From positions 1 through 50,417 of the forward strand of contig JAIPFF010000041.1 of NCBI GenBank assembly GCA_021736785.1: 50,417 nt of DNA, in the 5' to 3' direction. The stretch is from Thiohalocapsa sp. GTDB taxonomy: Bacteria > Pseudomonadota > Gammaproteobacteria > Chromatiales > Chromatiaceae. A program made the translations under genes and the position numbers. Below, one piece after another: positions 1 through 50,417 of the stretch. Within the stretch, counting starts at the first letter, position 1, and the number at the start of each line of letters is the position of its first letter. Under the pieces are notes generated by a model that made no database searches, was not told the origin of the DNA, and saw only the letters and a program-made list of their open reading frames with translations.

Positions 1-131
1 CCCTACGCAGCGAAGCGAACGCTTGGGCGGATGCCCGCAACGCCGCCCAGACTGGCGTGGACTGGCAGTTCACCAACGAGCAAGCGCGCATTAAGCTCAA
101 GCACTTGTATCCGCAAGTTACGCTGAAATGA
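1..131 (+). mobile_element. IS630-family transposase, C-terminal fragment
   Basis: The reading frame is open from base 3 to a TGA at 129-131 and continues upstream out of the window. The translated end (motifs VDWQFTNEQARIKL and KHLYPQV) resembles, from memory, the conserved C-terminus of IS630/Tc1-mariner DDE transposases. The frame stops five bases before a CTAG tetranucleotide (136-139). IS630 elements are known to insert at the TA of CTAG, so the right end of the element probably lies near base 136. The DDE catalytic core is outside the window, so I cannot tell whether the element is intact. Confidence 0.7.
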
Positions 132-135
132 GGTA

Positions 136-279
136 CTAGAGGCGAGCGGCCTTATCCAGTGCCCGAGCGGCGCGGCGCGCGGCATCGGGATTGTGGAGCT
201 CGATGAAGGCGCGCGGCCGAATCAGATCCCTTCTGGCTGCCGGCGACCAGACGAGCCTCGGCGGTCGGCCTCGGGACAT
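136..279 (-). pseudogene. RelE/ParE-type toxin, N-terminal remnant cut by the IS
   Basis: A 47-codon frame on the minus strand starts at the ATG at 279 and ends at a TAG formed at 136-138. Its sequence (LVWSPAARRDLIRPRAFIE then HNPDAARRA) is the typical first half of a ParE/RelE-family mRNA interferase or gyrase inhibitor, normally about 95-100 residues. The rest, including the catalytic C-terminal strand, is missing. The frame ends exactly where the transposase-bearing DNA begins, so the insertion most likely truncated it. It overlaps the 3' end of the antitoxin gene by 58 bases, as is common for such pairs. The product should be inactive. Confidence 0.7.
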
Positions 280-539
280 GGGCCTTCGCGGTCCGTTCCC
301 CAGCGATCAAGCCAGGCGCTCATGGCCTCGTGAGCAACGGATCGGCCCGTCTCCGAATACTGTTCCCAAGCGGCATCGGCTTCGAGATTGCGCTGCTCGG
401 CCGCTTCCTCGCGCGCCAAATACTGACCGATGGCCTTCTTCATGATCCAGTGCGCAGAGCGTCGCCGAGTCGCTGCGAGCGTCTCGATGCGATCGCGCGT
501 CTCCTTGTCAAGCTCGAGATCGATTGTCGGCTGAGTCAT
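222..539 (-). CDS. CopG/RHH-family antitoxin
   Basis: A 105-residue protein with an N-terminal ribbon-helix-helix domain: the strand TIDLELDKE is followed by two helices ending near residue 45 (ARREEAAE region). Such proteins bind operator DNA as dimers and neutralise a cognate toxin through the C-terminal tail (here WEQYSETG and WLDRWGTD). It lies directly upstream of, and overlaps, the truncated RelE/ParE gene, so the two were a toxin-antitoxin pair. The last 20 residues are charged and low in similarity to the usual ending. With the toxin broken, the antitoxin is an orphan. Confidence 0.75.
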   Translation of the reverse strand: MTQPTIDLELDKETRDRIETLAATRRRSAHWIMKKAIGQYLAREEAAEQRNLEADAAWEQYSETGRSVAHEAMSAWLDRWGTDREGPCPEADRRGSSGRRQPEGI

Positions 540-617
540 CGGCGGCTCGGTGACGTTGGTTGCTCCGATACCGACAATTTAAACCCGATGACCGCTTAGA
601 CCAAGAAACGCAACGCA

Positions 618-944
618 TCAGATACGGTTCATGGCCCGATCGATCCGCCCGATCAGCACCAGCAGCTGCGACGCGTCCCAATCGGTGTCCGCCAGGGCCT
701 CTTCGGCCATCGGCAGGATCGCGCTTTTGAGCGGCAGGCGGCCGTGGGCATCAAGCAGCGCGCGGGTGCGCGGCAGGAAGATCCACTGCAGCCATTGGGT
801 GAAGCGCAGGGTGTCGACGGCGAAGGGCAGCGGGCTGGACAGCGCCTGCTGCGGCGGCGGGGCCGGCTCCCATTGGTCGACCCGCTCGAGCTCCGCCTGC
901 AGCGCGTCGAGCAGCGCGGCGACATCGGTCTCGGCGGGCATCAT
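618..944 (-). CDS. yqcC: YqcC family protein
   Basis: A 108-residue protein that matches the YqcC/DUF446 family in length and in the motif region RFTQWLQWIFLPR near residues 50-62. Function is unknown; in Escherichia coli yqcC neighbours the pseudouridine synthase truC. The frame is open much further upstream, but that extension runs into purL DNA on the same strand and is arginine- and serine-rich without family similarity. I therefore start at the first of the paired ATG codons (942-944). The gene is 64 bases downstream of purL on the same strand and may be co-transcribed with it. Confidence 0.8.
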   Translation of the reverse strand: MMPAETDVAALLDALQAELERVDQWEPAPPPQQALSSPLPFAVDTLRFTQWLQWIFLPRTRALLDAHGRLPLKSAILPMAEEALADTDWDASQLLVLIGRIDRAMNRI

Positions 945-1008
945 CGGGCCGGCTCCGGCGGCCGGCCCGATGCGGTTGGCGAAAGAGGGGTGATGGCGTC
1001 GATTCGGA

Positions 1009-4000
1009 TTACCCCACCCAGACCCGTGCGTTGCGGAACAGCCGCATCCAGGGGCTGTCCTCGCCCCACTCGGCCGGGTGCCAGCTTTGCTGCACGCTGC
1101 GGAACACCCGCTCCGGGTGCGGCATGAGGATGGTGACGCGCCCGTCAGCGCTGGCGAGACCGGTGATGCCGAGCGGCGAGCCGTTCGGGTTGGCCGGATA
1201 GCGCTCGGCGACGCCGCCCGCGTTCTCGACGAAGCGCAGCGCGACATGCGGCGCGGCCGCATCCAGGTGTGCGCCGTCGCGAAACTCGGCGCGCCCCTCG
1301 CCGTGGGCGACGGCGATGGGCATCCGCGAGCCGGCCATGCCGCGCAGCAGCAGTGACGGCGAGTCGAGCACCTCGACCATCACGAAGCGGGCCTCGAACT
1401 GCTCCGAGCGGTTGCGCACGAAGTGCGGCCAATGCTCGGCGCCCGGGATCAGCTCGCGCAGGTTCGCGAGCATCTGACAGCCGTTGCAGACACCCAGCGT
1501 GAAGCTGTCGGCGCGGGCGAAGAAGGCCTGGAACTGCTCCCGCGCCCGCGGGTTGAACAGGATGGTCTTGGCCCAGCCCTCGCCGGCGCCGAGGACGTCG
1601 CCGTAGGAGAAGCCGCCGCAGGCCGCGAGCCCTTTAAAGCTGTCCAGCGCGATGCGCCCGGCGACGATGTCCGACATGTGCACGTCCACGCACTCGAAGC
1701 CGGCGCGGTCGAATGCCGCGGCCATCTCGATCTGGCCGTTGACGCCCTGCTCGCGCAGCACCGCGAGCCGCGGCCTTGCGCCGGTTGCGATCATGGGCGC
1801 CGCGACGTCGTCCGCCGGGTCGAAGGACAGGGTCGCCGACAGGCCCGGATCATCCGCGTCGATCCGCGCGTATTCCTCGTCGGCGCAGTCCGGGTTGTCG
1901 CGCAGCCGCTGCATCTGCCAGGTGGTCTCGGACCAGAGGCGCTGCAGCTCGGCGCGCTCGGCATCCACCAGCGCGGCGCCGTCGTGGGCGATGCGCACGC
2001 GCCCGTCGGCCGCAGGGGTGCCGATGCGGTGGCTGACGCCGGCAAGGCCGTGGGCGTCGAGGACCTCCAGGGCCGCGTCGAGGTCGCCGTGGGCGATCTG
2101 CACCACGGCGCCCAGTTCCTCGGCGAACAGCGCGGCGACCGGGTCGCCACCCGGCAGCCCGCCCAGGTCGACATCCAAGCCGCAGCGCCCGGCAAAGGCC
2201 ATCTCGCACAGCGTTGCCAACAGCCCGCCGTCGGAGCGGTCGTGATAGGCCGCGATCAGGCCGCGGGCGTTCAGCGCCTGCACGGCGGCAAAGAAGGCGG
2301 CCAGCAATGCCGGGTCGTCGAGGTCCGGCGGCTCGGCGGCGAGCCGCGCATGCACCTGCGCCAGACAGGAGCCGCCGAGGCGGTCGCGGCCCCGGCCGAG
2401 GTCGATCAGGACCAGCTCGGAGCGGCCGACGTCGGTACGCAGTTGCGGGGTCAGCGTGCGGCCCGCGTCGACGACCGGCGCAAAGGCCGAGACGATCAGC
2501 GACAGCGGCGCGGTCATTTCCCGGCGCACGCCGGCATCGGCACCCGCATCGGCATCCGGTCCGGGCTGCTGCCAGACCGTCTTCATGCTCATGGAGTCCT
2601 TGCCCACCGGGATCGCGATACCGAGCGCCGGGCACAGCTCCATGCCCACCGCGCGCACGGCGTCGAACAGCCGCGCGTCCTCGCCGGGATGGCCGGCGGC
2701 GGCCATCCAGTTGGCGGAGAGCTTGATATCGCCGAGGCCCGCGATGGGCGCCGCGGCGATGTTGGTGATCGCCTCGCCCACCGCCATCCGGCCCGACGCG
2801 GGCGCATCCAGCAGCGCCAGCGGCGTGCGCTCGCCGATGGCCATCGCCTCGCCGGTGCTGTGGTCGTAGTCGGTCAGCGTCACGGCGCAGTCGGCGACCG
2901 GCACCTGCCAGGGACCGACCATCTGGTCGCGGGCCACCAGGCCGCTCACGGTCCGGTCGCCGATGCTGATCAGAAAGGTCTTGTCGGCCACCGCCGGCAG
3001 CCGCAGTACGCGGCGCACGGCCTCGTGCACGTCGATCGCGGCCGTATCCAGCAGATCCGACGGCGGTGCGACCCGCGCCACGTCGCGCAGCATCTTCGGC
3101 GGCTTGCCGAACAGCAGGCTCATGGGCATATCGATGGGGACGGAGCCAAAATGGGCATCGCCCAGGTGCAGCGTCTCGTCGTCCAGCGCCTCGCCGACGA
3201 CGGCGTAGGGACAGCGCTCGCGGACGCAGATGGCCTCGAACTCCGCGAGCCGCTCCGCGGCCACGGCCAGCACGTAGCGCTCCTGGGCCTCGTTGCACCA
3301 GATCTCCATCGGCGCCATGCCGGGGTCCGCGTTCGGCACCCGGCGCAGCTCGAAGCGCCCGCCGCGCCCGGCGTCGTGCACCAGCTCCGGCAGCGCGTTG
3401 GACAGGCCGCCGGCACCGACGTCGTGAATGAACAGGATCGGGCTCGCGTCGCCGCGGGCGAAGCAGCGGTCGATGACCTCCTGGCAGCGGCGCTGCATCT
3501 CCGGGTTGGCGCGCTGCACCGACGCGAAGTCCAGGTCTTCGGCCGATGCGCCGCTGGCCATGCTCGACGCCGCGCCGCCGCCGAGGCCGATCAGCATCGC
3601 CGGGCCGCCGAGCACGATCAGCGGCGTGCCGGCCGGGAACGGCGCCTTCTCCACATGCTCGGCGCGGATGTTGCCGACGCCGCCGGCGAGCATGATGGGC
3701 TTGTGATAGCCGCGCAGCTCCGTGCCGCCGGCGCCGGTCGGCACCTGCTGCTCGTAGGTGCGGAACCAGCCGGCCAGGTTCGGGCGGCCGAACTCGTTGT
3801 TGAACGCGGCGGCACCGATCGGGCCTTCCAGCATGATGTCGAGCGCCGAGACGATGCGCCCCGGGCGGCCCCAATCCTGCTCCCAGGGCTGCTCGAAGCC
3901 GGGGATGCGCAGGTTCGACACCGAGAAGCCGCAGAGCCCGGCCTTGGGCTTGGCGCCGCGGCCGGTGGCGCCCTCGTCGCGGATCTCGCCGCCGGAGCCG

Positions 4001-4926
4001 GTGGCGGCGCCCGGGTCCGGCGCGATGGCGGTCGGGTGGTTGTGGGTCTCCACCTTCATCAGGATCTGCACCGGCTCGTCGTGGCGGCGGTAGACGCCGT
4101 CCGCGGGCGATGCCATCACGCGCATGCCTGGCCAGCCCTCGATGACGGCGGCATTGTCCTTATAGGCGGACAGCACGCCGGCGGGCGAGCACTCGGTGGT
4201 GTTGCGGATCATCTTGAACAGGGAGCGCGTCTGCGGCTCGCCGTCGATGATCCAGTCCGCATTGAAGATCTTGTGCCGGCAGTGCTCGGAGTTGGCCTGG
4301 GCGAACATCATCAGCTCGACGTCGGTGGGGTTGCGCCCCAGCGCGCCGAAGCTCTCGACCAGATAGTCGATCTCGTCGTCCGAGAGGGCCAGCCCCAGCT
4401 CGCCGTTGGCTTGCTCCAGCGCGGCCCGCCCGCCGGCCAGGACGTCGACGCTAATACCGGGGCGCGGCTCGGCCTGCGCGAACAGCCGGTCGGCGTCGGC
4501 GAGGTCGAACAGCGCGATCTCGGTCATGCGGTCGTGCAGCACCGCCGCGGCGGCAGCCAGGGCGGCGTCCTCCAGACCGGGACCATCCAGATAATAGGCC
4601 GTGCCCCGCTCCAGCCGCCGCACGGCCTCCAGCCCGCAATTGCGCGCGATGTCCGTCGCCTTCGACGACCAGGGCGAGATCGTGCCCGGGCGCGGCACCA
4701 CCAGCACCAGCCGCCCGGCCGGCTCGTGCCCGGACAGGCTCGGGCCATAGCGCAGCAGACGGTCCAGCAATTGCCGAGCGACCTCGTCGAGGGGCGCGGA
4801 CAAGTCGGCGAAGTGCATCAACTCCGCATACAGACTGCACGCGGGCAGGCCGGCATCGCGCAGCCGCTCACCGAGCTTGGACAAACGAAAATCGGATAAA
4901 GCGGGCGCACCGCGAAGACAGAGCAT
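1009..4926 (-). CDS. purL: Phosphoribosylformylglycinamidine synthase PurL (large, fused type)
   Basis: This 1305-residue protein is the one-polypeptide PurL of Gammaproteobacteria and eukaryotes (E. coli 1295 residues). It converts FGAR, glutamine and ATP to FGAM in purine synthesis. The N-terminus [12 protein letters not shown] and the motif MHFADL match the N-terminal domain. The metal and phosphate-binding region [19 protein letters not shown] follows near residues 300-320. The C-terminal class-I glutaminase domain has the nucleophile in GVCNGCQML near residue 1147 and the histidine in MPHPERVF near 1277. The ATG at 4926 aligns with the family start; a longer upstream frame adds 40 residues with no similarity. 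Confidence 0.97.
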
Positions 4927-5279
4927 GGGGTCGGTTCCGTGAGAAGTCTGGGGAGGGTTTGAACCGAAACAGATCGGGCAGCCCATGATACGCCATGTCG
5001 GGTGGCCGGGTGGGCGAGACGAGGCACGGTGGTCGGGTCCGCGCAATTACCGACCTCGCAGACCTGCTCGCAAGATCCGCACTGCGCCGAGAACGGCGCC
5101 GAGAACAGGGGCGAGCCTGCGGCGAGACTCGGCACGCGATCCACCGAGGCCGCTAAGCTACGGCGAGTGGCACACGGCCTCGACGGCCCGGAAGCAACCC
5201 TCGTTGTCTTCCGAGCGCTGCGCAAGGATGCCTTCGGCGGCGAAGAACACCGGATGATCGAATCAAGCAGAGACAGCCT
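4927..5279. other. Intergenic region between divergent purL and trmO
   Basis: About 350 bases between divergent genes. It must hold both promoters, but I find no convincing -35/-10 pair, no sigma54 site and no recognisable riboswitch. A 93-codon frame (5002-5283) overlaps the trmO start as ATGA but has no similarity I recognise and biased composition, so it is not called. Confidence 0.4.
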
Positions 5280-6017
5280 ATGACGACCTTCCGGCTCAAC
5301 CCTATCGGCATCGTCCGCTCACCGTTCACGGACAAATTCGGCATCCCCAGGCAACCGCGGCTGGTGGAGGCCGCCGAGGCCGGACTGGAGATGCTGCCGC
5401 CCTACGATCGCGAGGAGGCCTTCGCCGGTCTCGACGGGTTCTCCCATGTCTGGCTGGTATTTGTCTTCCACGACGACTGCCTGGACGCCGGCTGGCGGCC
5501 GACGGTGCGCCCGCCGCGATTGGGCGGACGCGAAAAGGTCGGCGTATTCGCCAGCCGCGCGCCCTACCGGCCGAATCCCATCGGCCTCTCGGCGGTGCGC
5601 CACCACGGACTCGAGCGAACCCGCACCGGCCTCGTGCTGCGCCTGGGCGGCGTCGACCTGCTCGACGGCACGCCGGTGCTCGACATCAAGCCATATGTGC
5701 CATACGCCGACAGCATCCCCGACGCCGACGGCGGCTTTGCGACGACCCCACCGCCGCGTCGCTGGCAGATCCAGTTCACCGACGAGGCACTCGCCGGTAT
5801 CGAAACCCACGACCCGGACGGTCACTTGAAGCTCAGGCCGCTGATCGAGCAGGTCATCGCCCAAGACCCGCGGCCCGGCTACATGGACCGCTACCCGCAG
5901 CGACGGCGCTTCGCGATGCGCCTCTACGACCTCGACATCGCCTGGGAGATCACCGGCGACGGTGTCCTCGTCGCTGCCGTGCAGTCTTGCACCAAAGAGC
6001 ACGAAGACCGTCAATGA
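5280..6017 (+). CDS. trmO: tRNA (t6A37) N6-methyltransferase TrmO
   Basis: A 245-residue protein of the TrmO/TsaA (YaeB) family, which uses S-adenosylmethionine to N6-methylate t6A at position 37 of certain tRNAs. The N-terminal beta-barrel domain begins with the motif IGIVRSPFTDKFGIPRQP. It continues with FSHVWLVFVFH and with FASRAPYRPNPIGLS, the conserved cofactor region. The C-terminal domain after residue 160 is the usual extension of the gammaproteobacterial form. The last ten residues (SCTKEHEDRQ) look like translated intergenic-repeat DNA rather than native protein. The gene is divergent from purL and ends convergent with the H4MPT-related gene at 6211. Confidence 0.93.
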   Translation: MTTFRLNPIGIVRSPFTDKFGIPRQPRLVEAAEAGLEMLPPYDREEAFAGLDGFSHVWLVFVFHDDCLDAGWRPTVRPPRLGGREKVGVFASRAPYRPNPIGLSAVRHHGLERTRTGLVLRLGGVDLLDGTPVLDIKPYVPYADSIPDADGGFATTPPPRRWQIQFTDEALAGIETHDPDGHLKLRPLIEQVIAQDPRPGYMDRYPQRRRFAMRLYDLDIAWEITGDGVLVAAVQSCTKEHEDRQ

Positions 6018-6180
6018 AAGCCTATTAAACGCAAATAAAGACAACTTCGCCGCATTTCGCCGCAGCTGGGAACGCCGATACCAATCGTCAACCTTCGGGA
6101 ACGGGTTTCTCCGATACATCGCGACAAAAAACTTTTGCGTTCATTTGCGGACCATTTCCACCGCAAGCAACGCCGCCCGC
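5985..6180. repeat. AT-rich degenerate intergenic repeat (ACGAAG / ACGCAAATAAA type)
   Basis: This stretch is clearly lower in GC than its surroundings. It carries the words CAAAGAGCACGAAGACC, AACGCAAATAAAGAC and, inverted, CTTTTGCGTTCATTTGCGG. Similar words form dispersed intergenic repeats in several Chromatiales-like genomes, from memory. The repeat begins inside the trmO 3' end and fills the gap between trmO and the convergent gene at 6211. It could act in transcription termination for both; a T-rich run (GTTTTTTG on the minus strand near 6125) is present but without a clean stem. Confidence 0.4.
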
Positions 6181-6210
6181 CGAATCCGTGCCGGCGCCGT
6201 AAGGTCCGCG

Positions 6211-7617
6211 TCAGTCCCGGCCCAGCCGACGCTTGCGCGCCTTCTTGGTAGTGCCCTCCGGCGCGAAGCGGGTGAGATCTTCCCGGGCGGGCGCAACCGC
6301 GCAGCCCCAATCGAGCATGTTGTCCTGGGCATAGCGCTTGCCGAGCTGGAATGCGATCTGCGCGCGGGCGAGCTCGACGCCGAGGTAGAAGGCATGGGCG
6401 CCGTCCTCCTCGACGTCGAGATGGGGGTAAAGATCGAAGGGGTCCGACGCACTGTGAAAGCCATCTCGATTGTAGATGTGGATGGCGTCGCGGCTGACCT
6501 GGATGCGGAAGTTTCGGTCTTTCACCTCGAGCGCGGCGGCGCGGATCTCGTCCGGGCCATAGGGAAAGGGCTTGCGCTCGTGCAGCGCCGAGAGCCCGCC
6601 GCTGATCTGCTTCGGCAGGCTACCTTCCTCCCGGGCGCGGAACATCACCCGCCGCGCCAGATCGAGCTCCCGAACCACGGACCGGCAGTGCTGGCTGACC
6701 TCGGTGGCCAGCAGATTGTCGATGCGAAGCTCCGACATGATGCCGGTGAGCATGGCGTTGATGCCGGTGGTATCGGCCTCCGTCAGCTCGGTCAGATTGC
6801 CCACGCCCATCATCAGCGCCGCGTCGGGACGACGGTGGCGCAGCGTGTGATAGCGAACAATGGCGTCGGTAAAGCCGAAATGGATCGGGTCCAGGATCGG
6901 GTCCAGGATACAGGCACGCCCGCGCGCGCTCAGCGCATCGCCGGCGCGGATCAGCGAGTCCAGATCGCCGAGCTGGGCCGGCAGCAGCACCGGCGTGGAC
7001 GGGACCTCGTCGGCGATCCACAGCGTCTCTTCGGTGAGGCTCAGCAGATAGTCGGCGCCGGCGCGACCGCCCGCGAGCAATTCGTCCGGCGTCAGCGAGT
7101 CGACGCTGACGGTATAGCCCTCGGCCTTGAGCCGCGCCACCAGGTCCGGCAGATGGGGAAACGGCACTTCCGGCATGCAGCCGATGTCGATCACGTCCGC
7201 GCCGTCGCGGGCGAATTGGGCGGCGCGCTCCAAAATCGCCTCGGTCTCCAGCAGCGGCGCCTCGATGATCTCGGCGAAGATGCGCATGTCGTGGCGCGAC
7301 AGGTCCGGCGCCTGGCCACCCTGGCCGAGAAATTCGGGCAGGTCCCGCAGCTCGTCCGGTCCGCGCTCGAAGGGCACACCGAAGTGGGCGGCCAGGCGCT
7401 CCACGTCGCCGCGGCAGCGTCCGGGCAGCAGGACACGCTCGGCCTCGCCGGTCTCGGTCAGGCGCCTGAGAATCGTATCTGCGGTCAGCAGCGCGGCGAT
7501 CTTCACGCCGAGCGCCCGCACCGTCCAGTCATATTCGGCGGCGTCGATGCCTTCCATGACGCGCCGAAGACTCGGCTCCGCCAGGGTGCCGGTCAGCAAC
7601 AGGAGTTTTTCAGCCAC
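6211..7617 (-). CDS. DHPS-like protein of the H4MPT pathway (DUF6513 type)
   Basis: A 468-residue protein related to dihydropteroate synthase, of the kind found with H4MPT genes in methylotrophs and methanogens. An N-terminal domain of about 145 residues (start LLLLTGTLAEPSLRRV) precedes a TIM-barrel region with DHPS-like motifs: DVIDIGCMPE near residue 155, VSVDSLTP, and ILDPILDPIHFGF near 250. DHPS-like enzymes join a pterin diphosphate to an arylamine; here the arylamine would be the ribofuranosylaminobenzene intermediate made by MptG. The start is a GTG (7615-7617). The gene is third in an operon with the PTPS and DmrB-like genes, all fed by a sigma54 promoter at 8790. A separate classical DHPS lies at 41279. 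Exact substrate is inferred. Confidence 0.8.
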   Translation of the reverse strand: MAEKLLLLTGTLAEPSLRRVMEGIDAAEYDWTVRALGVKIAALLTADTILRRLTETGEAERVLLPGRCRGDVERLAAHFGVPFERGPDELRDLPEFLGQGGQAPDLSRHDMRIFAEIIEAPLLETEAILERAAQFARDGADVIDIGCMPEVPFPHLPDLVARLKAEGYTVSVDSLTPDELLAGGRAGADYLLSLTEETLWIADEVPSTPVLLPAQLGDLDSLIRAGDALSARGRACILDPILDPIHFGFTDAIVRYHTLRHRRPDAALMMGVGNLTELTEADTTGINAMLTGIMSELRIDNLLATEVSQHCRSVVRELDLARRVMFRAREEGSLPKQISGGLSALHERKPFPYGPDEIRAAALEVKDRNFRIQVSRDAIHIYNRDGFHSASDPFDLYPHLDVEEDGAHAFYLGVELARAQIAFQLGKRYAQDNMLDWGCAVAPAREDLTRFAPEGTTKKARKRRLGRD

Positions 7618-7682
7618 GCGGATCGGGACCTATTCATTGTTCCCCGGCCGCGGCGGCAACGCGACCGCCACGGACCGTTCGG

Positions 7683-8261
7683 TTAGGAGCCGGCCTGCGA
7701 AGGCGCGGCATCGCATCGGGCGGGCGGGAGCAGGCGCGGCGAGAGCGCCCGGGCAAGGGCGTCCGGGCCGAGCACGACCTCGGTATAGGCGAGCCCGGCC
7801 AGGGCCTCGGTATTGCGCAGGTCGATCGGCCGCGGATAGACAGGCACCGGCCCGCCCGGCGCCTCGGTGACCAGCTCCGGCGACGCGTCGCAGGCAAACA
7901 CCAGGCTAGGGATCCGGCACTTTCCGGCCTGGGCATAGATGTTGGTGACCAGCGTATCCGAGATCCCGCAGACCATTTTGGCGACGCTGTTCGACGTCGC
8001 CGGCGCCACGACCACCAAGTCGTAGCGGCCCTCGTAGAACAGCCCGACCGGCGGGGCACTGGCGGCGCTGTCGCGAAATACCCGAAAGCGGGCCTGCAGA
8101 TCCCGCACCGGGTAGCCGTAGACCTGCAGAACCTCGGCCGCCGCGCGGCTCAGGAACAGGTCCACCGCGGGCAGGCGCTCCACCAGCGCCAGACACTCGG
8201 GCAGGAAATGACCGGATCCGGTGAAGCCCCAGGCGACGCGCGGCGTCTTATCCTCGGCCAT
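7683..8261 (-). CDS. dmrB: Flavoprotein, dihydromethanopterin reductase (DmrB/AfpA family)
   Basis: A 192-residue flavoprotein of the archaeoflavoprotein AfpA / DmrB family. These proteins belong to the flavoprotein (UbiX/Dfp-like) fold, and DmrB reduces dihydromethanopterin to H4MPT, the last reductive step of cofactor synthesis. Visible motifs are the N-terminal VAWGFTGSGHFLPECL (phosphate loop of the flavin site) and the central LVVVAPATSNSVAKMVCGISD, typical of the FMN-binding loop. The ATG at 8261 overlaps the end of the PTPS gene by 14 bases, indicating translational coupling. The C-terminal 20 residues are low-complexity. Confidence 0.82.
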   Translation of the reverse strand: MAEDKTPRVAWGFTGSGHFLPECLALVERLPAVDLFLSRAAAEVLQVYGYPVRDLQARFRVFRDSAASAPPVGLFYEGRYDLVVVAPATSNSVAKMVCGISDTLVTNIYAQAGKCRIPSLVFACDASPELVTEAPGGPVPVYPRPIDLRNTEALAGLAYTEVVLGPDALARALSPRLLPPARCDAAPSQAGS

Positions 8262-8745
8262 CGAAACGGCGGCGATGAATACCCCATTGGCGGTCCGCCT
8301 CCTCCACCGCGACCTGCAGGCTGCTCAGGCCAGCCAGGGCATCGTGCCGGCCGAGCGCCTCCACCAGACGATCGCCGATGTGCATAGCCAGCATTTCGGC
8401 GGTGGTGTTCGGCATCGGCAGGATGATCGCGCTCTCCTTCGGCAGCAGAAAGCGCTTGCCGTAGCTTTCGACGGCCACCATGCCGTCCTGCTCGCGGATG
8501 CTCACCTCGTCGCTCTGGCCCGGCAGCAGCACGCCGTCGTGCAGCGTGCGGCAGATCTCTGCGGCCAGCCGGTTCAGCAGCACGAAGTCGATGACGAAGG
8601 CATCGCGGGCGGCATCGCCGCGGGCCTCGAGCTCGACGTGGAAGTTATGACCGTGCAGGTTCTCGCAGGTCCCGTCGAAGGTAATGAAGTGCGCGGCGTT
8701 GAAGTGCAGTTCGCCCGGATGGACGCGCACGGCGAGCTCGCTCAT
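8248..8745 (-). CDS. 6-pyruvoyltetrahydropterin synthase / QueD-family protein
   Basis: A 165-residue protein of the PTPS/6-carboxytetrahydropterin synthase family. The zinc ligands are visible as the histidine in FNAAHFITFDGTCENLHGHNFHVE: one His near residue 19 and the HGH pair near 32-34. The T-fold core continues to VAVEEADRQWGIH, which contains the family glutamate. Because the gene heads an operon with DmrB and the DHPS-like gene, it probably acts on the pterin side chain in H4MPT synthesis rather than in queuosine synthesis; this is inference. An AGGGG ribosome site precedes the ATG, and a sigma54 promoter lies 45 bases upstream. Confidence 0.85.
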   Translation of the reverse strand: MSELAVRVHPGELHFNAAHFITFDGTCENLHGHNFHVELEARGDAARDAFVIDFVLLNRLAAEICRTLHDGVLLPGQSDEVSIREQDGMVAVESYGKRFLLPKESAIILPMPNTTAEMLAMHIGDRLVEALGRHDALAGLSSLQVAVEEADRQWGIHRRRFDGRG

Positions 8746-8789
8746 TGTCTGCCCCTTTTGGTCTGTCCGAGACGGAGTCCAAGGCGCGC

Positions 8790-8805
8790 AGCAAGGAGCG
8801 GGCCA
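8790..8805 (-). promoter_or_regulatory. Sigma54 (-24/-12) promoter upstream of the PTPS-dmrB operon
   Basis: The minus strand reads TGGCCCGCTCCTTGCT. The GG and GC pairs are separated by exactly ten bases, and the only departure from TGGCACG-N4-TTGCW is one C for A. Predicted transcription start is near 8779, about 33 bases before the ATG at 8745. Confidence 0.75.
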
Positions 8806-8952
8806 TAGGGCCGCGGCAATGCGCCGTCGGAGCGTCGGCGCGCTCGCCCCGCGACCCGAAGGCCGCCACTGCTGGAGAGCGTGGGTCGCACGTGGCCGCG
8901 CCGGACGTCATTCGATGGGCGCGGCTGCGCCGTGCGCGCCGGCCGGCTCCTA

Positions 8953-10890
8953 TCAGCGCGGCGGCTTAATACCGTAGCGCTTCATCTTGCGGTACAGAGT
9001 GTTCCGGCTCAGTGTCAGTTTCGACGCAACCCGGGTCACGTTCCAGTGGGCCGCCTCGAGCTCGCGCAGGATCGCGTCGCGCTCGGCCACATCCAGCGGA
9101 TTGCTCGGCCGCGCGGGCAACTCCAGGCTGTCTTCGCCCAGCAGCAGGTCATCGGGCAGGTCACCGACCCGGATCACGCCGCCCTCGCTCAGGCCCACCA
9201 GCGTGCGCAGGGTATTGCGCAGTTGGCGAATATTGCCGGGCCATTCGTAGGCATCCATGAGTGCCAGGGCCTCCGGCTCGATCTCCAGGCGGTCGGGGCC
9301 GCCGGCCTCGACATCGAGCAGATGCTGGATCAGCTCGCGGCGGTCCTCGCGCTCGCGCAGCGGCGGAAGCTGCAGGCTCAGGCCGTGCAGCCGGTAATAG
9401 AGATCCTCGCGGAAGCCGCCGTCCATGACCTGTTGCTTCAAATTCTGATGAGTCGCGCTGATGAGCTGGATGTCGACGTCGATGGGCGTCTCGCCGCCGA
9501 GCGGAATCACGGCGCGCTCTTCGAGCACCCGCAGCAGCCGCGCCTGGAGCTCCAGCGGCATGTCGCCGATCTCGTCCAGAAACAGCGTGCCTCCGTGGGC
9601 CTGTACGATCTTGCCTCGGCTACCCTCTCGGCTTGCACCGGTGAAGGCGCCGGGCCGATAACCGAAGAGCTCGCTCTCGATCAGCGTCTCGGGGATCGAG
9701 GCACAGTTCACGGCCACGAACGGCTTACTGCGCCGCGGGCCGGCCTGGTGCAGTGCCCGCGCGAAGACATCCTTGCCGGTACCGGTCTCGCCGAGAACGA
9801 TGAACGGAATGTCGCGCTCGATCAGCTTCGCGGCGCGCTCGGCGTTGCGTTTCATGCGGGTATCGCCGAACTGCATGCCATCGAGCGGCAGGCCCGCCGC
9901 AGGCGCTTCCATCGGCGCGAACGCCCGCGGTACCGCCAGGCCCCGGGAATTGCTCTCCATCTGCTCGGACGGCGCTTGGAAGCTGGCGTAGAAGCGCCTG
10001 CCGCCCTGTACGTCGCGCAGCGGCTGAGGATGGGTCGATTGGCGCTGCGCACGCGACAGCGCGTCGTCCGCACGCAGATTGAAGATCTCCTGGATCGGCC
10101 GGCCGGCGATCTCGTCCACCGTCGACAGCCCCAACTGGAATAACGCGCTGCGGTTCGCGGCCCGCAGCCGCCCGCTTGGATCGAAGGCGATGATGCCCTC
10201 GCCGAGCGTGCTGACGAACTCGGGCCGGCTGTGAAAGCGCACCACGTAGTTGTCCCGCATGCGGCAGATAAACAGCCGGTTCTCGATCAATTGCGCCGAC
10301 ATATTCACCAGCGCCACCGTGTGCTGCTGGGCCATGTGCGATTCACTGGATGCATCGAGCACGCCGGCGATCTCTCCGGTGGGCTCGAAGATCGGCGCCG
10401 CAGAGCAGGTCAGCCCGGTGTTCTTGGTGAAAAAATGCTCTTCGCGGTGGACCACGATGGGGCGTTTCTCGACCAGGCAGGTGCCGATGCCGTTGGTCCC
10501 CTGGGCCGACTCCGACCAGCTCGCGCCGTTGACCATGCCGGCGCTCGCCGCCGCGGTGGTGAACAGCGGATCGCCGATATAGTTGAGCACGACGCCGTCG
10601 GCGTCCGACAGCAGGATGGAATAGCCGGAGCCGGCCACCTGCTGGTAAAGGTTGGTCATTTCGGACTTGGCCATCTCCACGAGATGACAGCAGGCTTCCC
10701 GCCGCTCGGCGATGTCCGCCCGGTCGAGTACCTCCGGTTCGTCTCTGCGCTCGGGTGCCAGCCCGAAGTCGTCGATGCATCTGCGCCAGGACTCGAGCAC
10801 GAATGCCCGGTAGTCCGCCGCCGACACGCCGCCGCGGGCGGCGTCGAGCACGGTCGCGCCGTGGCTCGCCGTTTGTAGACCCTCAGCCAT
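8953..10890 (-). CDS. AcoR-type sigma54-dependent transcriptional activator
   Basis: A 645-residue bacterial enhancer-binding protein. The N-terminal 80-210 region is a GAF-like sensor domain of the AcoR type (motifs [43 protein letters not shown]). It is followed by a short PAS-like stretch ([18 protein letters not shown]). The AAA+ domain has Walker A GETGTGKD near residue 368, the sigma54-contact loop GAFTGA near 413 and Walker [13 protein letters not shown] Fis-type helix-turn-helix ([19 protein letters not shown]) forms the C-terminus. The ATG at 10890 has a strong GGAGGAG site. It is last in the reductase-GST-ferredoxin-haemoglobin direction and is the obvious candidate to activate the seven sigma54 promoters in this window. 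Its effector is unknown. Confidence 0.9.
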
Positions 10891-10999
10891 GTTTCTCCTC
10901 CGGGATTGTCGGGAGGCGGGTACGATCGCCGCGCCTCTCTCTTGTCTCTTCTCGAGTGTCTTTGATTGATGCCTCCTCTCTTCGGTGTCGTCTCGCCCG

Positions 11000-12085
11000 C
11001 TACCCCGAACGCCCGCCAGGCATCGTGCTGGCGTCGAGGAATTTGTCGAAGTGAACGGCGTCTTGTGCGACGCCGCGGGCTCGCAAGACCTCGATCGCTG
11101 CATCGATCATTCCGGGCGGACCGCAGAGATAGGCTTGGGCACGCGGCCAATCGATCTCTCGGTCAGCGATATGCTGCGTGACCAAGCCCCGCGCGCCCGT
11201 CCATGGACTGTCCTCGGGCTCCTCCGACAACACAGGCAAGAACTCCATCCGGTGCTCCGGATGCCAACGGGACGCGAGCGACCGCATCTCGTCGAGACAG
11301 TAAAGATCGTCCTTGGTTCTGGCGCCGAACAGGAAGGTCGCATCCCGCGCGCAGCCGCTGTCGGCCGCGTGCTCGAGCAGCGCCTTGATCGCGCTCATGC
11401 CGCTGCCTCCGGCGATGCAAACGATGGGACCGTCCCCGTCGCGCAGCCAGAATGCGCCGTAGGGTCCGCTCGCGGTCAGCGTCGCACCGCGCCTGTCTGC
11501 ATCGAACAGCCAAGTCGTCAGCTCGCCGTTCGGTACCTTACGAATATAGAACGTCAATGTGCTCCGTGCCGCCTCCCCCGGCGGCGTCGCGAACGAATAC
11601 GAACGCGGCGCACCGATGCCGGGAAAGCTCAGATCGGCATATTGGCCGGCCAGGTACTGCTCACCGGATTCGCGCAACGGCTGCTCGAGGCGGACCGTGA
11701 GCTCCATGATGTCGTGGGTCAGCATGCGGGTTTGCGCCAGCTCGCCGGCGACGGTGCCGACTTCGACAGGCGCAGCGCCGGCCGCGTCTAGGTCGATCTC
11801 GACGACCAGATCGCTCTTCGCCTCCGATTGGCAAGCAAGGATCATGCCGCTGTCAAGCTCATCCCCATCCAGGACGTAGGCAAAATCCGACAGCTCCTTC
11901 ACCTTGCCTTCAACGAGCCGCGCCCTGCAAGTCCCGCAGCTGCCGACCCGGCAATCGTGGGGCCAGGGCAGACCGGCGGCGAGCCCGGCCTTGAGCAGAT
12001 TATCGCCGGGCTGAATCTCCAGCGTGTCCCCCGACGGGCGCAGCTGCACGCCGAAGGCTTTCTTGGCTTTTCCGAAACCGAACAT
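11000..12085 (-). CDS. XylA-like oxygenase reductase (2Fe-2S ferredoxin + FAD/NAD domains)
   Basis: A 361-residue electron-transfer protein. Residues 1-95 form a plant-type 2Fe-2S ferredoxin with Cys45, Cys50, Cys53 and Cys85 (HDCRVGSCGTC and ILACQ). Residues 105-210 bind FAD (RSYSFATPP) and the remainder binds NAD (GGSGMSAIKALLE and YLCGPPGMIDAA). Segments such as FGARTKDDLYCLDE and PVLSEEPEDSPW resemble the XylA reductase of xylene monooxygenase more than ferredoxin reductases of Rieske systems, from memory. XylA passes electrons to the membrane di-iron hydroxylase XylM, and a XylM-like protein is encoded at 49240. The start at 12085 gives the MFGFGKAKKAF N-terminus; the longer open frame upstream runs into the GST gene. 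Confidence 0.88.
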   Translation of the reverse strand: MFGFGKAKKAFGVQLRPSGDTLEIQPGDNLLKAGLAAGLPWPHDCRVGSCGTCRARLVEGKVKELSDFAYVLDGDELDSGMILACQSEAKSDLVVEIDLDAAGAAPVEVGTVAGELAQTRMLTHDIMELTVRLEQPLRESGEQYLAGQYADLSFPGIGAPRSYSFATPPGEAARSTLTFYIRKVPNGELTTWLFDADRRGATLTASGPYGAFWLRDGDGPIVCIAGGSGMSAIKALLEHAADSGCARDATFLFGARTKDDLYCLDEMRSLASRWHPEHRMEFLPVLSEEPEDSPWTGARGLVTQHIADREIDWPRAQAYLCGPPGMIDAAIEVLRARGVAQDAVHFDKFLDASTMPGGRSG

Positions 12086-12213
12086 GTTGGATCTGGCCTG
12101 TGGCTGGCAAAGGTGACTGACGACGCCGATCGTCAACGGCATCGCCTGCGGAGCTCCGCGGTAGGCATGCTGCGGCCGCGGCGCCCGAGGCCACTCGCGC
12201 GCCGCGGTGGGGC

Positions 12214-12900
12214 TCAAGCGTTGATGCTGACCGAGCGGATGTGGCGGCCTTTGATCTCGTCCATGGTCGGCAGCACGCTCGCGGCGAAGAAGTTTTCCTT
12301 GCTGGTGCTCTTGTGGCCCTGAACGGCTTGCCACCACTCGGCGATGGCCGAGCGCGCGGATACCAGCTCGCCGTGACCGGTCAGCTCGCAGCAGTGCGCA
12401 TAGGGCGCCCAGTGAATATCCGCCAGCGAGAATTCGCCGACGATGAAAGCGCCCTTGTAGCGCTTATTGTGCAACTGTGCTTCCAGCGCATCGAAGGCCA
12501 CTCCCAGCGCGGACATGGCGCGGTCCACATTCTTACCGGCGAGCAGGTCGTCGACATGGGGCGCGACATGGTGGGTCGCGAATTCGGACCACTGGTAATG
12601 CAGCGCGCGGGCGACGCCGTTACGCGGAATCAGCGATGGCCCGAAACCCTTGTCGTTCAGGTACGACATGATGGTCAGGGTGCCGCAGAGGGTGAAATCC
12701 ACGTCACGCAGGCACGGAATGGATCCGAACGGCGACATCGAGCGGAATTCCTGGGAGTCGGTGGAAAGGGCGTCGGTCCCGACGACCCGGCTTTCGATAT
12801 CGACACCCTTTTCTCCGGCCGTCATCAGACACTTCAGGGTGTCGGGGTCGCCGGGCAGGCCGAAGAGCTGGATTTTGGCATGTAGATGATCGCCGATCAT
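12214..12900 (-). CDS. Glutathione S-transferase family protein
   Basis: A 228-residue protein with the two-domain GST layout. The thioredoxin-like N-terminal domain (residues 8-90) contains IQLFGLPGDPDTLKCLMTA and the cis-proline region FGSIPCLRDVD followed by LCGTLTIMSYL, the glutathione gamma-glutamyl site. The all-helical C-terminal domain includes FIVGEFSLADIHWAPY, the conserved N-capping box. It lies between the ferredoxin and XylA-like reductase genes. GST-like proteins in oxygenase operons often conjugate reactive epoxides, aldehydes or halides with glutathione; that role here is inference. A GAGGAG ribosome site lies 11 bases upstream of the ATG. Confidence 0.85.
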   Translation of the reverse strand: MIGDHLHAKIQLFGLPGDPDTLKCLMTAGEKGVDIESRVVGTDALSTDSQEFRSMSPFGSIPCLRDVDFTLCGTLTIMSYLNDKGFGPSLIPRNGVARALHYQWSEFATHHVAPHVDDLLAGKNVDRAMSALGVAFDALEAQLHNKRYKGAFIVGEFSLADIHWAPYAHCCELTGHGELVSARSAIAEWWQAVQGHKSTSKENFFAASVLPTMDEIKGRHIRSVSINA

Positions 12901-12992
12901 GATGTTGTCACTCCTCTCATTTCGTTATTCGGTGGCATGCGCCCGGCCTTGCGCGCGAGCGCCGAACGCGCCGGAGTTTACCGGCGCGGGCG

Positions 12993-13190
12993 TCAGTCTT
13001 CGTATTGCAGCGCGCCGGACGGACAGCTTGCGACGACGGCGCGCACCTCGTCCTCGGAGGCCGCGTCCTGATGGATCTCCAGCCCCTCGGTGCCGACTTT
13101 GAAAACGCCCGGCAGGCCCTTGACGCAGTTGCCGGCGTGGACGCAAACGTCGGCATCCCAGGTGACTTTGGCGGAGGAAGTGGTGCTCAT
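12993..13190 (-). CDS. Small divergent single-cluster ferredoxin (Fer4_19-like)
   Basis: A 65-residue protein of the divergent mono-cluster 4Fe-4S group. Visible cysteines are Cys16 and Cys22 (DVCVHAGNCVKGLPGVF) and Cys56 (SCPSGALQYED). Three cysteines suggest a 3Fe-4S cluster or a 4Fe-4S cluster with a non-cysteine ligand. Small proteins of this kind appear alone or fused to CDGSH domains and serve as electron carriers, including for P450 and other oxygenases. It sits between the truncated haemoglobin and GST genes in one minus-strand operon with the XylA-like reductase. Confidence 0.82.
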   Translation of the reverse strand: MSTTSSAKVTWDADVCVHAGNCVKGLPGVFKVGTEGLEIHQDAASEDEVRAVVASCPSGALQYED

Positions 13191-13215
13191 GATGTTGCCC
13201 TTGCGGTGATAATGA

Positions 13216-13584
13216 TTAGACGTGGACGATCTCGGCCTTCATGGAATACAGGATGGACAGCACTTCATCCTGCTCGCGCTTGCCGGCGCCGTTCTTCGAC
13301 ATGGCGTCCAGCACGTCGTCGATCACCGCGACGAACTCCTGATCGCTGATGTTCATTCCTCGGTGTGCGCTCAGCATGTCCTTACCGTCGTAGTTCTCGG
13401 GACCGCCGGTGCCGGCGCAGAACATGTCCCGGACCAGGCCCTTGACCTTCTCCGCGTCGCTATCGGCGTAGCGTTGCTTGATCGCGGTGTTGCGGGTGTG
13501 ATTGGCCCAGATGTCTTCGGTAATCGCGGAAATACCGTCGAACCCCCCGAGGCGTTCGTACAGGCTGGCTTCGTGCTCGCTCAT
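13216..13584 (-). CDS. Group I truncated haemoglobin
   Basis: A 122-residue protein of the 2-on-2 globin family. The proximal histidine is His74 in LSAHRGMNIS, and the glycine motif GGPENYDGKDM between helices E and F is typical of group I (TrHb1/GlbN). The N-terminus SLYERLGGFDGISAI matches helix A/B. Such globins bind O2 or NO. As the first gene of the haemoglobin-ferredoxin-GST-reductase operon it may deliver or buffer oxygen for the monooxygenase, or protect against NO; this is inference. A 14-base palindrome lies about 135 bases upstream of the ATG. Confidence 0.9.
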   Translation of the reverse strand: MSEHEASLYERLGGFDGISAITEDIWANHTRNTAIKQRYADSDAEKVKGLVRDMFCAGTGGPENYDGKDMLSAHRGMNISDQEFVAVIDDVLDAMSKNGAGKREQDEVLSILYSMKAEIVHV

Positions 13585-13713
13585 GGCTCGGATCTCTTCG
13601 GTGGTTGATGCTCGTTGTCGTGTCATCCGCCGCGCGAGAGCGCCGCGACGGCCCGCTCGAAGCGGGGCCACGGCGGATGCCTCGAATCAGACTATCCAAG
13701 CGCCGGCATCGGG

Positions 13714-13732
13714 CCTATACGTGGTACCACGT
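13714..13732 (-). promoter_or_regulatory. Palindrome ACGTGGTACCACGT with adjoining CGTATAGG motif
   Basis: Bases 13719-13732 are a perfect 14-base palindrome, ACGTGGTACCACGT. Read on the minus strand towards the haemoglobin gene the segment 13730-13714 is GTGGTACCACGTATAGG. The same elements, GTGGTAC and ACGTATAGG, occur in the same orientation at 49166-49179 upstream of the XylM-like gene. The site lies between the FixJ-type regulator gene and the haemoglobin operon, a natural place for the regulator's operator. Confidence 0.5.
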
Positions 13733-13824
13733 GTGCCGGCGGTGGCGTGATCGGGGCCGTGGGAGGCATGGGAGGGCCCGCGTCGGTCGACAGCCGCGGG
13801 CGCCGGGGGGATGATTGCGGACGT

Positions 13825-14448
13825 CTACGCGTCGCGCTGGTCCTGCTCGCTCAGCATGGCGATGCGCACGATATCCGACGGCGAGCGCGCGTCGAGCTTC
13901 TCCATCAGCTTGGCCCGGTGCAGCTCGACGGTCCGGAAGCTGATGGACAGATTGCGGGCGATCTCCTTGTTGCGCAGACCGGCCACCAGACCTTCCATGA
14001 CCTCCCGCTCTCGAGGGGTCAGCAGCGCCACCCGGCGCCGCGCTTCCTGGCGGCCTTGGGCGGTCTGCCGGCGGGCCGTCTCGCCGTTCAGGCAGTTGCC
14101 GACCCGCACCAACAGGTCGTCGCTATCGAGCGGCTTCTCGACGAAGTCCAACGCCCCGCCCTGCATGGCCTGTACCGCGGTCGGCACGTCGCCGTGTCCG
14201 GTGATGACGATCACCGGCAGCTGGACCCCGCGCCGGCGCAGCTCGCGCTGCAATTCCAGGCCGCTGGTATCGGGCATACAGATATCCAGCAACAGGCAGC
14301 CGCTCAGGGATTCGGGCTCGACGCCGTCGATAGCCGCCAGGAAGTCTGCGCCGCAGGCGAAGGCCTCGGATTCCAGCCCTTCGGAGCGGGCAAGCAGGCT
14401 CAACGCCCGGCGCACGGGCTCGTCGTCGTCGACAATATAAATCTTCAT
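13825..14448 (-). CDS. FixJ/NarL-type response regulator
   Basis: A 207-residue two-domain regulator. The receiver domain (residues 1-120) has the acidic pair DDD at 7-9, the phosphorylation site Asp55 in LLLDICMPD and the lysine in FVEKPL. The LuxR-type helix-turn-helix spans residues 142-200 (LTPREREVMEGLVAG and NKEIARNLSISFRTVELHR). This is the FixJ/StyR/TodT architecture, several members of which control oxygenase genes. Its ATG overlaps the kinase stop as TGATG, so the two are translated together. Likely targets are the haemoglobin-reductase operon and the XylM-like gene, by shared motif. Confidence 0.93.
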   Translation of the reverse strand: MKIYIVDDDEPVRRALSLLARSEGLESEAFACGADFLAAIDGVEPESLSGCLLLDICMPDTSGLELQRELRRRGVQLPVIVITGHGDVPTAVQAMQGGALDFVEKPLDSDDLLVRVGNCLNGETARRQTAQGRQEARRRVALLTPREREVMEGLVAGLRNKEIARNLSISFRTVELHRAKLMEKLDARSPSDIVRIAMLSEQDQRDA

Positions 14449-16817
14449 CAGCCGTCACCGTTCGCCGACGGCCCCGGCGCCGGCGCCGTCGGCAGCGTGA
14501 AACGAAACGTTGCCCCGGCATCGGGGTTGTTATGGGCTTCGAGGACGCCGTCGTGGGCTTGGATAATGGATCGGGTAATGGCGAGGCCCATGCCCATCCC
14601 GTCGTCTTTGGTTGTAAAGAAAGGCTCGAACAGGTTCGGGATCAACTCATCCGTCAGGCCGGTGCCGTTGTCCGTGACGCTCACGCGCACCCGTGTGCCG
14701 TCCGACACCTCGGAGGCGATACGTAGATGGCGCGCATCGCCGGGCAGGGCCTCCATCGCATCCACCGCATTGCGCACCAGGTTGAGCAGCACCTGCTCGA
14801 TCAGCACCCGGTCCGCGCTCACTTCCGGGAGGTCGCCGGACAGTGCCAGCTCGACGCGGATACCCTGGTGCCTGGCCTCGATATTGGCCAGTCGGACCAC
14901 GGTCCGGATGGTCTCGTTCATGTCGATGGCGATGTAGCGGATCTCGGAGCGGCGCACGAAGTCGCGCAGGCGGATCACGATCTCGCGGGCGCGCTTGGCT
15001 TGGCCGGAGATCTCGCGCAGCGTCTCGCCGACTTCGTCGCGACTGGCCGCATCACTCTCGAGCAGCTTGACCAGCGCCGTGCTGAGCCCGTTGATGGCGG
15101 TCAGCGGCTGCGAGAGCTCATGGGCGATCTGCGAGCTCATCTGGCCGATGGTGGTCACGCGCGAGACATGACTGAGCTCCAGCAGATGCTGGCGCTCCCA
15201 TTGCTCGATACGCTTGCGCTCGGTAATGTCCGTGATCACGGCGACGATGCCGCGCACGCGGGCCTCGTGGTCGAGGTCCGGAATCAGCGAGCAGCGGACA
15301 TCGCGGCTGACTTGGCCGCGAAAGCCGATGGCCAACTCGCACTCGATCGGCTCGCCCTCGAGCGCGGCGTCGATCAGCGGCTGCACTTTGTCGTAGGTCG
15401 CACGCCCGATCGCGTCACCGAGCATTGCGCCTTTGCTGCTGTCTTTCAGACCGTACCACTCGGCGAAGGCACGGTTGAAGAAGCGCAACCGCTGCGCCCT
15501 GTCCAGATAGACGATCAGCACCGGGATCGCATCCGTCACCAGACGCAGCTGCGCCTCGCTCTGGCGCAACTCTTCCGCCACGCGGCGGCGCTCGGTGATG
15601 TCGGTGAAGACACCGAGACAGCCAGTGAACGTGCCCTGCTCGTCGAAGAAATGGCGCGGCGATGTCAGCGTATAGAGGATGCGTCCATCGCCGCCGGTCC
15701 AGGCCGTCTCGAAGCTCGGCGACGCGCAGGAGCTGCGCGCGGCGATGCGCTCGCGCATCATGTCCTTGTCCTGCGGGTGCACCAGCTCCAGCAGCGGCCG
15801 TCCGAGCACCTCGCCCGCGTCAAGGGCGAACATTTGGCAGAAGGTCCGGTTGACGAAGGTAATACGGTAGTCCGCATCGGTCATGGCGAGACCCTCGTTC
15901 ATGGTCTCCACCAACTCGCGATAACGGCGCTCGCTGGCGCGCAGCGCGGACTCGGCGGCTTGGCGCTTGCGCTCCGCGGACACGCGGTCGGTGACGTCCT
16001 GCAGAATCAGCGTCGCGCCGAGCTGCCCGGTGCGATCGACCAGCGACGATGCGATCACTTCGACATGACGTCGCGCCCCCGCCTCGGAGCGAATCTCCAG
16101 GATCTCCGGCATGCGCTTTCGCATCGGCGCCACGCAGCGCGCGATGAGGTTGCGAAAGCGTATGTGATCCGTCTCGGGCAGGAACTGCGTCAGCGCCGTG
16201 CCGAGGGCGTCGCGCTCGCTCGCCGCAAGCACTTGGCAGGCGTAGCGGTTCAGGCTCAGGATCATGCCGTGGACGTCGACGTTGAGCACACCGATGGGTG
16301 CCCGGTCCAAGAGCCGCTCGACGAAATGCGTCACTTGCGGCGTCCCGTTCGGGATCCGGCCCAGATGGCGCTGCGCCTCGGCAATGGAGCCCTTGAAGTG
16401 CCGGCGTTTCAATGCGCGCTCGACGCTCCTGACCAGCACGTCCGGCAGCTGCCCGAGATCGTCCCGCGCCCAAGGCGTGACATCGTGGCCGATGAACGGC
16501 GCGAAGCGCAGCGTTTGCGCCAATTGCTCGCGGCGCTCGCGCTCGGTCAGGATCAGCACCGGCATGTCGGCGCCGCTGCTGCGCGCCCGCTGCACGACGC
16601 GCACGGGCTCGTCGACGCCGCTGCCGATCACAAGCGCATGGGGCTTCGCGGATGACGCCTCCAGCACCTCGAACAGCTCGTTCGGCGCCCCCGCGCGGCT
16701 CAGCAGAATGCGCCCGGCCACGGCGCTGGAGATCAGTGCCTCCGCCTCGTCCCCGACCTGCAGCAAAAGAGCGACGCCGGGTGCCTGTGCTCCCCTCTGT
16801 CTGTTTTCTAGCCCCAC
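14448..16817 (-). CDS. Cytoplasmic multi-PAS sensor histidine kinase
   Basis: About 789 residues. Residues 1-140 look like a degenerate receiver-like fold (VLILTERERREQL) without a clear phospho-acceptor. Three PAS domains follow, near 165-290 (RAPIGVLNVDVHGMILSLNR), 310-430 and 435-560. The HisKA box has the phospho-histidine in SSQIAHELSQPLTAING near residue 567, and the ATPase has NLVRNAVDAM, DNGTGL and GMGMGLAI. No membrane segment is visible, so it senses an internal signal, as FixL, StyS and TodS do. The only good start after the upstream stop is a GTG at 16815-16817; its ribosome site is weak, so the true start is uncertain. It is the second gene in a sigma54-driven operon. Confidence 0.9.
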   Translation of the reverse strand: MGLENRQRGAQAPGVALLLQVGDEAEALISSAVAGRILLSRAGAPNELFEVLEASSAKPHALVIGSGVDEPVRVVQRARSSGADMPVLILTERERREQLAQTLRFAPFIGHDVTPWARDDLGQLPDVLVRSVERALKRRHFKGSIAEAQRHLGRIPNGTPQVTHFVERLLDRAPIGVLNVDVHGMILSLNRYACQVLAASERDALGTALTQFLPETDHIRFRNLIARCVAPMRKRMPEILEIRSEAGARRHVEVIASSLVDRTGQLGATLILQDVTDRVSAERKRQAAESALRASERRYRELVETMNEGLAMTDADYRITFVNRTFCQMFALDAGEVLGRPLLELVHPQDKDMMRERIAARSSCASPSFETAWTGGDGRILYTLTSPRHFFDEQGTFTGCLGVFTDITERRRVAEELRQSEAQLRLVTDAIPVLIVYLDRAQRLRFFNRAFAEWYGLKDSSKGAMLGDAIGRATYDKVQPLIDAALEGEPIECELAIGFRGQVSRDVRCSLIPDLDHEARVRGIVAVITDITERKRIEQWERQHLLELSHVSRVTTIGQMSSQIAHELSQPLTAINGLSTALVKLLESDAASRDEVGETLREISGQAKRAREIVIRLRDFVRRSEIRYIAIDMNETIRTVVRLANIEARHQGIRVELALSGDLPEVSADRVLIEQVLLNLVRNAVDAMEALPGDARHLRIASEVSDGTRVRVSVTDNGTGLTDELIPNLFEPFFTTKDDGMGMGLAITRSIIQAHDGVLEAHNNPDAGATFRFTLPTAPAPGPSANGDG

Positions 16818-16821
16818 CGAT

Positions 16822-18006
16822 TCATTGTCCCAGGATCGGCTTGCCGAGCAGCGCCCGGCCCGTCCATAGGCGCAACACATCGGTGGTCGGCGCCATCACG
16901 TGGGCGGCGCGCGCGTCGCGCAGCAACCGGTGCAGCTTCGAGCCGCCGCGGTAGGCGATGCCGCCGCAAAGCGTCATAACCTCGTTGACGATATCGATCG
17001 CGCAGTCGGCGACCTCGGCCTTCGCGGTGAAGACCGCCGGCAGCGCGTCCGGGTCGCCGGCGTCGAAGCTCGACGCGGCGTGATAGCAAAGCCGGCGGGT
17101 GCGCTCCAGCTTGCCCCAAAGGCAGCCGAGACGATGCTGGGCGATGGGCAGCTCGCTGAGCCCGCCGCCGGTCTCGGAGTACTCGCGCTTGAGCAGATGG
17201 TTGCGGGCCTCCTCGAGGGCCGCGCCGGCGATACCGAGGTAGGTACCGGTCATCGCCATCAGGAAGATCGGGCAGACGACTTGGAACACATACCAGATCT
17301 GATCGCCTTCCTCGCCCAGCAGATCGATCCTCGGCACCACCACGTCGTCGAGATCCAGGCTCATCGAGGAATTCCCGCGCATGCCGAGCCCGGACCAGGG
17401 CTGCCCCCAGCGCAGTCCCTCGGCGGTGGCCGGAATCACGACGCAGGAGAACTGCCCGAGCGGGCCGTTCGGGTCCGACGCCACCGTGGAGACCACATAG
17501 GAGTCCGCATAGCCGCCATTGGTGACGAAGGTCTTGGCGCCGTTGGCGCGATAGAGGTCTACGGAGACCGAATCGAGGCGAGTACGCGGGATGTAGAACT
17601 GGGAGCCGGTGCCGGCTTCGCTGAGCGACAGCGTGGTCAGATGGCGGCCTTCGACGATGGGGCGCAGGTAGCGGATCTGCTGATCGGGCGTGGCCTTGGC
17701 GGACAGCACCGCCGAGCCGACCAGGTGCATGCCGAAGCACATGGCCGTGGAGGCGCATTCCTGGCCGAGGATCTCGCAAGCCTGTGCGACGGCGAAGGAA
17801 CCATGCCCGAGCCCGCCGAACTCCTCCGGCACCGTGAGACCGGCAAGCCCGGCCTTCTGCAGCGCACGAATCGCCTCCTCCGGCCATTGCGCCATCTGAT
17901 CCACTTGCGCCGCATTGCCGGCGACCACCGTCTTGGCGATCTCCTGTACCTGCTCCAAGGCAAACTCCAGATCCGTCTGGTACATGCCGTAATCGGCTCG
18001 CTTCAT
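16822..18006 (-). CDS. Acyl-CoA-dehydrogenase-fold flavoprotein lacking the usual catalytic Glu region
   Basis: A 394-residue protein with the acyl-CoA dehydrogenase fold. The N-terminal helical domain has GLTVPEEFGGLGHGSFAVA. The central beta domain has TTLSLSEAGTGS and GAKTFVTNGGYADSYVV, and the C-terminal domain has MTLCGGIAYRGGSKLHRLLRDARA. In medium-chain type enzymes the catalytic glutamate sits in an EGT motif shortly after RDAR. Here that place reads HVMAPTTDVLRLW, with no glutamate. ACAD-fold flavin monooxygenases (DszC-like, SfnC-like) also lack it. So the protein may be an oxygenase or an atypical dehydrogenase rather than a beta-oxidation enzyme. An AGGAGG site precedes the ATG, and a sigma54 promoter lies at 18065. 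Confidence 0.85.
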   Translation of the reverse strand: MKRADYGMYQTDLEFALEQVQEIAKTVVAGNAAQVDQMAQWPEEAIRALQKAGLAGLTVPEEFGGLGHGSFAVAQACEILGQECASTAMCFGMHLVGSAVLSAKATPDQQIRYLRPIVEGRHLTTLSLSEAGTGSQFYIPRTRLDSVSVDLYRANGAKTFVTNGGYADSYVVSTVASDPNGPLGQFSCVVIPATAEGLRWGQPWSGLGMRGNSSMSLDLDDVVVPRIDLLGEEGDQIWYVFQVVCPIFLMAMTGTYLGIAGAALEEARNHLLKREYSETGGGLSELPIAQHRLGCLWGKLERTRRLCYHAASSFDAGDPDALPAVFTAKAEVADCAIDIVNEVMTLCGGIAYRGGSKLHRLLRDARAAHVMAPTTDVLRLWTGRALLGKPILGQ

Positions 18007-18393
18007 CGTCTGGTGCCTCCTATAGGTTATGCAAGCCTGCCGGGCCGCGCGCCCATGGGCACGATGCAATTGGCGAGCCACCGGAGGGCGTGGTCATCCC
18101 CGCCGCGCGGCGCGGAGCTTCGGCCGCGGGCGGACGGAACAGCCCGATGGCAAAGTGCGCCACTGCCGTGACACTGCTGCGTGGCTGTCTTGCGTGGATG
18201 ACAGTCCGCCGCCGTCATGCCGGCGCCGTCGCGGCGCCGGGCCGGCGCATCACGTAGTCCTGCGTATATCTGCCCACAGTCTCGCCGCATAGCCTTGGAC
18301 CTGCAGCGACGCACAACGTGCGGCGCGTCGCCGTCCGGGCGCTGCTCACGGCGATGCCGTCGACATCAACAAGACACCACAAGCGAGGCAATC
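18007..18393. other. Divergent intergenic region between the flavoprotein operon and osmC
   Basis: 387 bases without a gene. It contains the minus-strand sigma54 promoter at 18065-18080. Upstream of that lies GTGACA at 18168-18173 with a partial opposing TGTC at 18186-18189, at the usual distance for an activator site. I found no sigma54 site facing osmC and no clear -35/-10 pair. Confidence 0.5.
18065..18080 (-). promoter_or_regulatory. Sigma54 (-24/-12) promoter upstream of the flavoprotein-kinase-regulator operon
   Basis: The minus strand reads TGGCTCGCCAATTGCA: GG-N10-GC spacing with one departure (T for A) from the consensus. Predicted start near 18054, 48 bases upstream of the ATG at 18006. 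Confidence 0.78.
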
Positions 18394-18939
18394 ATGTCCC
18401 AAGCTACGGTCAAGCAGGCGCTGCTGGCAACCATTGCCGGCATCAACAAAGACCCGCGCACGGCCAAGGTCGTGTTTCGCGCCGGCAGCCGTCTCGAAGA
18501 AGACGTGCGCTGCTCGGCGCAGATCCGCGACTTCCCCCCGATGGTGATCGACGAGCCTCCGGCCCTGGGCGGCGAGGACGCGGGCGCCAATCCGGTGGAG
18601 CTCGTGCTGGCGGCCCTCGGCACCTGCCAGGAGATCATGTACGCGGCCTATGCATCGGTGATGGACATCCCGCTCGACGGCGTCGAGATCACGGCCCGCG
18701 GGTATCTCGATCTACGCGGGCTGTTCGGCTTGGACGCGGATATACCGCCCGGCTACCAGCGGGTGAGCTTCGATGTCGATATCCGCAGCTCGGCCTCGGA
18801 CGAGGATCTGCGCAGGCTGATCGACACCGTCGAAGCACATTGCCCCGTGCTGGACATCCTGACCCGCTCCGTGCCGGTGCAGGGCAAGGCCAGCGTCAAC
18901 GGCCGCCCGCTGGCCGCACCCGCCAGCGACGCCGCCTGA
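18394..18939 (+). CDS. OsmC family protein
   Basis: A 181-residue member of the OsmC/Ohr superfamily. The two redox cysteines typical of the family are in ALGTCQEIMYAAY and VEAHCPVLDILTR, near residues 79 and 149. OsmC and Ohr proteins reduce organic hydroperoxides; the broader YhfA-like branch has unknown substrates. The protein has an N-terminal extension of about 20 residues relative to short OsmC forms. It is divergent from the flavoprotein operon and is followed by a fadL remnant. A role in dealing with peroxides or reactive sulfur is inference. Confidence 0.88.
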   Translation: MSQATVKQALLATIAGINKDPRTAKVVFRAGSRLEEDVRCSAQIRDFPPMVIDEPPALGGEDAGANPVELVLAALGTCQEIMYAAYASVMDIPLDGVEITARGYLDLRGLFGLDADIPPGYQRVSFDVDIRSSASDEDLRRLIDTVEAHCPVLDILTRSVPVQGKASVNGRPLAAPASDAA

Positions 18940-19011
18940 AACCGCCGCCGCCGCCCTGTTCGCAGCCGGCCACTGCATCGCCGGCCCTTAAGGGTATGAC
19001 CTCCCTTCGCC

Positions 19012-19203
19012 CGCCCGACCATCGAGCAGCCCGCGAACATGGGCTTCGGTATCGCCAACAACAGCCTTATGGGCGGCGATCTGCTGCTGGCCACGGACTT
19101 CGTGTACAAGTTCCGGGACGACGCCGGAGACCAGCAGGATATCTACGGCGACCAGGCGATCCCCTCCGTCGCCGCGCAGCGCTCGCGCGGCAGCTGGCCT
19201 TAA
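19012..19203 (+). pseudogene. FadL/TodX-family outer-membrane transporter, C-proximal remnant
   Basis: A frame ending in TAA at 19201-19203 encodes about 61 residues including TIEQPANMGFGIANNSLMG and GDLLLATDFVYKF. These resemble, from memory, the conserved segment before the last strands of FadL-family porins for hydrophobic compounds (MGFGI.N.SLMGGDLL, then YKLWEDA). No start codon context, signal peptide or barrel N-terminus is present upstream, where osmC ends at 18939, and the last C-terminal strands are missing. It is best read as a decayed or deleted transporter gene next to the oxygenase block. Confidence 0.65.
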
Positions 19204-19240
19204 CGCATAGGTGACGGCTATGCGGACGCCCCCCGGCGCT

Positions 19241-19909
19241 CTAGCCGCGGCCGGGCGCCGGCATCGCTGCCGACTCGAACCGCGCCCGCACCGCGGCACG
19301 CGCGTCGCCGCCGAGCAAGTCGAATAGGACGCCGGGCCGGGAACCGCCGACCAGCCAGACCGGACAGCCGCAGCGGGCACCGAAGTCATGGAAGGCGGCA
19401 TCGACAACGCCGCTCGACTGCAGGCGCTCGACCGTGGTCGCCCCGGCCTGTAGCGGCGCGGACTTGATCAGCACCAGCCCCTGCGCGCCAACGCGGGCGG
19501 CGGCGATGGCGGCCAGGCTGTCGGATGTCACGGTCCAGTCGGCCGGAATCTGCCCGGCGTCCCGCCATCCCCCGCCGAGCAGCTCCCTGCGCGGGTGCCA
19601 GACGCGAGCCGTCGGGACATCGAACGACGGCGGCGGATCGTCGACATCGTCGGTGCGCGCCAATGACGGCGCCAGCGCGCACAGCAGATGGGCCATTTGC
19701 TCCATGGCCAGCACCGCCATGGCGTGGGCGGTACGATCATCGAACGGCCAACGCTGCTGGGCCGCGCGCACGGCGTCCGCGAACGGGCCGCCGCCGGGCA
19801 CCACCAGCAGCGGCGAGGCCGAGCGCGTCGGCGCAGACGCCAGCGCCCGCGCCCACTCGCCGAGTCGCCCGGTCGCATCGAGGCTGCCGCCGAGCTTAAC
19901 GACCCACAT
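19241..19909 (-). CDS. MfnE-like amino-acid-kinase-fold enzyme of methanofuran synthesis
   Basis: A 222-residue protein of the amino acid kinase superfamily. Motifs are the N-terminal VVKLGGSLDATG, the nucleotide loop LLVVPGGGPFADAVR and LVLIKSAPL. MfnE of methanogens phosphorylates the aminomethylfuran intermediate [5-(aminomethyl)furan-3-yl]methyl phosphate during methanofuran synthesis, and homologues travel with H4MPT genes in methylotrophs. It overlaps the end of pabB by 14 bases and is last in the mfnD-mfnF-pabB-mfnE series. Assignment rests on fold, length and context; a uridylate or aspartate kinase role is unlikely in this operon. Confidence 0.72.
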   Translation of the reverse strand: MWVVKLGGSLDATGRLGEWARALASAPTRSASPLLVVPGGGPFADAVRAAQQRWPFDDRTAHAMAVLAMEQMAHLLCALAPSLARTDDVDDPPPSFDVPTARVWHPRRELLGGGWRDAGQIPADWTVTSDSLAAIAAARVGAQGLVLIKSAPLQAGATTVERLQSSGVVDAAFHDFGARCGCPVWLVGGSRPGVLFDLLGGDARAAVRARFESAAMPAPGRG

Positions 19910-21278
19910 CGGCCAGCGGCTCGCCCTCGAGCAGCCGAAGCAGGGGTGCGGCCTTGTCGAAGGTCTCCCGGTACTCCTGCTCCATCTCGGAATCGTGAAC
20001 AATGCCGCCGCCGGCCCAGAAGCGCACCGTACCGGCCGCGTGGACCAGGGTGCGGATGGCGATATTGCTGTCCATGGCGCCGTCGAAGCCCAGATAGCCG
20101 ATGGCGCCGCAGTAGACGCCCCGGCGCTGCGGCTCCAGCGACTCGATGATCTCCATGGCACGGATCTTCGGCGCGCCGGTAATGGACCCGCCGGGGAAGC
20201 AGGCCCGCAGCAGCGAGGCCGCATCCTCGCCGTCGGCCAGCTCGCCGGTGACGGTGCTGACGAGATGATGCACCGCGGCGTAGCTCTCCACGGCGAAGAG
20301 CTCGGGCACGCGCACGCTGCCGGTCCGGCAGACGCGGCCCAGGTCGTTGCGCAGCAAGTCCACGATCATCAGGTTCTCGGCGCGGTCCTTGGTGCTTTCC
20401 GACAGTGCCCGCGCCAGCGTCGAATCCGCCTCGGGGTTCACGCCCCGGGGCCGGGTGCCCTTGATCGGCTTGGTCTCCACGCGGCCGTTGCGCAGCGACA
20501 GGAAGCGCTCCGGGGAAGAGCTCATTACCTTCGCGAACGGCGTCGACAGGTAGGCCGCGAACGGCGCCGGATTGAGCCGGCGCAGACCGCGGTACGCGGA
20601 CCAGGCATCGCCGGCGGCGCGGGCCGCGAAGCGCTGGGCGAAGTTGACTTGATAGCAATCTCCGTCGCGGATGTACGCCTGGATGCGGGCGAAGGCGGCG
20701 GCATACCGGGCCCTGGTCAGGTTCGAGCGCACCGGACTGCGCAGCCGAAACGCCCGCGTGCGCATCGGCGCCGGCTCGGCGAAGGTCCGCAGCAGCTCCG
20801 GCCAGCGTGCGAGCGTGCGCGGATCGCGGCCGGCTCCGACCAGCCAGCAGCGCCGTTCGCCGTGATCGACGACCACGGCCCAGTCGTACAGCCCGACCGC
20901 CATGTCGGGCATGTTCTCGGCATCGCGCGCCAGCACCGGCAGCCGCTCGATACGCCGCCCCAGGTCGTAGCCGAGCCAGCCGATGGCGCCGCCGGCGAAC
21001 GGCAGGCCGGCAACGGGCGCACTGCGCTCGCCGAGGGCGTCGCGCAGCAGCGCAAAGGGGTCTTGCGGCGACAGGGAGACACCGGCTTGCGAGTGGATGC
21101 GGGTCACCGCTCCCCGCGTGGCCAGCGTCAGATAGGGGTCGGCCGCAAGGATGTCGTAGCGCCCGCCCTCGGCCTGCGGCCGGCAGCTATCCAAAAAGAC
21201 GGCCCAGGGGCGATCCGCCAGTACCTCGAACAGCAGTGCGCTGTCCGCTCGATACGGAAGCTCCTCAAGCAGTGCCAT
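19896..21278 (-). CDS. pabB: Aminodeoxychorismate synthase component I
   Basis: A 460-residue chorismate-utilising enzyme. The C-terminal catalytic domain shows PIKGTRPRG, MIVDLLRNDLGRVC and the diagnostic GSITGAPKIRAMEIIE of PabB/TrpE, with PIKGT favouring PabB. It makes aminodeoxychorismate, precursor of 4-aminobenzoate. In H4MPT organisms 4-aminobenzoate (or a related hydroxybenzoate-derived amine) feeds MptG, and pabB is a known member of methylotroph H4MPT clusters. It starts at 21278, overlapping the mfnF-like gene by 14 bases, so its expression is tied to cofactor synthesis. No pabA or pabC is adjacent. Confidence 0.93.
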   Translation of the reverse strand: MALLEELPYRADSALLFEVLADRPWAVFLDSCRPQAEGGRYDILAADPYLTLATRGAVTRIHSQAGVSLSPQDPFALLRDALGERSAPVAGLPFAGGAIGWLGYDLGRRIERLPVLARDAENMPDMAVGLYDWAVVVDHGERRCWLVGAGRDPRTLARWPELLRTFAEPAPMRTRAFRLRSPVRSNLTRARYAAAFARIQAYIRDGDCYQVNFAQRFAARAAGDAWSAYRGLRRLNPAPFAAYLSTPFAKVMSSSPERFLSLRNGRVETKPIKGTRPRGVNPEADSTLARALSESTKDRAENLMIVDLLRNDLGRVCRTGSVRVPELFAVESYAAVHHLVSTVTGELADGEDAASLLRACFPGGSITGAPKIRAMEIIESLEPQRRGVYCGAIGYLGFDGAMDSNIAIRTLVHAAGTVRFWAGGGIVHDSEMEQEYRETFDKAAPLLRLLEGEPLADVGR

Positions 21279-22347
21279 GATGGGTCTCCGGTGACGGCAG
21301 CAGCGCGAGCGCCACCGCAGGCGCGCAGTCGCCCGCGTCGGCGCCGCCCTTTGCCTGAACGGGCGCGGGCGCGGGCTCCGCACCCTGCCCGACCAGCGTC
21401 GGCCAGTCCACATGGCCGCGGCCGAGCCGCCGTGCCAATTCCGGGACCAGGAAGCGGCCGACACCGGCACCCACCAGCGGCGCGTCCTCGGACAGGCCTG
21501 CCGAGCATCGGCGAACACAGGCCCGCCAGATGCGCTCGATCTGGCTTTGGCGGAAATAGTCGGCCAAAGCGCGCCACTGATGGGGCTTGCGGGCCACCGC
21601 GTCCTCGCCCAGCATGCGCGCCAGCCGCGCCGCGCTCTCGGCCTCGCCTTTGGGCCGGCCGTCGGCGGTCTCGCCGAGATCGGCGTGCCCCGGCAGCTCG
21701 CCCGTCAGGCGGTAGACATCCGCCGCGGTGGCGAAATACTCGGCGGCGAGCCCCGTCCAGACGCCGTCGAAGGGCGCGCGCTCGGCAAGCGCATGCACGG
21801 GCGTGCGCACGACACCGCAGTAGACCAGCTCCTCGGCGCTCATCCGCTCGCGATCGGACCAACCCTGCGCGTCGGGCCGGCCCGCGCGCACCGCGACGAT
21901 GTCCGTGGTCGTGCTGCCGATGTCGACCAGCAGCGCGTTGTCCATGTGCCGCCCGACCAGCGCGGCGCTCGCATGCCAGTTGGCAGACGCGACCCAGCGG
22001 TGCTGCTCATGCGCCGCGGCCGGCGGGAGCAGGCCCTTCGGGCCGGCGTAGATCATCGTCTCGCCGCCGCCGACGTTGGCGCAGAATCGCCGAACCAGCG
22101 CCGCAACGCCATCGGCGCGCGTGGCGAAGATGTCCGCCAACTCGCCGGTCATGGTTACGCGGTGGCGGCAGCGGCGCAACGGAAAGCGCGCCGCCAGCGC
22201 GTCCGTCGCCGCGTCCAATTGTTCCAGGCCGCGCCACAGCGGTGTATGCAGCTGCTCCACCTGCCGAAGCGTGCCGGCCTGCGCCAGCGCCACCTTCAGG
22301 TGCGCGCCGCCCAGGTCCCAGCCCATGACGGCTTGCTCATGCGACAT
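21265..22347 (-). CDS. MfnF-like H4MPT-linked C1-transfer protein (hydantoinase/oxoprolinase fold)
   Basis: A 360-residue protein with the ASKHA-type phosphate loops of the hydantoinase A/oxoprolinase family: MGWDLGGAHLKVAL at the N-terminus and LLVDIGSTTTDIVAV near residue 135. Families of this size occur only with H4MPT genes in bacteria and include archaeal MfnF, which joins the furan and tyramine parts of methanofuran. The ATG at 22347 overlaps the upstream ATP-grasp gene by 11 bases. An alternative start seven codons upstream (22368) is possible. The final 40 residues are alanine/proline-rich and poorly conserved. Confidence 0.78.
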   Translation of the reverse strand: MSHEQAVMGWDLGGAHLKVALAQAGTLRQVEQLHTPLWRGLEQLDAATDALAARFPLRRCRHRVTMTGELADIFATRADGVAALVRRFCANVGGGETMIYAGPKGLLPPAAAHEQHRWVASANWHASAALVGRHMDNALLVDIGSTTTDIVAVRAGRPDAQGWSDRERMSAEELVYCGVVRTPVHALAERAPFDGVWTGLAAEYFATAADVYRLTGELPGHADLGETADGRPKGEAESAARLARMLGEDAVARKPHQWRALADYFRQSQIERIWRACVRRCSAGLSEDAPLVGAGVGRFLVPELARRLGRGHVDWPTLVGQGAEPAPAPVQAKGGADAGDCAPAVALALLPSPETHHGTA

Positions 22348-23338
22348 GACATAGCTCCAGATCGACATCGATAGGCCGGCGGTCGAGCCGTGGCGGCTCC
22401 CTGACCTGACCCAGCGCGTACCCGACCAGCATCTCGGCCACGTTTGCGCCCAGGGAGCGGCTCAGGCCCGGATAGCACGAGGTCAGGCGCGGATTCACCT
22501 CCAGGATGACCGGCCCCTGGCGGGTGACGATCATGTCGACGCCGACGAAGCCCCACAGACCCGGAATCGCGGCGGCCACCCCGCGCCCGAGCGCGGCGCA
22601 TTGCTCGCGATCGCCGTCCAGACCGTTGACCCCGCACCCCAGCAACGCGAAGCCATCGTCGCGGATCGCCACGCGCAAGGCGTTGCAGGCAAGCAAATGG
22701 GCGTCGTCATGCTCGATCAACAAAGACAGGCTGGCCGACTGCCCGCGCAAATAGGGCTGCGCCACCCAGCTTTCCGGGTGGGCCAGTTCGGCCACCGCGC
22801 CTCGCAGTGCTTCGCCGCCGCGCACGAGCTTCGCACCGAGTCCGCCGACACCCTGGTCAGGCTTCAGCACCCAGCAACCACGGTCATCGGACGGGGCTTC
22901 CAAGGCCCGCCAGGTCGGTACCACCGGCAGCGAGCGCTTGGCGAGCACGGCCACTGTTGCGTGCTTGCTCGAGGCCACGGCGACAGCACGCGGATGGCTA
23001 TTCAGCAGCGTACGGCCCGCGCCGAGCACGGCATTGCTGACGTGCGCGAGCGCACCGTCGGTCTCCGGTGCGATGGGCCAGACCGCGTCCGCCTCGGCGA
23101 TGCCCTGCTGCAGCGCGCGGACGAGATCCTGTTGACTCGCGACCCAACGAATGGGCACGGTCAGGCCGCCGGCCGGCAGGCGCTGATCGCGGCTGATCTC
23201 CACCTGCACGCCCGGAATCGCGGTCAGGTCGGCCACCAGCGATCGCAGCATCAGATCGCCCTCGGACACCAGCTCCGATAACATGGGGCCGCCCGCCAAA
23301 CCGCCGCCGGTCACGTATTCGAAGACAAAAATGCGCAT
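22337..23338 (-). CDS. MfnD-like ATP-grasp ligase (tyramine-glutamate ligase type)
   Basis: A 333-residue ATP-grasp protein. The N-terminus MRIFVFEYVTGGGLAGG is typical of the COG1821 group that includes MfnD, which attaches glutamate to tyramine in methanofuran synthesis. The ATP-binding core shows CWVLKPDQGVGGLGAKLV, and the metal site is VDMIVTRQGPVILEVNPRLT near residue 290. The ATG at 23338 has a GGGAG site. That site lies within the 9-base gap and the start of the divergent HisA-like gene, so the promoter must be inside the neighbour. It leads the mfnD-mfnF-pabB-mfnE series. Confidence 0.78.
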   Translation of the reverse strand: MRIFVFEYVTGGGLAGGPMLSELVSEGDLMLRSLVADLTAIPGVQVEISRDQRLPAGGLTVPIRWVASQQDLVRALQQGIAEADAVWPIAPETDGALAHVSNAVLGAGRTLLNSHPRAVAVASSKHATVAVLAKRSLPVVPTWRALEAPSDDRGCWVLKPDQGVGGLGAKLVRGGEALRGAVAELAHPESWVAQPYLRGQSASLSLLIEHDDAHLLACNALRVAIRDDGFALLGCGVNGLDGDREQCAALGRGVAAAIPGLWGFVGVDMIVTRQGPVILEVNPRLTSCYPGLSRSLGANVAEMLVGYALGQVREPPRLDRRPIDVDLELCHVA

Positions 23339-23347
23339 ACTGCTCCC

Positions 23348-24040
23348 TTGAAGCTCGTTCCCGTGATAGACCTCAGGGCCGCCCTTGCCGTCCGCGCCCG
23401 GGCGGGCGATCGCTCGCACTATGCGCCGCTGGCGACGCCGCTCTGCCCGGACGGCGATGCGCTGGCGCTGGCGCTGCTACTGGTGTCGCGATTTCGTGCC
23501 GACACGCTCTATATCGCGGACTTGGACGCCATCACCGGCACGGGCGGCAATCGCGCGCTGATCGAGCGCATTGCCGCCGCCCTGCCGGAGACGACGCTTT
23601 GGGTCGACGCCGGCATCGGCGACCGCGACGCGCTGTTGCAGGCGTCGCTGCAACCGAACCTGCGTCCCGTCGTGGGCTCCGAGACACTGCCCGACGCCGA
23701 CTTGCTGCGCGATCCTGCCTGCGCCTCGGCGGTGCTGTCCCTCGACCAATACCGAGGCCGCCTGCTTGCGCCCGCCGGCCTGGAGGCGCACCTCGATGGC
23801 TGGCACGGCGACGTCGTTCTGATGGGGCTCGACCGCGTCGGCATCGGCGGCGGCCCGGATCTCGCGCGGCTCGCACGCTATCGCCGACGCCTGCCCCGCT
23901 GCCGGCTTTACGCGGCCGGCGGCGTGCGCGACGCCGGCGACCTGAGTCGGCTCGCCGACGCCGGCGCCGCCGGTGCGCTGGTCGCAACGGCCCTGCACGA
24001 CGGCGCCATCTCCGCGGACGACGTGGCGGCGTTCGCCTAA
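23348..24040 (+). CDS. HisA/HisF-related TIM-barrel protein of H4MPT gene clusters
   Basis: A 230-residue TIM-barrel protein related to HisA. The N-terminal strand KLVPVIDLRAALAVRARAG matches HisA (IPAIDL...), and the C-terminal phosphate site appears as LYAAGGVRDAGDL and AGALVATALHDG. Proteins of this COG1411 type accompany H4MPT genes, but their reaction is not established. It starts with TTG, with no good ribosome site, only 9 bases from the divergent mfnD-like start. It is the only plus-strand gene between 19241 and 31949. Confidence 0.75.
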   Translation: MKLVPVIDLRAALAVRARAGDRSHYAPLATPLCPDGDALALALLLVSRFRADTLYIADLDAITGTGGNRALIERIAAALPETTLWVDAGIGDRDALLQASLQPNLRPVVGSETLPDADLLRDPACASAVLSLDQYRGRLLAPAGLEAHLDGWHGDVVLMGLDRVGIGGGPDLARLARYRRRLPRCRLYAAGGVRDAGDLSRLADAGAAGALVATALHDGAISADDVAAFA

Positions 24041-24171
24041 GCCGCGACCGAGACCGCGACCGGCATAGCACCGCGCTCCGCGCCTGGCGCCGGCGGTCGC
24101 GGCCACCGCGCCGCTCGCGTGCGCTGCGGCGCGGACCGCGCCCGCCGCATCGCAACGCGGGATCAAGCCCT

Positions 24172-25413
24172 TCACGGCACCGCGCTCAGCAGCTGTCGAG
24201 CATCCCCGCGGATCAGCTGCCGGTCCCCGCGACGGTCCATCGCCGGGAAATAATCCAGCAGCCGGCTGCGGCCTTGTTGCCGATACTCGGCGAGCGTCGG
24301 CCCGCGGTAATCGCACCAGGACTGGGTCGTCTCGTAGAGGCGCAGCCCCGACAGGCCGGGCAGGTAGTCGATGAGCTGCTCCCAGACAAAGACGCAGATC
24401 ATCTCGGTGCTGGAGCGCCAGGCCAGCTCCGGCGCCGCGTAATTCAGCGTGTGATGGTCGAAGCGCTCCACCACCAGCCGGTTGACGATCCGCTTGAGAT
24501 AGCCGTAATCCACGACACAGCCGGTCAGCGGATCGATGCGCCCGGACACCTGCACCTGCAGCAAATAGCGCCCGCCGTGAAGATTGGAGCACTTTGCCGG
24601 GTGATCGGTGATGAAGTGGGCGGCGTCGAACACCAGCTCCTTCGTCACCGTCGCCTCGGGCATCGCGTCATTGAACCGGGTCCAGCCGTCGGGAATCGCG
24701 GCGAGGCGCTCGCGCAGCAGCGCCATCAGCGCGCGCGTATCCTCCGGGGCCGCGGTGCGCAGTAACGCACCCTCGCCGGACCCGCCCGCCGCCAACCCGC
24801 CCGCCGCCAGTGCGACGCAGTCCACGCCGTGATCCCTGCGCAGGCGCTGCGCCGCGTCCCGCGCGTAAGCCGGCTCGGCGAACGGCAGCAGCAGATAGCC
24901 CGCCTGCAGGTCGCCGGCGTGGGCGACGAACACCGCGAGCGCGTCGAGAAACACCGGCGGCGGCTCCGGCACTGGCACCGGCACCGGGCGCAAAGCGGGG
25001 CGCGTAAAGCCCGCCGGCGCGACCAACGCGCTGTGGGCGACGACACGGTGAGTCTCGTCGCTGTAGTCGTATGACTGACGAAAGCGAAAACCGAAGTCCG
25101 CGAGCTGCTCCAGATCCCACAGCAATTGATCCAGGCGCCGGACTTCGCCGCGAATGCGGACATCATCGCCGCCGCGCTCCACCAGGCCGGCCCAGTCCAG
25201 CCCCTGCAGCACGGCGCGCGCTCGTTCGCCGGGAGGGTGCCGCGGCGTGCCGGAGCGAACCTCGAACACCGATCCCACCTGATCCGGCTGCAGCAGCAGG
25301 TCCAGCGGCAGATGATGACGGATGGCGTATTCGTGCAGCGTCAGTCCGCTGCATTGCAGCAGATGCTCGTTGTCGAGCCGGTCGAGCTCCCGCTCGCACT
25401 CCAAACAACGCAT
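24172..25413 (-). CDS. MucR-like zinc finger fused to a PTPS-related domain
   Basis: A 413-residue protein. The first 45 residues (MRCLECERELDRLDNEHLLQ, then SGLTLHEYAIRHHLPLDLLL) resemble the Ros/MucR zinc finger, with a CxxC pair and a following HEYAxxHxLP segment. The middle (about 60-255) has no clear match. The C-terminal half is a 6-pyruvoyltetrahydropterin-synthase-related domain with ELVFDAAHFITDHPAKCSNL and HGGRYLLQVQV, keeping the histidines of the zinc site. PTPS-related domains of this type are restricted to species with H4MPT. It follows fae on the minus strand after a strong hairpin. Whether it is an enzyme, a regulator or both cannot be told. Confidence 0.75.
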   Translation of the reverse strand: MRCLECERELDRLDNEHLLQCSGLTLHEYAIRHHLPLDLLLQPDQVGSVFEVRSGTPRHPPGERARAVLQGLDWAGLVERGGDDVRIRGEVRRLDQLLWDLEQLADFGFRFRQSYDYSDETHRVVAHSALVAPAGFTRPALRPVPVPVPEPPPVFLDALAVFVAHAGDLQAGYLLLPFAEPAYARDAAQRLRRDHGVDCVALAAGGLAAGGSGEGALLRTAAPEDTRALMALLRERLAAIPDGWTRFNDAMPEATVTKELVFDAAHFITDHPAKCSNLHGGRYLLQVQVSGRIDPLTGCVVDYGYLKRIVNRLVVERFDHHTLNYAAPELAWRSSTEMICVFVWEQLIDYLPGLSGLRLYETTQSWCDYRGPTLAEYRQQGRSRLLDYFPAMDRRGDRQLIRGDARQLLSAVP

Positions 25414-25479
25414 GTCGGATCCCTCGGGCCATGGCCGGCGGCGGCCCCGCCGCAGGGACCGCCGCCTAGGCATTGACAT

Positions 25480-25503
25480 GAAAAAGTGCCGGCCGCGGCC
25501 GGC
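25480..25503 (-). terminator. Intrinsic terminator after fae
   Basis: Seven bases after the fae stop the minus strand has the perfect 16-base palindrome GCCGGCCGCGGCCGGC (25503-25488), followed by ACTTTTTC. A 6-pair GC stem plus a T-run is a classical rho-independent terminator. It would end the mptG...fae transcript and reduce read-through into the zinc finger-PTPS gene. Confidence 0.75.
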
Positions 25504-25509
25504 GGCGGG

Positions 25510-26022
25510 TCAGGAATGCGCGGCGAACGGATGCGCCTGATCGGACTTGGACGCAACCACGTCCGCGGGCTTCGGATCGCCGGCAATAGCCCGCTTGATG
25601 GATTGCTTGGTGGCCTCGTAGTTATAGTCCTGGATTTTGGCGTCGTCCTTCGCCTCCCAGTGGATGAAGACGCCGACGCAGATAAAGAGGTCGTTCGCCT
25701 CCGCCATCGGAATGGTGCCGTCCTCGACGCAATCGGCCACCGCCATGGCCACCCCACGCTGCGCCGGGCCGAACATCTGAACCGCCTGCGTGGCGCCTTT
25801 GATGGTGACCTTGTTGAACATCATCGTGTGCGGCTTGCAGGGCAGGTTCGGCGCGACGACGGCGAGCAGACTGGTGAAGCCGTCCTTGTTGTTGACCAGA
25901 CCGTTACAGAAAGCGGTCTCCACGGCGGAGCCGCGCGGACCGATGAGCAGATCGATATGAGCGACTTCGTTGCCGTCGCCCACCAGGGATTCGCCGACCA
26001 TCGTGTGATTGATCAAAGCCAT
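25510..26022 (-). CDS. fae: Formaldehyde-activating enzyme Fae
   Basis: A 170-residue protein, full length for the Fae family, which condenses formaldehyde with H4MPT to methylene-H4MPT in the cytoplasm. Family motifs are clear: [15 protein letters not shown] with the conserved histidine, [25 protein letters not shown], and [16 protein letters not shown]. The ATG at 26022 has a GGAGA site. Fae is usually very abundant, and here it is the final gene of the mptG-mtdB-...-citG series, followed by its own terminator. An extra internal promoter for fae is likely but not seen. Confidence 0.97.
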
Positions 26023-26975
26023 GGGGAAGTGTCTCCAGCGGTGATGAAAGTTGAAATGAGCGAGGCTCCGCCAAGATGCAGGCGCAGCCCTCGCCCGGTG
26101 TGTCGGCGGTCGTCGCCGGGGTTGCGGGCGGCCGCATTGCGCAGCCGCTCCAGAAACAGGGCAGCGACGGTCAGGTCCGCCGTCGTGCCCGGGTTGATCC
26201 GCGCGCGCTTGAGCAGGCGGTCGAAGTGCTGCAGCGATGCCGCACAGGTCGTTTTCGGCGCGCCGGGCAAAGGGCGCACCGCTCGCGCTCGTGCGAGCAC
26301 ACGCAGCGCCGTCGCCTCGCCGAACTTGCGCTGTATATGGCTGTCCGGGAACCGCGACAGCAGAAACAGGAACAGCTCCGTGACGGCATCCAGCTCACCC
26401 ATGCCCGCCCGGCGGGCCGCCGCCAGGCGCGGGGCCGCCAGCCCGAGCACGTCCCGGTAGCCGGTGCCGTACTGGCGTGCGATGCGATCGCGCGCCGCCG
26501 CCTCGGCCATGGCCCGGACCAGCGGCACGCGGGCCGGCCCGCGCACATCGTGGCGCTCGCTGGCACCGAGTCCGCCGGGCGCGGCCAAACGAATGGCCGC
26601 GTATACCTGCTCGGTGTCCTCGATGCCGGCTTCCCGCAGGACCCTGCGCACTGCTGCCGGCAGCGGGGTATCGGGATAGTCGAGCGCCGCCTGCGCCAAC
26701 GGCGCGCACAGCAGCACGATGCCCAGATTGGTGTTGCAGTCCCTGACCCGGCGTGTCGCCGCCACGGCCAGGAGGATGCGCTCGCCAAGCGACGCACCGG
26801 GCCGCGCGAGCTGCTCCGCGCTGGCCTCGGCGCTGCGTAAAAAGTCGTCCGCGTCCATGCCGTGGCCGGCCGAGCCGACGGAGACATTGCCGGGTTTCGG
26901 CGCTTGCACGTCCAGTCGGCAGGCCGCCAGATAGGCCCGGGCCACCGCGTCCGCGCGCCTGCCGACGGCGCTCAT
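26013..26975 (-). CDS. CitG-family triphosphoribosyl-dephospho-CoA synthase-like protein
   Basis: A 320-residue protein of the CitG/MdcB family, shown by the N-terminal [21 protein letters not shown] and by the central [18 protein letters not shown]. CitG makes the prosthetic group of citrate lyase, but no citrate lyase is here. CitG homologues are a regular, functionally unassigned part of methylotroph H4MPT clusters, so a nucleotidyl or ribosyl transfer in cofactor synthesis is plausible. The ATG at 26975 overlaps the upstream ligase stop as ATGA; the end overlaps the fae start by 10 bases. Confidence 0.83.
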
Positions 26976-27802
26976 ACCGCCGCCAGCCCCGAAGCCGGCC
27001 CCGCCGCGCCGAGGCGCCGGCGCAGCAAGTCGTCCGCCAGCAGCGCGGCGATGTCGACGCCGGCATAGGCCATGCGGAGGAGGCTGGCGGCGCGCTCGGC
27101 CATCTCTCTGGCCGAACGGTCCGGCACCGCCGCGTGACAGCGCCCGCCCAAGGCGACATTGGTCCGCCACTCCGCGCTGGTGCGCTTGACGGCCGCGGCG
27201 ACCTGTCCGCCCGCCACCAGCAGCCGCCAGTCGGCGGCGCCGCTCGGGGCACTCTCGATAAAGGCCTGCAGGTACCAGACGCCGTTGACCGCTTGCGCGT
27301 CCGGCAGCGCCGCGGGATCGCGGATCAGCGCCAAGCCCGTCCCCTGGGAGCCGAACAGCGGCTTGAGGACCAGCGGCCGGCCGGCGGCGCCGATCTCCCG
27401 GACGAATGCCTCGGCGCGCGAGCGGTCGGCCGTCACCAAGGTCGGCGGTGTCGGCAGCCCGGACCGGGCCAGCACGAAACTTGTCAGGCCCTTGTCGACC
27501 GAGCGCTCGATGGCACGGGCGTCGTTGTAGACGGGAATGCCGGCCTCGTGCAGTGCATGCAGCACGTCGAGCCGGAACACGACCTCCTCGAGGCTGCCGC
27601 CGGCGATGCCGCGCACGAACACCGCATCCGGCAGCCCGTCGGCAAACCCGGGCAGCACGATGCGCGGCGACCCGGTATCGAGCCGCAGGGCACAATCACG
27701 CAGGGACAGGAAGCGGACCGCCGCGCCGCGGGCGTTGAAGGCCTTGCGCAGCCGGGCGCCGTGCCAGCCGGGCTCGTCGGTGACGATGGCGACACGGATC
27801 AT
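26972..27802 (-). CDS. RimK/MptN-like ATP-grasp ligase
   Basis: A 276-residue ATP-grasp protein of the RimK group. The ATP-binding lid and P-loop-like segment are SGLPTPPTLVT and GRPLVLKPLFGSQGTGLALI near residues 140-160. The later segment DWRLLVAGGQVAAAVKRT is typical of RimK. In methanogens MptN adds glutamate to H4MPT to make tetrahydrosarcinapterin; RimK-type ligases in methylotroph clusters are assumed to modify H4MPT or methanofuran side chains. Both ends overlap neighbours by four bases (mch upstream, citG-like downstream). Confidence 0.8.
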   Translation of the reverse strand: MIRVAIVTDEPGWHGARLRKAFNARGAAVRFLSLRDCALRLDTGSPRIVLPGFADGLPDAVFVRGIAGGSLEEVVFRLDVLHALHEAGIPVYNDARAIERSVDKGLTSFVLARSGLPTPPTLVTADRSRAEAFVREIGAAGRPLVLKPLFGSQGTGLALIRDPAALPDAQAVNGVWYLQAFIESAPSGAADWRLLVAGGQVAAAVKRTSAEWRTNVALGGRCHAAVPDRSAREMAERAASLLRMAYAGVDIAALLADDLLRRRLGAAGPASGLAAV

Positions 27803-28809
27803 CGCAGCGTCACCCCGAAAGAGCGCCCCAGCAGCGCGGGATCCAGCTCACCGGCGCGGAAGCAGCTGCCGGAGCGCAGCACATTGACGGTGACTCGCGC
27901 CGGACTGAACAGCATCGGGTCGATGGCGAAGAAGTCGTAGTCCGCGGCCTTGAAGACCTCGGCGAACGGGCGCCCGTAGTCCCGCGACGCACTGCTCGGC
28001 AGGCGCTCGCACAGCGTGCGGGCGTCGTCGTCGCTGCCGTCCACGAACAGCATCACGCTGCCGCCGAACAGAATCGCGTCGTTGGTACGGCCCATCGCGG
28101 TGAGGAAATCCGCCGCCGGGGGCGGCAGCGGCGCGGTGCCGGTGCCGTCGATGATTTGCGCCGGCGGAAAGCCCAGCTCGTGCGCCTTGTGCAGCGCCAC
28201 TTCCAGCACCCGGGCCACGATCTGAACGGTACCGGCGAGACTGTGCGTCGGCGTCAGCACCAGCGTCAGCGATTCCGGTGCGATACCGCAGGCCGCGGCG
28301 ATCCCGTCGGCCAGCTCGGCAGGCGGCGGCCGGTCCACCTCGAGTATCAGGCAGGCGCTGTCGCCCTGGTCGCAAATGCCGAGCGCGTCGAACAACGGCT
28401 CCTTGCGGGACATGGCGCGGCCGGGGCCGGAGCCCAGCGCATGGAAGGCGCCCTTGCCCTCGCCGTGGGACAGGCTCCAGCCGGCATATTGACTGCCGAG
28501 ACAGGCCAGCACCGGGTCGCGGGTAGAGACCTGGACCGACAGCGGCCAGTCGCGCGTCTGCCCCCCGCCTTCCAGCCGCACACGGCCGAGGCCGGCGAGA
28601 CACAACTCCGCGATCAGGCGCCCGGCCTCGAGGCCGCCGGGGGCGGCGATACCCGCATCGATCAGCCGCGTGCCGTTCTCGAGCCGGCTCACCCGCAGAC
28701 GCAGACTCTCCGACTCCGCGACCAAGGCATCGACAAGCCGCTCGGCGCGTGCGTTGAGGCCGAGACCGCGCTGGGCGCGGGCCGACATCGGGCTCTGTGT
28801 TTCGCTCAT
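27799..28809 (-). CDS. mch: Methenyl-H4MPT cyclohydrolase
   Basis: A 336-residue Mch, which hydrolyses methenyl-H4MPT to 5-formyl-H4MPT. Length fits the family (about 320-335). Recognisable family segments are LGICDQGDSACLILE, LTLVLTPTHSLAGTVQIVARVLEV, IIDGTGTAPLPPP and NDAILFGGSVMLFVDG. It overlaps the upstream ATP-grasp gene and downstream ligase gene by four bases each, giving strict operon order after mtdB. In the pathway it acts between MtdB and Ftr/FhcD. Confidence 0.95.
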   Translation of the reverse strand: MSETQSPMSARAQRGLGLNARAERLVDALVAESESLRLRVSRLENGTRLIDAGIAAPGGLEAGRLIAELCLAGLGRVRLEGGGQTRDWPLSVQVSTRDPVLACLGSQYAGWSLSHGEGKGAFHALGSGPGRAMSRKEPLFDALGICDQGDSACLILEVDRPPPAELADGIAAACGIAPESLTLVLTPTHSLAGTVQIVARVLEVALHKAHELGFPPAQIIDGTGTAPLPPPAADFLTAMGRTNDAILFGGSVMLFVDGSDDDARTLCERLPSSASRDYGRPFAEVFKAADYDFFAIDPMLFSPARVTVNVLRSGSCFRAGELDPALLGRSFGVTLR

Positions 28810-29981
28810 GCTGCCCTGCGCCCCCCGTCGCGGAAACCGGCAAGCAAGACAAGGGAGCGCTCGTCGAGGCGCGCCTCCACGTCCGCTTCGCCGGCGCCGC
28901 CGGCGTGCACCGTGCAGATCGGCGCGCCTGCCGGGATCTCCGTGCCGGCAGCCGGCCGGTCGCGGCACCAGCGCGGCCAGTCCAGCGCCGGGACCGTCAG
29001 CGCATGCTCGGCGTAGAGCACCCGCAGGCCGCGAACCGCCGGTGCGTCGGCGCGCGGGCGAACGGCATCGGCGCTCGGCAGCACACCGGCAACGGCGGCC
29101 AGATGCGTGGACAGGCCGCAGCGGCCGGTGAGCTCCTCGTGCAGCTCCAACGTGGCCGGCGGGCGCATATTCAGCTCCAGCAGCAGCGGCTCGCCCGCGG
29201 CCGCGTCCTGCGCCCCGCCTTGATCGGGCGGCAGCAAGAGGTCGATGCCGTTGACGCCGCGCAGCCCGAGCGCGCGGGTCAGCCGCCGCGCGTAGGCCGT
29301 CGCAGCGCGCCGCAATGCGGCGGGAGGCGACGCCCAGGTCACGGCGCCGGCGTAGACGTAGGGCGTCCCGGGCAACGCCAGCGTGCGCAGCCGGTTGTAG
29401 CCGAGGATGCGCGCCGAGCGGCCGTCGGCGGCGAACAAGGCCGAGACCGGCGTGCCGCGGACGACGCGCTGGTAGTAGGCGTCCGAGGGCAGGTCCGGAC
29501 CGGCGTCCGCGGCATCGCGAGCACCGAGGCCGCCACTGGAGGCGATGCGTTTGACGAGCCATCCCGCCGGGCTCGCCGGGCTCGCCGGCGGAGCATAGGC
29601 GACCGGCGGGAACGTAATCCCGAGGCTGGCGAGCAGGCCGAACAGGCGCCGCGGGCAGGCGACGCGTTCGGCCGCGGCGGCGTCGTTGCCGGCGATCTCG
29701 AAACGCCGTTGCAACCGCCGCAGCTGATCCGGGCGCCCGTCGAAGCCGGCAGTCCAGAGCAGACGCCGCGGCGCACCCGATCGTTCACTCAGGGACATCG
29801 CCGCGGCGGCCAGGGCCTCGGCGCCCATACCCGCCGCGCGCAGAAAGTGCCGTGCGCAGGCGCGGGTATCCGAATCACCGAAGGCGTCGATCGCCGCCAC
29901 CCGAAGGCCGGCGCGCGCGGCCGAGGCCGCGCAGTAGCGCACGCTGTTTCCGATGATCAGCAGGTCCGCGCGCTCAGACAT
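28806..29981 (-). CDS. ATP-grasp ligase of H4MPT clusters (COG2232-like)
   Basis: A 391-residue ATP-grasp protein. The N-terminus LLIIGNSVRYCAASAARAGL is a Rossmann-like start typical of ATP-grasp carboligases. The core shows WLVKRIASSGGLGARDA, and the metal site is ELNMRPPATLELHE near residue 275. Its C-terminal 80 residues contain GTEIPAGAPICTVHA, resembling a lipoyl/biotinyl-like beta hammerhead seen in purine and biotin carboxylases. Orthologues sit beside mtdB and mch in methylotrophs; the reaction is not known. It lies between mtdB and mch with short overlaps. Confidence 0.78.
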   Translation of the reverse strand: MSERADLLIIGNSVRYCAASAARAGLRVAAIDAFGDSDTRACARHFLRAAGMGAEALAAAAMSLSERSGAPRRLLWTAGFDGRPDQLRRLQRRFEIAGNDAAAAERVACPRRLFGLLASLGITFPPVAYAPPASPASPAGWLVKRIASSGGLGARDAADAGPDLPSDAYYQRVVRGTPVSALFAADGRSARILGYNRLRTLALPGTPYVYAGAVTWASPPAALRRAATAYARRLTRALGLRGVNGIDLLLPPDQGGAQDAAAGEPLLLELNMRPPATLELHEELTGRCGLSTHLAAVAGVLPSADAVRPRADAPAVRGLRVLYAEHALTVPALDWPRWCRDRPAAGTEIPAGAPICTVHAGGAGEADVEARLDERSLVLLAGFRDGGRRAA

Positions 29982-30879
29982 GGCGGCGCGCCTCGGCGAA
30001 GGCCTCGTCGAAGGCCAGGTAAACCGGGCCGTCGCCGTGAACCATGGACCGCAGCAGGGCGTGCTGGGTGTTGTACTTGACGTTGCCGACCGCCAGCGCG
30101 CCGATACCGACCGCCTGCGCCGGCGACCCCGGGATCGGGTCGCCGCTGGCCATCACATTGACCCCTTCGATGCCCTCCGGCGGCACGGCATTGACGTCGC
30201 AGGCCACGGCCAGCCGGGCTGCCGCCTCCAGGTGCCGGCGCGCGAGCACCTGAACGCCCGCACTCGCGGCGCCGAAGATCAGCTCTGCCTCCGGCATCAG
30301 CGCCAGAATCGCCGCGTCGCTGCTGCCGTCGACGCCGCTCGGGCGCACGCCGTAGCGCTCGGCGCAGGTAGCCGCCACCCGTGCGGCGACGGCTTCGCCC
30401 CGGTGGCTGACGATCGCCACGTCGGCACCCGCCTTCGCGGCCAGGATGGCGCAGGTCATGCCGACCGGGCCGGTGCCGCCGAAGATCAGCGTTCGCACCC
30501 CGCTCAGGCTACGGTCGCGGCGCTCGCGCAGCATCCGCTCCGCGCAGGCGACCATACCCGCCGCGGTCGTGAAGGCACCGCTGGGATCGGCGAGCACGGA
30601 GACCTCGAAGGGCGGGACCATGGCACCGCGGGCGGCCTCGAGCATGTCCATCGCCTGGTGGATATCCCGCCCGCCGAGGAAGATGCCGGTTCGGCGCACG
30701 CCCTTGGGCCCGCGGGAGAAGATCGCGTCTTGAGTCAGGCCCGGAACATCGGCCGCTCCGATGCCGGTGTAGGGCACACAATGGTCCCAGCCGGCGTCGA
30801 GGGCCATGTTCACGTCGAACGGACTCGCGTTGGGCGCCGTCGTCAAAAGATGCAGGATGGCGGCTTTCTGGTCGCTCAA
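29974..30879 (-). CDS. mtdB: NAD(P)-dependent methylene-H4MPT dehydrogenase MtdB
   Basis: A 301-residue MtdB-type dehydrogenase that oxidises methylene-H4MPT to methenyl-H4MPT. Motifs: the N-terminal ILHLLTTAPNASPFDVNMALD, the active-site region YTGIGAADVPGLTQDAIFSRG, the Rossmann loop LIFGGTGPVGMTCAIL and the C-terminal VGIGALAVGNVKYNTQ. The start is TTG at 30879-30877: a GAGGAG site lies six bases upstream and the codon overlaps the mptG stop as TTGA. MtdB forms use NAD and NADP; MtdA is NADP-only and lacks this N-terminus. Confidence 0.95.
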   Translation of the reverse strand: MSDQKAAILHLLTTAPNASPFDVNMALDAGWDHCVPYTGIGAADVPGLTQDAIFSRGPKGVRRTGIFLGGRDIHQAMDMLEAARGAMVPPFEVSVLADPSGAFTTAAGMVACAERMLRERRDRSLSGVRTLIFGGTGPVGMTCAILAAKAGADVAIVSHRGEAVAARVAATCAERYGVRPSGVDGSSDAAILALMPEAELIFGAASAGVQVLARRHLEAAARLAVACDVNAVPPEGIEGVNVMASGDPIPGSPAQAVGIGALAVGNVKYNTQHALLRSMVHGDGPVYLAFDEAFAEARRHV

Positions 30880-31949
30880 CGGAGGCTCCTCGGCGTCTCG
30901 GCGCCGGTTCGGTAGGTGATACGGCTGCCGCGATTGCAGCCACTGACAATGCGCAGTTCCAACGCCGCCGATGCCGTTGTGCCGGCGCGCGACGTCGGGG
31001 CCAACGCCCGCGCCAGGCGCTGCGCGTCGGCCGCGCTCGGCACCAGCACGAAGCCGGTCGGTCCCCATGAGCTTTGCCCGACGCCGGGAAAGCCCGCCGC
31101 CTCGGCAAGGGCCAGCGCCTCGGCCACCGCGGGACTCGCGTAGCGCCCGCCCTGGGCCGGCGCGAAGTGATCTCCGACCGCCCGCTGAATCTCGGCGATG
31201 CCCAGCGCGAACGGCGCGAAGTCCTGCTCGGCCAGCGCGGGCATCACCCGCATCAGCGCGAGCCGGCACAAGTGCGCGGCGAGCGCAGGCGGAAACGGCG
31301 CCAGCCGGCGAAAGGCGTCGACCTCCGGCTTGCCGTGCAGCCCCCGAGCACTCCGGTCGATGATCAGCAGCACGCGCCAAGCCTCGGGGAAGCGCAGCCG
31401 CGCGATGACGGGCGGCGCCGACAAACCGGTGCCGCGCCCGCCGTCGACAAGGAAGCCGCCGCTGTCGAAGCTGCCGACGCCGATGCCGGAGCGCGCGCCG
31501 CGTCCCGCTGCTTCCGCGATGGCCGCGGTACGCTGGCCGAGGCCGTACAAACGATCGAGCGCGGCGCCCACCGCCAGGCACAGCTGGGTACCGGAGCCGA
31601 GCCCCATGTGACCCGGCGTCGCCTCGCGGACCTCGACATGCACGGCTCCGGGAGCCCCCATTGCGGCGCATAGCCGCTCGGCGCTCGCGCGGGCCCGCTC
31701 GGCGTCGGGACCGCTGGCCGAGAACGCGGCCGCGGGACGCACCTCCAGCCGGGTCGGAAACCCGTCGACGGCAAGCCCCAGGCTGCCGAAGCGTCGCCCG
31801 AGCTCGCCGCTGAGATCGAGAAATCCGAGGTGCAGGCGTGCCGAGGTGTCCACGTCGACACGGCTATCCGCGGCGATACCCGGTAGGCGGTCGCCGCGGA
31901 GGCCGACCGTGTCGCGCTCGACCGGATTGATGAGAGGTTGCGTTGCCAT
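30876..31949 (-). CDS. mptG: Beta-ribofuranosylaminobenzene 5'-phosphate synthase (MptG)
   Basis: A 357-residue GHMP-kinase-fold protein. The N-terminal strand RVDVDTSARLHLGFLDLSG and the glycine motif GHMGLGSGTQLCLAVGAAL near residue 115 identify RFA-P synthase. That enzyme makes the first committed H4MPT intermediate from 4-aminobenzoate and phosphoribosyl diphosphate. It is the first gene of the mptG-mtdB-ATP-grasp-mch-rimK-citG-fae operon. The ATG at 31949 has no ribosome site, and a sigma54 promoter predicts transcription starting only two bases upstream. So either the transcript is nearly leaderless or the true start is further in; GTG at codon 34 seems too late because it would remove strand 1. 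Confidence 0.9.
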   Translation of the reverse strand: MATQPLINPVERDTVGLRGDRLPGIAADSRVDVDTSARLHLGFLDLSGELGRRFGSLGLAVDGFPTRLEVRPAAAFSASGPDAERARASAERLCAAMGAPGAVHVEVREATPGHMGLGSGTQLCLAVGAALDRLYGLGQRTAAIAEAAGRGARSGIGVGSFDSGGFLVDGGRGTGLSAPPVIARLRFPEAWRVLLIIDRSARGLHGKPEVDAFRRLAPFPPALAAHLCRLALMRVMPALAEQDFAPFALGIAEIQRAVGDHFAPAQGGRYASPAVAEALALAEAAGFPGVGQSSWGPTGFVLVPSAADAQRLARALAPTSRAGTTASAALELRIVSGCNRGSRITYRTGAETPRSLR

Positions 31950-31961
31950 GGCGGGAGCATC

Positions 31962-31977
31962 AGCAACTCGCGTGCCC
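31962..31977 (-). promoter_or_regulatory. Sigma54 (-24/-12) promoter upstream of mptG...fae
   Basis: The minus strand reads GGGCACGCGAGTTGCT, which contains the perfect core GGCACG-N4-TTGCT with GG-N10-GC spacing. Only the first base (G for T) departs. Predicted start is near 31951, almost at the annotated mptG ATG (31949). Confidence 0.72.
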
Positions 31978-32062
31978 AACCACGGCGATCGGACCGCACG
32001 CGCCATCCGGCGGGCTCCTATGGCCGCGCGCCGCGGCGCGCTGCTCCCGGTGTGGCGCAGTC

Positions 32063-32092
32063 TGTCACCGGCGATGAATGGCCTGAGTGACA
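32063..32092. promoter_or_regulatory. Inverted half-sites TGTCAC-N18-GTGACA between divergent sigma54 promoters
   Basis: TGTCAC at 32063-32068 and its inverse GTGACA at 32087-32092 lie in the gap between mptG and fhcD. They are about 87 and 75 bases from the two -24 elements, the usual distance for a sigma54 activator binding site that could serve both promoters. Related words occur upstream of the mtoX (34176-34181) and flavoprotein (18168-18173) promoters. Confidence 0.45.
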
Positions 32093-32165
32093 AGGCGCCC
32101 GCCCGGTTGCGGCGCCGGAGCGCAGCCGCAGTGCCCCGGTAGCGCCGAGGTGCCGACGCGGGCCG

Positions 32166-32181
32166 CGGCACGGCCTTTGCT
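32166..32181 (+). promoter_or_regulatory. Sigma54 (-24/-12) promoter upstream of fhcDC
   Basis: CGGCACGGCCTTTGCT has the full GGCACG-N4-TTGCT core and exact GG-N10-GC spacing; the leading T is a C. Predicted start near 32192, about 48 bases before the fhcD ATG. Confidence 0.75.
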
Positions 32182-32239
32182 GTGCAGCGGCGGATGCGCC
32201 GCCGCCCCGGCCGGCCGCAAGACCCGATAGCAACCGAAC

Positions 32240-33136
32240 ATGACGTTGAACGGCATCCCCATCGAAGACACCTTCGCCGAGGCCTTCGGCATGAAGGCGA
32301 CGCGTATTCTGATCACGGCCATCGACGGCGAGTGGGCACGTCAGGCCGGCGTCACCATGACCGGCTTCGCCACCTCGGTAATCGGATGCGGCGTCGAGGC
32401 GGGCATCGAGCGGGAGCTGGCCGCGGAAGAAACCCCGGACGGTCGGCCCGGCGTCAGCGTGCTGCTGTTCGGCATGTCCGGCAAGGACCTGGCCAAGCAT
32501 CTGGAGCGCCGTGTCGGCCAATGCGTGCTGACCTGCCCGACCACGGCGGTGTTCGCCGGCATGGACGGCGAGGAGCGGCTGCCGCTGGGCAAGAACCTGC
32601 GCTTCTTCGGCGACGGCTGGCAGATCGCCAAGCTGATCGGCGGCCGCCGCTTTTGGCGTGTCCCGGTGATGGACGGCGAATTCGTGGCGGAGGAGACCAC
32701 CGGGCGCTGCCCGGCGGTGGGGGGCGGCAATTTCCTGGTGCTGGCCCGCTCTCAGCGCGCCGCCTTGGACGCCTGCCAAGCGGCAGTCGCCGCCATGCGC
32801 GGCCTGCCCAACGTGATCATGCCGTTCCCGGGCGGGATCGTGCGCTCCGGCTCCAAGGTGGGCTCGCGCTACAAGGCGCTGATGGCTTCCACCAACGAGC
32901 GCTACTGCCCGACACTGCGCGGCTTGACCGAGCCCGTGCTCGGCGCCGACGTGGGCTGCGTGATGGAGATCGTGGTCAACGGCCTGACGCCGGAGGACAC
33001 CGCCGCGGCCATGGGCACCGGCATCGCGGCAGCCTGCGCGGGGGGCCGCGACGCGGGCGTGCTTGGCATTACCGCGGGCAACTACGGCGGCAAGCTCGGC
33101 CAGTACCACTTCCGTCTGCACGAGGTCGCCGCATGA
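32240..33136 (+). CDS. fhcD: Formylmethanofuran:H4MPT formyltransferase (Ftr/FhcD)
   Basis: A 298-residue Ftr-family protein, full length. It transfers the formyl group between H4MPT and methanofuran; in methylotrophs it acts in the formyltransferase/hydrolase complex Fhc that releases formate. Family motifs: DTFAEAFGMKATRILITA at the N-terminus, TGFATSVIGCGVEAGIE, and FPGGIVRSGSKVGSRYK near residue 200. Its stop overlaps the fhcC start as ATGA. Unusually, fhcA and fhcB are not next to it: the gene is first in its transcript, behind its own sigma54 promoter. Confidence 0.96.
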   Translation: MTLNGIPIEDTFAEAFGMKATRILITAIDGEWARQAGVTMTGFATSVIGCGVEAGIERELAAEETPDGRPGVSVLLFGMSGKDLAKHLERRVGQCVLTCPTTAVFAGMDGEERLPLGKNLRFFGDGWQIAKLIGGRRFWRVPVMDGEFVAEETTGRCPAVGGGNFLVLARSQRAALDACQAAVAAMRGLPNVIMPFPGGIVRSGSKVGSRYKALMASTNERYCPTLRGLTEPVLGADVGCVMEIVVNGLTPEDTAAAMGTGIAAACAGGRDAGVLGITAGNYGGKLGQYHFRLHEVAA

Positions 33137-33942
33137 GCACGTTGACCCTGACCCAGCACGCGCCGACGCCCCAGCGCCTGGACCTGAGCGGGCTGATCCC
33201 CGAGCGCCTGGCCGGACTCGGAGCGGCGCAGATCGCCCGGTTGCCGATTCATGTCGGCAACCGCACGGTGCCCCTCGGCGAGCTGTTCGCGATCGACGGC
33301 AGTCCCGGCACGTCACTCGTCGTCGTTCCCGCCGCCGGCAACCTGGACGGCCTCGGCAGCGGCATGCGCGACGGGGAGCTGCGCGTGGAAGGCGACGCCG
33401 GGCGGCGCGCGGCGGCGGGCCTTGCCGGCGGCAGCGTCGTCATCACGGGCGACGTCGGCGACGAGGCGGGCAGCGGCATGTCCGGCGGGCGGCTGACCAT
33501 CGCCGGCAATGCCGGCGCGCGACTGGGCGGCCCGACCACGGGCGCCACGCAGGGCATGAGCGGGGGCACGATCCTGGTCCGGGGCAGCGCCGGTGCCCGC
33601 GCCGGCGAGCGGCTGCGCCGCGGCACCATCGTCATCGCCGGCGACTGCGGCAATGACGCCGGGGTCAACATGATCGCCGGCACGCTGGCGATCATCGGAA
33701 CCGCCGGGCGGATGACCGGCAGCGGCATGCGCCGCGGGACGATTCTGCTGTCCCGGCCACCCGCATCCCTGCCGGTGACGTTCGCCGACAACGGCGTGCA
33801 GGATCTGACCTTTATGGCGGTGTTGCTGCGCGAGATCGCGACCATGACCGACATCGGCCCATGGGGCACGCCGCGCCCCGCGCGCCGCCTGCTCGGCGAC
33901 ATCGCCGACGGCGGCATGGGCGAGATTCTGCTGCCGAACTGA
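33133..33942 (+). CDS. fhcC: Formylmethanofuran dehydrogenase subunit C-like protein FhcC
   Basis: A 269-residue protein related to FmdC/FwdC and to the glutamate synthase C-terminal domain. Residues 75-200 form a parallel beta-helix made of repeats such as GSGMRDGELRVEGDAG, GSGMSGGRLTIAGNAG and QGMSGGTILVRGSAG. FhcC is a structural subunit of the Fhc complex with FhcA (amidohydrolase), FhcB and FhcD. It is translationally coupled to fhcD by an ATGA overlap. FhcA and FhcB must be encoded outside this window for the complex to work. Confidence 0.95.
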   Translation: MSTLTLTQHAPTPQRLDLSGLIPERLAGLGAAQIARLPIHVGNRTVPLGELFAIDGSPGTSLVVVPAAGNLDGLGSGMRDGELRVEGDAGRRAAAGLAGGSVVITGDVGDEAGSGMSGGRLTIAGNAGARLGGPTTGATQGMSGGTILVRGSAGARAGERLRRGTIVIAGDCGNDAGVNMIAGTLAIIGTAGRMTGSGMRRGTILLSRPPASLPVTFADNGVQDLTFMAVLLREIATMTDIGPWGTPRPARRLLGDIADGGMGEILLPN

Positions 33943-34159
33943 GCCGGCCATCGAGCTCGGCCCATCACCGCCCGGTGGTCTCGGCACCCGACCAGGCACG
34001 CCGTCGCGGGTACGGCCGCCAAGCGCGTGGCGCGGCAAATCCACCCGCCGGGTTTCCCCTGGGGGCCGGGTGGCAGGCCGGGTGGGAGGCCGGCTCGGTT
34101 GGCTGCTTGCGGCGACTGGCCGGCAAGAGAGGCGGCGGGGTCGGCGTACCGTCCGTCAC

Positions 34160-34178
34160 ACACCCCGGGCAGGGGTGT
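34160..34178. promoter_or_regulatory. Inverted repeat ACACCCC-N5-GGGGTGT upstream of the mtoX promoter
   Basis: A perfect 7-base inverted repeat with a 5-base spacer, centred about 90 bases upstream of the -24 element. It overlaps TGTCAC (34176-34181), and another GTCAC lies at 34155-34159. Position and symmetry suit a binding site for a sigma54 activator. Confidence 0.45.
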
Positions 34179-34256
34179 CACCGCTGCGGCCCAGTTCATC
34201 GTCGCAGGACGGGCAATACCGCTTCCATGGCGCGGGCCGGCGTCCGCGGCGGCAGT

Positions 34257-34272
34257 TGGCACTCTTGTTGCA
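34257..34272 (+). promoter_or_regulatory. Sigma54 (-24/-12) promoter upstream of mtoX
   Basis: TGGCACTCTTGTTGCA has perfect TGGCAC and TTGCA elements with GG-N10-GC spacing. Predicted transcription start is near 34283. Confidence 0.82.
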
Positions 34273-34416
34273 GAAAGCAGTTCGGAGTCTGCCGGGTCAC
34301 CCGGGCAGGACAACGACCATAGATGCACCCGAGAACCAAGCGCGCGGTCGTAGCCGAGACTGCACTTCCCCGCTCGACAGGTGTTCCGGCAATAGCAAAT
34401 CAGATTGGAGGAGACC

Positions 34417-35826
34417 ATGAAAACACTGACCACCCCATTTCACCGGCTGCGTCGGTCCTGCACCGCTGCCGCCCTCGCGACCTGCTCGACCCTGGCGATC
34501 GGGATGCTCCCTGCCACCGTCAGCGCCGATGAGACCTGCGTCTCGCCCTATTCGCCGAAGATCACGGGCCAGGAGCAGTTCGTGCACGTCTGGACCCTCG
34601 GCGTAAAGGGCCTGGGCGACGAGCAGGACAAGCTCGTAACCATCGATACCGATCCGAAATCGGAGACCTTCGGCCAGGTCATCCACAGCCTCTCCGTGGG
34701 CGGGCGCAACGAGGCCCATCACTCGGGCTACAGCGACGACCGCCGGTATCTTTGGGCCGGCACCCTGGACACCAACAAGATCTTCATCTTCGACGTCCAT
34801 ACCGATCCGAGTAAGCCGAAGCTGCATAAGGTCATCGACGACTTCGTCGCGGCCACCGGCGGCGTGGTCGGGCCCCACAGCTTCTTCGCCCTGCCCGGTC
34901 GCATGATGATCAGCGCCCTGTCCAACAACAAGGACCACGGCGGCCGCACGGCGATGGTGGAATACACCAACGACGGCGAATTCGTGGAAACCTACTGGAT
35001 GCCCACGGACGACGACCTGCGGGGTGCCGAGAAGACCGGCAACTACGCCGACGGCTACGGCTATGACGTGCGCTTCCTGCCGGCCAAGAACATCATGGTG
35101 ACCAGTTCCTTCACCGGCTGGTCCAACTACATGATGGACTTCGGCCAGATGCTGAACGACCCCGAGGCCATGAAGCGCTTCGGCAACACCGCCATGGTGT
35201 GGGATCTGCACAAGCGCGAGCCGCTGAAGATCTTCGACATCCCCGGCGCCCCGCTGGAAATCCGTTGCACCTGGGGCAGCAACTACTGCTTCACCACCAC
35301 CGCTCTGACCTCCAAGATCTGGCTCATCTACGAGGACAAGAACGAAGGCTGGACGGCCCGCGAAGTGGGCACCATCGGCGACCCTTCCAAGGTGCCGCTG
35401 CCGGTGGCCTTCTCCATCAGCGCCGACGACAGCACCCTGTGGGTCAACACCTTCATGGACGGCACCACCCGTCGGTTCGACGTCTCCGACCCCTTCAACG
35501 CCAAGCTGATGAGCGAGCACAAGATCGGCTCCCAGGTGAACATGGTCTCCCAGAGCTGGGACGGCGAGCGGCTGTACTTCACCTCGTCGTTGCTGGGTAA
35601 CTGGGACAAGAAGGGCGAGGCCGACGAGCAGTTCCTGCGGATGTACAACTGGGACGGCGAGAACCTGGTCCTCGGGTTCGAGGTGGACTTCTACAAGGAG
35701 AAGCTGGGGCGTGCCCACCTCATGACCTTCAACTCCAACGAGCTCTTCAAAACCAATATCGCCGGGCAAGAGAAGCCGGAAGCGCAGTTGGATGACGCCG
35801 TGGCCCTCGCGGATCCGGCCGACTAA
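34417..35826 (+). CDS. mtoX: Periplasmic methanethiol oxidase (SBP56 family)
   Basis: A 469-residue member of the selenium-binding-protein-56 family with a long Sec-type signal peptide (about 37 residues, ending PATVSA before DETC). Bacterial SBP56 proteins with signal peptides are copper-dependent methanethiol oxidases that convert CH3SH, O2 and H2O to formaldehyde, H2S and H2O2. Family segments include GGRNEAHHSGYSDDRRYLW, GPHSFFALPGRMMISALSN and NTFMDGTTRRFDVSDP. Histidines that could bind copper (EAHHSG, GPHSF) are present. The ATG at 34417 follows a GGAGGAG site. Downstream SCO1/MauG genes, as seen with other mtoX genes, support the call and suggest metal insertion or cofactor maturation. 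Confidence 0.93.
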   Translation: MKTLTTPFHRLRRSCTAAALATCSTLAIGMLPATVSADETCVSPYSPKITGQEQFVHVWTLGVKGLGDEQDKLVTIDTDPKSETFGQVIHSLSVGGRNEAHHSGYSDDRRYLWAGTLDTNKIFIFDVHTDPSKPKLHKVIDDFVAATGGVVGPHSFFALPGRMMISALSNNKDHGGRTAMVEYTNDGEFVETYWMPTDDDLRGAEKTGNYADGYGYDVRFLPAKNIMVTSSFTGWSNYMMDFGQMLNDPEAMKRFGNTAMVWDLHKREPLKIFDIPGAPLEIRCTWGSNYCFTTTALTSKIWLIYEDKNEGWTAREVGTIGDPSKVPLPVAFSISADDSTLWVNTFMDGTTRRFDVSDPFNAKLMSEHKIGSQVNMVSQSWDGERLYFTSSLLGNWDKKGEADEQFLRMYNWDGENLVLGFEVDFYKEKLGRAHLMTFNSNELFKTNIAGQEKPEAQLDDAVALADPAD

Positions 35827-35857
35827 GGCCACGCCTAACGCTTTGGTCAGTGAGAGA

Positions 35858-35878
35858 GGGGCCTTGAGCTAAGGCCCC
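35858..35878 (+). other. Perfect 8-base hairpin after mtoX
   Basis: GGGGCCTT (35858-35865) and AAGGCCCC (35871-35878) pair perfectly around a 5-base loop, 32 bases after the mtoX stop. There is no T-run directly after it. It may stabilise the mtoX mRNA or act with the terminator that follows. Confidence 0.6.
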
Positions 35879-35887
35879 GGCAGCAAG

Positions 35888-35918
35888 ACCGCCCGGCCAC
35901 AGTGTGACCGGGCGGTTT
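35888..35918 (+). terminator. Intrinsic terminator between mtoX and the SCO1-MauG gene
   Basis: ACCGCCCGG (35888-35896) pairs perfectly with CCGGGCGGT (35908-35916), with further CACA/TGTG pairing in the loop and TTTCT after the stem. It probably ends most mtoX transcripts, so mtoX would be made in excess over its maturation genes. Confidence 0.7.
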
Positions 35919-35968
35919 CTACATAGTGCGCATGGCCGATGGTGGCGGCCGAGGAGTCCGATAGCCGG

Positions 35969-37924
35969 ATGTTCCCCTACAAACCCAGTTTCCCCCTTGC
36001 CCCCGTGCCGGCGCTCGTATTGGCCCTCGGCTGCGCGTTGGGCACCGCTCCCGCCGCCCTGGCGGAGAATGCCGCCGAGACCCCGGGGCCGGTGAAGGGC
36101 GCCATCGACCGGCCGCAAGTGTTGGCCCCCGGGTACACGGCCCTGAATTTCGATCCGCCGGACCCCGGCACCTACGGCCTGCCGCCAATTGCCGACGCAC
36201 CCGACGGCCCGGTGCTCGCGACCGATGGCTCAAACGCCCGTCTCCACGATCTCTTCGCGGGCAAGTACGTCGTGCTGAGCTTCATTTACAGCAGCTGCGA
36301 CGACGTCAACGGCTGTCCCCTGGCGACCTACGTCCTCTATCGCTTGTATCAGGCCATGCAGAAGGATCCCGAGCTGGCCTCGGACATGCGCCTGATCAGT
36401 CTCAGTTTCGACCCGCAGAACGACACCCCGGAGGTGATGCGCCTGTACGCCGAGAATTTCGCCGGCAAGGGCGCGGACTGGCGCTTCCTCACCACCGAAT
36501 CCAACGCGGTCCTGGACCCCATCCTCGCCGCTTACGACCAGGGCGTTAACCGGATCTACAACGAGGACGGCGAAAACACCGGGCAGATCTCCCACGTGCT
36601 TCGGGTGTTCCTGATCGATCCGCAGCGGCGCATACGCAACATCTACAGCGTGTCCTTCCTGCACCCCGATCTCGTGCTGGCGGACGTACGCACCCTGATG
36701 CAGGAGGCCGCGGCCGGCGGCTATCGGCCGGCAGCGCGCAAGGCGAAACCGCCCCTGCGGACCCGGGAGCTGCTGGCCCAGGCCAGCCATACCCCGCTGG
36801 GGCTGCCCGCCTTGGTGGTGCCCGAGGGGCAGGAGCTAACCGCGGCCAGGATCGACCTGGGGCGCAAGCTGTTCTTCGACCGGCGCCTGTCCGGCAACGA
36901 GACCCTGTCCTGCGCCATGTGCCACATCCCCGAGCAGGGCTTCAGCAACAACGCCATGTCCCGGGCGGTGGGCATGGGGGGCCAATCCCTGCGGCGCAAC
37001 GCCGCGAGCCTCTACAATGTGGCGTGGACGGACCCCCTGTTCGTGGACGGTCGCGAGCGCTATCTCCATACCCTCGCCTGGAGCGAGCTGCTGGATATCA
37101 GTCGCATGGGCAACGGCTCCGTCGGGGTCGTGCTGGACAAGCTGCGCGGCCTGCCTGATTACCGGGGCCTCTTCGAGGCGGCCTTCGACGGCCGCGGTGC
37201 GGACATGATGACCACCGGTATCGCCATGGCCAGCTATCTGCGCACCCTCGTGTCCGGCAATTCGCCCTTCGACCGCTGGCGCTTCGGCGGCGAGGAAGGG
37301 GCCGTGACGCCCGCCGCCGCCCGCGGGTTCGAGCTGTTCACCGGCCGCGCCGGCTGTGCCTCGTGTCATGTGGTGAAGGACGATCAGGCCTTGTTCACCG
37401 ACAATGCGCTGCACGATACGGGCGTCGGCTGGCAGCATTCCATGGGCAAGGAGCCCGACCGGCAAATCCTGGATTTGGGGGGCGGAATCCGTATCGAGGT
37501 GGATCGGGACGCCGTAGCGGACACGGCGGAGCGGTCCTACAACGATCTGGGACTGTACGAGGCCACCCAGGATCCGGCGGACCGCTGGAAATACCGCACC
37601 CTTGGCCTGCGCAACGTGGCCGTGACGGCGCCTTACATGCACAACGGCTCCCTGTCCACGCTGGAGGCGGTGGTGGACTTCTACGACCAGGGTGGATTCC
37701 GGCATCCCGAGCAGGACGAGCGTATCCGGCCTCTGGGCCTCTCCGATGGCGACAAGGCGGACCTGGCGGCCTTCCTGCGGGCCCTGACGGGCGACAACCT
37801 GGCCCTTTTCGAGGCGGATGCGGCGGCCGCGCCCGTGGGCGTGCCGACCGGTTCGGAAACCATGGGACCGGAAAGCACGGCACCGGAAGCCGAGATACAG
37901 GAACACACGAGACCGGAACCATGA
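35969..37924 (+). CDS. SCO1-MauG fusion protein, periplasmic
   Basis: A 651-residue exported protein. A signal peptide of about 33 residues ends ...APAALA. Residues 75-250 are a SCO1/SenC thioredoxin-fold domain (ATDGSNARLHDLFAGKYVVL) with Cys110 and Cys116 in SSCDDVNGCP. This CX5C spacing differs from the classical CX3C. The distal histidine is probably the one in QISHVLRVFLID. Residues 270-625 form a di-haem cytochrome c peroxidase/MauG domain with haem sites CAMCH at 315 and CASCH at 463. Copper delivery plus redox maturation of MtoX is the likely role. A GAGGAG site lies 12 bases before the chosen ATG; an upstream ATG at 35939 would add ten residues. Confidence 0.88.
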   Translation: MFPYKPSFPLAPVPALVLALGCALGTAPAALAENAAETPGPVKGAIDRPQVLAPGYTALNFDPPDPGTYGLPPIADAPDGPVLATDGSNARLHDLFAGKYVVLSFIYSSCDDVNGCPLATYVLYRLYQAMQKDPELASDMRLISLSFDPQNDTPEVMRLYAENFAGKGADWRFLTTESNAVLDPILAAYDQGVNRIYNEDGENTGQISHVLRVFLIDPQRRIRNIYSVSFLHPDLVLADVRTLMQEAAAGGYRPAARKAKPPLRTRELLAQASHTPLGLPALVVPEGQELTAARIDLGRKLFFDRRLSGNETLSCAMCHIPEQGFSNNAMSRAVGMGGQSLRRNAASLYNVAWTDPLFVDGRERYLHTLAWSELLDISRMGNGSVGVVLDKLRGLPDYRGLFEAAFDGRGADMMTTGIAMASYLRTLVSGNSPFDRWRFGGEEGAVTPAAARGFELFTGRAGCASCHVVKDDQALFTDNALHDTGVGWQHSMGKEPDRQILDLGGGIRIEVDRDAVADTAERSYNDLGLYEATQDPADRWKYRTLGLRNVAVTAPYMHNGSLSTLEAVVDFYDQGGFRHPEQDERIRPLGLSDGDKADLAAFLRALTGDNLALFEADAAAAPVGVPTGSETMGPESTAPEAEIQEHTRPEP

Positions 37925-39258
37925 GACATCGGGCTATTTGCGCCGGCCTCACCAAGGGCGCGATGAAAAGCGAGCTCGCCGGTGCGGCGATGCCGGCAGC
38001 CGTCCTGGCCGCAGCCCTACTGGCGGCACCGCCGGGATCCCATGCCGTGGTGGATGGCCCCGGCGACTACAAGGGCAACTACGACAGCCCGGACTACGTC
38101 ACCCGCTCCTACTCTCTGGAGGCGCGGGTGGGCCGCGAGACCGACCTGCTGGCGCGGGCGCAAAATCCTCCCCTGGGATTGCCGCCGTTGCCGGTGCCCG
38201 AGAGCAACCCGCTGACCCGCGAAAAGATCGAGCTCGGCCGCAAGTTGTTCTTCGACCGGCGGCTGTCGCTGAACGGCACCCAGTCCTGCGCCATGTGCCA
38301 TATCCCCGAGCAGGGTTTCACCAACAACGAGTTGGCCACGGCCGTGGGCCTGGAGGGACAGATCGTCGGGCGCAACGCGCCGACGCTTTACAACGTCGGC
38401 TACAAGACCCGCATGTTCCACGATGCCCGCGAGTCGACCCTGGAGCAGCAGGCATGGCAACCCATCGTCAATCCCGTGGAGATGGCCAACCCGTCCATCG
38501 GCTGGGTGATCGCCAAGTTGCGGGAGATGAAGGACTACGACGGCCTGTTCGAGGCCGCCTTCGGAGATCGGGGTGTCAGCATGACCTCGGTGGCCGACGC
38601 CCTGGCCAGTTACCAGCGTACCCTGCTGGTGGCGAATTCCCCCTTCGACAGATGGTACTACGGCGATGAAGCCGATGCCCTGGACGCCTCGGCGAAGCGG
38701 GGTTTCGCGCTGTTTACCGGCCGCGGCAACTGCAGCAGCTGCCACCTCATCGGCGACGACCACGCCCTCTTCACCGATGACGGGTTACACAATAGCGGTA
38801 CCGGGTACGAACGGGCCATGGGCGAGCCTCCGGGGCCCAAGCGTGTGGCCCTGGCTCCCGGCGTCTTCGGGGAAGTGGCCCCGGAGTCGGTGGCGGTGGT
38901 ATCGGGCGCCGTCGCCGGCAACGACCTCGGGCGTTACGAGGTGACGGGTGACGTGAACGACCGCTGGCACTACAAGACCCCCACGCTGCGCAACGTCGCC
39001 CTGACCGCACCCTACATGCATGACGGGTCGATGCTCACACTCGAAGAGGTGGTGGCCTTCTACAACCGGGGCGGCGTGACCAACCCGTTGCTGGACCCGC
39101 GTATCCGTCCCCTCGGCCTCGATGCCGGGGACCAGGCCGATCTCGTGGCATTCCTCCAGTCCCTGACGGGCGACTACCGCGCCCTGGTGCTGGACGCGTT
39201 CGTGGCGCCGGTCGGAGACGTGGGCAGCCGCTACGACGACGACAACACAGCGCCCTGA
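37921..39258 (+). CDS. Second MauG/cytochrome c peroxidase-like di-haem protein
   Basis: A 445-residue exported di-haem protein whose ATG overlaps the preceding stop as ATGA. The N-terminus (first 42 residues, ending GSHA) is a signal peptide with an unusually long polar front. Haem c motifs are CAMCH at residue 123 and CSSCH at 271. Segments such as LGRKLFFDRRLSLNGTQSC and APYMHDGSMLTLEEVVAFY match the MauG/CcpA family. It is clearly similar to the C-terminal part of the preceding SCO1-MauG protein, so the two arose by duplication. Expected role: oxidative maturation of MtoX or removal of the H2O2 that MtoX produces. Confidence 0.9.
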   Translation: MRHRAICAGLTKGAMKSELAGAAMPAAVLAAALLAAPPGSHAVVDGPGDYKGNYDSPDYVTRSYSLEARVGRETDLLARAQNPPLGLPPLPVPESNPLTREKIELGRKLFFDRRLSLNGTQSCAMCHIPEQGFTNNELATAVGLEGQIVGRNAPTLYNVGYKTRMFHDARESTLEQQAWQPIVNPVEMANPSIGWVIAKLREMKDYDGLFEAAFGDRGVSMTSVADALASYQRTLLVANSPFDRWYYGDEADALDASAKRGFALFTGRGNCSSCHLIGDDHALFTDDGLHNSGTGYERAMGEPPGPKRVALAPGVFGEVAPESVAVVSGAVAGNDLGRYEVTGDVNDRWHYKTPTLRNVALTAPYMHDGSMLTLEEVVAFYNRGGVTNPLLDPRIRPLGLDAGDQADLVAFLQSLTGDYRALVLDAFVAPVGDVGSRYDDDNTAP

Positions 39259-39272
39259 AACAAGGAGTCGTC

Positions 39273-39806
39273 ATGACCCCGTTGAAGATCCTATTGACCG
39301 CCCTGCTCTGGGCGCAACTGTTGCTGCCGACTGTCCATGCCGCGACGGCCGAGCGCACCATGGACCCGGAATCCGGCCGTCCCCCGGCCGGCGACTTCGT
39401 CCTCGGCAGCACGACCGGGGAGACCTATCGCCTGGAAGACATGCGGGGACAGTGGGTGCTGGTGAGCTTCTGGGCCACCTGGTGCGCGCCCTGCCTCGAG
39501 GAGATGCCCACCCTGGAGCGCTTGTATCGGGACATGGCCGAAGAGGGGCTGGAGATCCTGGCGGTGCACGCGGGCCCCGGTGGCGACAAAGTGGGCGCGT
39601 TCCTGGAGCGGGTTCCCGTCAGCTTCCCCGTCCTGCTGGACGAAGACTTGTCCATCGGCGGCTGGGACGTCATGGCGCTGCCCACCGCCGTGCTCGTGGA
39701 TCCCGCCGGCCGCCGGGTCTACCGGGCCGTGGGCGCGCGGGACTGGGACGTCCCCGCCATGAAGGCCTTTCTGCGCGACCTGATGGCCGCCCACGAGGCC
39801 GGATGA
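39273..39806 (+). CDS. TlpA/ResA-like periplasmic thioredoxin
   Basis: A 177-residue exported thioredoxin-fold protein. Signal peptide about 23 residues (ends TVHA). The active site is WCAPC with Cys71 and Cys74 in VSFWATWCAPCLEEMP; the cis-proline loop is VMALPTAVLVD. Such proteins reduce apocytochrome cysteines or SCO cysteines in the periplasm. In this operon it probably serves the two SCO domains and the two di-haem proteins. AAGGAG precedes the ATG; the stop overlaps a micro-ORF start as ATGA. Confidence 0.92.
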   Translation: MTPLKILLTALLWAQLLLPTVHAATAERTMDPESGRPPAGDFVLGSTTGETYRLEDMRGQWVLVSFWATWCAPCLEEMPTLERLYRDMAEEGLEILAVHAGPGGDKVGAFLERVPVSFPVLLDEDLSIGGWDVMALPTAVLVDPAGRRVYRAVGARDWDVPAMKAFLRDLMAAHEAG

Positions 39807-39937
39807 TCCCCGTTTGCGGGACGTGTTTCGGCCCACCCCGGCCCGCGCGGGAGTCCCGTCCATCGACCGGACTGTGCGCCCGGTGCGACGCACAGGTGAC
39901 AGCCGCCAGGCGACCGGGCCGCCCGCGCTCGCCGTAG
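39803..39937 (+). CDS. Candidate 44-residue double-CxxC micro-protein
   Basis: A 45-codon frame starts with ATG overlapping the tlpA-like stop (ATGA). Its product begins MIPVCGTCFGPPRP and later has LCARCDAQV: two CxxC pairs separated by about 17 residues, the layout of a small zinc ribbon. The C-terminus is basic (AARRPGRPRSP). No ribosome site of its own is evident, so expression would rely on coupling. It could be chance in GC-rich DNA, but the pair of CxxC motifs and the exact overlap argue for a real gene. Confidence 0.4.
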   Translation: MIPVCGTCFGPPRPARESRPSTGLCARCDAQVTAARRPGRPRSP

Positions 39938-40019
39938 GCGGGAGACCGGGCGCCTACGGCGAGTTGGAACAGCTCGTGCTTCGGTTTCTGCACGATAGCC
40001 ATTGGATCGAATCGGCCTC

Positions 40020-40616
40020 ATGCAACGCATCGATACGCGGCGGTTACGCCGCACTTGCTTCGCTTTGCTGCTGTGCGCGGCGGCGACGGCCGCGGCAGCA
40101 ACGCCGGCCCCCGTCGGCGGCGACTTCAGCCTGACCGGCCACGACGGCGAGCCCTGGTCCAGCGAGCAGGCGCGCGGCCAAGTGGTGGTTCTGGCATTCG
40201 GGTATACGTTCTGCCCGGACATCTGCCCCACCGCGCTTGCCACCGTGGCCGCGGCGATGACGGCGCTGGGCGAGGATGCCGAGCGCGTGCAGCCCGTCTT
40301 CGTGTCCCTTGATCCGCAGCGGGATACGCCGGAGCGCCTGCGCGGCTATGTGGAGTGGTTTCACCCGCGCATGATCGGACTCACCGGCACCGCCGATGAG
40401 TTGGAGCGTGTCGCCGATCGCTACCGCGCGCGTTACCGCTTCATCCGCGAGGCCGACGCCGACTACTACACCCTCGATCACAGCGCGAGCCTGTATGTGC
40501 TGGACCTGCAGGGGCGCCTGGCGCGCATGCTTCCGCACGGCTTGCCGCCGAGTGTCCTGGTCGGCGCGATCGAGCAGGTTCTGGACGACGCGGCGCCGGA
40601 AGAACCGCCGCGCTGA
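40020..40616 (+). CDS. SCO1/SenC family copper chaperone
   Basis: A 198-residue exported SCO protein. Signal peptide about 27 residues (ALLLCAAATAAAA). The copper site is Cys65 and Cys69 in FGYTFCPDICPTAL, with His154 in YTLDHSASLYVLD. It also has the family motif SLDPQRDTPERL. Unlike the fused SCO domain at 35969 it keeps the classical CX3C spacing. It is last in the mtoX-associated series and would deliver copper to MtoX or to an oxidase. The ATG at 40020 is preferred over the upstream TTG at 40002, which adds six residues before the signal peptide. Confidence 0.9.
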   Translation: MQRIDTRRLRRTCFALLLCAAATAAAATPAPVGGDFSLTGHDGEPWSSEQARGQVVVLAFGYTFCPDICPTALATVAAAMTALGEDAERVQPVFVSLDPQRDTPERLRGYVEWFHPRMIGLTGTADELERVADRYRARYRFIREADADYYTLDHSASLYVLDLQGRLARMLPHGLPPSVLVGAIEQVLDDAAPEEPPR

Positions 40617-40770
40617 GACCATCGCCTCGCAAATCACGCAAGCGTCGGGCAGTCGACGGGCAACTTGCCTGGACCCCGCCGCACCGGGCACGGGGCCGCC
40701 GGTCCGTCCGTCGCACACCTGCACCGTATACCCGAACCGCATACCAGCACCGCATCCGGAGGCAAACGCC

Positions 40771-41136
40771 ATGTCGAACGAAAAGACCTATAGCGACGAG
40801 GAGATCCGCCAGCGGCTCGCCGACGAGCTGCCCGGCTGGTACCTCGAAGACGGCTGGATACGGCGCAAGTACAAGACCGGCGGCTGGAAGGCGACGCTGA
40901 TGGTCGTCAATACCGTCGGGCACATCGCCGAGGCGGGCTGGCATCACCCGGACCTCGCCGTGTCCTATGCCTTTGTCATCGTGAAGCTCGCCACCCACTC
41001 GGCCAAAGGCATCACCGATAAAGACTTCGCGCTGGCGCGCGAGATCGAGCGGGTGGTCATGTGGCAACCGGAGCCCGGCAGCGCGCTGGAAGGCACGCCG
41101 GACGATCAGCGCTTCAAGTACATCAAATACGGTTGA
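40771..41136 (+). CDS. Pterin-4a-carbinolamine dehydratase family protein
   Basis: A 121-residue protein of the PCD/DCoH family. The motif VNTVGHIAEAGWHHPDLAVSYAFVIVKL contains the conserved catalytic histidines (E..WHHPD), and THSAKGITDKDFALA the usual C-terminal T-H...G.T..D. PCD dehydrates 4a-hydroxypterins. PCD-like proteins are also linked to molybdopterin and H4MPT genes. Its neighbours are folP and the formate dehydrogenase genes, so a pterin or molybdenum-cofactor role is likely. A GGAGG site lies about 8 bases before the ATG. Confidence 0.9.
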   Translation: MSNEKTYSDEEIRQRLADELPGWYLEDGWIRRKYKTGGWKATLMVVNTVGHIAEAGWHHPDLAVSYAFVIVKLATHSAKGITDKDFALAREIERVVMWQPEPGSALEGTPDDQRFKYIKYG

Positions 41137-41278
41137 GACGGCGACTCGGCGACTGCCCGAAGTGCCGCCTTCGCGGCGGCGTTGTCTGTCGTGCCCCGGG
41201 CGTCGAAGAGAGCGAGCTTGTGTCGCCCGAAGCGCAGCCCCACGGCGACGCTGTCGGCCCGAACCGAGCCCTACCCGT

Positions 41279-42235
41279 TCAGCCCGCCGGCCCAGTTGGA
41301 CCCGCCGGCCCCGCGATGGCCGCGGCGGTATCGGCGGCCTGGCGGTTGGCGGCCACATCATGCACCCGAAAGACGCGCACGCCGGCGGCGACGCCGAGGG
41401 CGGTCGTCGCGCAAGTGGCATGCACCAGCGCGGCCGGATCGCTCTCCGCGCAGATCGCGCCCATGAAGCGCTTGCGGCTGGTCCCGAGCACAAGCGGGTA
41501 ACCGAGATCGGCCAGGCGGCCGAGTCCGGCGAGCAGCGCCAGGTTATGGGCGCGGCGCTTACCGAAGCCGATGCCGGGGTCGAGCAGGATGCGCTCCGGG
41601 GCGACGCCGGCGGCCAGCGCCGCGCGGGTCCTGTCGGCGAGGAAGCCGCACACCTCGGCGACGACGTCGTCATAGCGCGGGTCGTCCTGCATGGTCGCCG
41701 GCTCACCGCGCCGGTGCATCAGCACGATAGGCGCCGCGCGCTCCGCCGCCAGGGCCAGCATGCCGGGTGCATCGCGCCCGGCGGATGTGTCGTTGATCCA
41801 GTCGGCGCCGGCATCGAGGGCGGCGCGGGCGACCTCGTCGGAGGTGCTGTCGATGCTGATGACCGCCCGGTGCCCGGGCCCGGTCTCCACCGAGCGGGCG
41901 ATCATATCGCGCACCGCGCGGATCACGCCGACAACACGCCGGCACTGCTCCGAGGCCGGCACGGGCGCGGCCCCCGGGCGGGTCGACTCGCCGCCGACGT
42001 CGATGATGTCCGCGCCCTCGCGCAGCATCTGCGAGGCACGCTGCACGGCGCGCTCGACGCCCGAATAACACCCGCCGTCGGAGAAGCTGTCCGGCGTGAC
42101 ATTGAGAATGCCCATGATCAGCGGGCGCGGGTCGCGCTCGAAGCCGGGCACAACCGCGGCCCGCACCCGTGCCGGCGCATCGCCGTCCGACGTGCGCATG
42201 CCGCCGAGCGCATCGCCGCGCGGCGGCGCCTTCAA
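41279..42235 (-). CDS. folP: Dihydropteroate synthase
   Basis: A 318-residue classical DHPS. Motifs: IMGILNVTPDSFSDGG, GADIIDVGGESTRPGA, and ILLDPGIGFGKRRAHNLALL with LVLGTSRKRFMG. It joins dihydropterin diphosphate to 4-aminobenzoate in folate synthesis, or to the MptG product in H4MPT synthesis. The genome has a second, divergent DHPS-like gene at 6211, so the two may divide folate and H4MPT duties. The N-terminal 35 residues and the GP-rich C-terminus are extensions. Its ATG overlaps the fdsD stop (ATGA), tying it to the formate dehydrogenase operon. Confidence 0.94.
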   Translation of the reverse strand: MKAPPRGDALGGMRTSDGDAPARVRAAVVPGFERDPRPLIMGILNVTPDSFSDGGCYSGVERAVQRASQMLREGADIIDVGGESTRPGAAPVPASEQCRRVVGVIRAVRDMIARSVETGPGHRAVISIDSTSDEVARAALDAGADWINDTSAGRDAPGMLALAAERAAPIVLMHRRGEPATMQDDPRYDDVVAEVCGFLADRTRAALAAGVAPERILLDPGIGFGKRRAHNLALLAGLGRLADLGYPLVLGTSRKRFMGAICAESDPAALVHATCATTALGVAAGVRVFRVHDVAANRQAADTAAAIAGPAGPTGPAG

Positions 42236-42453
42236 CCGAGCCGCTGCCCGTGCTCGCGCAGGGCCCGTTCCACCAGCGGGACAAGGGTCTCGTTGCCCGC
42301 GCTCGCCTGCTCCAGCAGGATGCGCCGCATGCGCGGATCCCAGAAGCGCGCGATGTGATCGGCGACACCGGCGCTGGCGGCCACGGGATCGGGCTCGCTG
42401 GCATAGAACGCCGCGATCTGGTTGGCCATTTCAATCAGCCGCTTGGGGTCCAT
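42232..42453 (-). CDS. fdsD: NAD-dependent formate dehydrogenase delta subunit
   Basis: A 73-residue FdsD-family protein: MDPKRLIEMANQIAAFYAS at the N-terminus, then VADHIARFWDPRMRRILLE, the family signature. The delta subunit belongs to soluble molybdenum FDH complexes and is needed for full activity. It overlaps the fdhD end by 23 bases and the folP start by four. Confidence 0.92.
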   Translation of the reverse strand: MDPKRLIEMANQIAAFYASEPDPVAASAGVADHIARFWDPRMRRILLEQASAGNETLVPLVERALREHGQRLG

Positions 42454-43309
42454 CGCTCGGGTCTCCTCCGCCCTCCGGCAGCACGCGCTGCGGATAGCTG
42501 TAAAGGGTGTATCGGTCGCCGCGCACGAAGGCCGCCAGCGTCACGCCGCTGCGCTCGGCGGCACGGATGGCCATCCCAGTCGGCGCGGAAATGGCCGCCA
42601 GCAGGCGGATACCCACCGTGGCCGATTTCTGCACCATCTCGAAGCTGGCGCGGCTGGTAATCAGCGCGAAGCCTTCGGCGAAGTCCGTTTGCCGGTGCAC
42701 CAAGGCACCGACCAGTTTATCCAGCGCGTTGTGGCGGCCGATGTCCTCGCGCACGCAGAGAATGCGCCCGTCGGCGTCCGACCAGGCCGCGGCATGCACG
42801 CCGCCGGTGGCGGCGTGAAAAGGCTGGCGTTGCTGCAATTCCTCGGCGGCTCGGCGCAGCGAGCCGGCACTGATCGGCGGCGCCCCGGCCACGCGCGGCA
42901 GCGCGCGCTCGACCTGCGCCAGATCCTCCAGGCCGCAGAGCCCGCAGCCCGTGCGCCCGGCGAGATTGCGCCGGCGCTCCTTCAGCGCCGCGAAGGCCGG
43001 GCCCGCCACGCGCAAGTGCAGCGTGATGCCCTGCTCGGAGCGGGCGGCCTCCAGGGCGTGCAGCTCGCGCGCATCGCCGAGCAGCCCCTCGGTCAGCAGG
43101 AAGCCGAGGGCGAAGTCTTCGACGTCCGCCGGCGTCGCCAGCATCACCGCATAGGGCAGGTGGTTGATGACCAGCGCCACCGGCATCTCTTCCGGGACGC
43201 TCTCGCCGAAGTGCTCGCTGCCGCTGCGATCGCCGCGCACGGCCGCGACGCGCACGACACCGGGGGGCAGCACGATGCGCGCCGGGGGAACGGGATCAGC
43301 CGGGCGCAC
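42431..43309 (-). CDS. fdhD: Formate dehydrogenase sulfurtransferase FdhD/FdsC
   Basis: A 292-residue FdhD-family protein that transfers sulfur from a cysteine desulfurase to the bis-MGD cofactor, activating FDH. The cysteine motif TGCGLCGLEDL is near residue 125, and CVREDIGRHNALDKLVGA and LITSRASFEMVQK are typical. I place the start at a GTG (43307-43309), which lies seven bases after a GGGGAG site and overlaps the fdsA end by 14 bases. The longer open frame enters fdsA and adds unrelated residues. Confidence 0.93.
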   Translation of the reverse strand: MRPADPVPPARIVLPPGVVRVAAVRGDRSGSEHFGESVPEEMPVALVINHLPYAVMLATPADVEDFALGFLLTEGLLGDARELHALEAARSEQGITLHLRVAGPAFAALKERRRNLAGRTGCGLCGLEDLAQVERALPRVAGAPPISAGSLRRAAEELQQRQPFHAATGGVHAAAWSDADGRILCVREDIGRHNALDKLVGALVHRQTDFAEGFALITSRASFEMVQKSATVGIRLLAAISAPTGMAIRAAERSGVTLAAFVRGDRYTLYSYPQRVLPEGGGDPSDGPQAAD

Positions 43310-46145
43310 CGTCGCGCTCCCCTGCAAGCAGCGCGGTCTGCTCCGCATCGAAGCGCGCATAGTCGCGCTGCCAGGCCGACGGGCTCTCGACGCGCGCCAC
43401 CTGCACCGCGGTCACCTTGTACTCGGGGCAGTTGGTTGCCCAGTCCGAGTTCTCGGTGGTGACGACGTTGGCCCCGGAGGCAGGCCAATGGAAGGTGGTG
43501 TAGACGACGCCGGGCTGCATGCGCTCGCTGACCGTCGCGCGCAGCACGGTGACGCCGGCGCGGCTCTCGATGCTGACCGCGTCGCCGTGGCGGATGCCGC
43601 GGTCTTCGGCGTCGGCGGGGTGGATCTCCAGGCGGTCCTCCTCGTGCCAGCGGATGTTGGCGGTGCGCCTTGTCTGGGCGCCGACGTTGTACTGACTGAG
43701 GATGCGGCCCGTGGTCAGCAGCAGCGGGAAACGCCGCGTGCTGCGCTCGTCGGTGGCCAGATACTCGGTCAGCAGGAAGCGCCCCTTGCCGCGAACGAAC
43801 GCATCGACGTGCATCGTCGGCGTGCCCTCAGGCTGCTCGTCGTTGCAGGGCCACTGCAGGCTGCCGAGGCGATCGAGCTTGTCGAACGAGACGCCGGCGA
43901 AGGTGGGCGTGAGGCGGGCGATCTCGTCCATGATCTCGGCGGGGTGCCCGTAGTGCATCGGATAGCCCAGCGCGTTCGCCAGCAGTTGGGTGACCTCCCA
44001 GTCCGCGTAACCCGCCAAAGGCTCGACGACCTTGCGCACCGGGGAGATGCGCCGCTCGGCATTGGTAAAGGTGCCGTCCTTCTCCAGGAAGCTCGACCCC
44101 GGCAGGAACACATGGGCGTACTTGGCCGTCTCGTTCAGGAAGATGTCCTGCACGATCAGGCATTCCAGGGACTCGAGCGCCGCCGTGACGTGGTGGGTGT
44201 TCGGATCGGACTGGGCGATGTCCTCGCCCTGCACGTAGAGCCCTTTGAAGCCGCCGGCGACGGCGGCGTCGAGCATGTTGGGGATGCGCAGGCCCGGCTC
44301 CGGCGAAATGGACACGCCCCAGGCGGCTTCGAAGGCGGCGCGCGTGACCGCGTCCGAGACATGCCGGTAGCCCGGCAGCTCGTGCGGGAACGAGCCCATA
44401 TCGCAGGCGCCCTGCACGTTGTTCTGACCGCGCAGCGGATTGACGCCGACGCCGGGGCGGCCGATGTTGCCCGTCGCCATGGCCAGGTTGGCGATGCCCA
44501 TGACCATGGTCGAGCCCTGGCTGTGCTCGGTGACGCCGAGGCCGTAGTAGATCGCCGCATTGCGGGCCGTGGCATAGAGTCGGGCGGCGCCGCGCAGGTC
44601 CGCGGGGGCGACACCGGTGATTTCCGCGACCGCCTCCGGCGAATGGCGGGGATCGGCGATGAACTCGCGCCACTTGTCGAAGGAGTCGCCCTCGCAGCGC
44701 GCGGCCACGAAGTCCTCGTCGATCAGCCCCTCGGTTACGGCCACATGGGCCAAGGCATTCACCAGCGCCACGTTGGTGCCGGGACGCAGCGGCAGATGGT
44801 AGGCGGCGCGGACATAGGGGGTGTCCACCAGATCGATGGCGCGGGGGTCGGCGACGATGAGCTTCGCGCCCTCGCGCAGTCGGCGCTTGAGCCTGGAGGC
44901 AAACACCGGATGGCCGTCGGTGGGGTTGGCGCCGATCAGCAGCACCACGTCCGCATCGAGCACGGAATCGAAGTCCTGGGTGCCGGCGGATTCCCCCATG
45001 GTCTGCTTCAGCCCGTAGCCGGTCGGCGAATGACAGACACGGGCGCAGGTGTCCACGTTGTTCACGCCGAACGCTGTGCGGACCAGTTTCTGGACCAGAT
45101 AGGTCTCCTCGTTGGTGCAGCGCGAGGACGTGATGCCGCCGATGGACTCGGCGCCGTACGCGTGCTGCAGGCGGCGCAGCTCGGACGCGGCATGACCGAT
45201 GGCCTCCTCCCAGCTGACCTCGCGCCAGGGATCGCGGATGGAGTTGCGGATCATCGGCTTGGTGATGCGGTCGCCGTGGGTGGCATAGCCCCAGGCAAAC
45301 CGGCCCTTGACGCAGGCGTGGCCGTGGTTGGCGCCGCCGTCCGCGTCCGGCACCATCCGCACCAGGGTGTCGCCTTGCAGCTCCGCCTTCAGCGAGCAGC
45401 CGACGCCGCAATAGGCGCATGTGGTGGTGATGCTGCGCTGCGGGGTGCCCAGCTCGACCACGGTTTTCTCCATCAGCGAGGCGGTGGGACAGGCGGCGAC
45501 GCAGGCGCCGCAGGAGACGCACTCGGAGTGCATGAAGTCCTCGCCGCCGGCGGCGGCGATGCGCGAGCCGAAGCCGCGCTCGGTACTGGTCAGCGCAAAG
45601 GTGCCCTGAATCTCGCCGCAGGCGCGCACGCAGCGCGAGCAGACGATGCACTTGGACGGATCGAAGTCGAAATAGGGGTTGGAGCGGTCGGCGGGCTCGT
45701 GCACGTGGCTCTCGCCCTCGGCGTAGCGCACCTCGCGCAGCCCGACGCGCCCGGCCATATCCTGCAGCTCGCAGTCGCCGTTGGCGGAACAGGTCAGGCA
45801 GTCCAGCGGATGGTCGGAGATGTAGAGCTCCATGACGTTGCGCCGCAGCTCCGCCACCGCGGGCGTCTCGGTGGAGACCTCCATGCCGGGCTCGACCAGC
45901 GTGGTACAGGAGGCCGGAAAGCCGCGCTTGCCGGCGATCTGCACGACGCACAGGCGGCAGGAGCCGAAGGCCTCCAGCTGCTCGGTGGCGCAGAGCTTGG
46001 GAATGGCGATGCCGGCCTCCGCGGCGGCCCGCATGACGGAGGTGCCGGGCGCTGTGCGCACCGGGATGCCGTCGATGGTCAGTTCCACGGTGGCCTCGCC
46101 GGCGCGGGCCGGCGTGCCGAGGTCTCGTGCTTGCAGCAGGCTCAT
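43296..46145 (-). CDS. fdsA: NAD-dependent formate dehydrogenase alpha subunit
   Basis: A 949-residue molybdenum catalytic subunit. The N-terminus is a 2Fe-2S domain (LCATEQLEAFGSCRLC), followed by the His-Cys3 site (DHPLDCLTCSANGDC). Two 4Fe-4S ferredoxin motifs follow, CIVCSRCVRAC and CVSCGACVAACP, then the catalytic-domain cluster CAYCGVGCSL near residue 245. The molybdenum ligand is a cysteine, in CARVCHSPTG, not selenocysteine. The C-terminal MGD-binding domain has TTGRILSQYNVGAQTRR and TFHWPASGANVVT. It oxidises formate to CO2 in the cytoplasm, completing formaldehyde oxidation. The order fdsG-B-A-C-D is canonical; ends overlap by four bases with fdsB. Confidence 0.97.
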   Translation of the reverse strand: MSLLQARDLGTPARAGEATVELTIDGIPVRTAPGTSVMRAAAEAGIAIPKLCATEQLEAFGSCRLCVVQIAGKRGFPASCTTLVEPGMEVSTETPAVAELRRNVMELYISDHPLDCLTCSANGDCELQDMAGRVGLREVRYAEGESHVHEPADRSNPYFDFDPSKCIVCSRCVRACGEIQGTFALTSTERGFGSRIAAAGGEDFMHSECVSCGACVAACPTASLMEKTVVELGTPQRSITTTCAYCGVGCSLKAELQGDTLVRMVPDADGGANHGHACVKGRFAWGYATHGDRITKPMIRNSIRDPWREVSWEEAIGHAASELRRLQHAYGAESIGGITSSRCTNEETYLVQKLVRTAFGVNNVDTCARVCHSPTGYGLKQTMGESAGTQDFDSVLDADVVLLIGANPTDGHPVFASRLKRRLREGAKLIVADPRAIDLVDTPYVRAAYHLPLRPGTNVALVNALAHVAVTEGLIDEDFVAARCEGDSFDKWREFIADPRHSPEAVAEITGVAPADLRGAARLYATARNAAIYYGLGVTEHSQGSTMVMGIANLAMATGNIGRPGVGVNPLRGQNNVQGACDMGSFPHELPGYRHVSDAVTRAAFEAAWGVSISPEPGLRIPNMLDAAVAGGFKGLYVQGEDIAQSDPNTHHVTAALESLECLIVQDIFLNETAKYAHVFLPGSSFLEKDGTFTNAERRISPVRKVVEPLAGYADWEVTQLLANALGYPMHYGHPAEIMDEIARLTPTFAGVSFDKLDRLGSLQWPCNDEQPEGTPTMHVDAFVRGKGRFLLTEYLATDERSTRRFPLLLTTGRILSQYNVGAQTRRTANIRWHEEDRLEIHPADAEDRGIRHGDAVSIESRAGVTVLRATVSERMQPGVVYTTFHWPASGANVVTTENSDWATNCPEYKVTAVQVARVESPSAWQRDYARFDAEQTALLAGERDGAPG

Positions 46146-47707
46146 CGAATCTCCTCCGGCTCCCGGGCGGCCAGCCCGAAGTCTTCAGGATAGTGGTTCA
46201 AGGCGGACAGCACCGGAAACGGTGTCATCCCGCCCATGGCGCAGAGCGACCCGTCAACCATGGTCCGGCATAGGTCGCGCAACAGGGTATCGTTGTTGGC
46301 GCTGCCGTCGCCGTCGCGGTTCGCGATCATGCGGTCGAGCAGCTCGACGCCGCGCACGGAGCCGATCCGGCAGGGCGTGCATTTGCCGCAGGACTCCTCG
46401 GCGCAGAAGGCCATCGCATAGCGGGCCATGGCGGCCATGTCGACGGCGTCGTCGAAGACCACCAGACCGCCGTGCCCGATGGTGCCGCCGCCGGCGGCAA
46501 AGGACTCGTAGTCCAGCACCAGGTCGAACTGCGCCTCGGGCAGATAGGCTCCCAGCGGGCCGCCCGCCTGCACGGCGCGGATCGGCCGCCCGCTAGCGGT
46601 TCCGCCGCCGAAGTCGTAGAGCAGCTCGCGCAGCGTCAGGCCGAACGGCACTTCCACCAGCCCGGGCCGAGCGCAATTGCCAGCAAGCTGAAACGCCAGC
46701 GTGCCGCGGGATCGGCCGACGCCCTTGGATGCATAGGCCTCGGCGCCGTCGGCCAGCACGGCCGGTACGCTGGCCAGGGTGATGACGTTGTTGACCACGG
46801 TGGGCAGGCCGAACAGGCCCTCGACGGCCGGCAGCGGCGGCTTGGCCCGGACCAGGCCGCGCTTGCCCTCGATGCTCTCCAGCAGCGACGTCTCCTCGCC
46901 GCACACGTACGAGCCGGCGCCCTTGATCAGCTCGACCCGAAAGCGCTTGCCGCTGCCGAGCAGGTCGTGGCCGAGCAGACCCGCCTGCTCGGCGCGCTCG
47001 ATGGCGGCAGTCAGCGTACGCCAGGCATGGGGATACTCGGAGCGCAGATAGATGAAGCCGTGGTCGGCACCGACGGCGAGGCCGGCGATGGCCATCCCCT
47101 CCAGCAGCGTGTAGGGGTCGCCCTCCATCAGCATCCGGTCGGAAAAGGTACCGGAGTCGCCCTCGTCCGCGTTGCAGACGATGTATTTCTGCGGGCCCTG
47201 CGTGCCGGCCACGGTGCGCCACTTGATGCCGGTGGGAAAACCCGCCCCGCCGCGCCCGCGCAGCCCCGAGGCCTCGACGGTGTCGACGATTTCGACCGAG
47301 GTCTTCACGAGCGCGGCCTCGAGCCCGCGCAGGCCGCCGTGGGCGCGGTAGTCGTCCATCGACAGCGGGTCGATGACGCCCACGCGCTCGAAGGTCACGC
47401 GCGTCTGCGCCGCCAGATAAGGCATCTCCGCCGTCGGACCGAGGCACAGCGGGTGATCGGCGCCCTCGGCGATGGCATCGAGCAGTCCCGGCACGTCGTC
47501 GACGCCCACCGGGCCGTAGGCAACGCGCACGCCGTCTCGCTCGACCTCGACCAGCGGCTCGAGCCAGTAGAGCCCGCGGGAGCCGTTGCGGATCGGCGCC
47601 GGCGCCAGCCCGCGTTGGCTGCACTGCGCGGCAATCGCCATCGCGACCTCGTCGGCGCCGACGGAGACGGCCCCGGAATCGCCGGGCACGAAGATGCGCG
47701 GGCTCAT
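46142..47707 (-). CDS. fdsB: NAD-dependent formate dehydrogenase beta subunit
   Basis: A 521-residue NuoF-like diaphorase subunit. An N-terminal thioredoxin-like region (1-115) precedes the FMN and NADH site GLRGRGGAGFPTGIKWRTV and NADEGDSGTFSDR. The 4Fe-4S motif ESCGKCTPCRIG lies near residue 440. It passes electrons from FdsA to NAD. The start at 47707 overlaps the fdsG stop (ATGA), and the stop overlaps fdsA. Confidence 0.96.
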   Translation of the reverse strand: MSPRIFVPGDSGAVSVGADEVAMAIAAQCSQRGLAPAPIRNGSRGLYWLEPLVEVERDGVRVAYGPVGVDDVPGLLDAIAEGADHPLCLGPTAEMPYLAAQTRVTFERVGVIDPLSMDDYRAHGGLRGLEAALVKTSVEIVDTVEASGLRGRGGAGFPTGIKWRTVAGTQGPQKYIVCNADEGDSGTFSDRMLMEGDPYTLLEGMAIAGLAVGADHGFIYLRSEYPHAWRTLTAAIERAEQAGLLGHDLLGSGKRFRVELIKGAGSYVCGEETSLLESIEGKRGLVRAKPPLPAVEGLFGLPTVVNNVITLASVPAVLADGAEAYASKGVGRSRGTLAFQLAGNCARPGLVEVPFGLTLRELLYDFGGGTASGRPIRAVQAGGPLGAYLPEAQFDLVLDYESFAAGGGTIGHGGLVVFDDAVDMAAMARYAMAFCAEESCGKCTPCRIGSVRGVELLDRMIANRDGDGSANNDTLLRDLCRTMVDGSLCAMGGMTPFPVLSALNHYPEDFGLAAREPEEIR

Positions 47708-48159
47708 CGGCCCTGCCCCGCGATGAGTTGCTCCAGCCGCAACGCGCTGACCCGCCCGAGGACTCGGCCGTCGATCTCCGCAGCCGGCGAACAGGCGCAG
47801 TTGCCGAGGCAATACACCGCCTCGATCGTCACCGCCGGCGCACCCGCCGCCGACTCGTGCAGCGCCGCGGCGCAGCGCTCCGCGTGGGCCGCGAGGGCTT
47901 CGCTGCCCATCGCCTGGCACGACTCGGCGCGACAGATGCGTAACAGCCTGCCGGCCCGCGGCGCGCGCCGGAAGTCGTGATAGAAACCGATCACGCCTTC
48001 CACGTCTGCGCGGGAGACATTGTGGGACTTGGCCAAGGCGGCGATGGCGTCGTCCGGAATATGGTCGAGTTGCTCCATCAGGGCATGCAATGCGGGCAGC
48101 AATCCGTGCGGCGCGGTGTCGGCGCCGGCATGCGGCGGGGAAGGCGCTTGTTCTGACAT
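47704..48159 (-). CDS. fdsG: NAD-dependent formate dehydrogenase gamma subunit
   Basis: A 151-residue NuoE-like 2Fe-2S protein. Cluster cysteines are in ICRAESCQAMGSE and VYCLGNCACSPAA. The helical N-terminal half (IAALAKSHNVSRADVEGVIGFYHDF) is typical of the family. It is the first gene of fdsGBACD. I start at the ATG at 48159; the frame is open for 34 more codons upstream, but those residues are not conserved and the region holds an inverted repeat. A sigma54 promoter lies at 48273. Confidence 0.94.
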   Translation of the reverse strand: MSEQAPSPPHAGADTAPHGLLPALHALMEQLDHIPDDAIAALAKSHNVSRADVEGVIGFYHDFRRAPRAGRLLRICRAESCQAMGSEALAAHAERCAAALHESAAGAPAVTIEAVYCLGNCACSPAAEIDGRVLGRVSALRLEQLIAGQGR

Positions 48160-48195
48160 CGGCTCGGGCTCCGGGAGTACGGCGGACAATCCGGC

Positions 48196-48218
48196 GCACT
48201 GCCGACGAACGGCAGTGC
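48196..48218. repeat. Perfect inverted repeat in the fds leader
   Basis: GCACTGCCG and CGGCAGTGC pair perfectly around the loop ACGAA. It lies 37-59 bases upstream of fdsG, within the predicted 5' leader. It could be an operator or an RNA hairpin that affects fdsG translation; there is no T-run. Confidence 0.55.
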
Positions 48219-48272
48219 CGGAACGCCTGAAAATGGCGATGGCGCTGATAGCAGGCTTCAACAGCCGTCAGG

Positions 48273-48288
48273 AGCAAAGGGCGGGCCA
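48273..48288 (-). promoter_or_regulatory. Sigma54 (-24/-12) promoter upstream of fdsGBACD
   Basis: The minus strand reads TGGCCCGCCCTTTGCT: GG-N10-GC spacing, one C for A in the -24 box. It is almost the same as the site at 8790. Predicted start near 48262, giving a leader of about 103 bases. Confidence 0.75.
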
Positions 48289-48557
48289 ATGTCCGCCTCC
48301 GGTATCGATTACAGCCTCCGTCGATGGGTCGGCATGCCGCCCCGCACGGCGTTTCACGCTCCCGCAAGCCGGGGCGGCGAAGGCAAGCGATGGATCCGAC
48401 TCGCCGCGCGCGCCGACCGGTCGGAGCGCTCCCGGTGCAACGCCGGGCGCAACAGGTCAATGACAGACTGTCCCGGCAGCGGGACCGCTCTCGGCCCGAC
48501 GCGGCGGCGAAAACCGCGCTCCGCGCTGCCGGCGCTCGGGGCGCGTCGGGCAGCGCG

Positions 48558-49073
48558 TCAGGCCGTCCCGGGGCGCGGCGCGGATTGCGCGCAGGAGAGG
48601 ATCTGGCGGTAGCGCAACAGCCCCTGCAACTCGGCGACCGGCCGGCCAACGACCGGATGCAGCGTCTCGGGTGCAATCTCGATCAGCGGGATCAGCATGA
48701 AATCGCGCTCCGTCAGGCCGGGATGCGGCAGCGACAGATCGGGCTCGGCAAGGACCCGGTCGCCGAACAGCAGCAGATCGATATCGATGGTGCGCGGACC
48801 GTTGCGCAGCAAACGCTTACGGCCAAGCTCGACTTCGATGGCTTGGGTGGCCCGCAGCAGCTCCATCGGCTCGAGCGCGGTACGCATGCCGACGACCAGA
48901 TTCACGAACTCGGCCTGATCCTCGACGCCCCAGGGTCGCGTGCGATACCAGGACGACTCGTCCTCCAGCACCGCGCCGGGAATGCGCTCGAGCAGGTCCA
49001 GGCAGCGCAGCAGGTTCCAGCGTGGGTCGATATTCGAGCCGAGGCCGAGAAACACCTGGTTGAGCTGCGTCAT
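48558..49073 (-). CDS. folK: 2-amino-4-hydroxy-6-hydroxymethyldihydropteridine diphosphokinase
   Basis: A 171-residue HPPK. Motifs: VFLGLGSNIDPRWNLLRCL at the N-terminus and GPRTIDIDLLLFGDRV with LPHPGLTERDFMLIPL. It activates the pterin with diphosphate for DHPS, a step shared by folate and H4MPT synthesis. A sigma54 promoter at 49115 lies 42 bases upstream. So, unusually, this pterin gene appears to be controlled with the C1 genes. It is divergent from the XylM-like gene. Confidence 0.95.
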   Translation of the reverse strand: MTQLNQVFLGLGSNIDPRWNLLRCLDLLERIPGAVLEDESSWYRTRPWGVEDQAEFVNLVVGMRTALEPMELLRATQAIEVELGRKRLLRNGPRTIDIDLLLFGDRVLAEPDLSLPHPGLTERDFMLIPLIEIAPETLHPVVGRPVAELQGLLRYRQILSCAQSAPRPGTA

Positions 49074-49114
49074 GGATGGGCATCTTCGCGGCGGGACATT
49101 GGTTGGGGTTGGTT

Positions 49115-49130
49115 AGCAAATGCCGTTCCA
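49115..49130 (-). promoter_or_regulatory. Sigma54 (-24/-12) promoter upstream of folK
   Basis: The minus strand reads TGGAACGGCATTTGCT, with exact GG-N10-GC spacing and a single change (A for C) in the -24 box. Predicted start near 49104, 31 bases before the ATG. Confidence 0.72.
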
Positions 49131-49165
49131 CGCCCCGAAGCGATCGCCACGCCGCCCACCTCGTA

Positions 49166-49179
49166 GTGGTACGTATAGG
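49166..49179 (+). promoter_or_regulatory. GTGGTACGTATAGG motif upstream of the XylM-like gene
   Basis: GTGGTACGTATAGG begins 74 bases before the ATG. The same pieces, GTGGTAC and ACGTATAGG, occur with three extra bases of palindrome between them upstream of the haemoglobin-reductase operon (13730-13714, minus strand), in the same orientation relative to the gene. No sigma54 element with correct spacing is found for this gene. Confidence 0.5.
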
Positions 49180-49239
49180 ATCCCCTACCCGCCCTCCGTA
49201 CAGTTTGCAGCGCAATCATCAAACGCGGAGGACAGCTCC

Positions 49240-50417
49240 ATGAAAAAACTCGTCGTTAACCTGCGGTATTTCATCACGCCGGTCATGATCTTCATGGCCA
49301 TGGGAGGCATCGTTCTGGGTGGTAACTGGGTGTGGCTAGGCGTCGCCATGTTCGTTGCCGCCATCATTGCCGATTGGATCACCAGCGTCACGCCCCTGAG
49401 CGCGGGCCCGGCGGGCACCGATCGTAATGGCGAGCTCAACGGTATTCCATGGCTTCTCAACGCCATGATGTACGCGCAGCTCCCGGTGTTCATCATGCTG
49501 CAGGTCGCGCTGGCCTGGCGGGTCTACGAATATGTCGCGGGCGTTCCCATCGGCAGCTTCCAATTGCTCGGGTCTATGCAGATTCTGGGCGCCGAAACAC
49601 CCGCGATCGCCGTGCAGACCGGTATCACCGGGCTTCAGCTGATCGGCGCCACGGTCAGCGCCGGCATCTATATGGGCCTCGGCATTATGTTCGGTCATGA
49701 GCTCGCCCACACCAAGGGCCCGACGTTCGTGATCTCGCGCTGGATGATGGGCCTCAGCGGCATCGCCCACTTCTGCTACGCCCATGTCTATAACCATCAC
49801 CTGGAGCTGGCGCACGAGGACGATCCGGCGACCTGCCCGCGCGGACGCAACATCTATAAACACTATCTGCTGTCGCATTTCGGCCAGTCACGGTTCCTGT
49901 TCCTGATGGAAAAGAAGCGTCTTGGCCGCCTGCGCAAGTTCTTTATCTCGCACGAGAATCGCTGGATCCGCGGCTATCTGATGGCCCTGCCGACGGTGTT
50001 CCTGTTCTGGTGGGCAGGCGGCTGGGTCGGCCTCGCGGTCATGCTCACCATGTGGATCATCTCGGGCTTCGAGTTGGAGGTACTGAACTTCCTTGAGCAC
50101 TACGGCCTGATCCGCGAGAAGGGCCAGCCCATCGAATACCGCCATTCCTGGGACGTCGGCAGCTCGCCGGTCACCCAGTTCGGCTTCATCGAGATCGGGC
50201 GCCAGGGTGATCACCACGACCGCGGCGAAACCCACTTCTGGGAGCTGGAAGAAGTCGGCTCGCCGGATACGGGCCTCGGCTACTACGCCATGTTCTCGCT
50301 GCTGCTGGTACCGCCGGTCTGGGAGAGCTTCATCAAGCCGCATCTGGCCAAATGGGACGCCGAAATGGCTTCCGAGGGCGAGCGGCGCATTGCCCAGCGC
50401 ATGAACGAAAAGGCCGG
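49240..50417 (+). CDS. XylM/AlkB-family membrane di-iron monooxygenase (3' end outside window)
   Basis: The first 392 codons of an integral-membrane oxygenase. Four to six hydrophobic segments are visible, starting with YFITPVMIFMAMGGIVLGG. Histidine boxes are HELAH at 153-157, a box at 182-192 (HVYNHHLELAH), EHYGL with His287, HSWD with His302 and DHHDRGETHFW with His325-326. The N-terminus (LRY...GGNWVWLG) and the C-terminal ESFIKPHLAKWDAE, then ERRIAQRMNEKAG, resemble XylM of xylene monooxygenase more than classical AlkB, from memory. XylM needs a XylA-type reductase; one is encoded at 11000. GGAGGA precedes the ATG. The substrate is unknown. Confidence 0.88.
   Translation, partial: MKKLVVNLRYFITPVMIFMAMGGIVLGGNWVWLGVAMFVAAIIADWITSVTPLSAGPAGTDRNGELNGIPWLLNAMMYAQLPVFIMLQVALAWRVYEYVAGVPIGSFQLLGSMQILGAETPAIAVQTGITGLQLIGATVSAGIYMGLGIMFGHELAHTKGPTFVISRWMMGLSGIAHFCYAHVYNHHLELAHEDDPATCPRGRNIYKHYLLSHFGQSRFLFLMEKKRLGRLRKFFISHENRWIRGYLMALPTVFLFWWAGGWVGLAVMLTMWIISGFELEVLNFLEHYGLIREKGQPIEYRHSWDVGSSPVTQFGFIEIGRQGDHHDRGETHFWELEEVGSPDTGLGYYAMFSLLLVPPVWESFIKPHLAKWDAEMASEGERRIAQRMNEKA

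Follow-up and report, generated by a model that had tools for sequence, protein, structure and literature searches.

Probable sigma54 control of H4MPT, formate and methanethiol metabolism as one C1 regulon in Thiohalocapsa sp.

Sigma54-dependent transcription relies on enhancer-binding proteins, among which the AcoR-like group counts 216 members in six phyla or classes (PMC3162934). In Methylosinus sporium 5, RpoN motifs of the YGGCR-N6-TTGC type precede nif and nitrate genes, and the authors link nitrogen genes to RpoN, and methane and central carbon genes to RpoD motifs (PMC12403871). The methanethiol oxidase gene mtoX of Ruegeria pomeroyi is induced by methanethiol and has genes for SCO1 and a MauG-like protein as neighbours, with an IclR-type regulator gene directly upstream (PMC5739008). 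A C1 cluster with a full H4MPT pathway and a xoxF-like methanol dehydrogenase is reported for Candidatus Thiodiazotropha (PMC8307296).

The DNA considered here, referred to as the window, is a stretch of 50,417 nucleotides from Thiohalocapsa sp. (contig JAIPFF010000041.1). As in Candidatus Thiodiazotropha, genes of the H4MPT pathway of formaldehyde oxidation are present, with fae, mch, fhcABCD and mptG all found in the genome, although fhcB scores below its cut-off. In contrast to that organism, no match reaches the cut-off of the methanol dehydrogenase profile TIGR03075, which yields two fragments at E 2e-4, and methanol as a plain substrate was therefore dropped. As in R. pomeroyi, mtoX has SCO1 and MauG-like neighbours, but a sigma54 element takes the place of the IclR-type regulator gene directly upstream. 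Unlike in M. sporium 5, it is C1 genes that carry the sigma54 element.

The original prediction was that seven elements of the form TGGCMCG-N4-TTGCW, with exact GG-N10-GC spacing, lie 10–160 bases upstream of the genes that they face. This pattern, which is near the textbook sigma54 consensus, was fitted to these very sites. All seven elements were recovered at the predicted places and strands, two of them perfect and five with one mismatch, and the window holds no others at ≤1 mismatch. The spacing is retained in every case, and each element faces an in-frame ATG 12–144 bases off. The gene names proposed earlier likewise held in profile (HMM) searches. The perfect element TGGCCCG-CTCC-TTGCT (8790–8805, minus strand) lies 44 bases before the ATG at 8745 of a PTPS-dmrB-DHPS-like unit, whose dmrB-like and PTPS-like genes for H4MPT synthesis (7683–8745, minus strand) score below their families' cut-offs. 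The second perfect element (48273–48288, minus strand) lies 113 bases before the ATG at 48159 of the formate dehydrogenase genes fdsG, fdsB, fdsA, fdhD and fdsD (42232–48159, minus strand). Among those with one mismatch, the element at 18065–18080 (minus strand) precedes an operon of acyl-CoA-dehydrogenase-like, histidine kinase and FixJ-like genes (ATG 18006, 58 bases on), and that at 31962–31977 (minus strand) stands 12 bases before the ATG at 31949 of mptG (30876–31949, minus strand), the head of a unit that includes mch (27802–28758) and fae (25510–26022). Divergently from mptG, an element at 32166–32181 (plus strand) precedes fhcD and fhcC (32240–33942, plus strand; ATG 32240, 58 bases on). 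The last two precede mtoX (34417–35826, plus strand, over cut-off), at 34257–34272 on the plus strand (ATG 34417, 144 bases on), and folK (HPPK; 48558–49073, minus strand), at 49115–49130 on the minus strand (ATG 49073, 41 bases on).

Elements actively sought in G+C-rich DNA could be chance matches, some or all of them, with the genes using other promoters. At ≤1 mismatch the window holds seven matches against two for a reversed control pattern, and the whole genome 132 against 99. The genome-wide count leads one to expect 1.28 matches in the window (Poisson P(≥7) = 3.7e-4), so that about one of the seven might arise by chance at this stringency. The count at ≤2 mismatches equals chance and is uninformative, since 22 matches compare with 18.3 expected from shuffles. 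Orientation speaks against chance. Of the 125 matches outside the window, 27 were classed by position, and one more ends at a contig end; seven of the 27 (strict) or nine (lenient) stand just before a same-strand ORF, as against 7/7 inside the window (Fisher, 0.0006 strict and 0.002 lenient).

Evidence from outside the window points the same way. Only eight perfect matches to the pattern exist in the whole genome, and one of them, already in the genome-wide match list before fhcBA were searched for, turned out to precede fhcB and then fhcA on another contig (C59). A point against it is that an ORF called on the minus strand (L190 7549–8310) has its 5′ end within reach of, and overlapping with, this element. 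Other perfect elements precede nifV (over cut-off), a pilin gene and an SsuA-family gene (below cut-off), and thus other sigma54 circuits exist in the genome. Two earlier labels for genes behind outside elements were dropped after profile searches, NrtA-like in favour of SsuA-family (below cut-off) and carbonic-anhydrase-like because no family was returned. The genome also encodes rpoN (C23:84649–86088, over cut-off).

Among relatives, all 12 testable genomes that encode an ortholog of the putative activator described below have the mptG element, against 2 of 33 genomes lacking such an ortholog (5/12 and 2/33 at ≤1 mismatch). The opposite strand gives one match in each group and the reversed pattern none in either. 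Two genomes carry the mptG element and lack a close activator ortholog. The position of the element is constant while spacer and flanks vary, which is a further argument against chance. The fhcB element recurs in 6/9 activator-bearing genomes and 0/24 others, elements precede fds in G016, G060, G062, G070 and G086, and the PTPS element is found in 2/9, in G012 (L043) as a perfect match. Recurrence is poor for PTPS and for the remaining elements, and for mtoX, fhcD and folK this favours chance: mtoX with two mismatches in G012, fhcD in 1/8, folK in 0/2 relatives and the acyl-CoA-dehydrogenase-like gene in 0/1. No element was found before hisAF, mfnD, mfnF, pabB, fae or ptps2 in activator-bearing genomes, and chance matches at ≤2 mismatches occur before the internal genes mch (3/13), mptN (1/12) and orf28 (1/13).

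In favour of the regulon, a branch with SH-aLRT 92 sets the activator orthologs to one side. The activator-bearing genomes form nearly one Mch clade, however, and the Fisher value of 3e-9 for activator against mptG element was therefore rejected as an evolutionary test. Three independent pairs on supported branches (five on all branches) bear on the association, of which one agrees and two show no difference. The pattern thus reflects shared descent and motif conservation, not many independent gains, a point that chance can claim in its favour. Taken with the orientation, the fixed mptG position and the pre-listed fhcBA element, chance nevertheless seems a very improbable account. Sigma54 control as originally proposed is supported by that element, by recurrence at orthologous operon heads, by rpoN and by the perfect nifV and pilin elements.

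The likely driver of such a regulon is the AcoR-type sigma54 activator encoded at 8953–10890 (minus strand; GAF, PAS_4, Sigma54_activat and HTH_8). The ORF opens at 11103, most orthologs align from residue 59–103, and the start is likely at 10890. The protein is intact and shares with AcoR-like proteins an N-terminal GAF sensor, an AAA+ domain with GAFTGA loop and a C-terminal Fis-type HTH; its mode of action is presumably the same. AcoR is named for acetoin metabolism, whereas the window genes scanned include no acetoin genes. No named NCBIfam activator family scored over cut-off among those listed (25 of 26).

Sigma54-type promoters might instead answer to different activators, with PTPS and folK, for example, under another enhancer-binding protein or a nitrogen or sulfur regulator and no single C1 regulon. 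At E ≤ 1e-60 the activator indeed has eight matches in the genome, and the perfect elements before nifV, the pilin gene and the SsuA-family gene fit such a division. Gene neighbourhood argues for a shared activator: it adjoins dmrB in 11 of 13 other ortholog-bearing genomes, with PTPS between in seven, and its occurrence in 56 relatives is limited to the three family members with mch. It also co-occurs with the mptG element, both being present in G016, for instance. The folK gene is one of three in the genome and adjoins fdsD in G070 and G075, and so looks dedicated to the C1 pathway.

Candidate binding sites bear on both readings. TGTCA/TGACA half-sites number 23 before mptG against 3.0 expected, in 12 of 14 regions, and are a candidate activator-binding element. 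Between mptG and fhcD lies a candidate site, TGTCAC-N18-GTGACA (32063–32092), with similar half-sites in relatives; two TGTCA half-sites stand upstream of the 18065 element (18169–18203) and a single one upstream of the mtoX element (34176–34180). Upstream of fds is GGGACAGTCTGTCAT (48460–48474), two mismatches from GTGACA-N3-TGTCAC. Half-sites thus occur at the mptG/fhcD, acyl-CoA-dehydrogenase-like, mtoX and fdsG promoters. The PTPS promoter has one, 208 bases upstream, and no TGTCA/TGACA half-site lies upstream of folK, as separate activators would predict. The palindrome GTGACA-N3-TGTCAC was rejected as a regulon marker, as it is enriched neither in the window (8 against 12.6 expected, ≤3 mismatches) nor genome-wide (58 against 112 for the control, ≤2 mismatches), which also favours separate activators; enrichment is claimed solely for the half-sites before mptG. 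On balance we regard separate activators as rather unlikely, and a sigma54-dependent C1 regulon under the AcoR-type activator, spanning H4MPT, formate and methanethiol metabolism, as probable.

One activator probably switches on the whole programme, because seven elements match and the key-gene element is kept in activator-bearing relatives. From the sequence we infer that the elements are in use, that this activator drives them and targets the half-sites, and what kind of signal it answers. RpoN polymerase would bind upstream of PTPS-dmrB, the acyl-CoA-dehydrogenase-like/kinase operon, mptG...fae, fhcDC, mtoX, fds, folK and fhcBA, in each case at the -24/-12 element. The GAF-PAS part of the activator would sense a C1-related signal, and the protein would bind the half-sites some 75–210 bases upstream. 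Joint opening of the promoters would then start H4MPT synthesis and the oxidation of formaldehyde, formate and methanethiol as one programme.

The -12 element is followed after 11–14 bases by an in-frame ATG in 7 of the 14 mptG promoters (exactly 12 in five), and the fhcB ATG likewise sits just after this element in this genome and G012. Leaderless mRNAs are predicted, because the ATG sits where the sigma54 transcript should begin. It is a tentative suggestion, more doubtful than the regulon itself, that one dedicated activator runs the entire H4MPT/formate/methanethiol programme through sigma54 with head genes read as leaderless mRNAs. The activator gene may also be the end of the operon that starts at the 18065 element, and positive feedback would follow.

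The original prediction held such a regulon to be undescribed. This is consistent with a literature search that reached few subscription papers, and within that reach a sigma54 regulon for these pathways is best read as new. Paraburkholderia phymatum was set aside as prior art, since its fhcA and formyltransferase genes are listed as higher in bacteroids, not as RpoN-dependent (PMC5748707). The promoter motif and regulator gene are now in hand and directly testable, and the motif offers a means to locate further C1 genes in genomes that have them scattered, as it did here for fhcBA. If the regulon is real, sulfur-oxidising Gamma- and Betaproteobacteria, including clam symbionts, would have a known master switch of the tetrahydromethanopterin pathway, one that turns on cofactor synthesis jointly with the enzymes that oxidise formaldehyde, formate and methanethiol.

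By HMM scans, the window (contig C83 among the 96 of a 5.2 Mb genome; 69% G+C) is a C1 island. It carries DHPS-like, dmrB-like and PTPS-like genes with a sigma54 activator; a flavoprotein-kinase-FixJ operon; pabB with MfnF-, MfnD-, MptN- and HisAF-like genes; fae, mch, mptG, fhcD, fhcC and mtoX; two MauG-like genes with ResA-like, SCO1-like and folP genes; and fdhD, fdsG, fdsB, fdsA, fdsD and folK. Among 56 genomes searched as relatives, mch was found in five, namely G000, G012 and G016 (family) and the more distant G036 and G045, and the activator (E <= 1e-130) only in the first three. Both genes are missing from all nine other genomes of the genus (G001-G009), and the island is therefore patchy within the genus. 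The genome has three folK (HPPK) genes, at 48558-49073 in the window, C87:12054-12443 and C38:33364-33738. The window copy may be dedicated to tetrahydromethanopterin (H4MPT) synthesis, since its relatives adjoin fdsD in two other genomes (G070 and G075).

Seven sigma54-type elements (TGGCMCG-N4-TTGCW) had been claimed in the window, each facing its gene from 10-160 bases upstream. At one mismatch or fewer, precisely these seven and no others were recovered, and all have an in-frame ATG at 12-144 bases. Across the genome this threshold gives 132 matches (60 + 72) and 99 for the reversed control pattern, and seven in the window has P = 3.7e-4. Eight matches in the genome are perfect, two of them in the window; the others lie before fhcB, nifV (over cut-off), a pilin gene, an SsuA-family gene (below cut-off) and an ORF without family, and at a contig end. 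All seven are in all likelihood genuine promoters of the sigma54 type. Elsewhere, contig C8 has four elements (L015, L016, L017 and L018) within 12 kb; two of these clearly, and the other two possibly, precede genes for a single large family of related, repeat-bearing proteins.

The formyltransferase/hydrolase complex requires FhcA and FhcB as well, and neither was found in the window. Both genes lie on contig C59, fhcB at 8348-9565 (TIGR03129, E 6e-56, below cut-off) and fhcA at 9616-11211 (TIGR03121, over cut-off). The perfect element at C59:8242-8257, already in the genome-wide match list before fhcB was sought, is followed after 12 bases by an ATG in frame with fhcB. It also overlaps with the 5' end of an ORF called on the minus strand that has no family. 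G012 and G016 have an fhcB element too, as does G075 when the pattern is relaxed slightly.

The scan for Mch yielded at least 80 loci with record titles, and a long activator ortholog (49-66% identity) occurs in 13 of 49 other H4MPT genomes. Where the region upstream of mptG was readable (45 genomes; GG and GC required intact), an element with up to two mismatches precedes mptG in 12/12 genomes with the ortholog versus 2/33 without, and with up to one mismatch in 5/12 versus 2/33; the corresponding controls gave 1 versus 1 on the opposite strand and 0 versus 0 with the reversed pattern. The two exceptions are L058 (genome G064) and L097 (genome G087), the latter genome carrying activator homologs at 43% identity, one of them on a contig equal in length to the one with its mch. 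A second count, with a different region and grouping, gave 12/12 versus 1/31 for mptG (plus 3/3 set apart) and 6/9 versus 0/24 for fhcB (plus 2/3 set apart). Elements also precede fds genes in G016, G062, G086, G060 and G070 (perfect in the last). Read by eye, the DNA ahead of mptG contains a stretch resembling TATAAT or TACAAT at five loci without the activator (L057, L059, L061, L062 and L070); in activator-less genomes it is as if a sigma70 promoter replaced the sigma54 one there.

Other counts speak against the regulon reading. Recurrence is poor before fhcD (1/8), PTPS (2/9), folK (0/2) and the acyl-CoA-dehydrogenase-like gene (0/1), and matches occur before internal genes, in genomes with the activator and in others respectively, for mch (3/13; 1/66), mptN (1/12; 5/61), orf28 (1/13; 1/36) and fae (0/12; 2/58). 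No element was found before hisAF (0/13; 0/46), mfnD (0/13; 0/40) or pabB (0/10; 0/37).

On the tree of Mch, rows that carry an element fall into a single 15-member group of weak support, except for L093, which lies outside it. Twelve members have the activator, two are L058 and L097, and Azospirillum has neither activator nor element. Counting supported branches there are three independent pairs, of which one agrees and two show no difference; counting all branches there are five. They allow no evolutionary test of the association between activator and element, and the argument therefore rests on the motif, which is conserved across relatives though spacer and flanking bases differ.

An in-frame ATG lies 11-14 bases past the element in 7 of 14 mptG promoters, at 12 bases in the window (31949-31977) and in loci L042, L066, L080 and L093. 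The rate at this distance is 0.375 per codon versus 0.032 over the rest of the first 110 bases, in rows related to each other and counted after the observation. Two of six fhcB promoters examined, from two genomes, likewise have an in-frame ATG at 12-14 bases, that of L190:8242-8272 among them. Such spacing predicts leaderless mptG and fhcB mRNAs, for which no novelty is claimed.

Candidate TGTCA/TGACA half-sites number 23 versus 3.0 expected in mptG promoters (12 of 14 regions; 0/500 shuffles as high), 4 versus 1.5 in fdsG promoters (32/500) and 4 versus 0.79 in the five window promoters excluding mptG and fhcD (3/500), figures that are flattering because the motif was picked after inspection. 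There is none before folK and one before PTPS, 208 bases upstream; the full palindrome is not enriched.

The activator (8953-10890) has GAF, PAS_4, sigma54-interaction and HTH_8 domains and a GAFTGA motif, and its PDB matches are NtrC-type proteins, over the AAA+ part and in some also the HTH. It adjoins PTPS and dmrB in seven of the 13 other genomes and dmrB alone in four more; the remaining two orthologs sit on contigs 3 and 4 kb long. In G062, a second copy (L156, on contig C86) lies beside mtoX and an acyl-CoA-dehydrogenase-like/kinase/FixJ-like/globin/GST set resembling that of the window, and the G012 copy (L127, C1:400927-402909) has two stop codons within the aligned stretch. In the window, all genes of 8953-18006 point the same way behind the 18065 element: those for the activator, a reductase and a GST-like protein, a small ORF, and the globin-like, FixJ-like, kinase and acyl-CoA-dehydrogenase-like genes. 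Neighbours either overlap or are separated by no more than about 150 bases. The activator may control its own expression via this element.

Among the matches listed, no title or abstract concerned sigma54 control of H4MPT, formaldehyde-activating enzyme, methanethiol oxidase or methylotroph formaldehyde genes, in agreement with the original prediction, in which such control was not known to be described. That prediction also named the activator as the obvious regulator. The elements most likely make up one C1 regulon, fhcBA included, which is probably under this activator.
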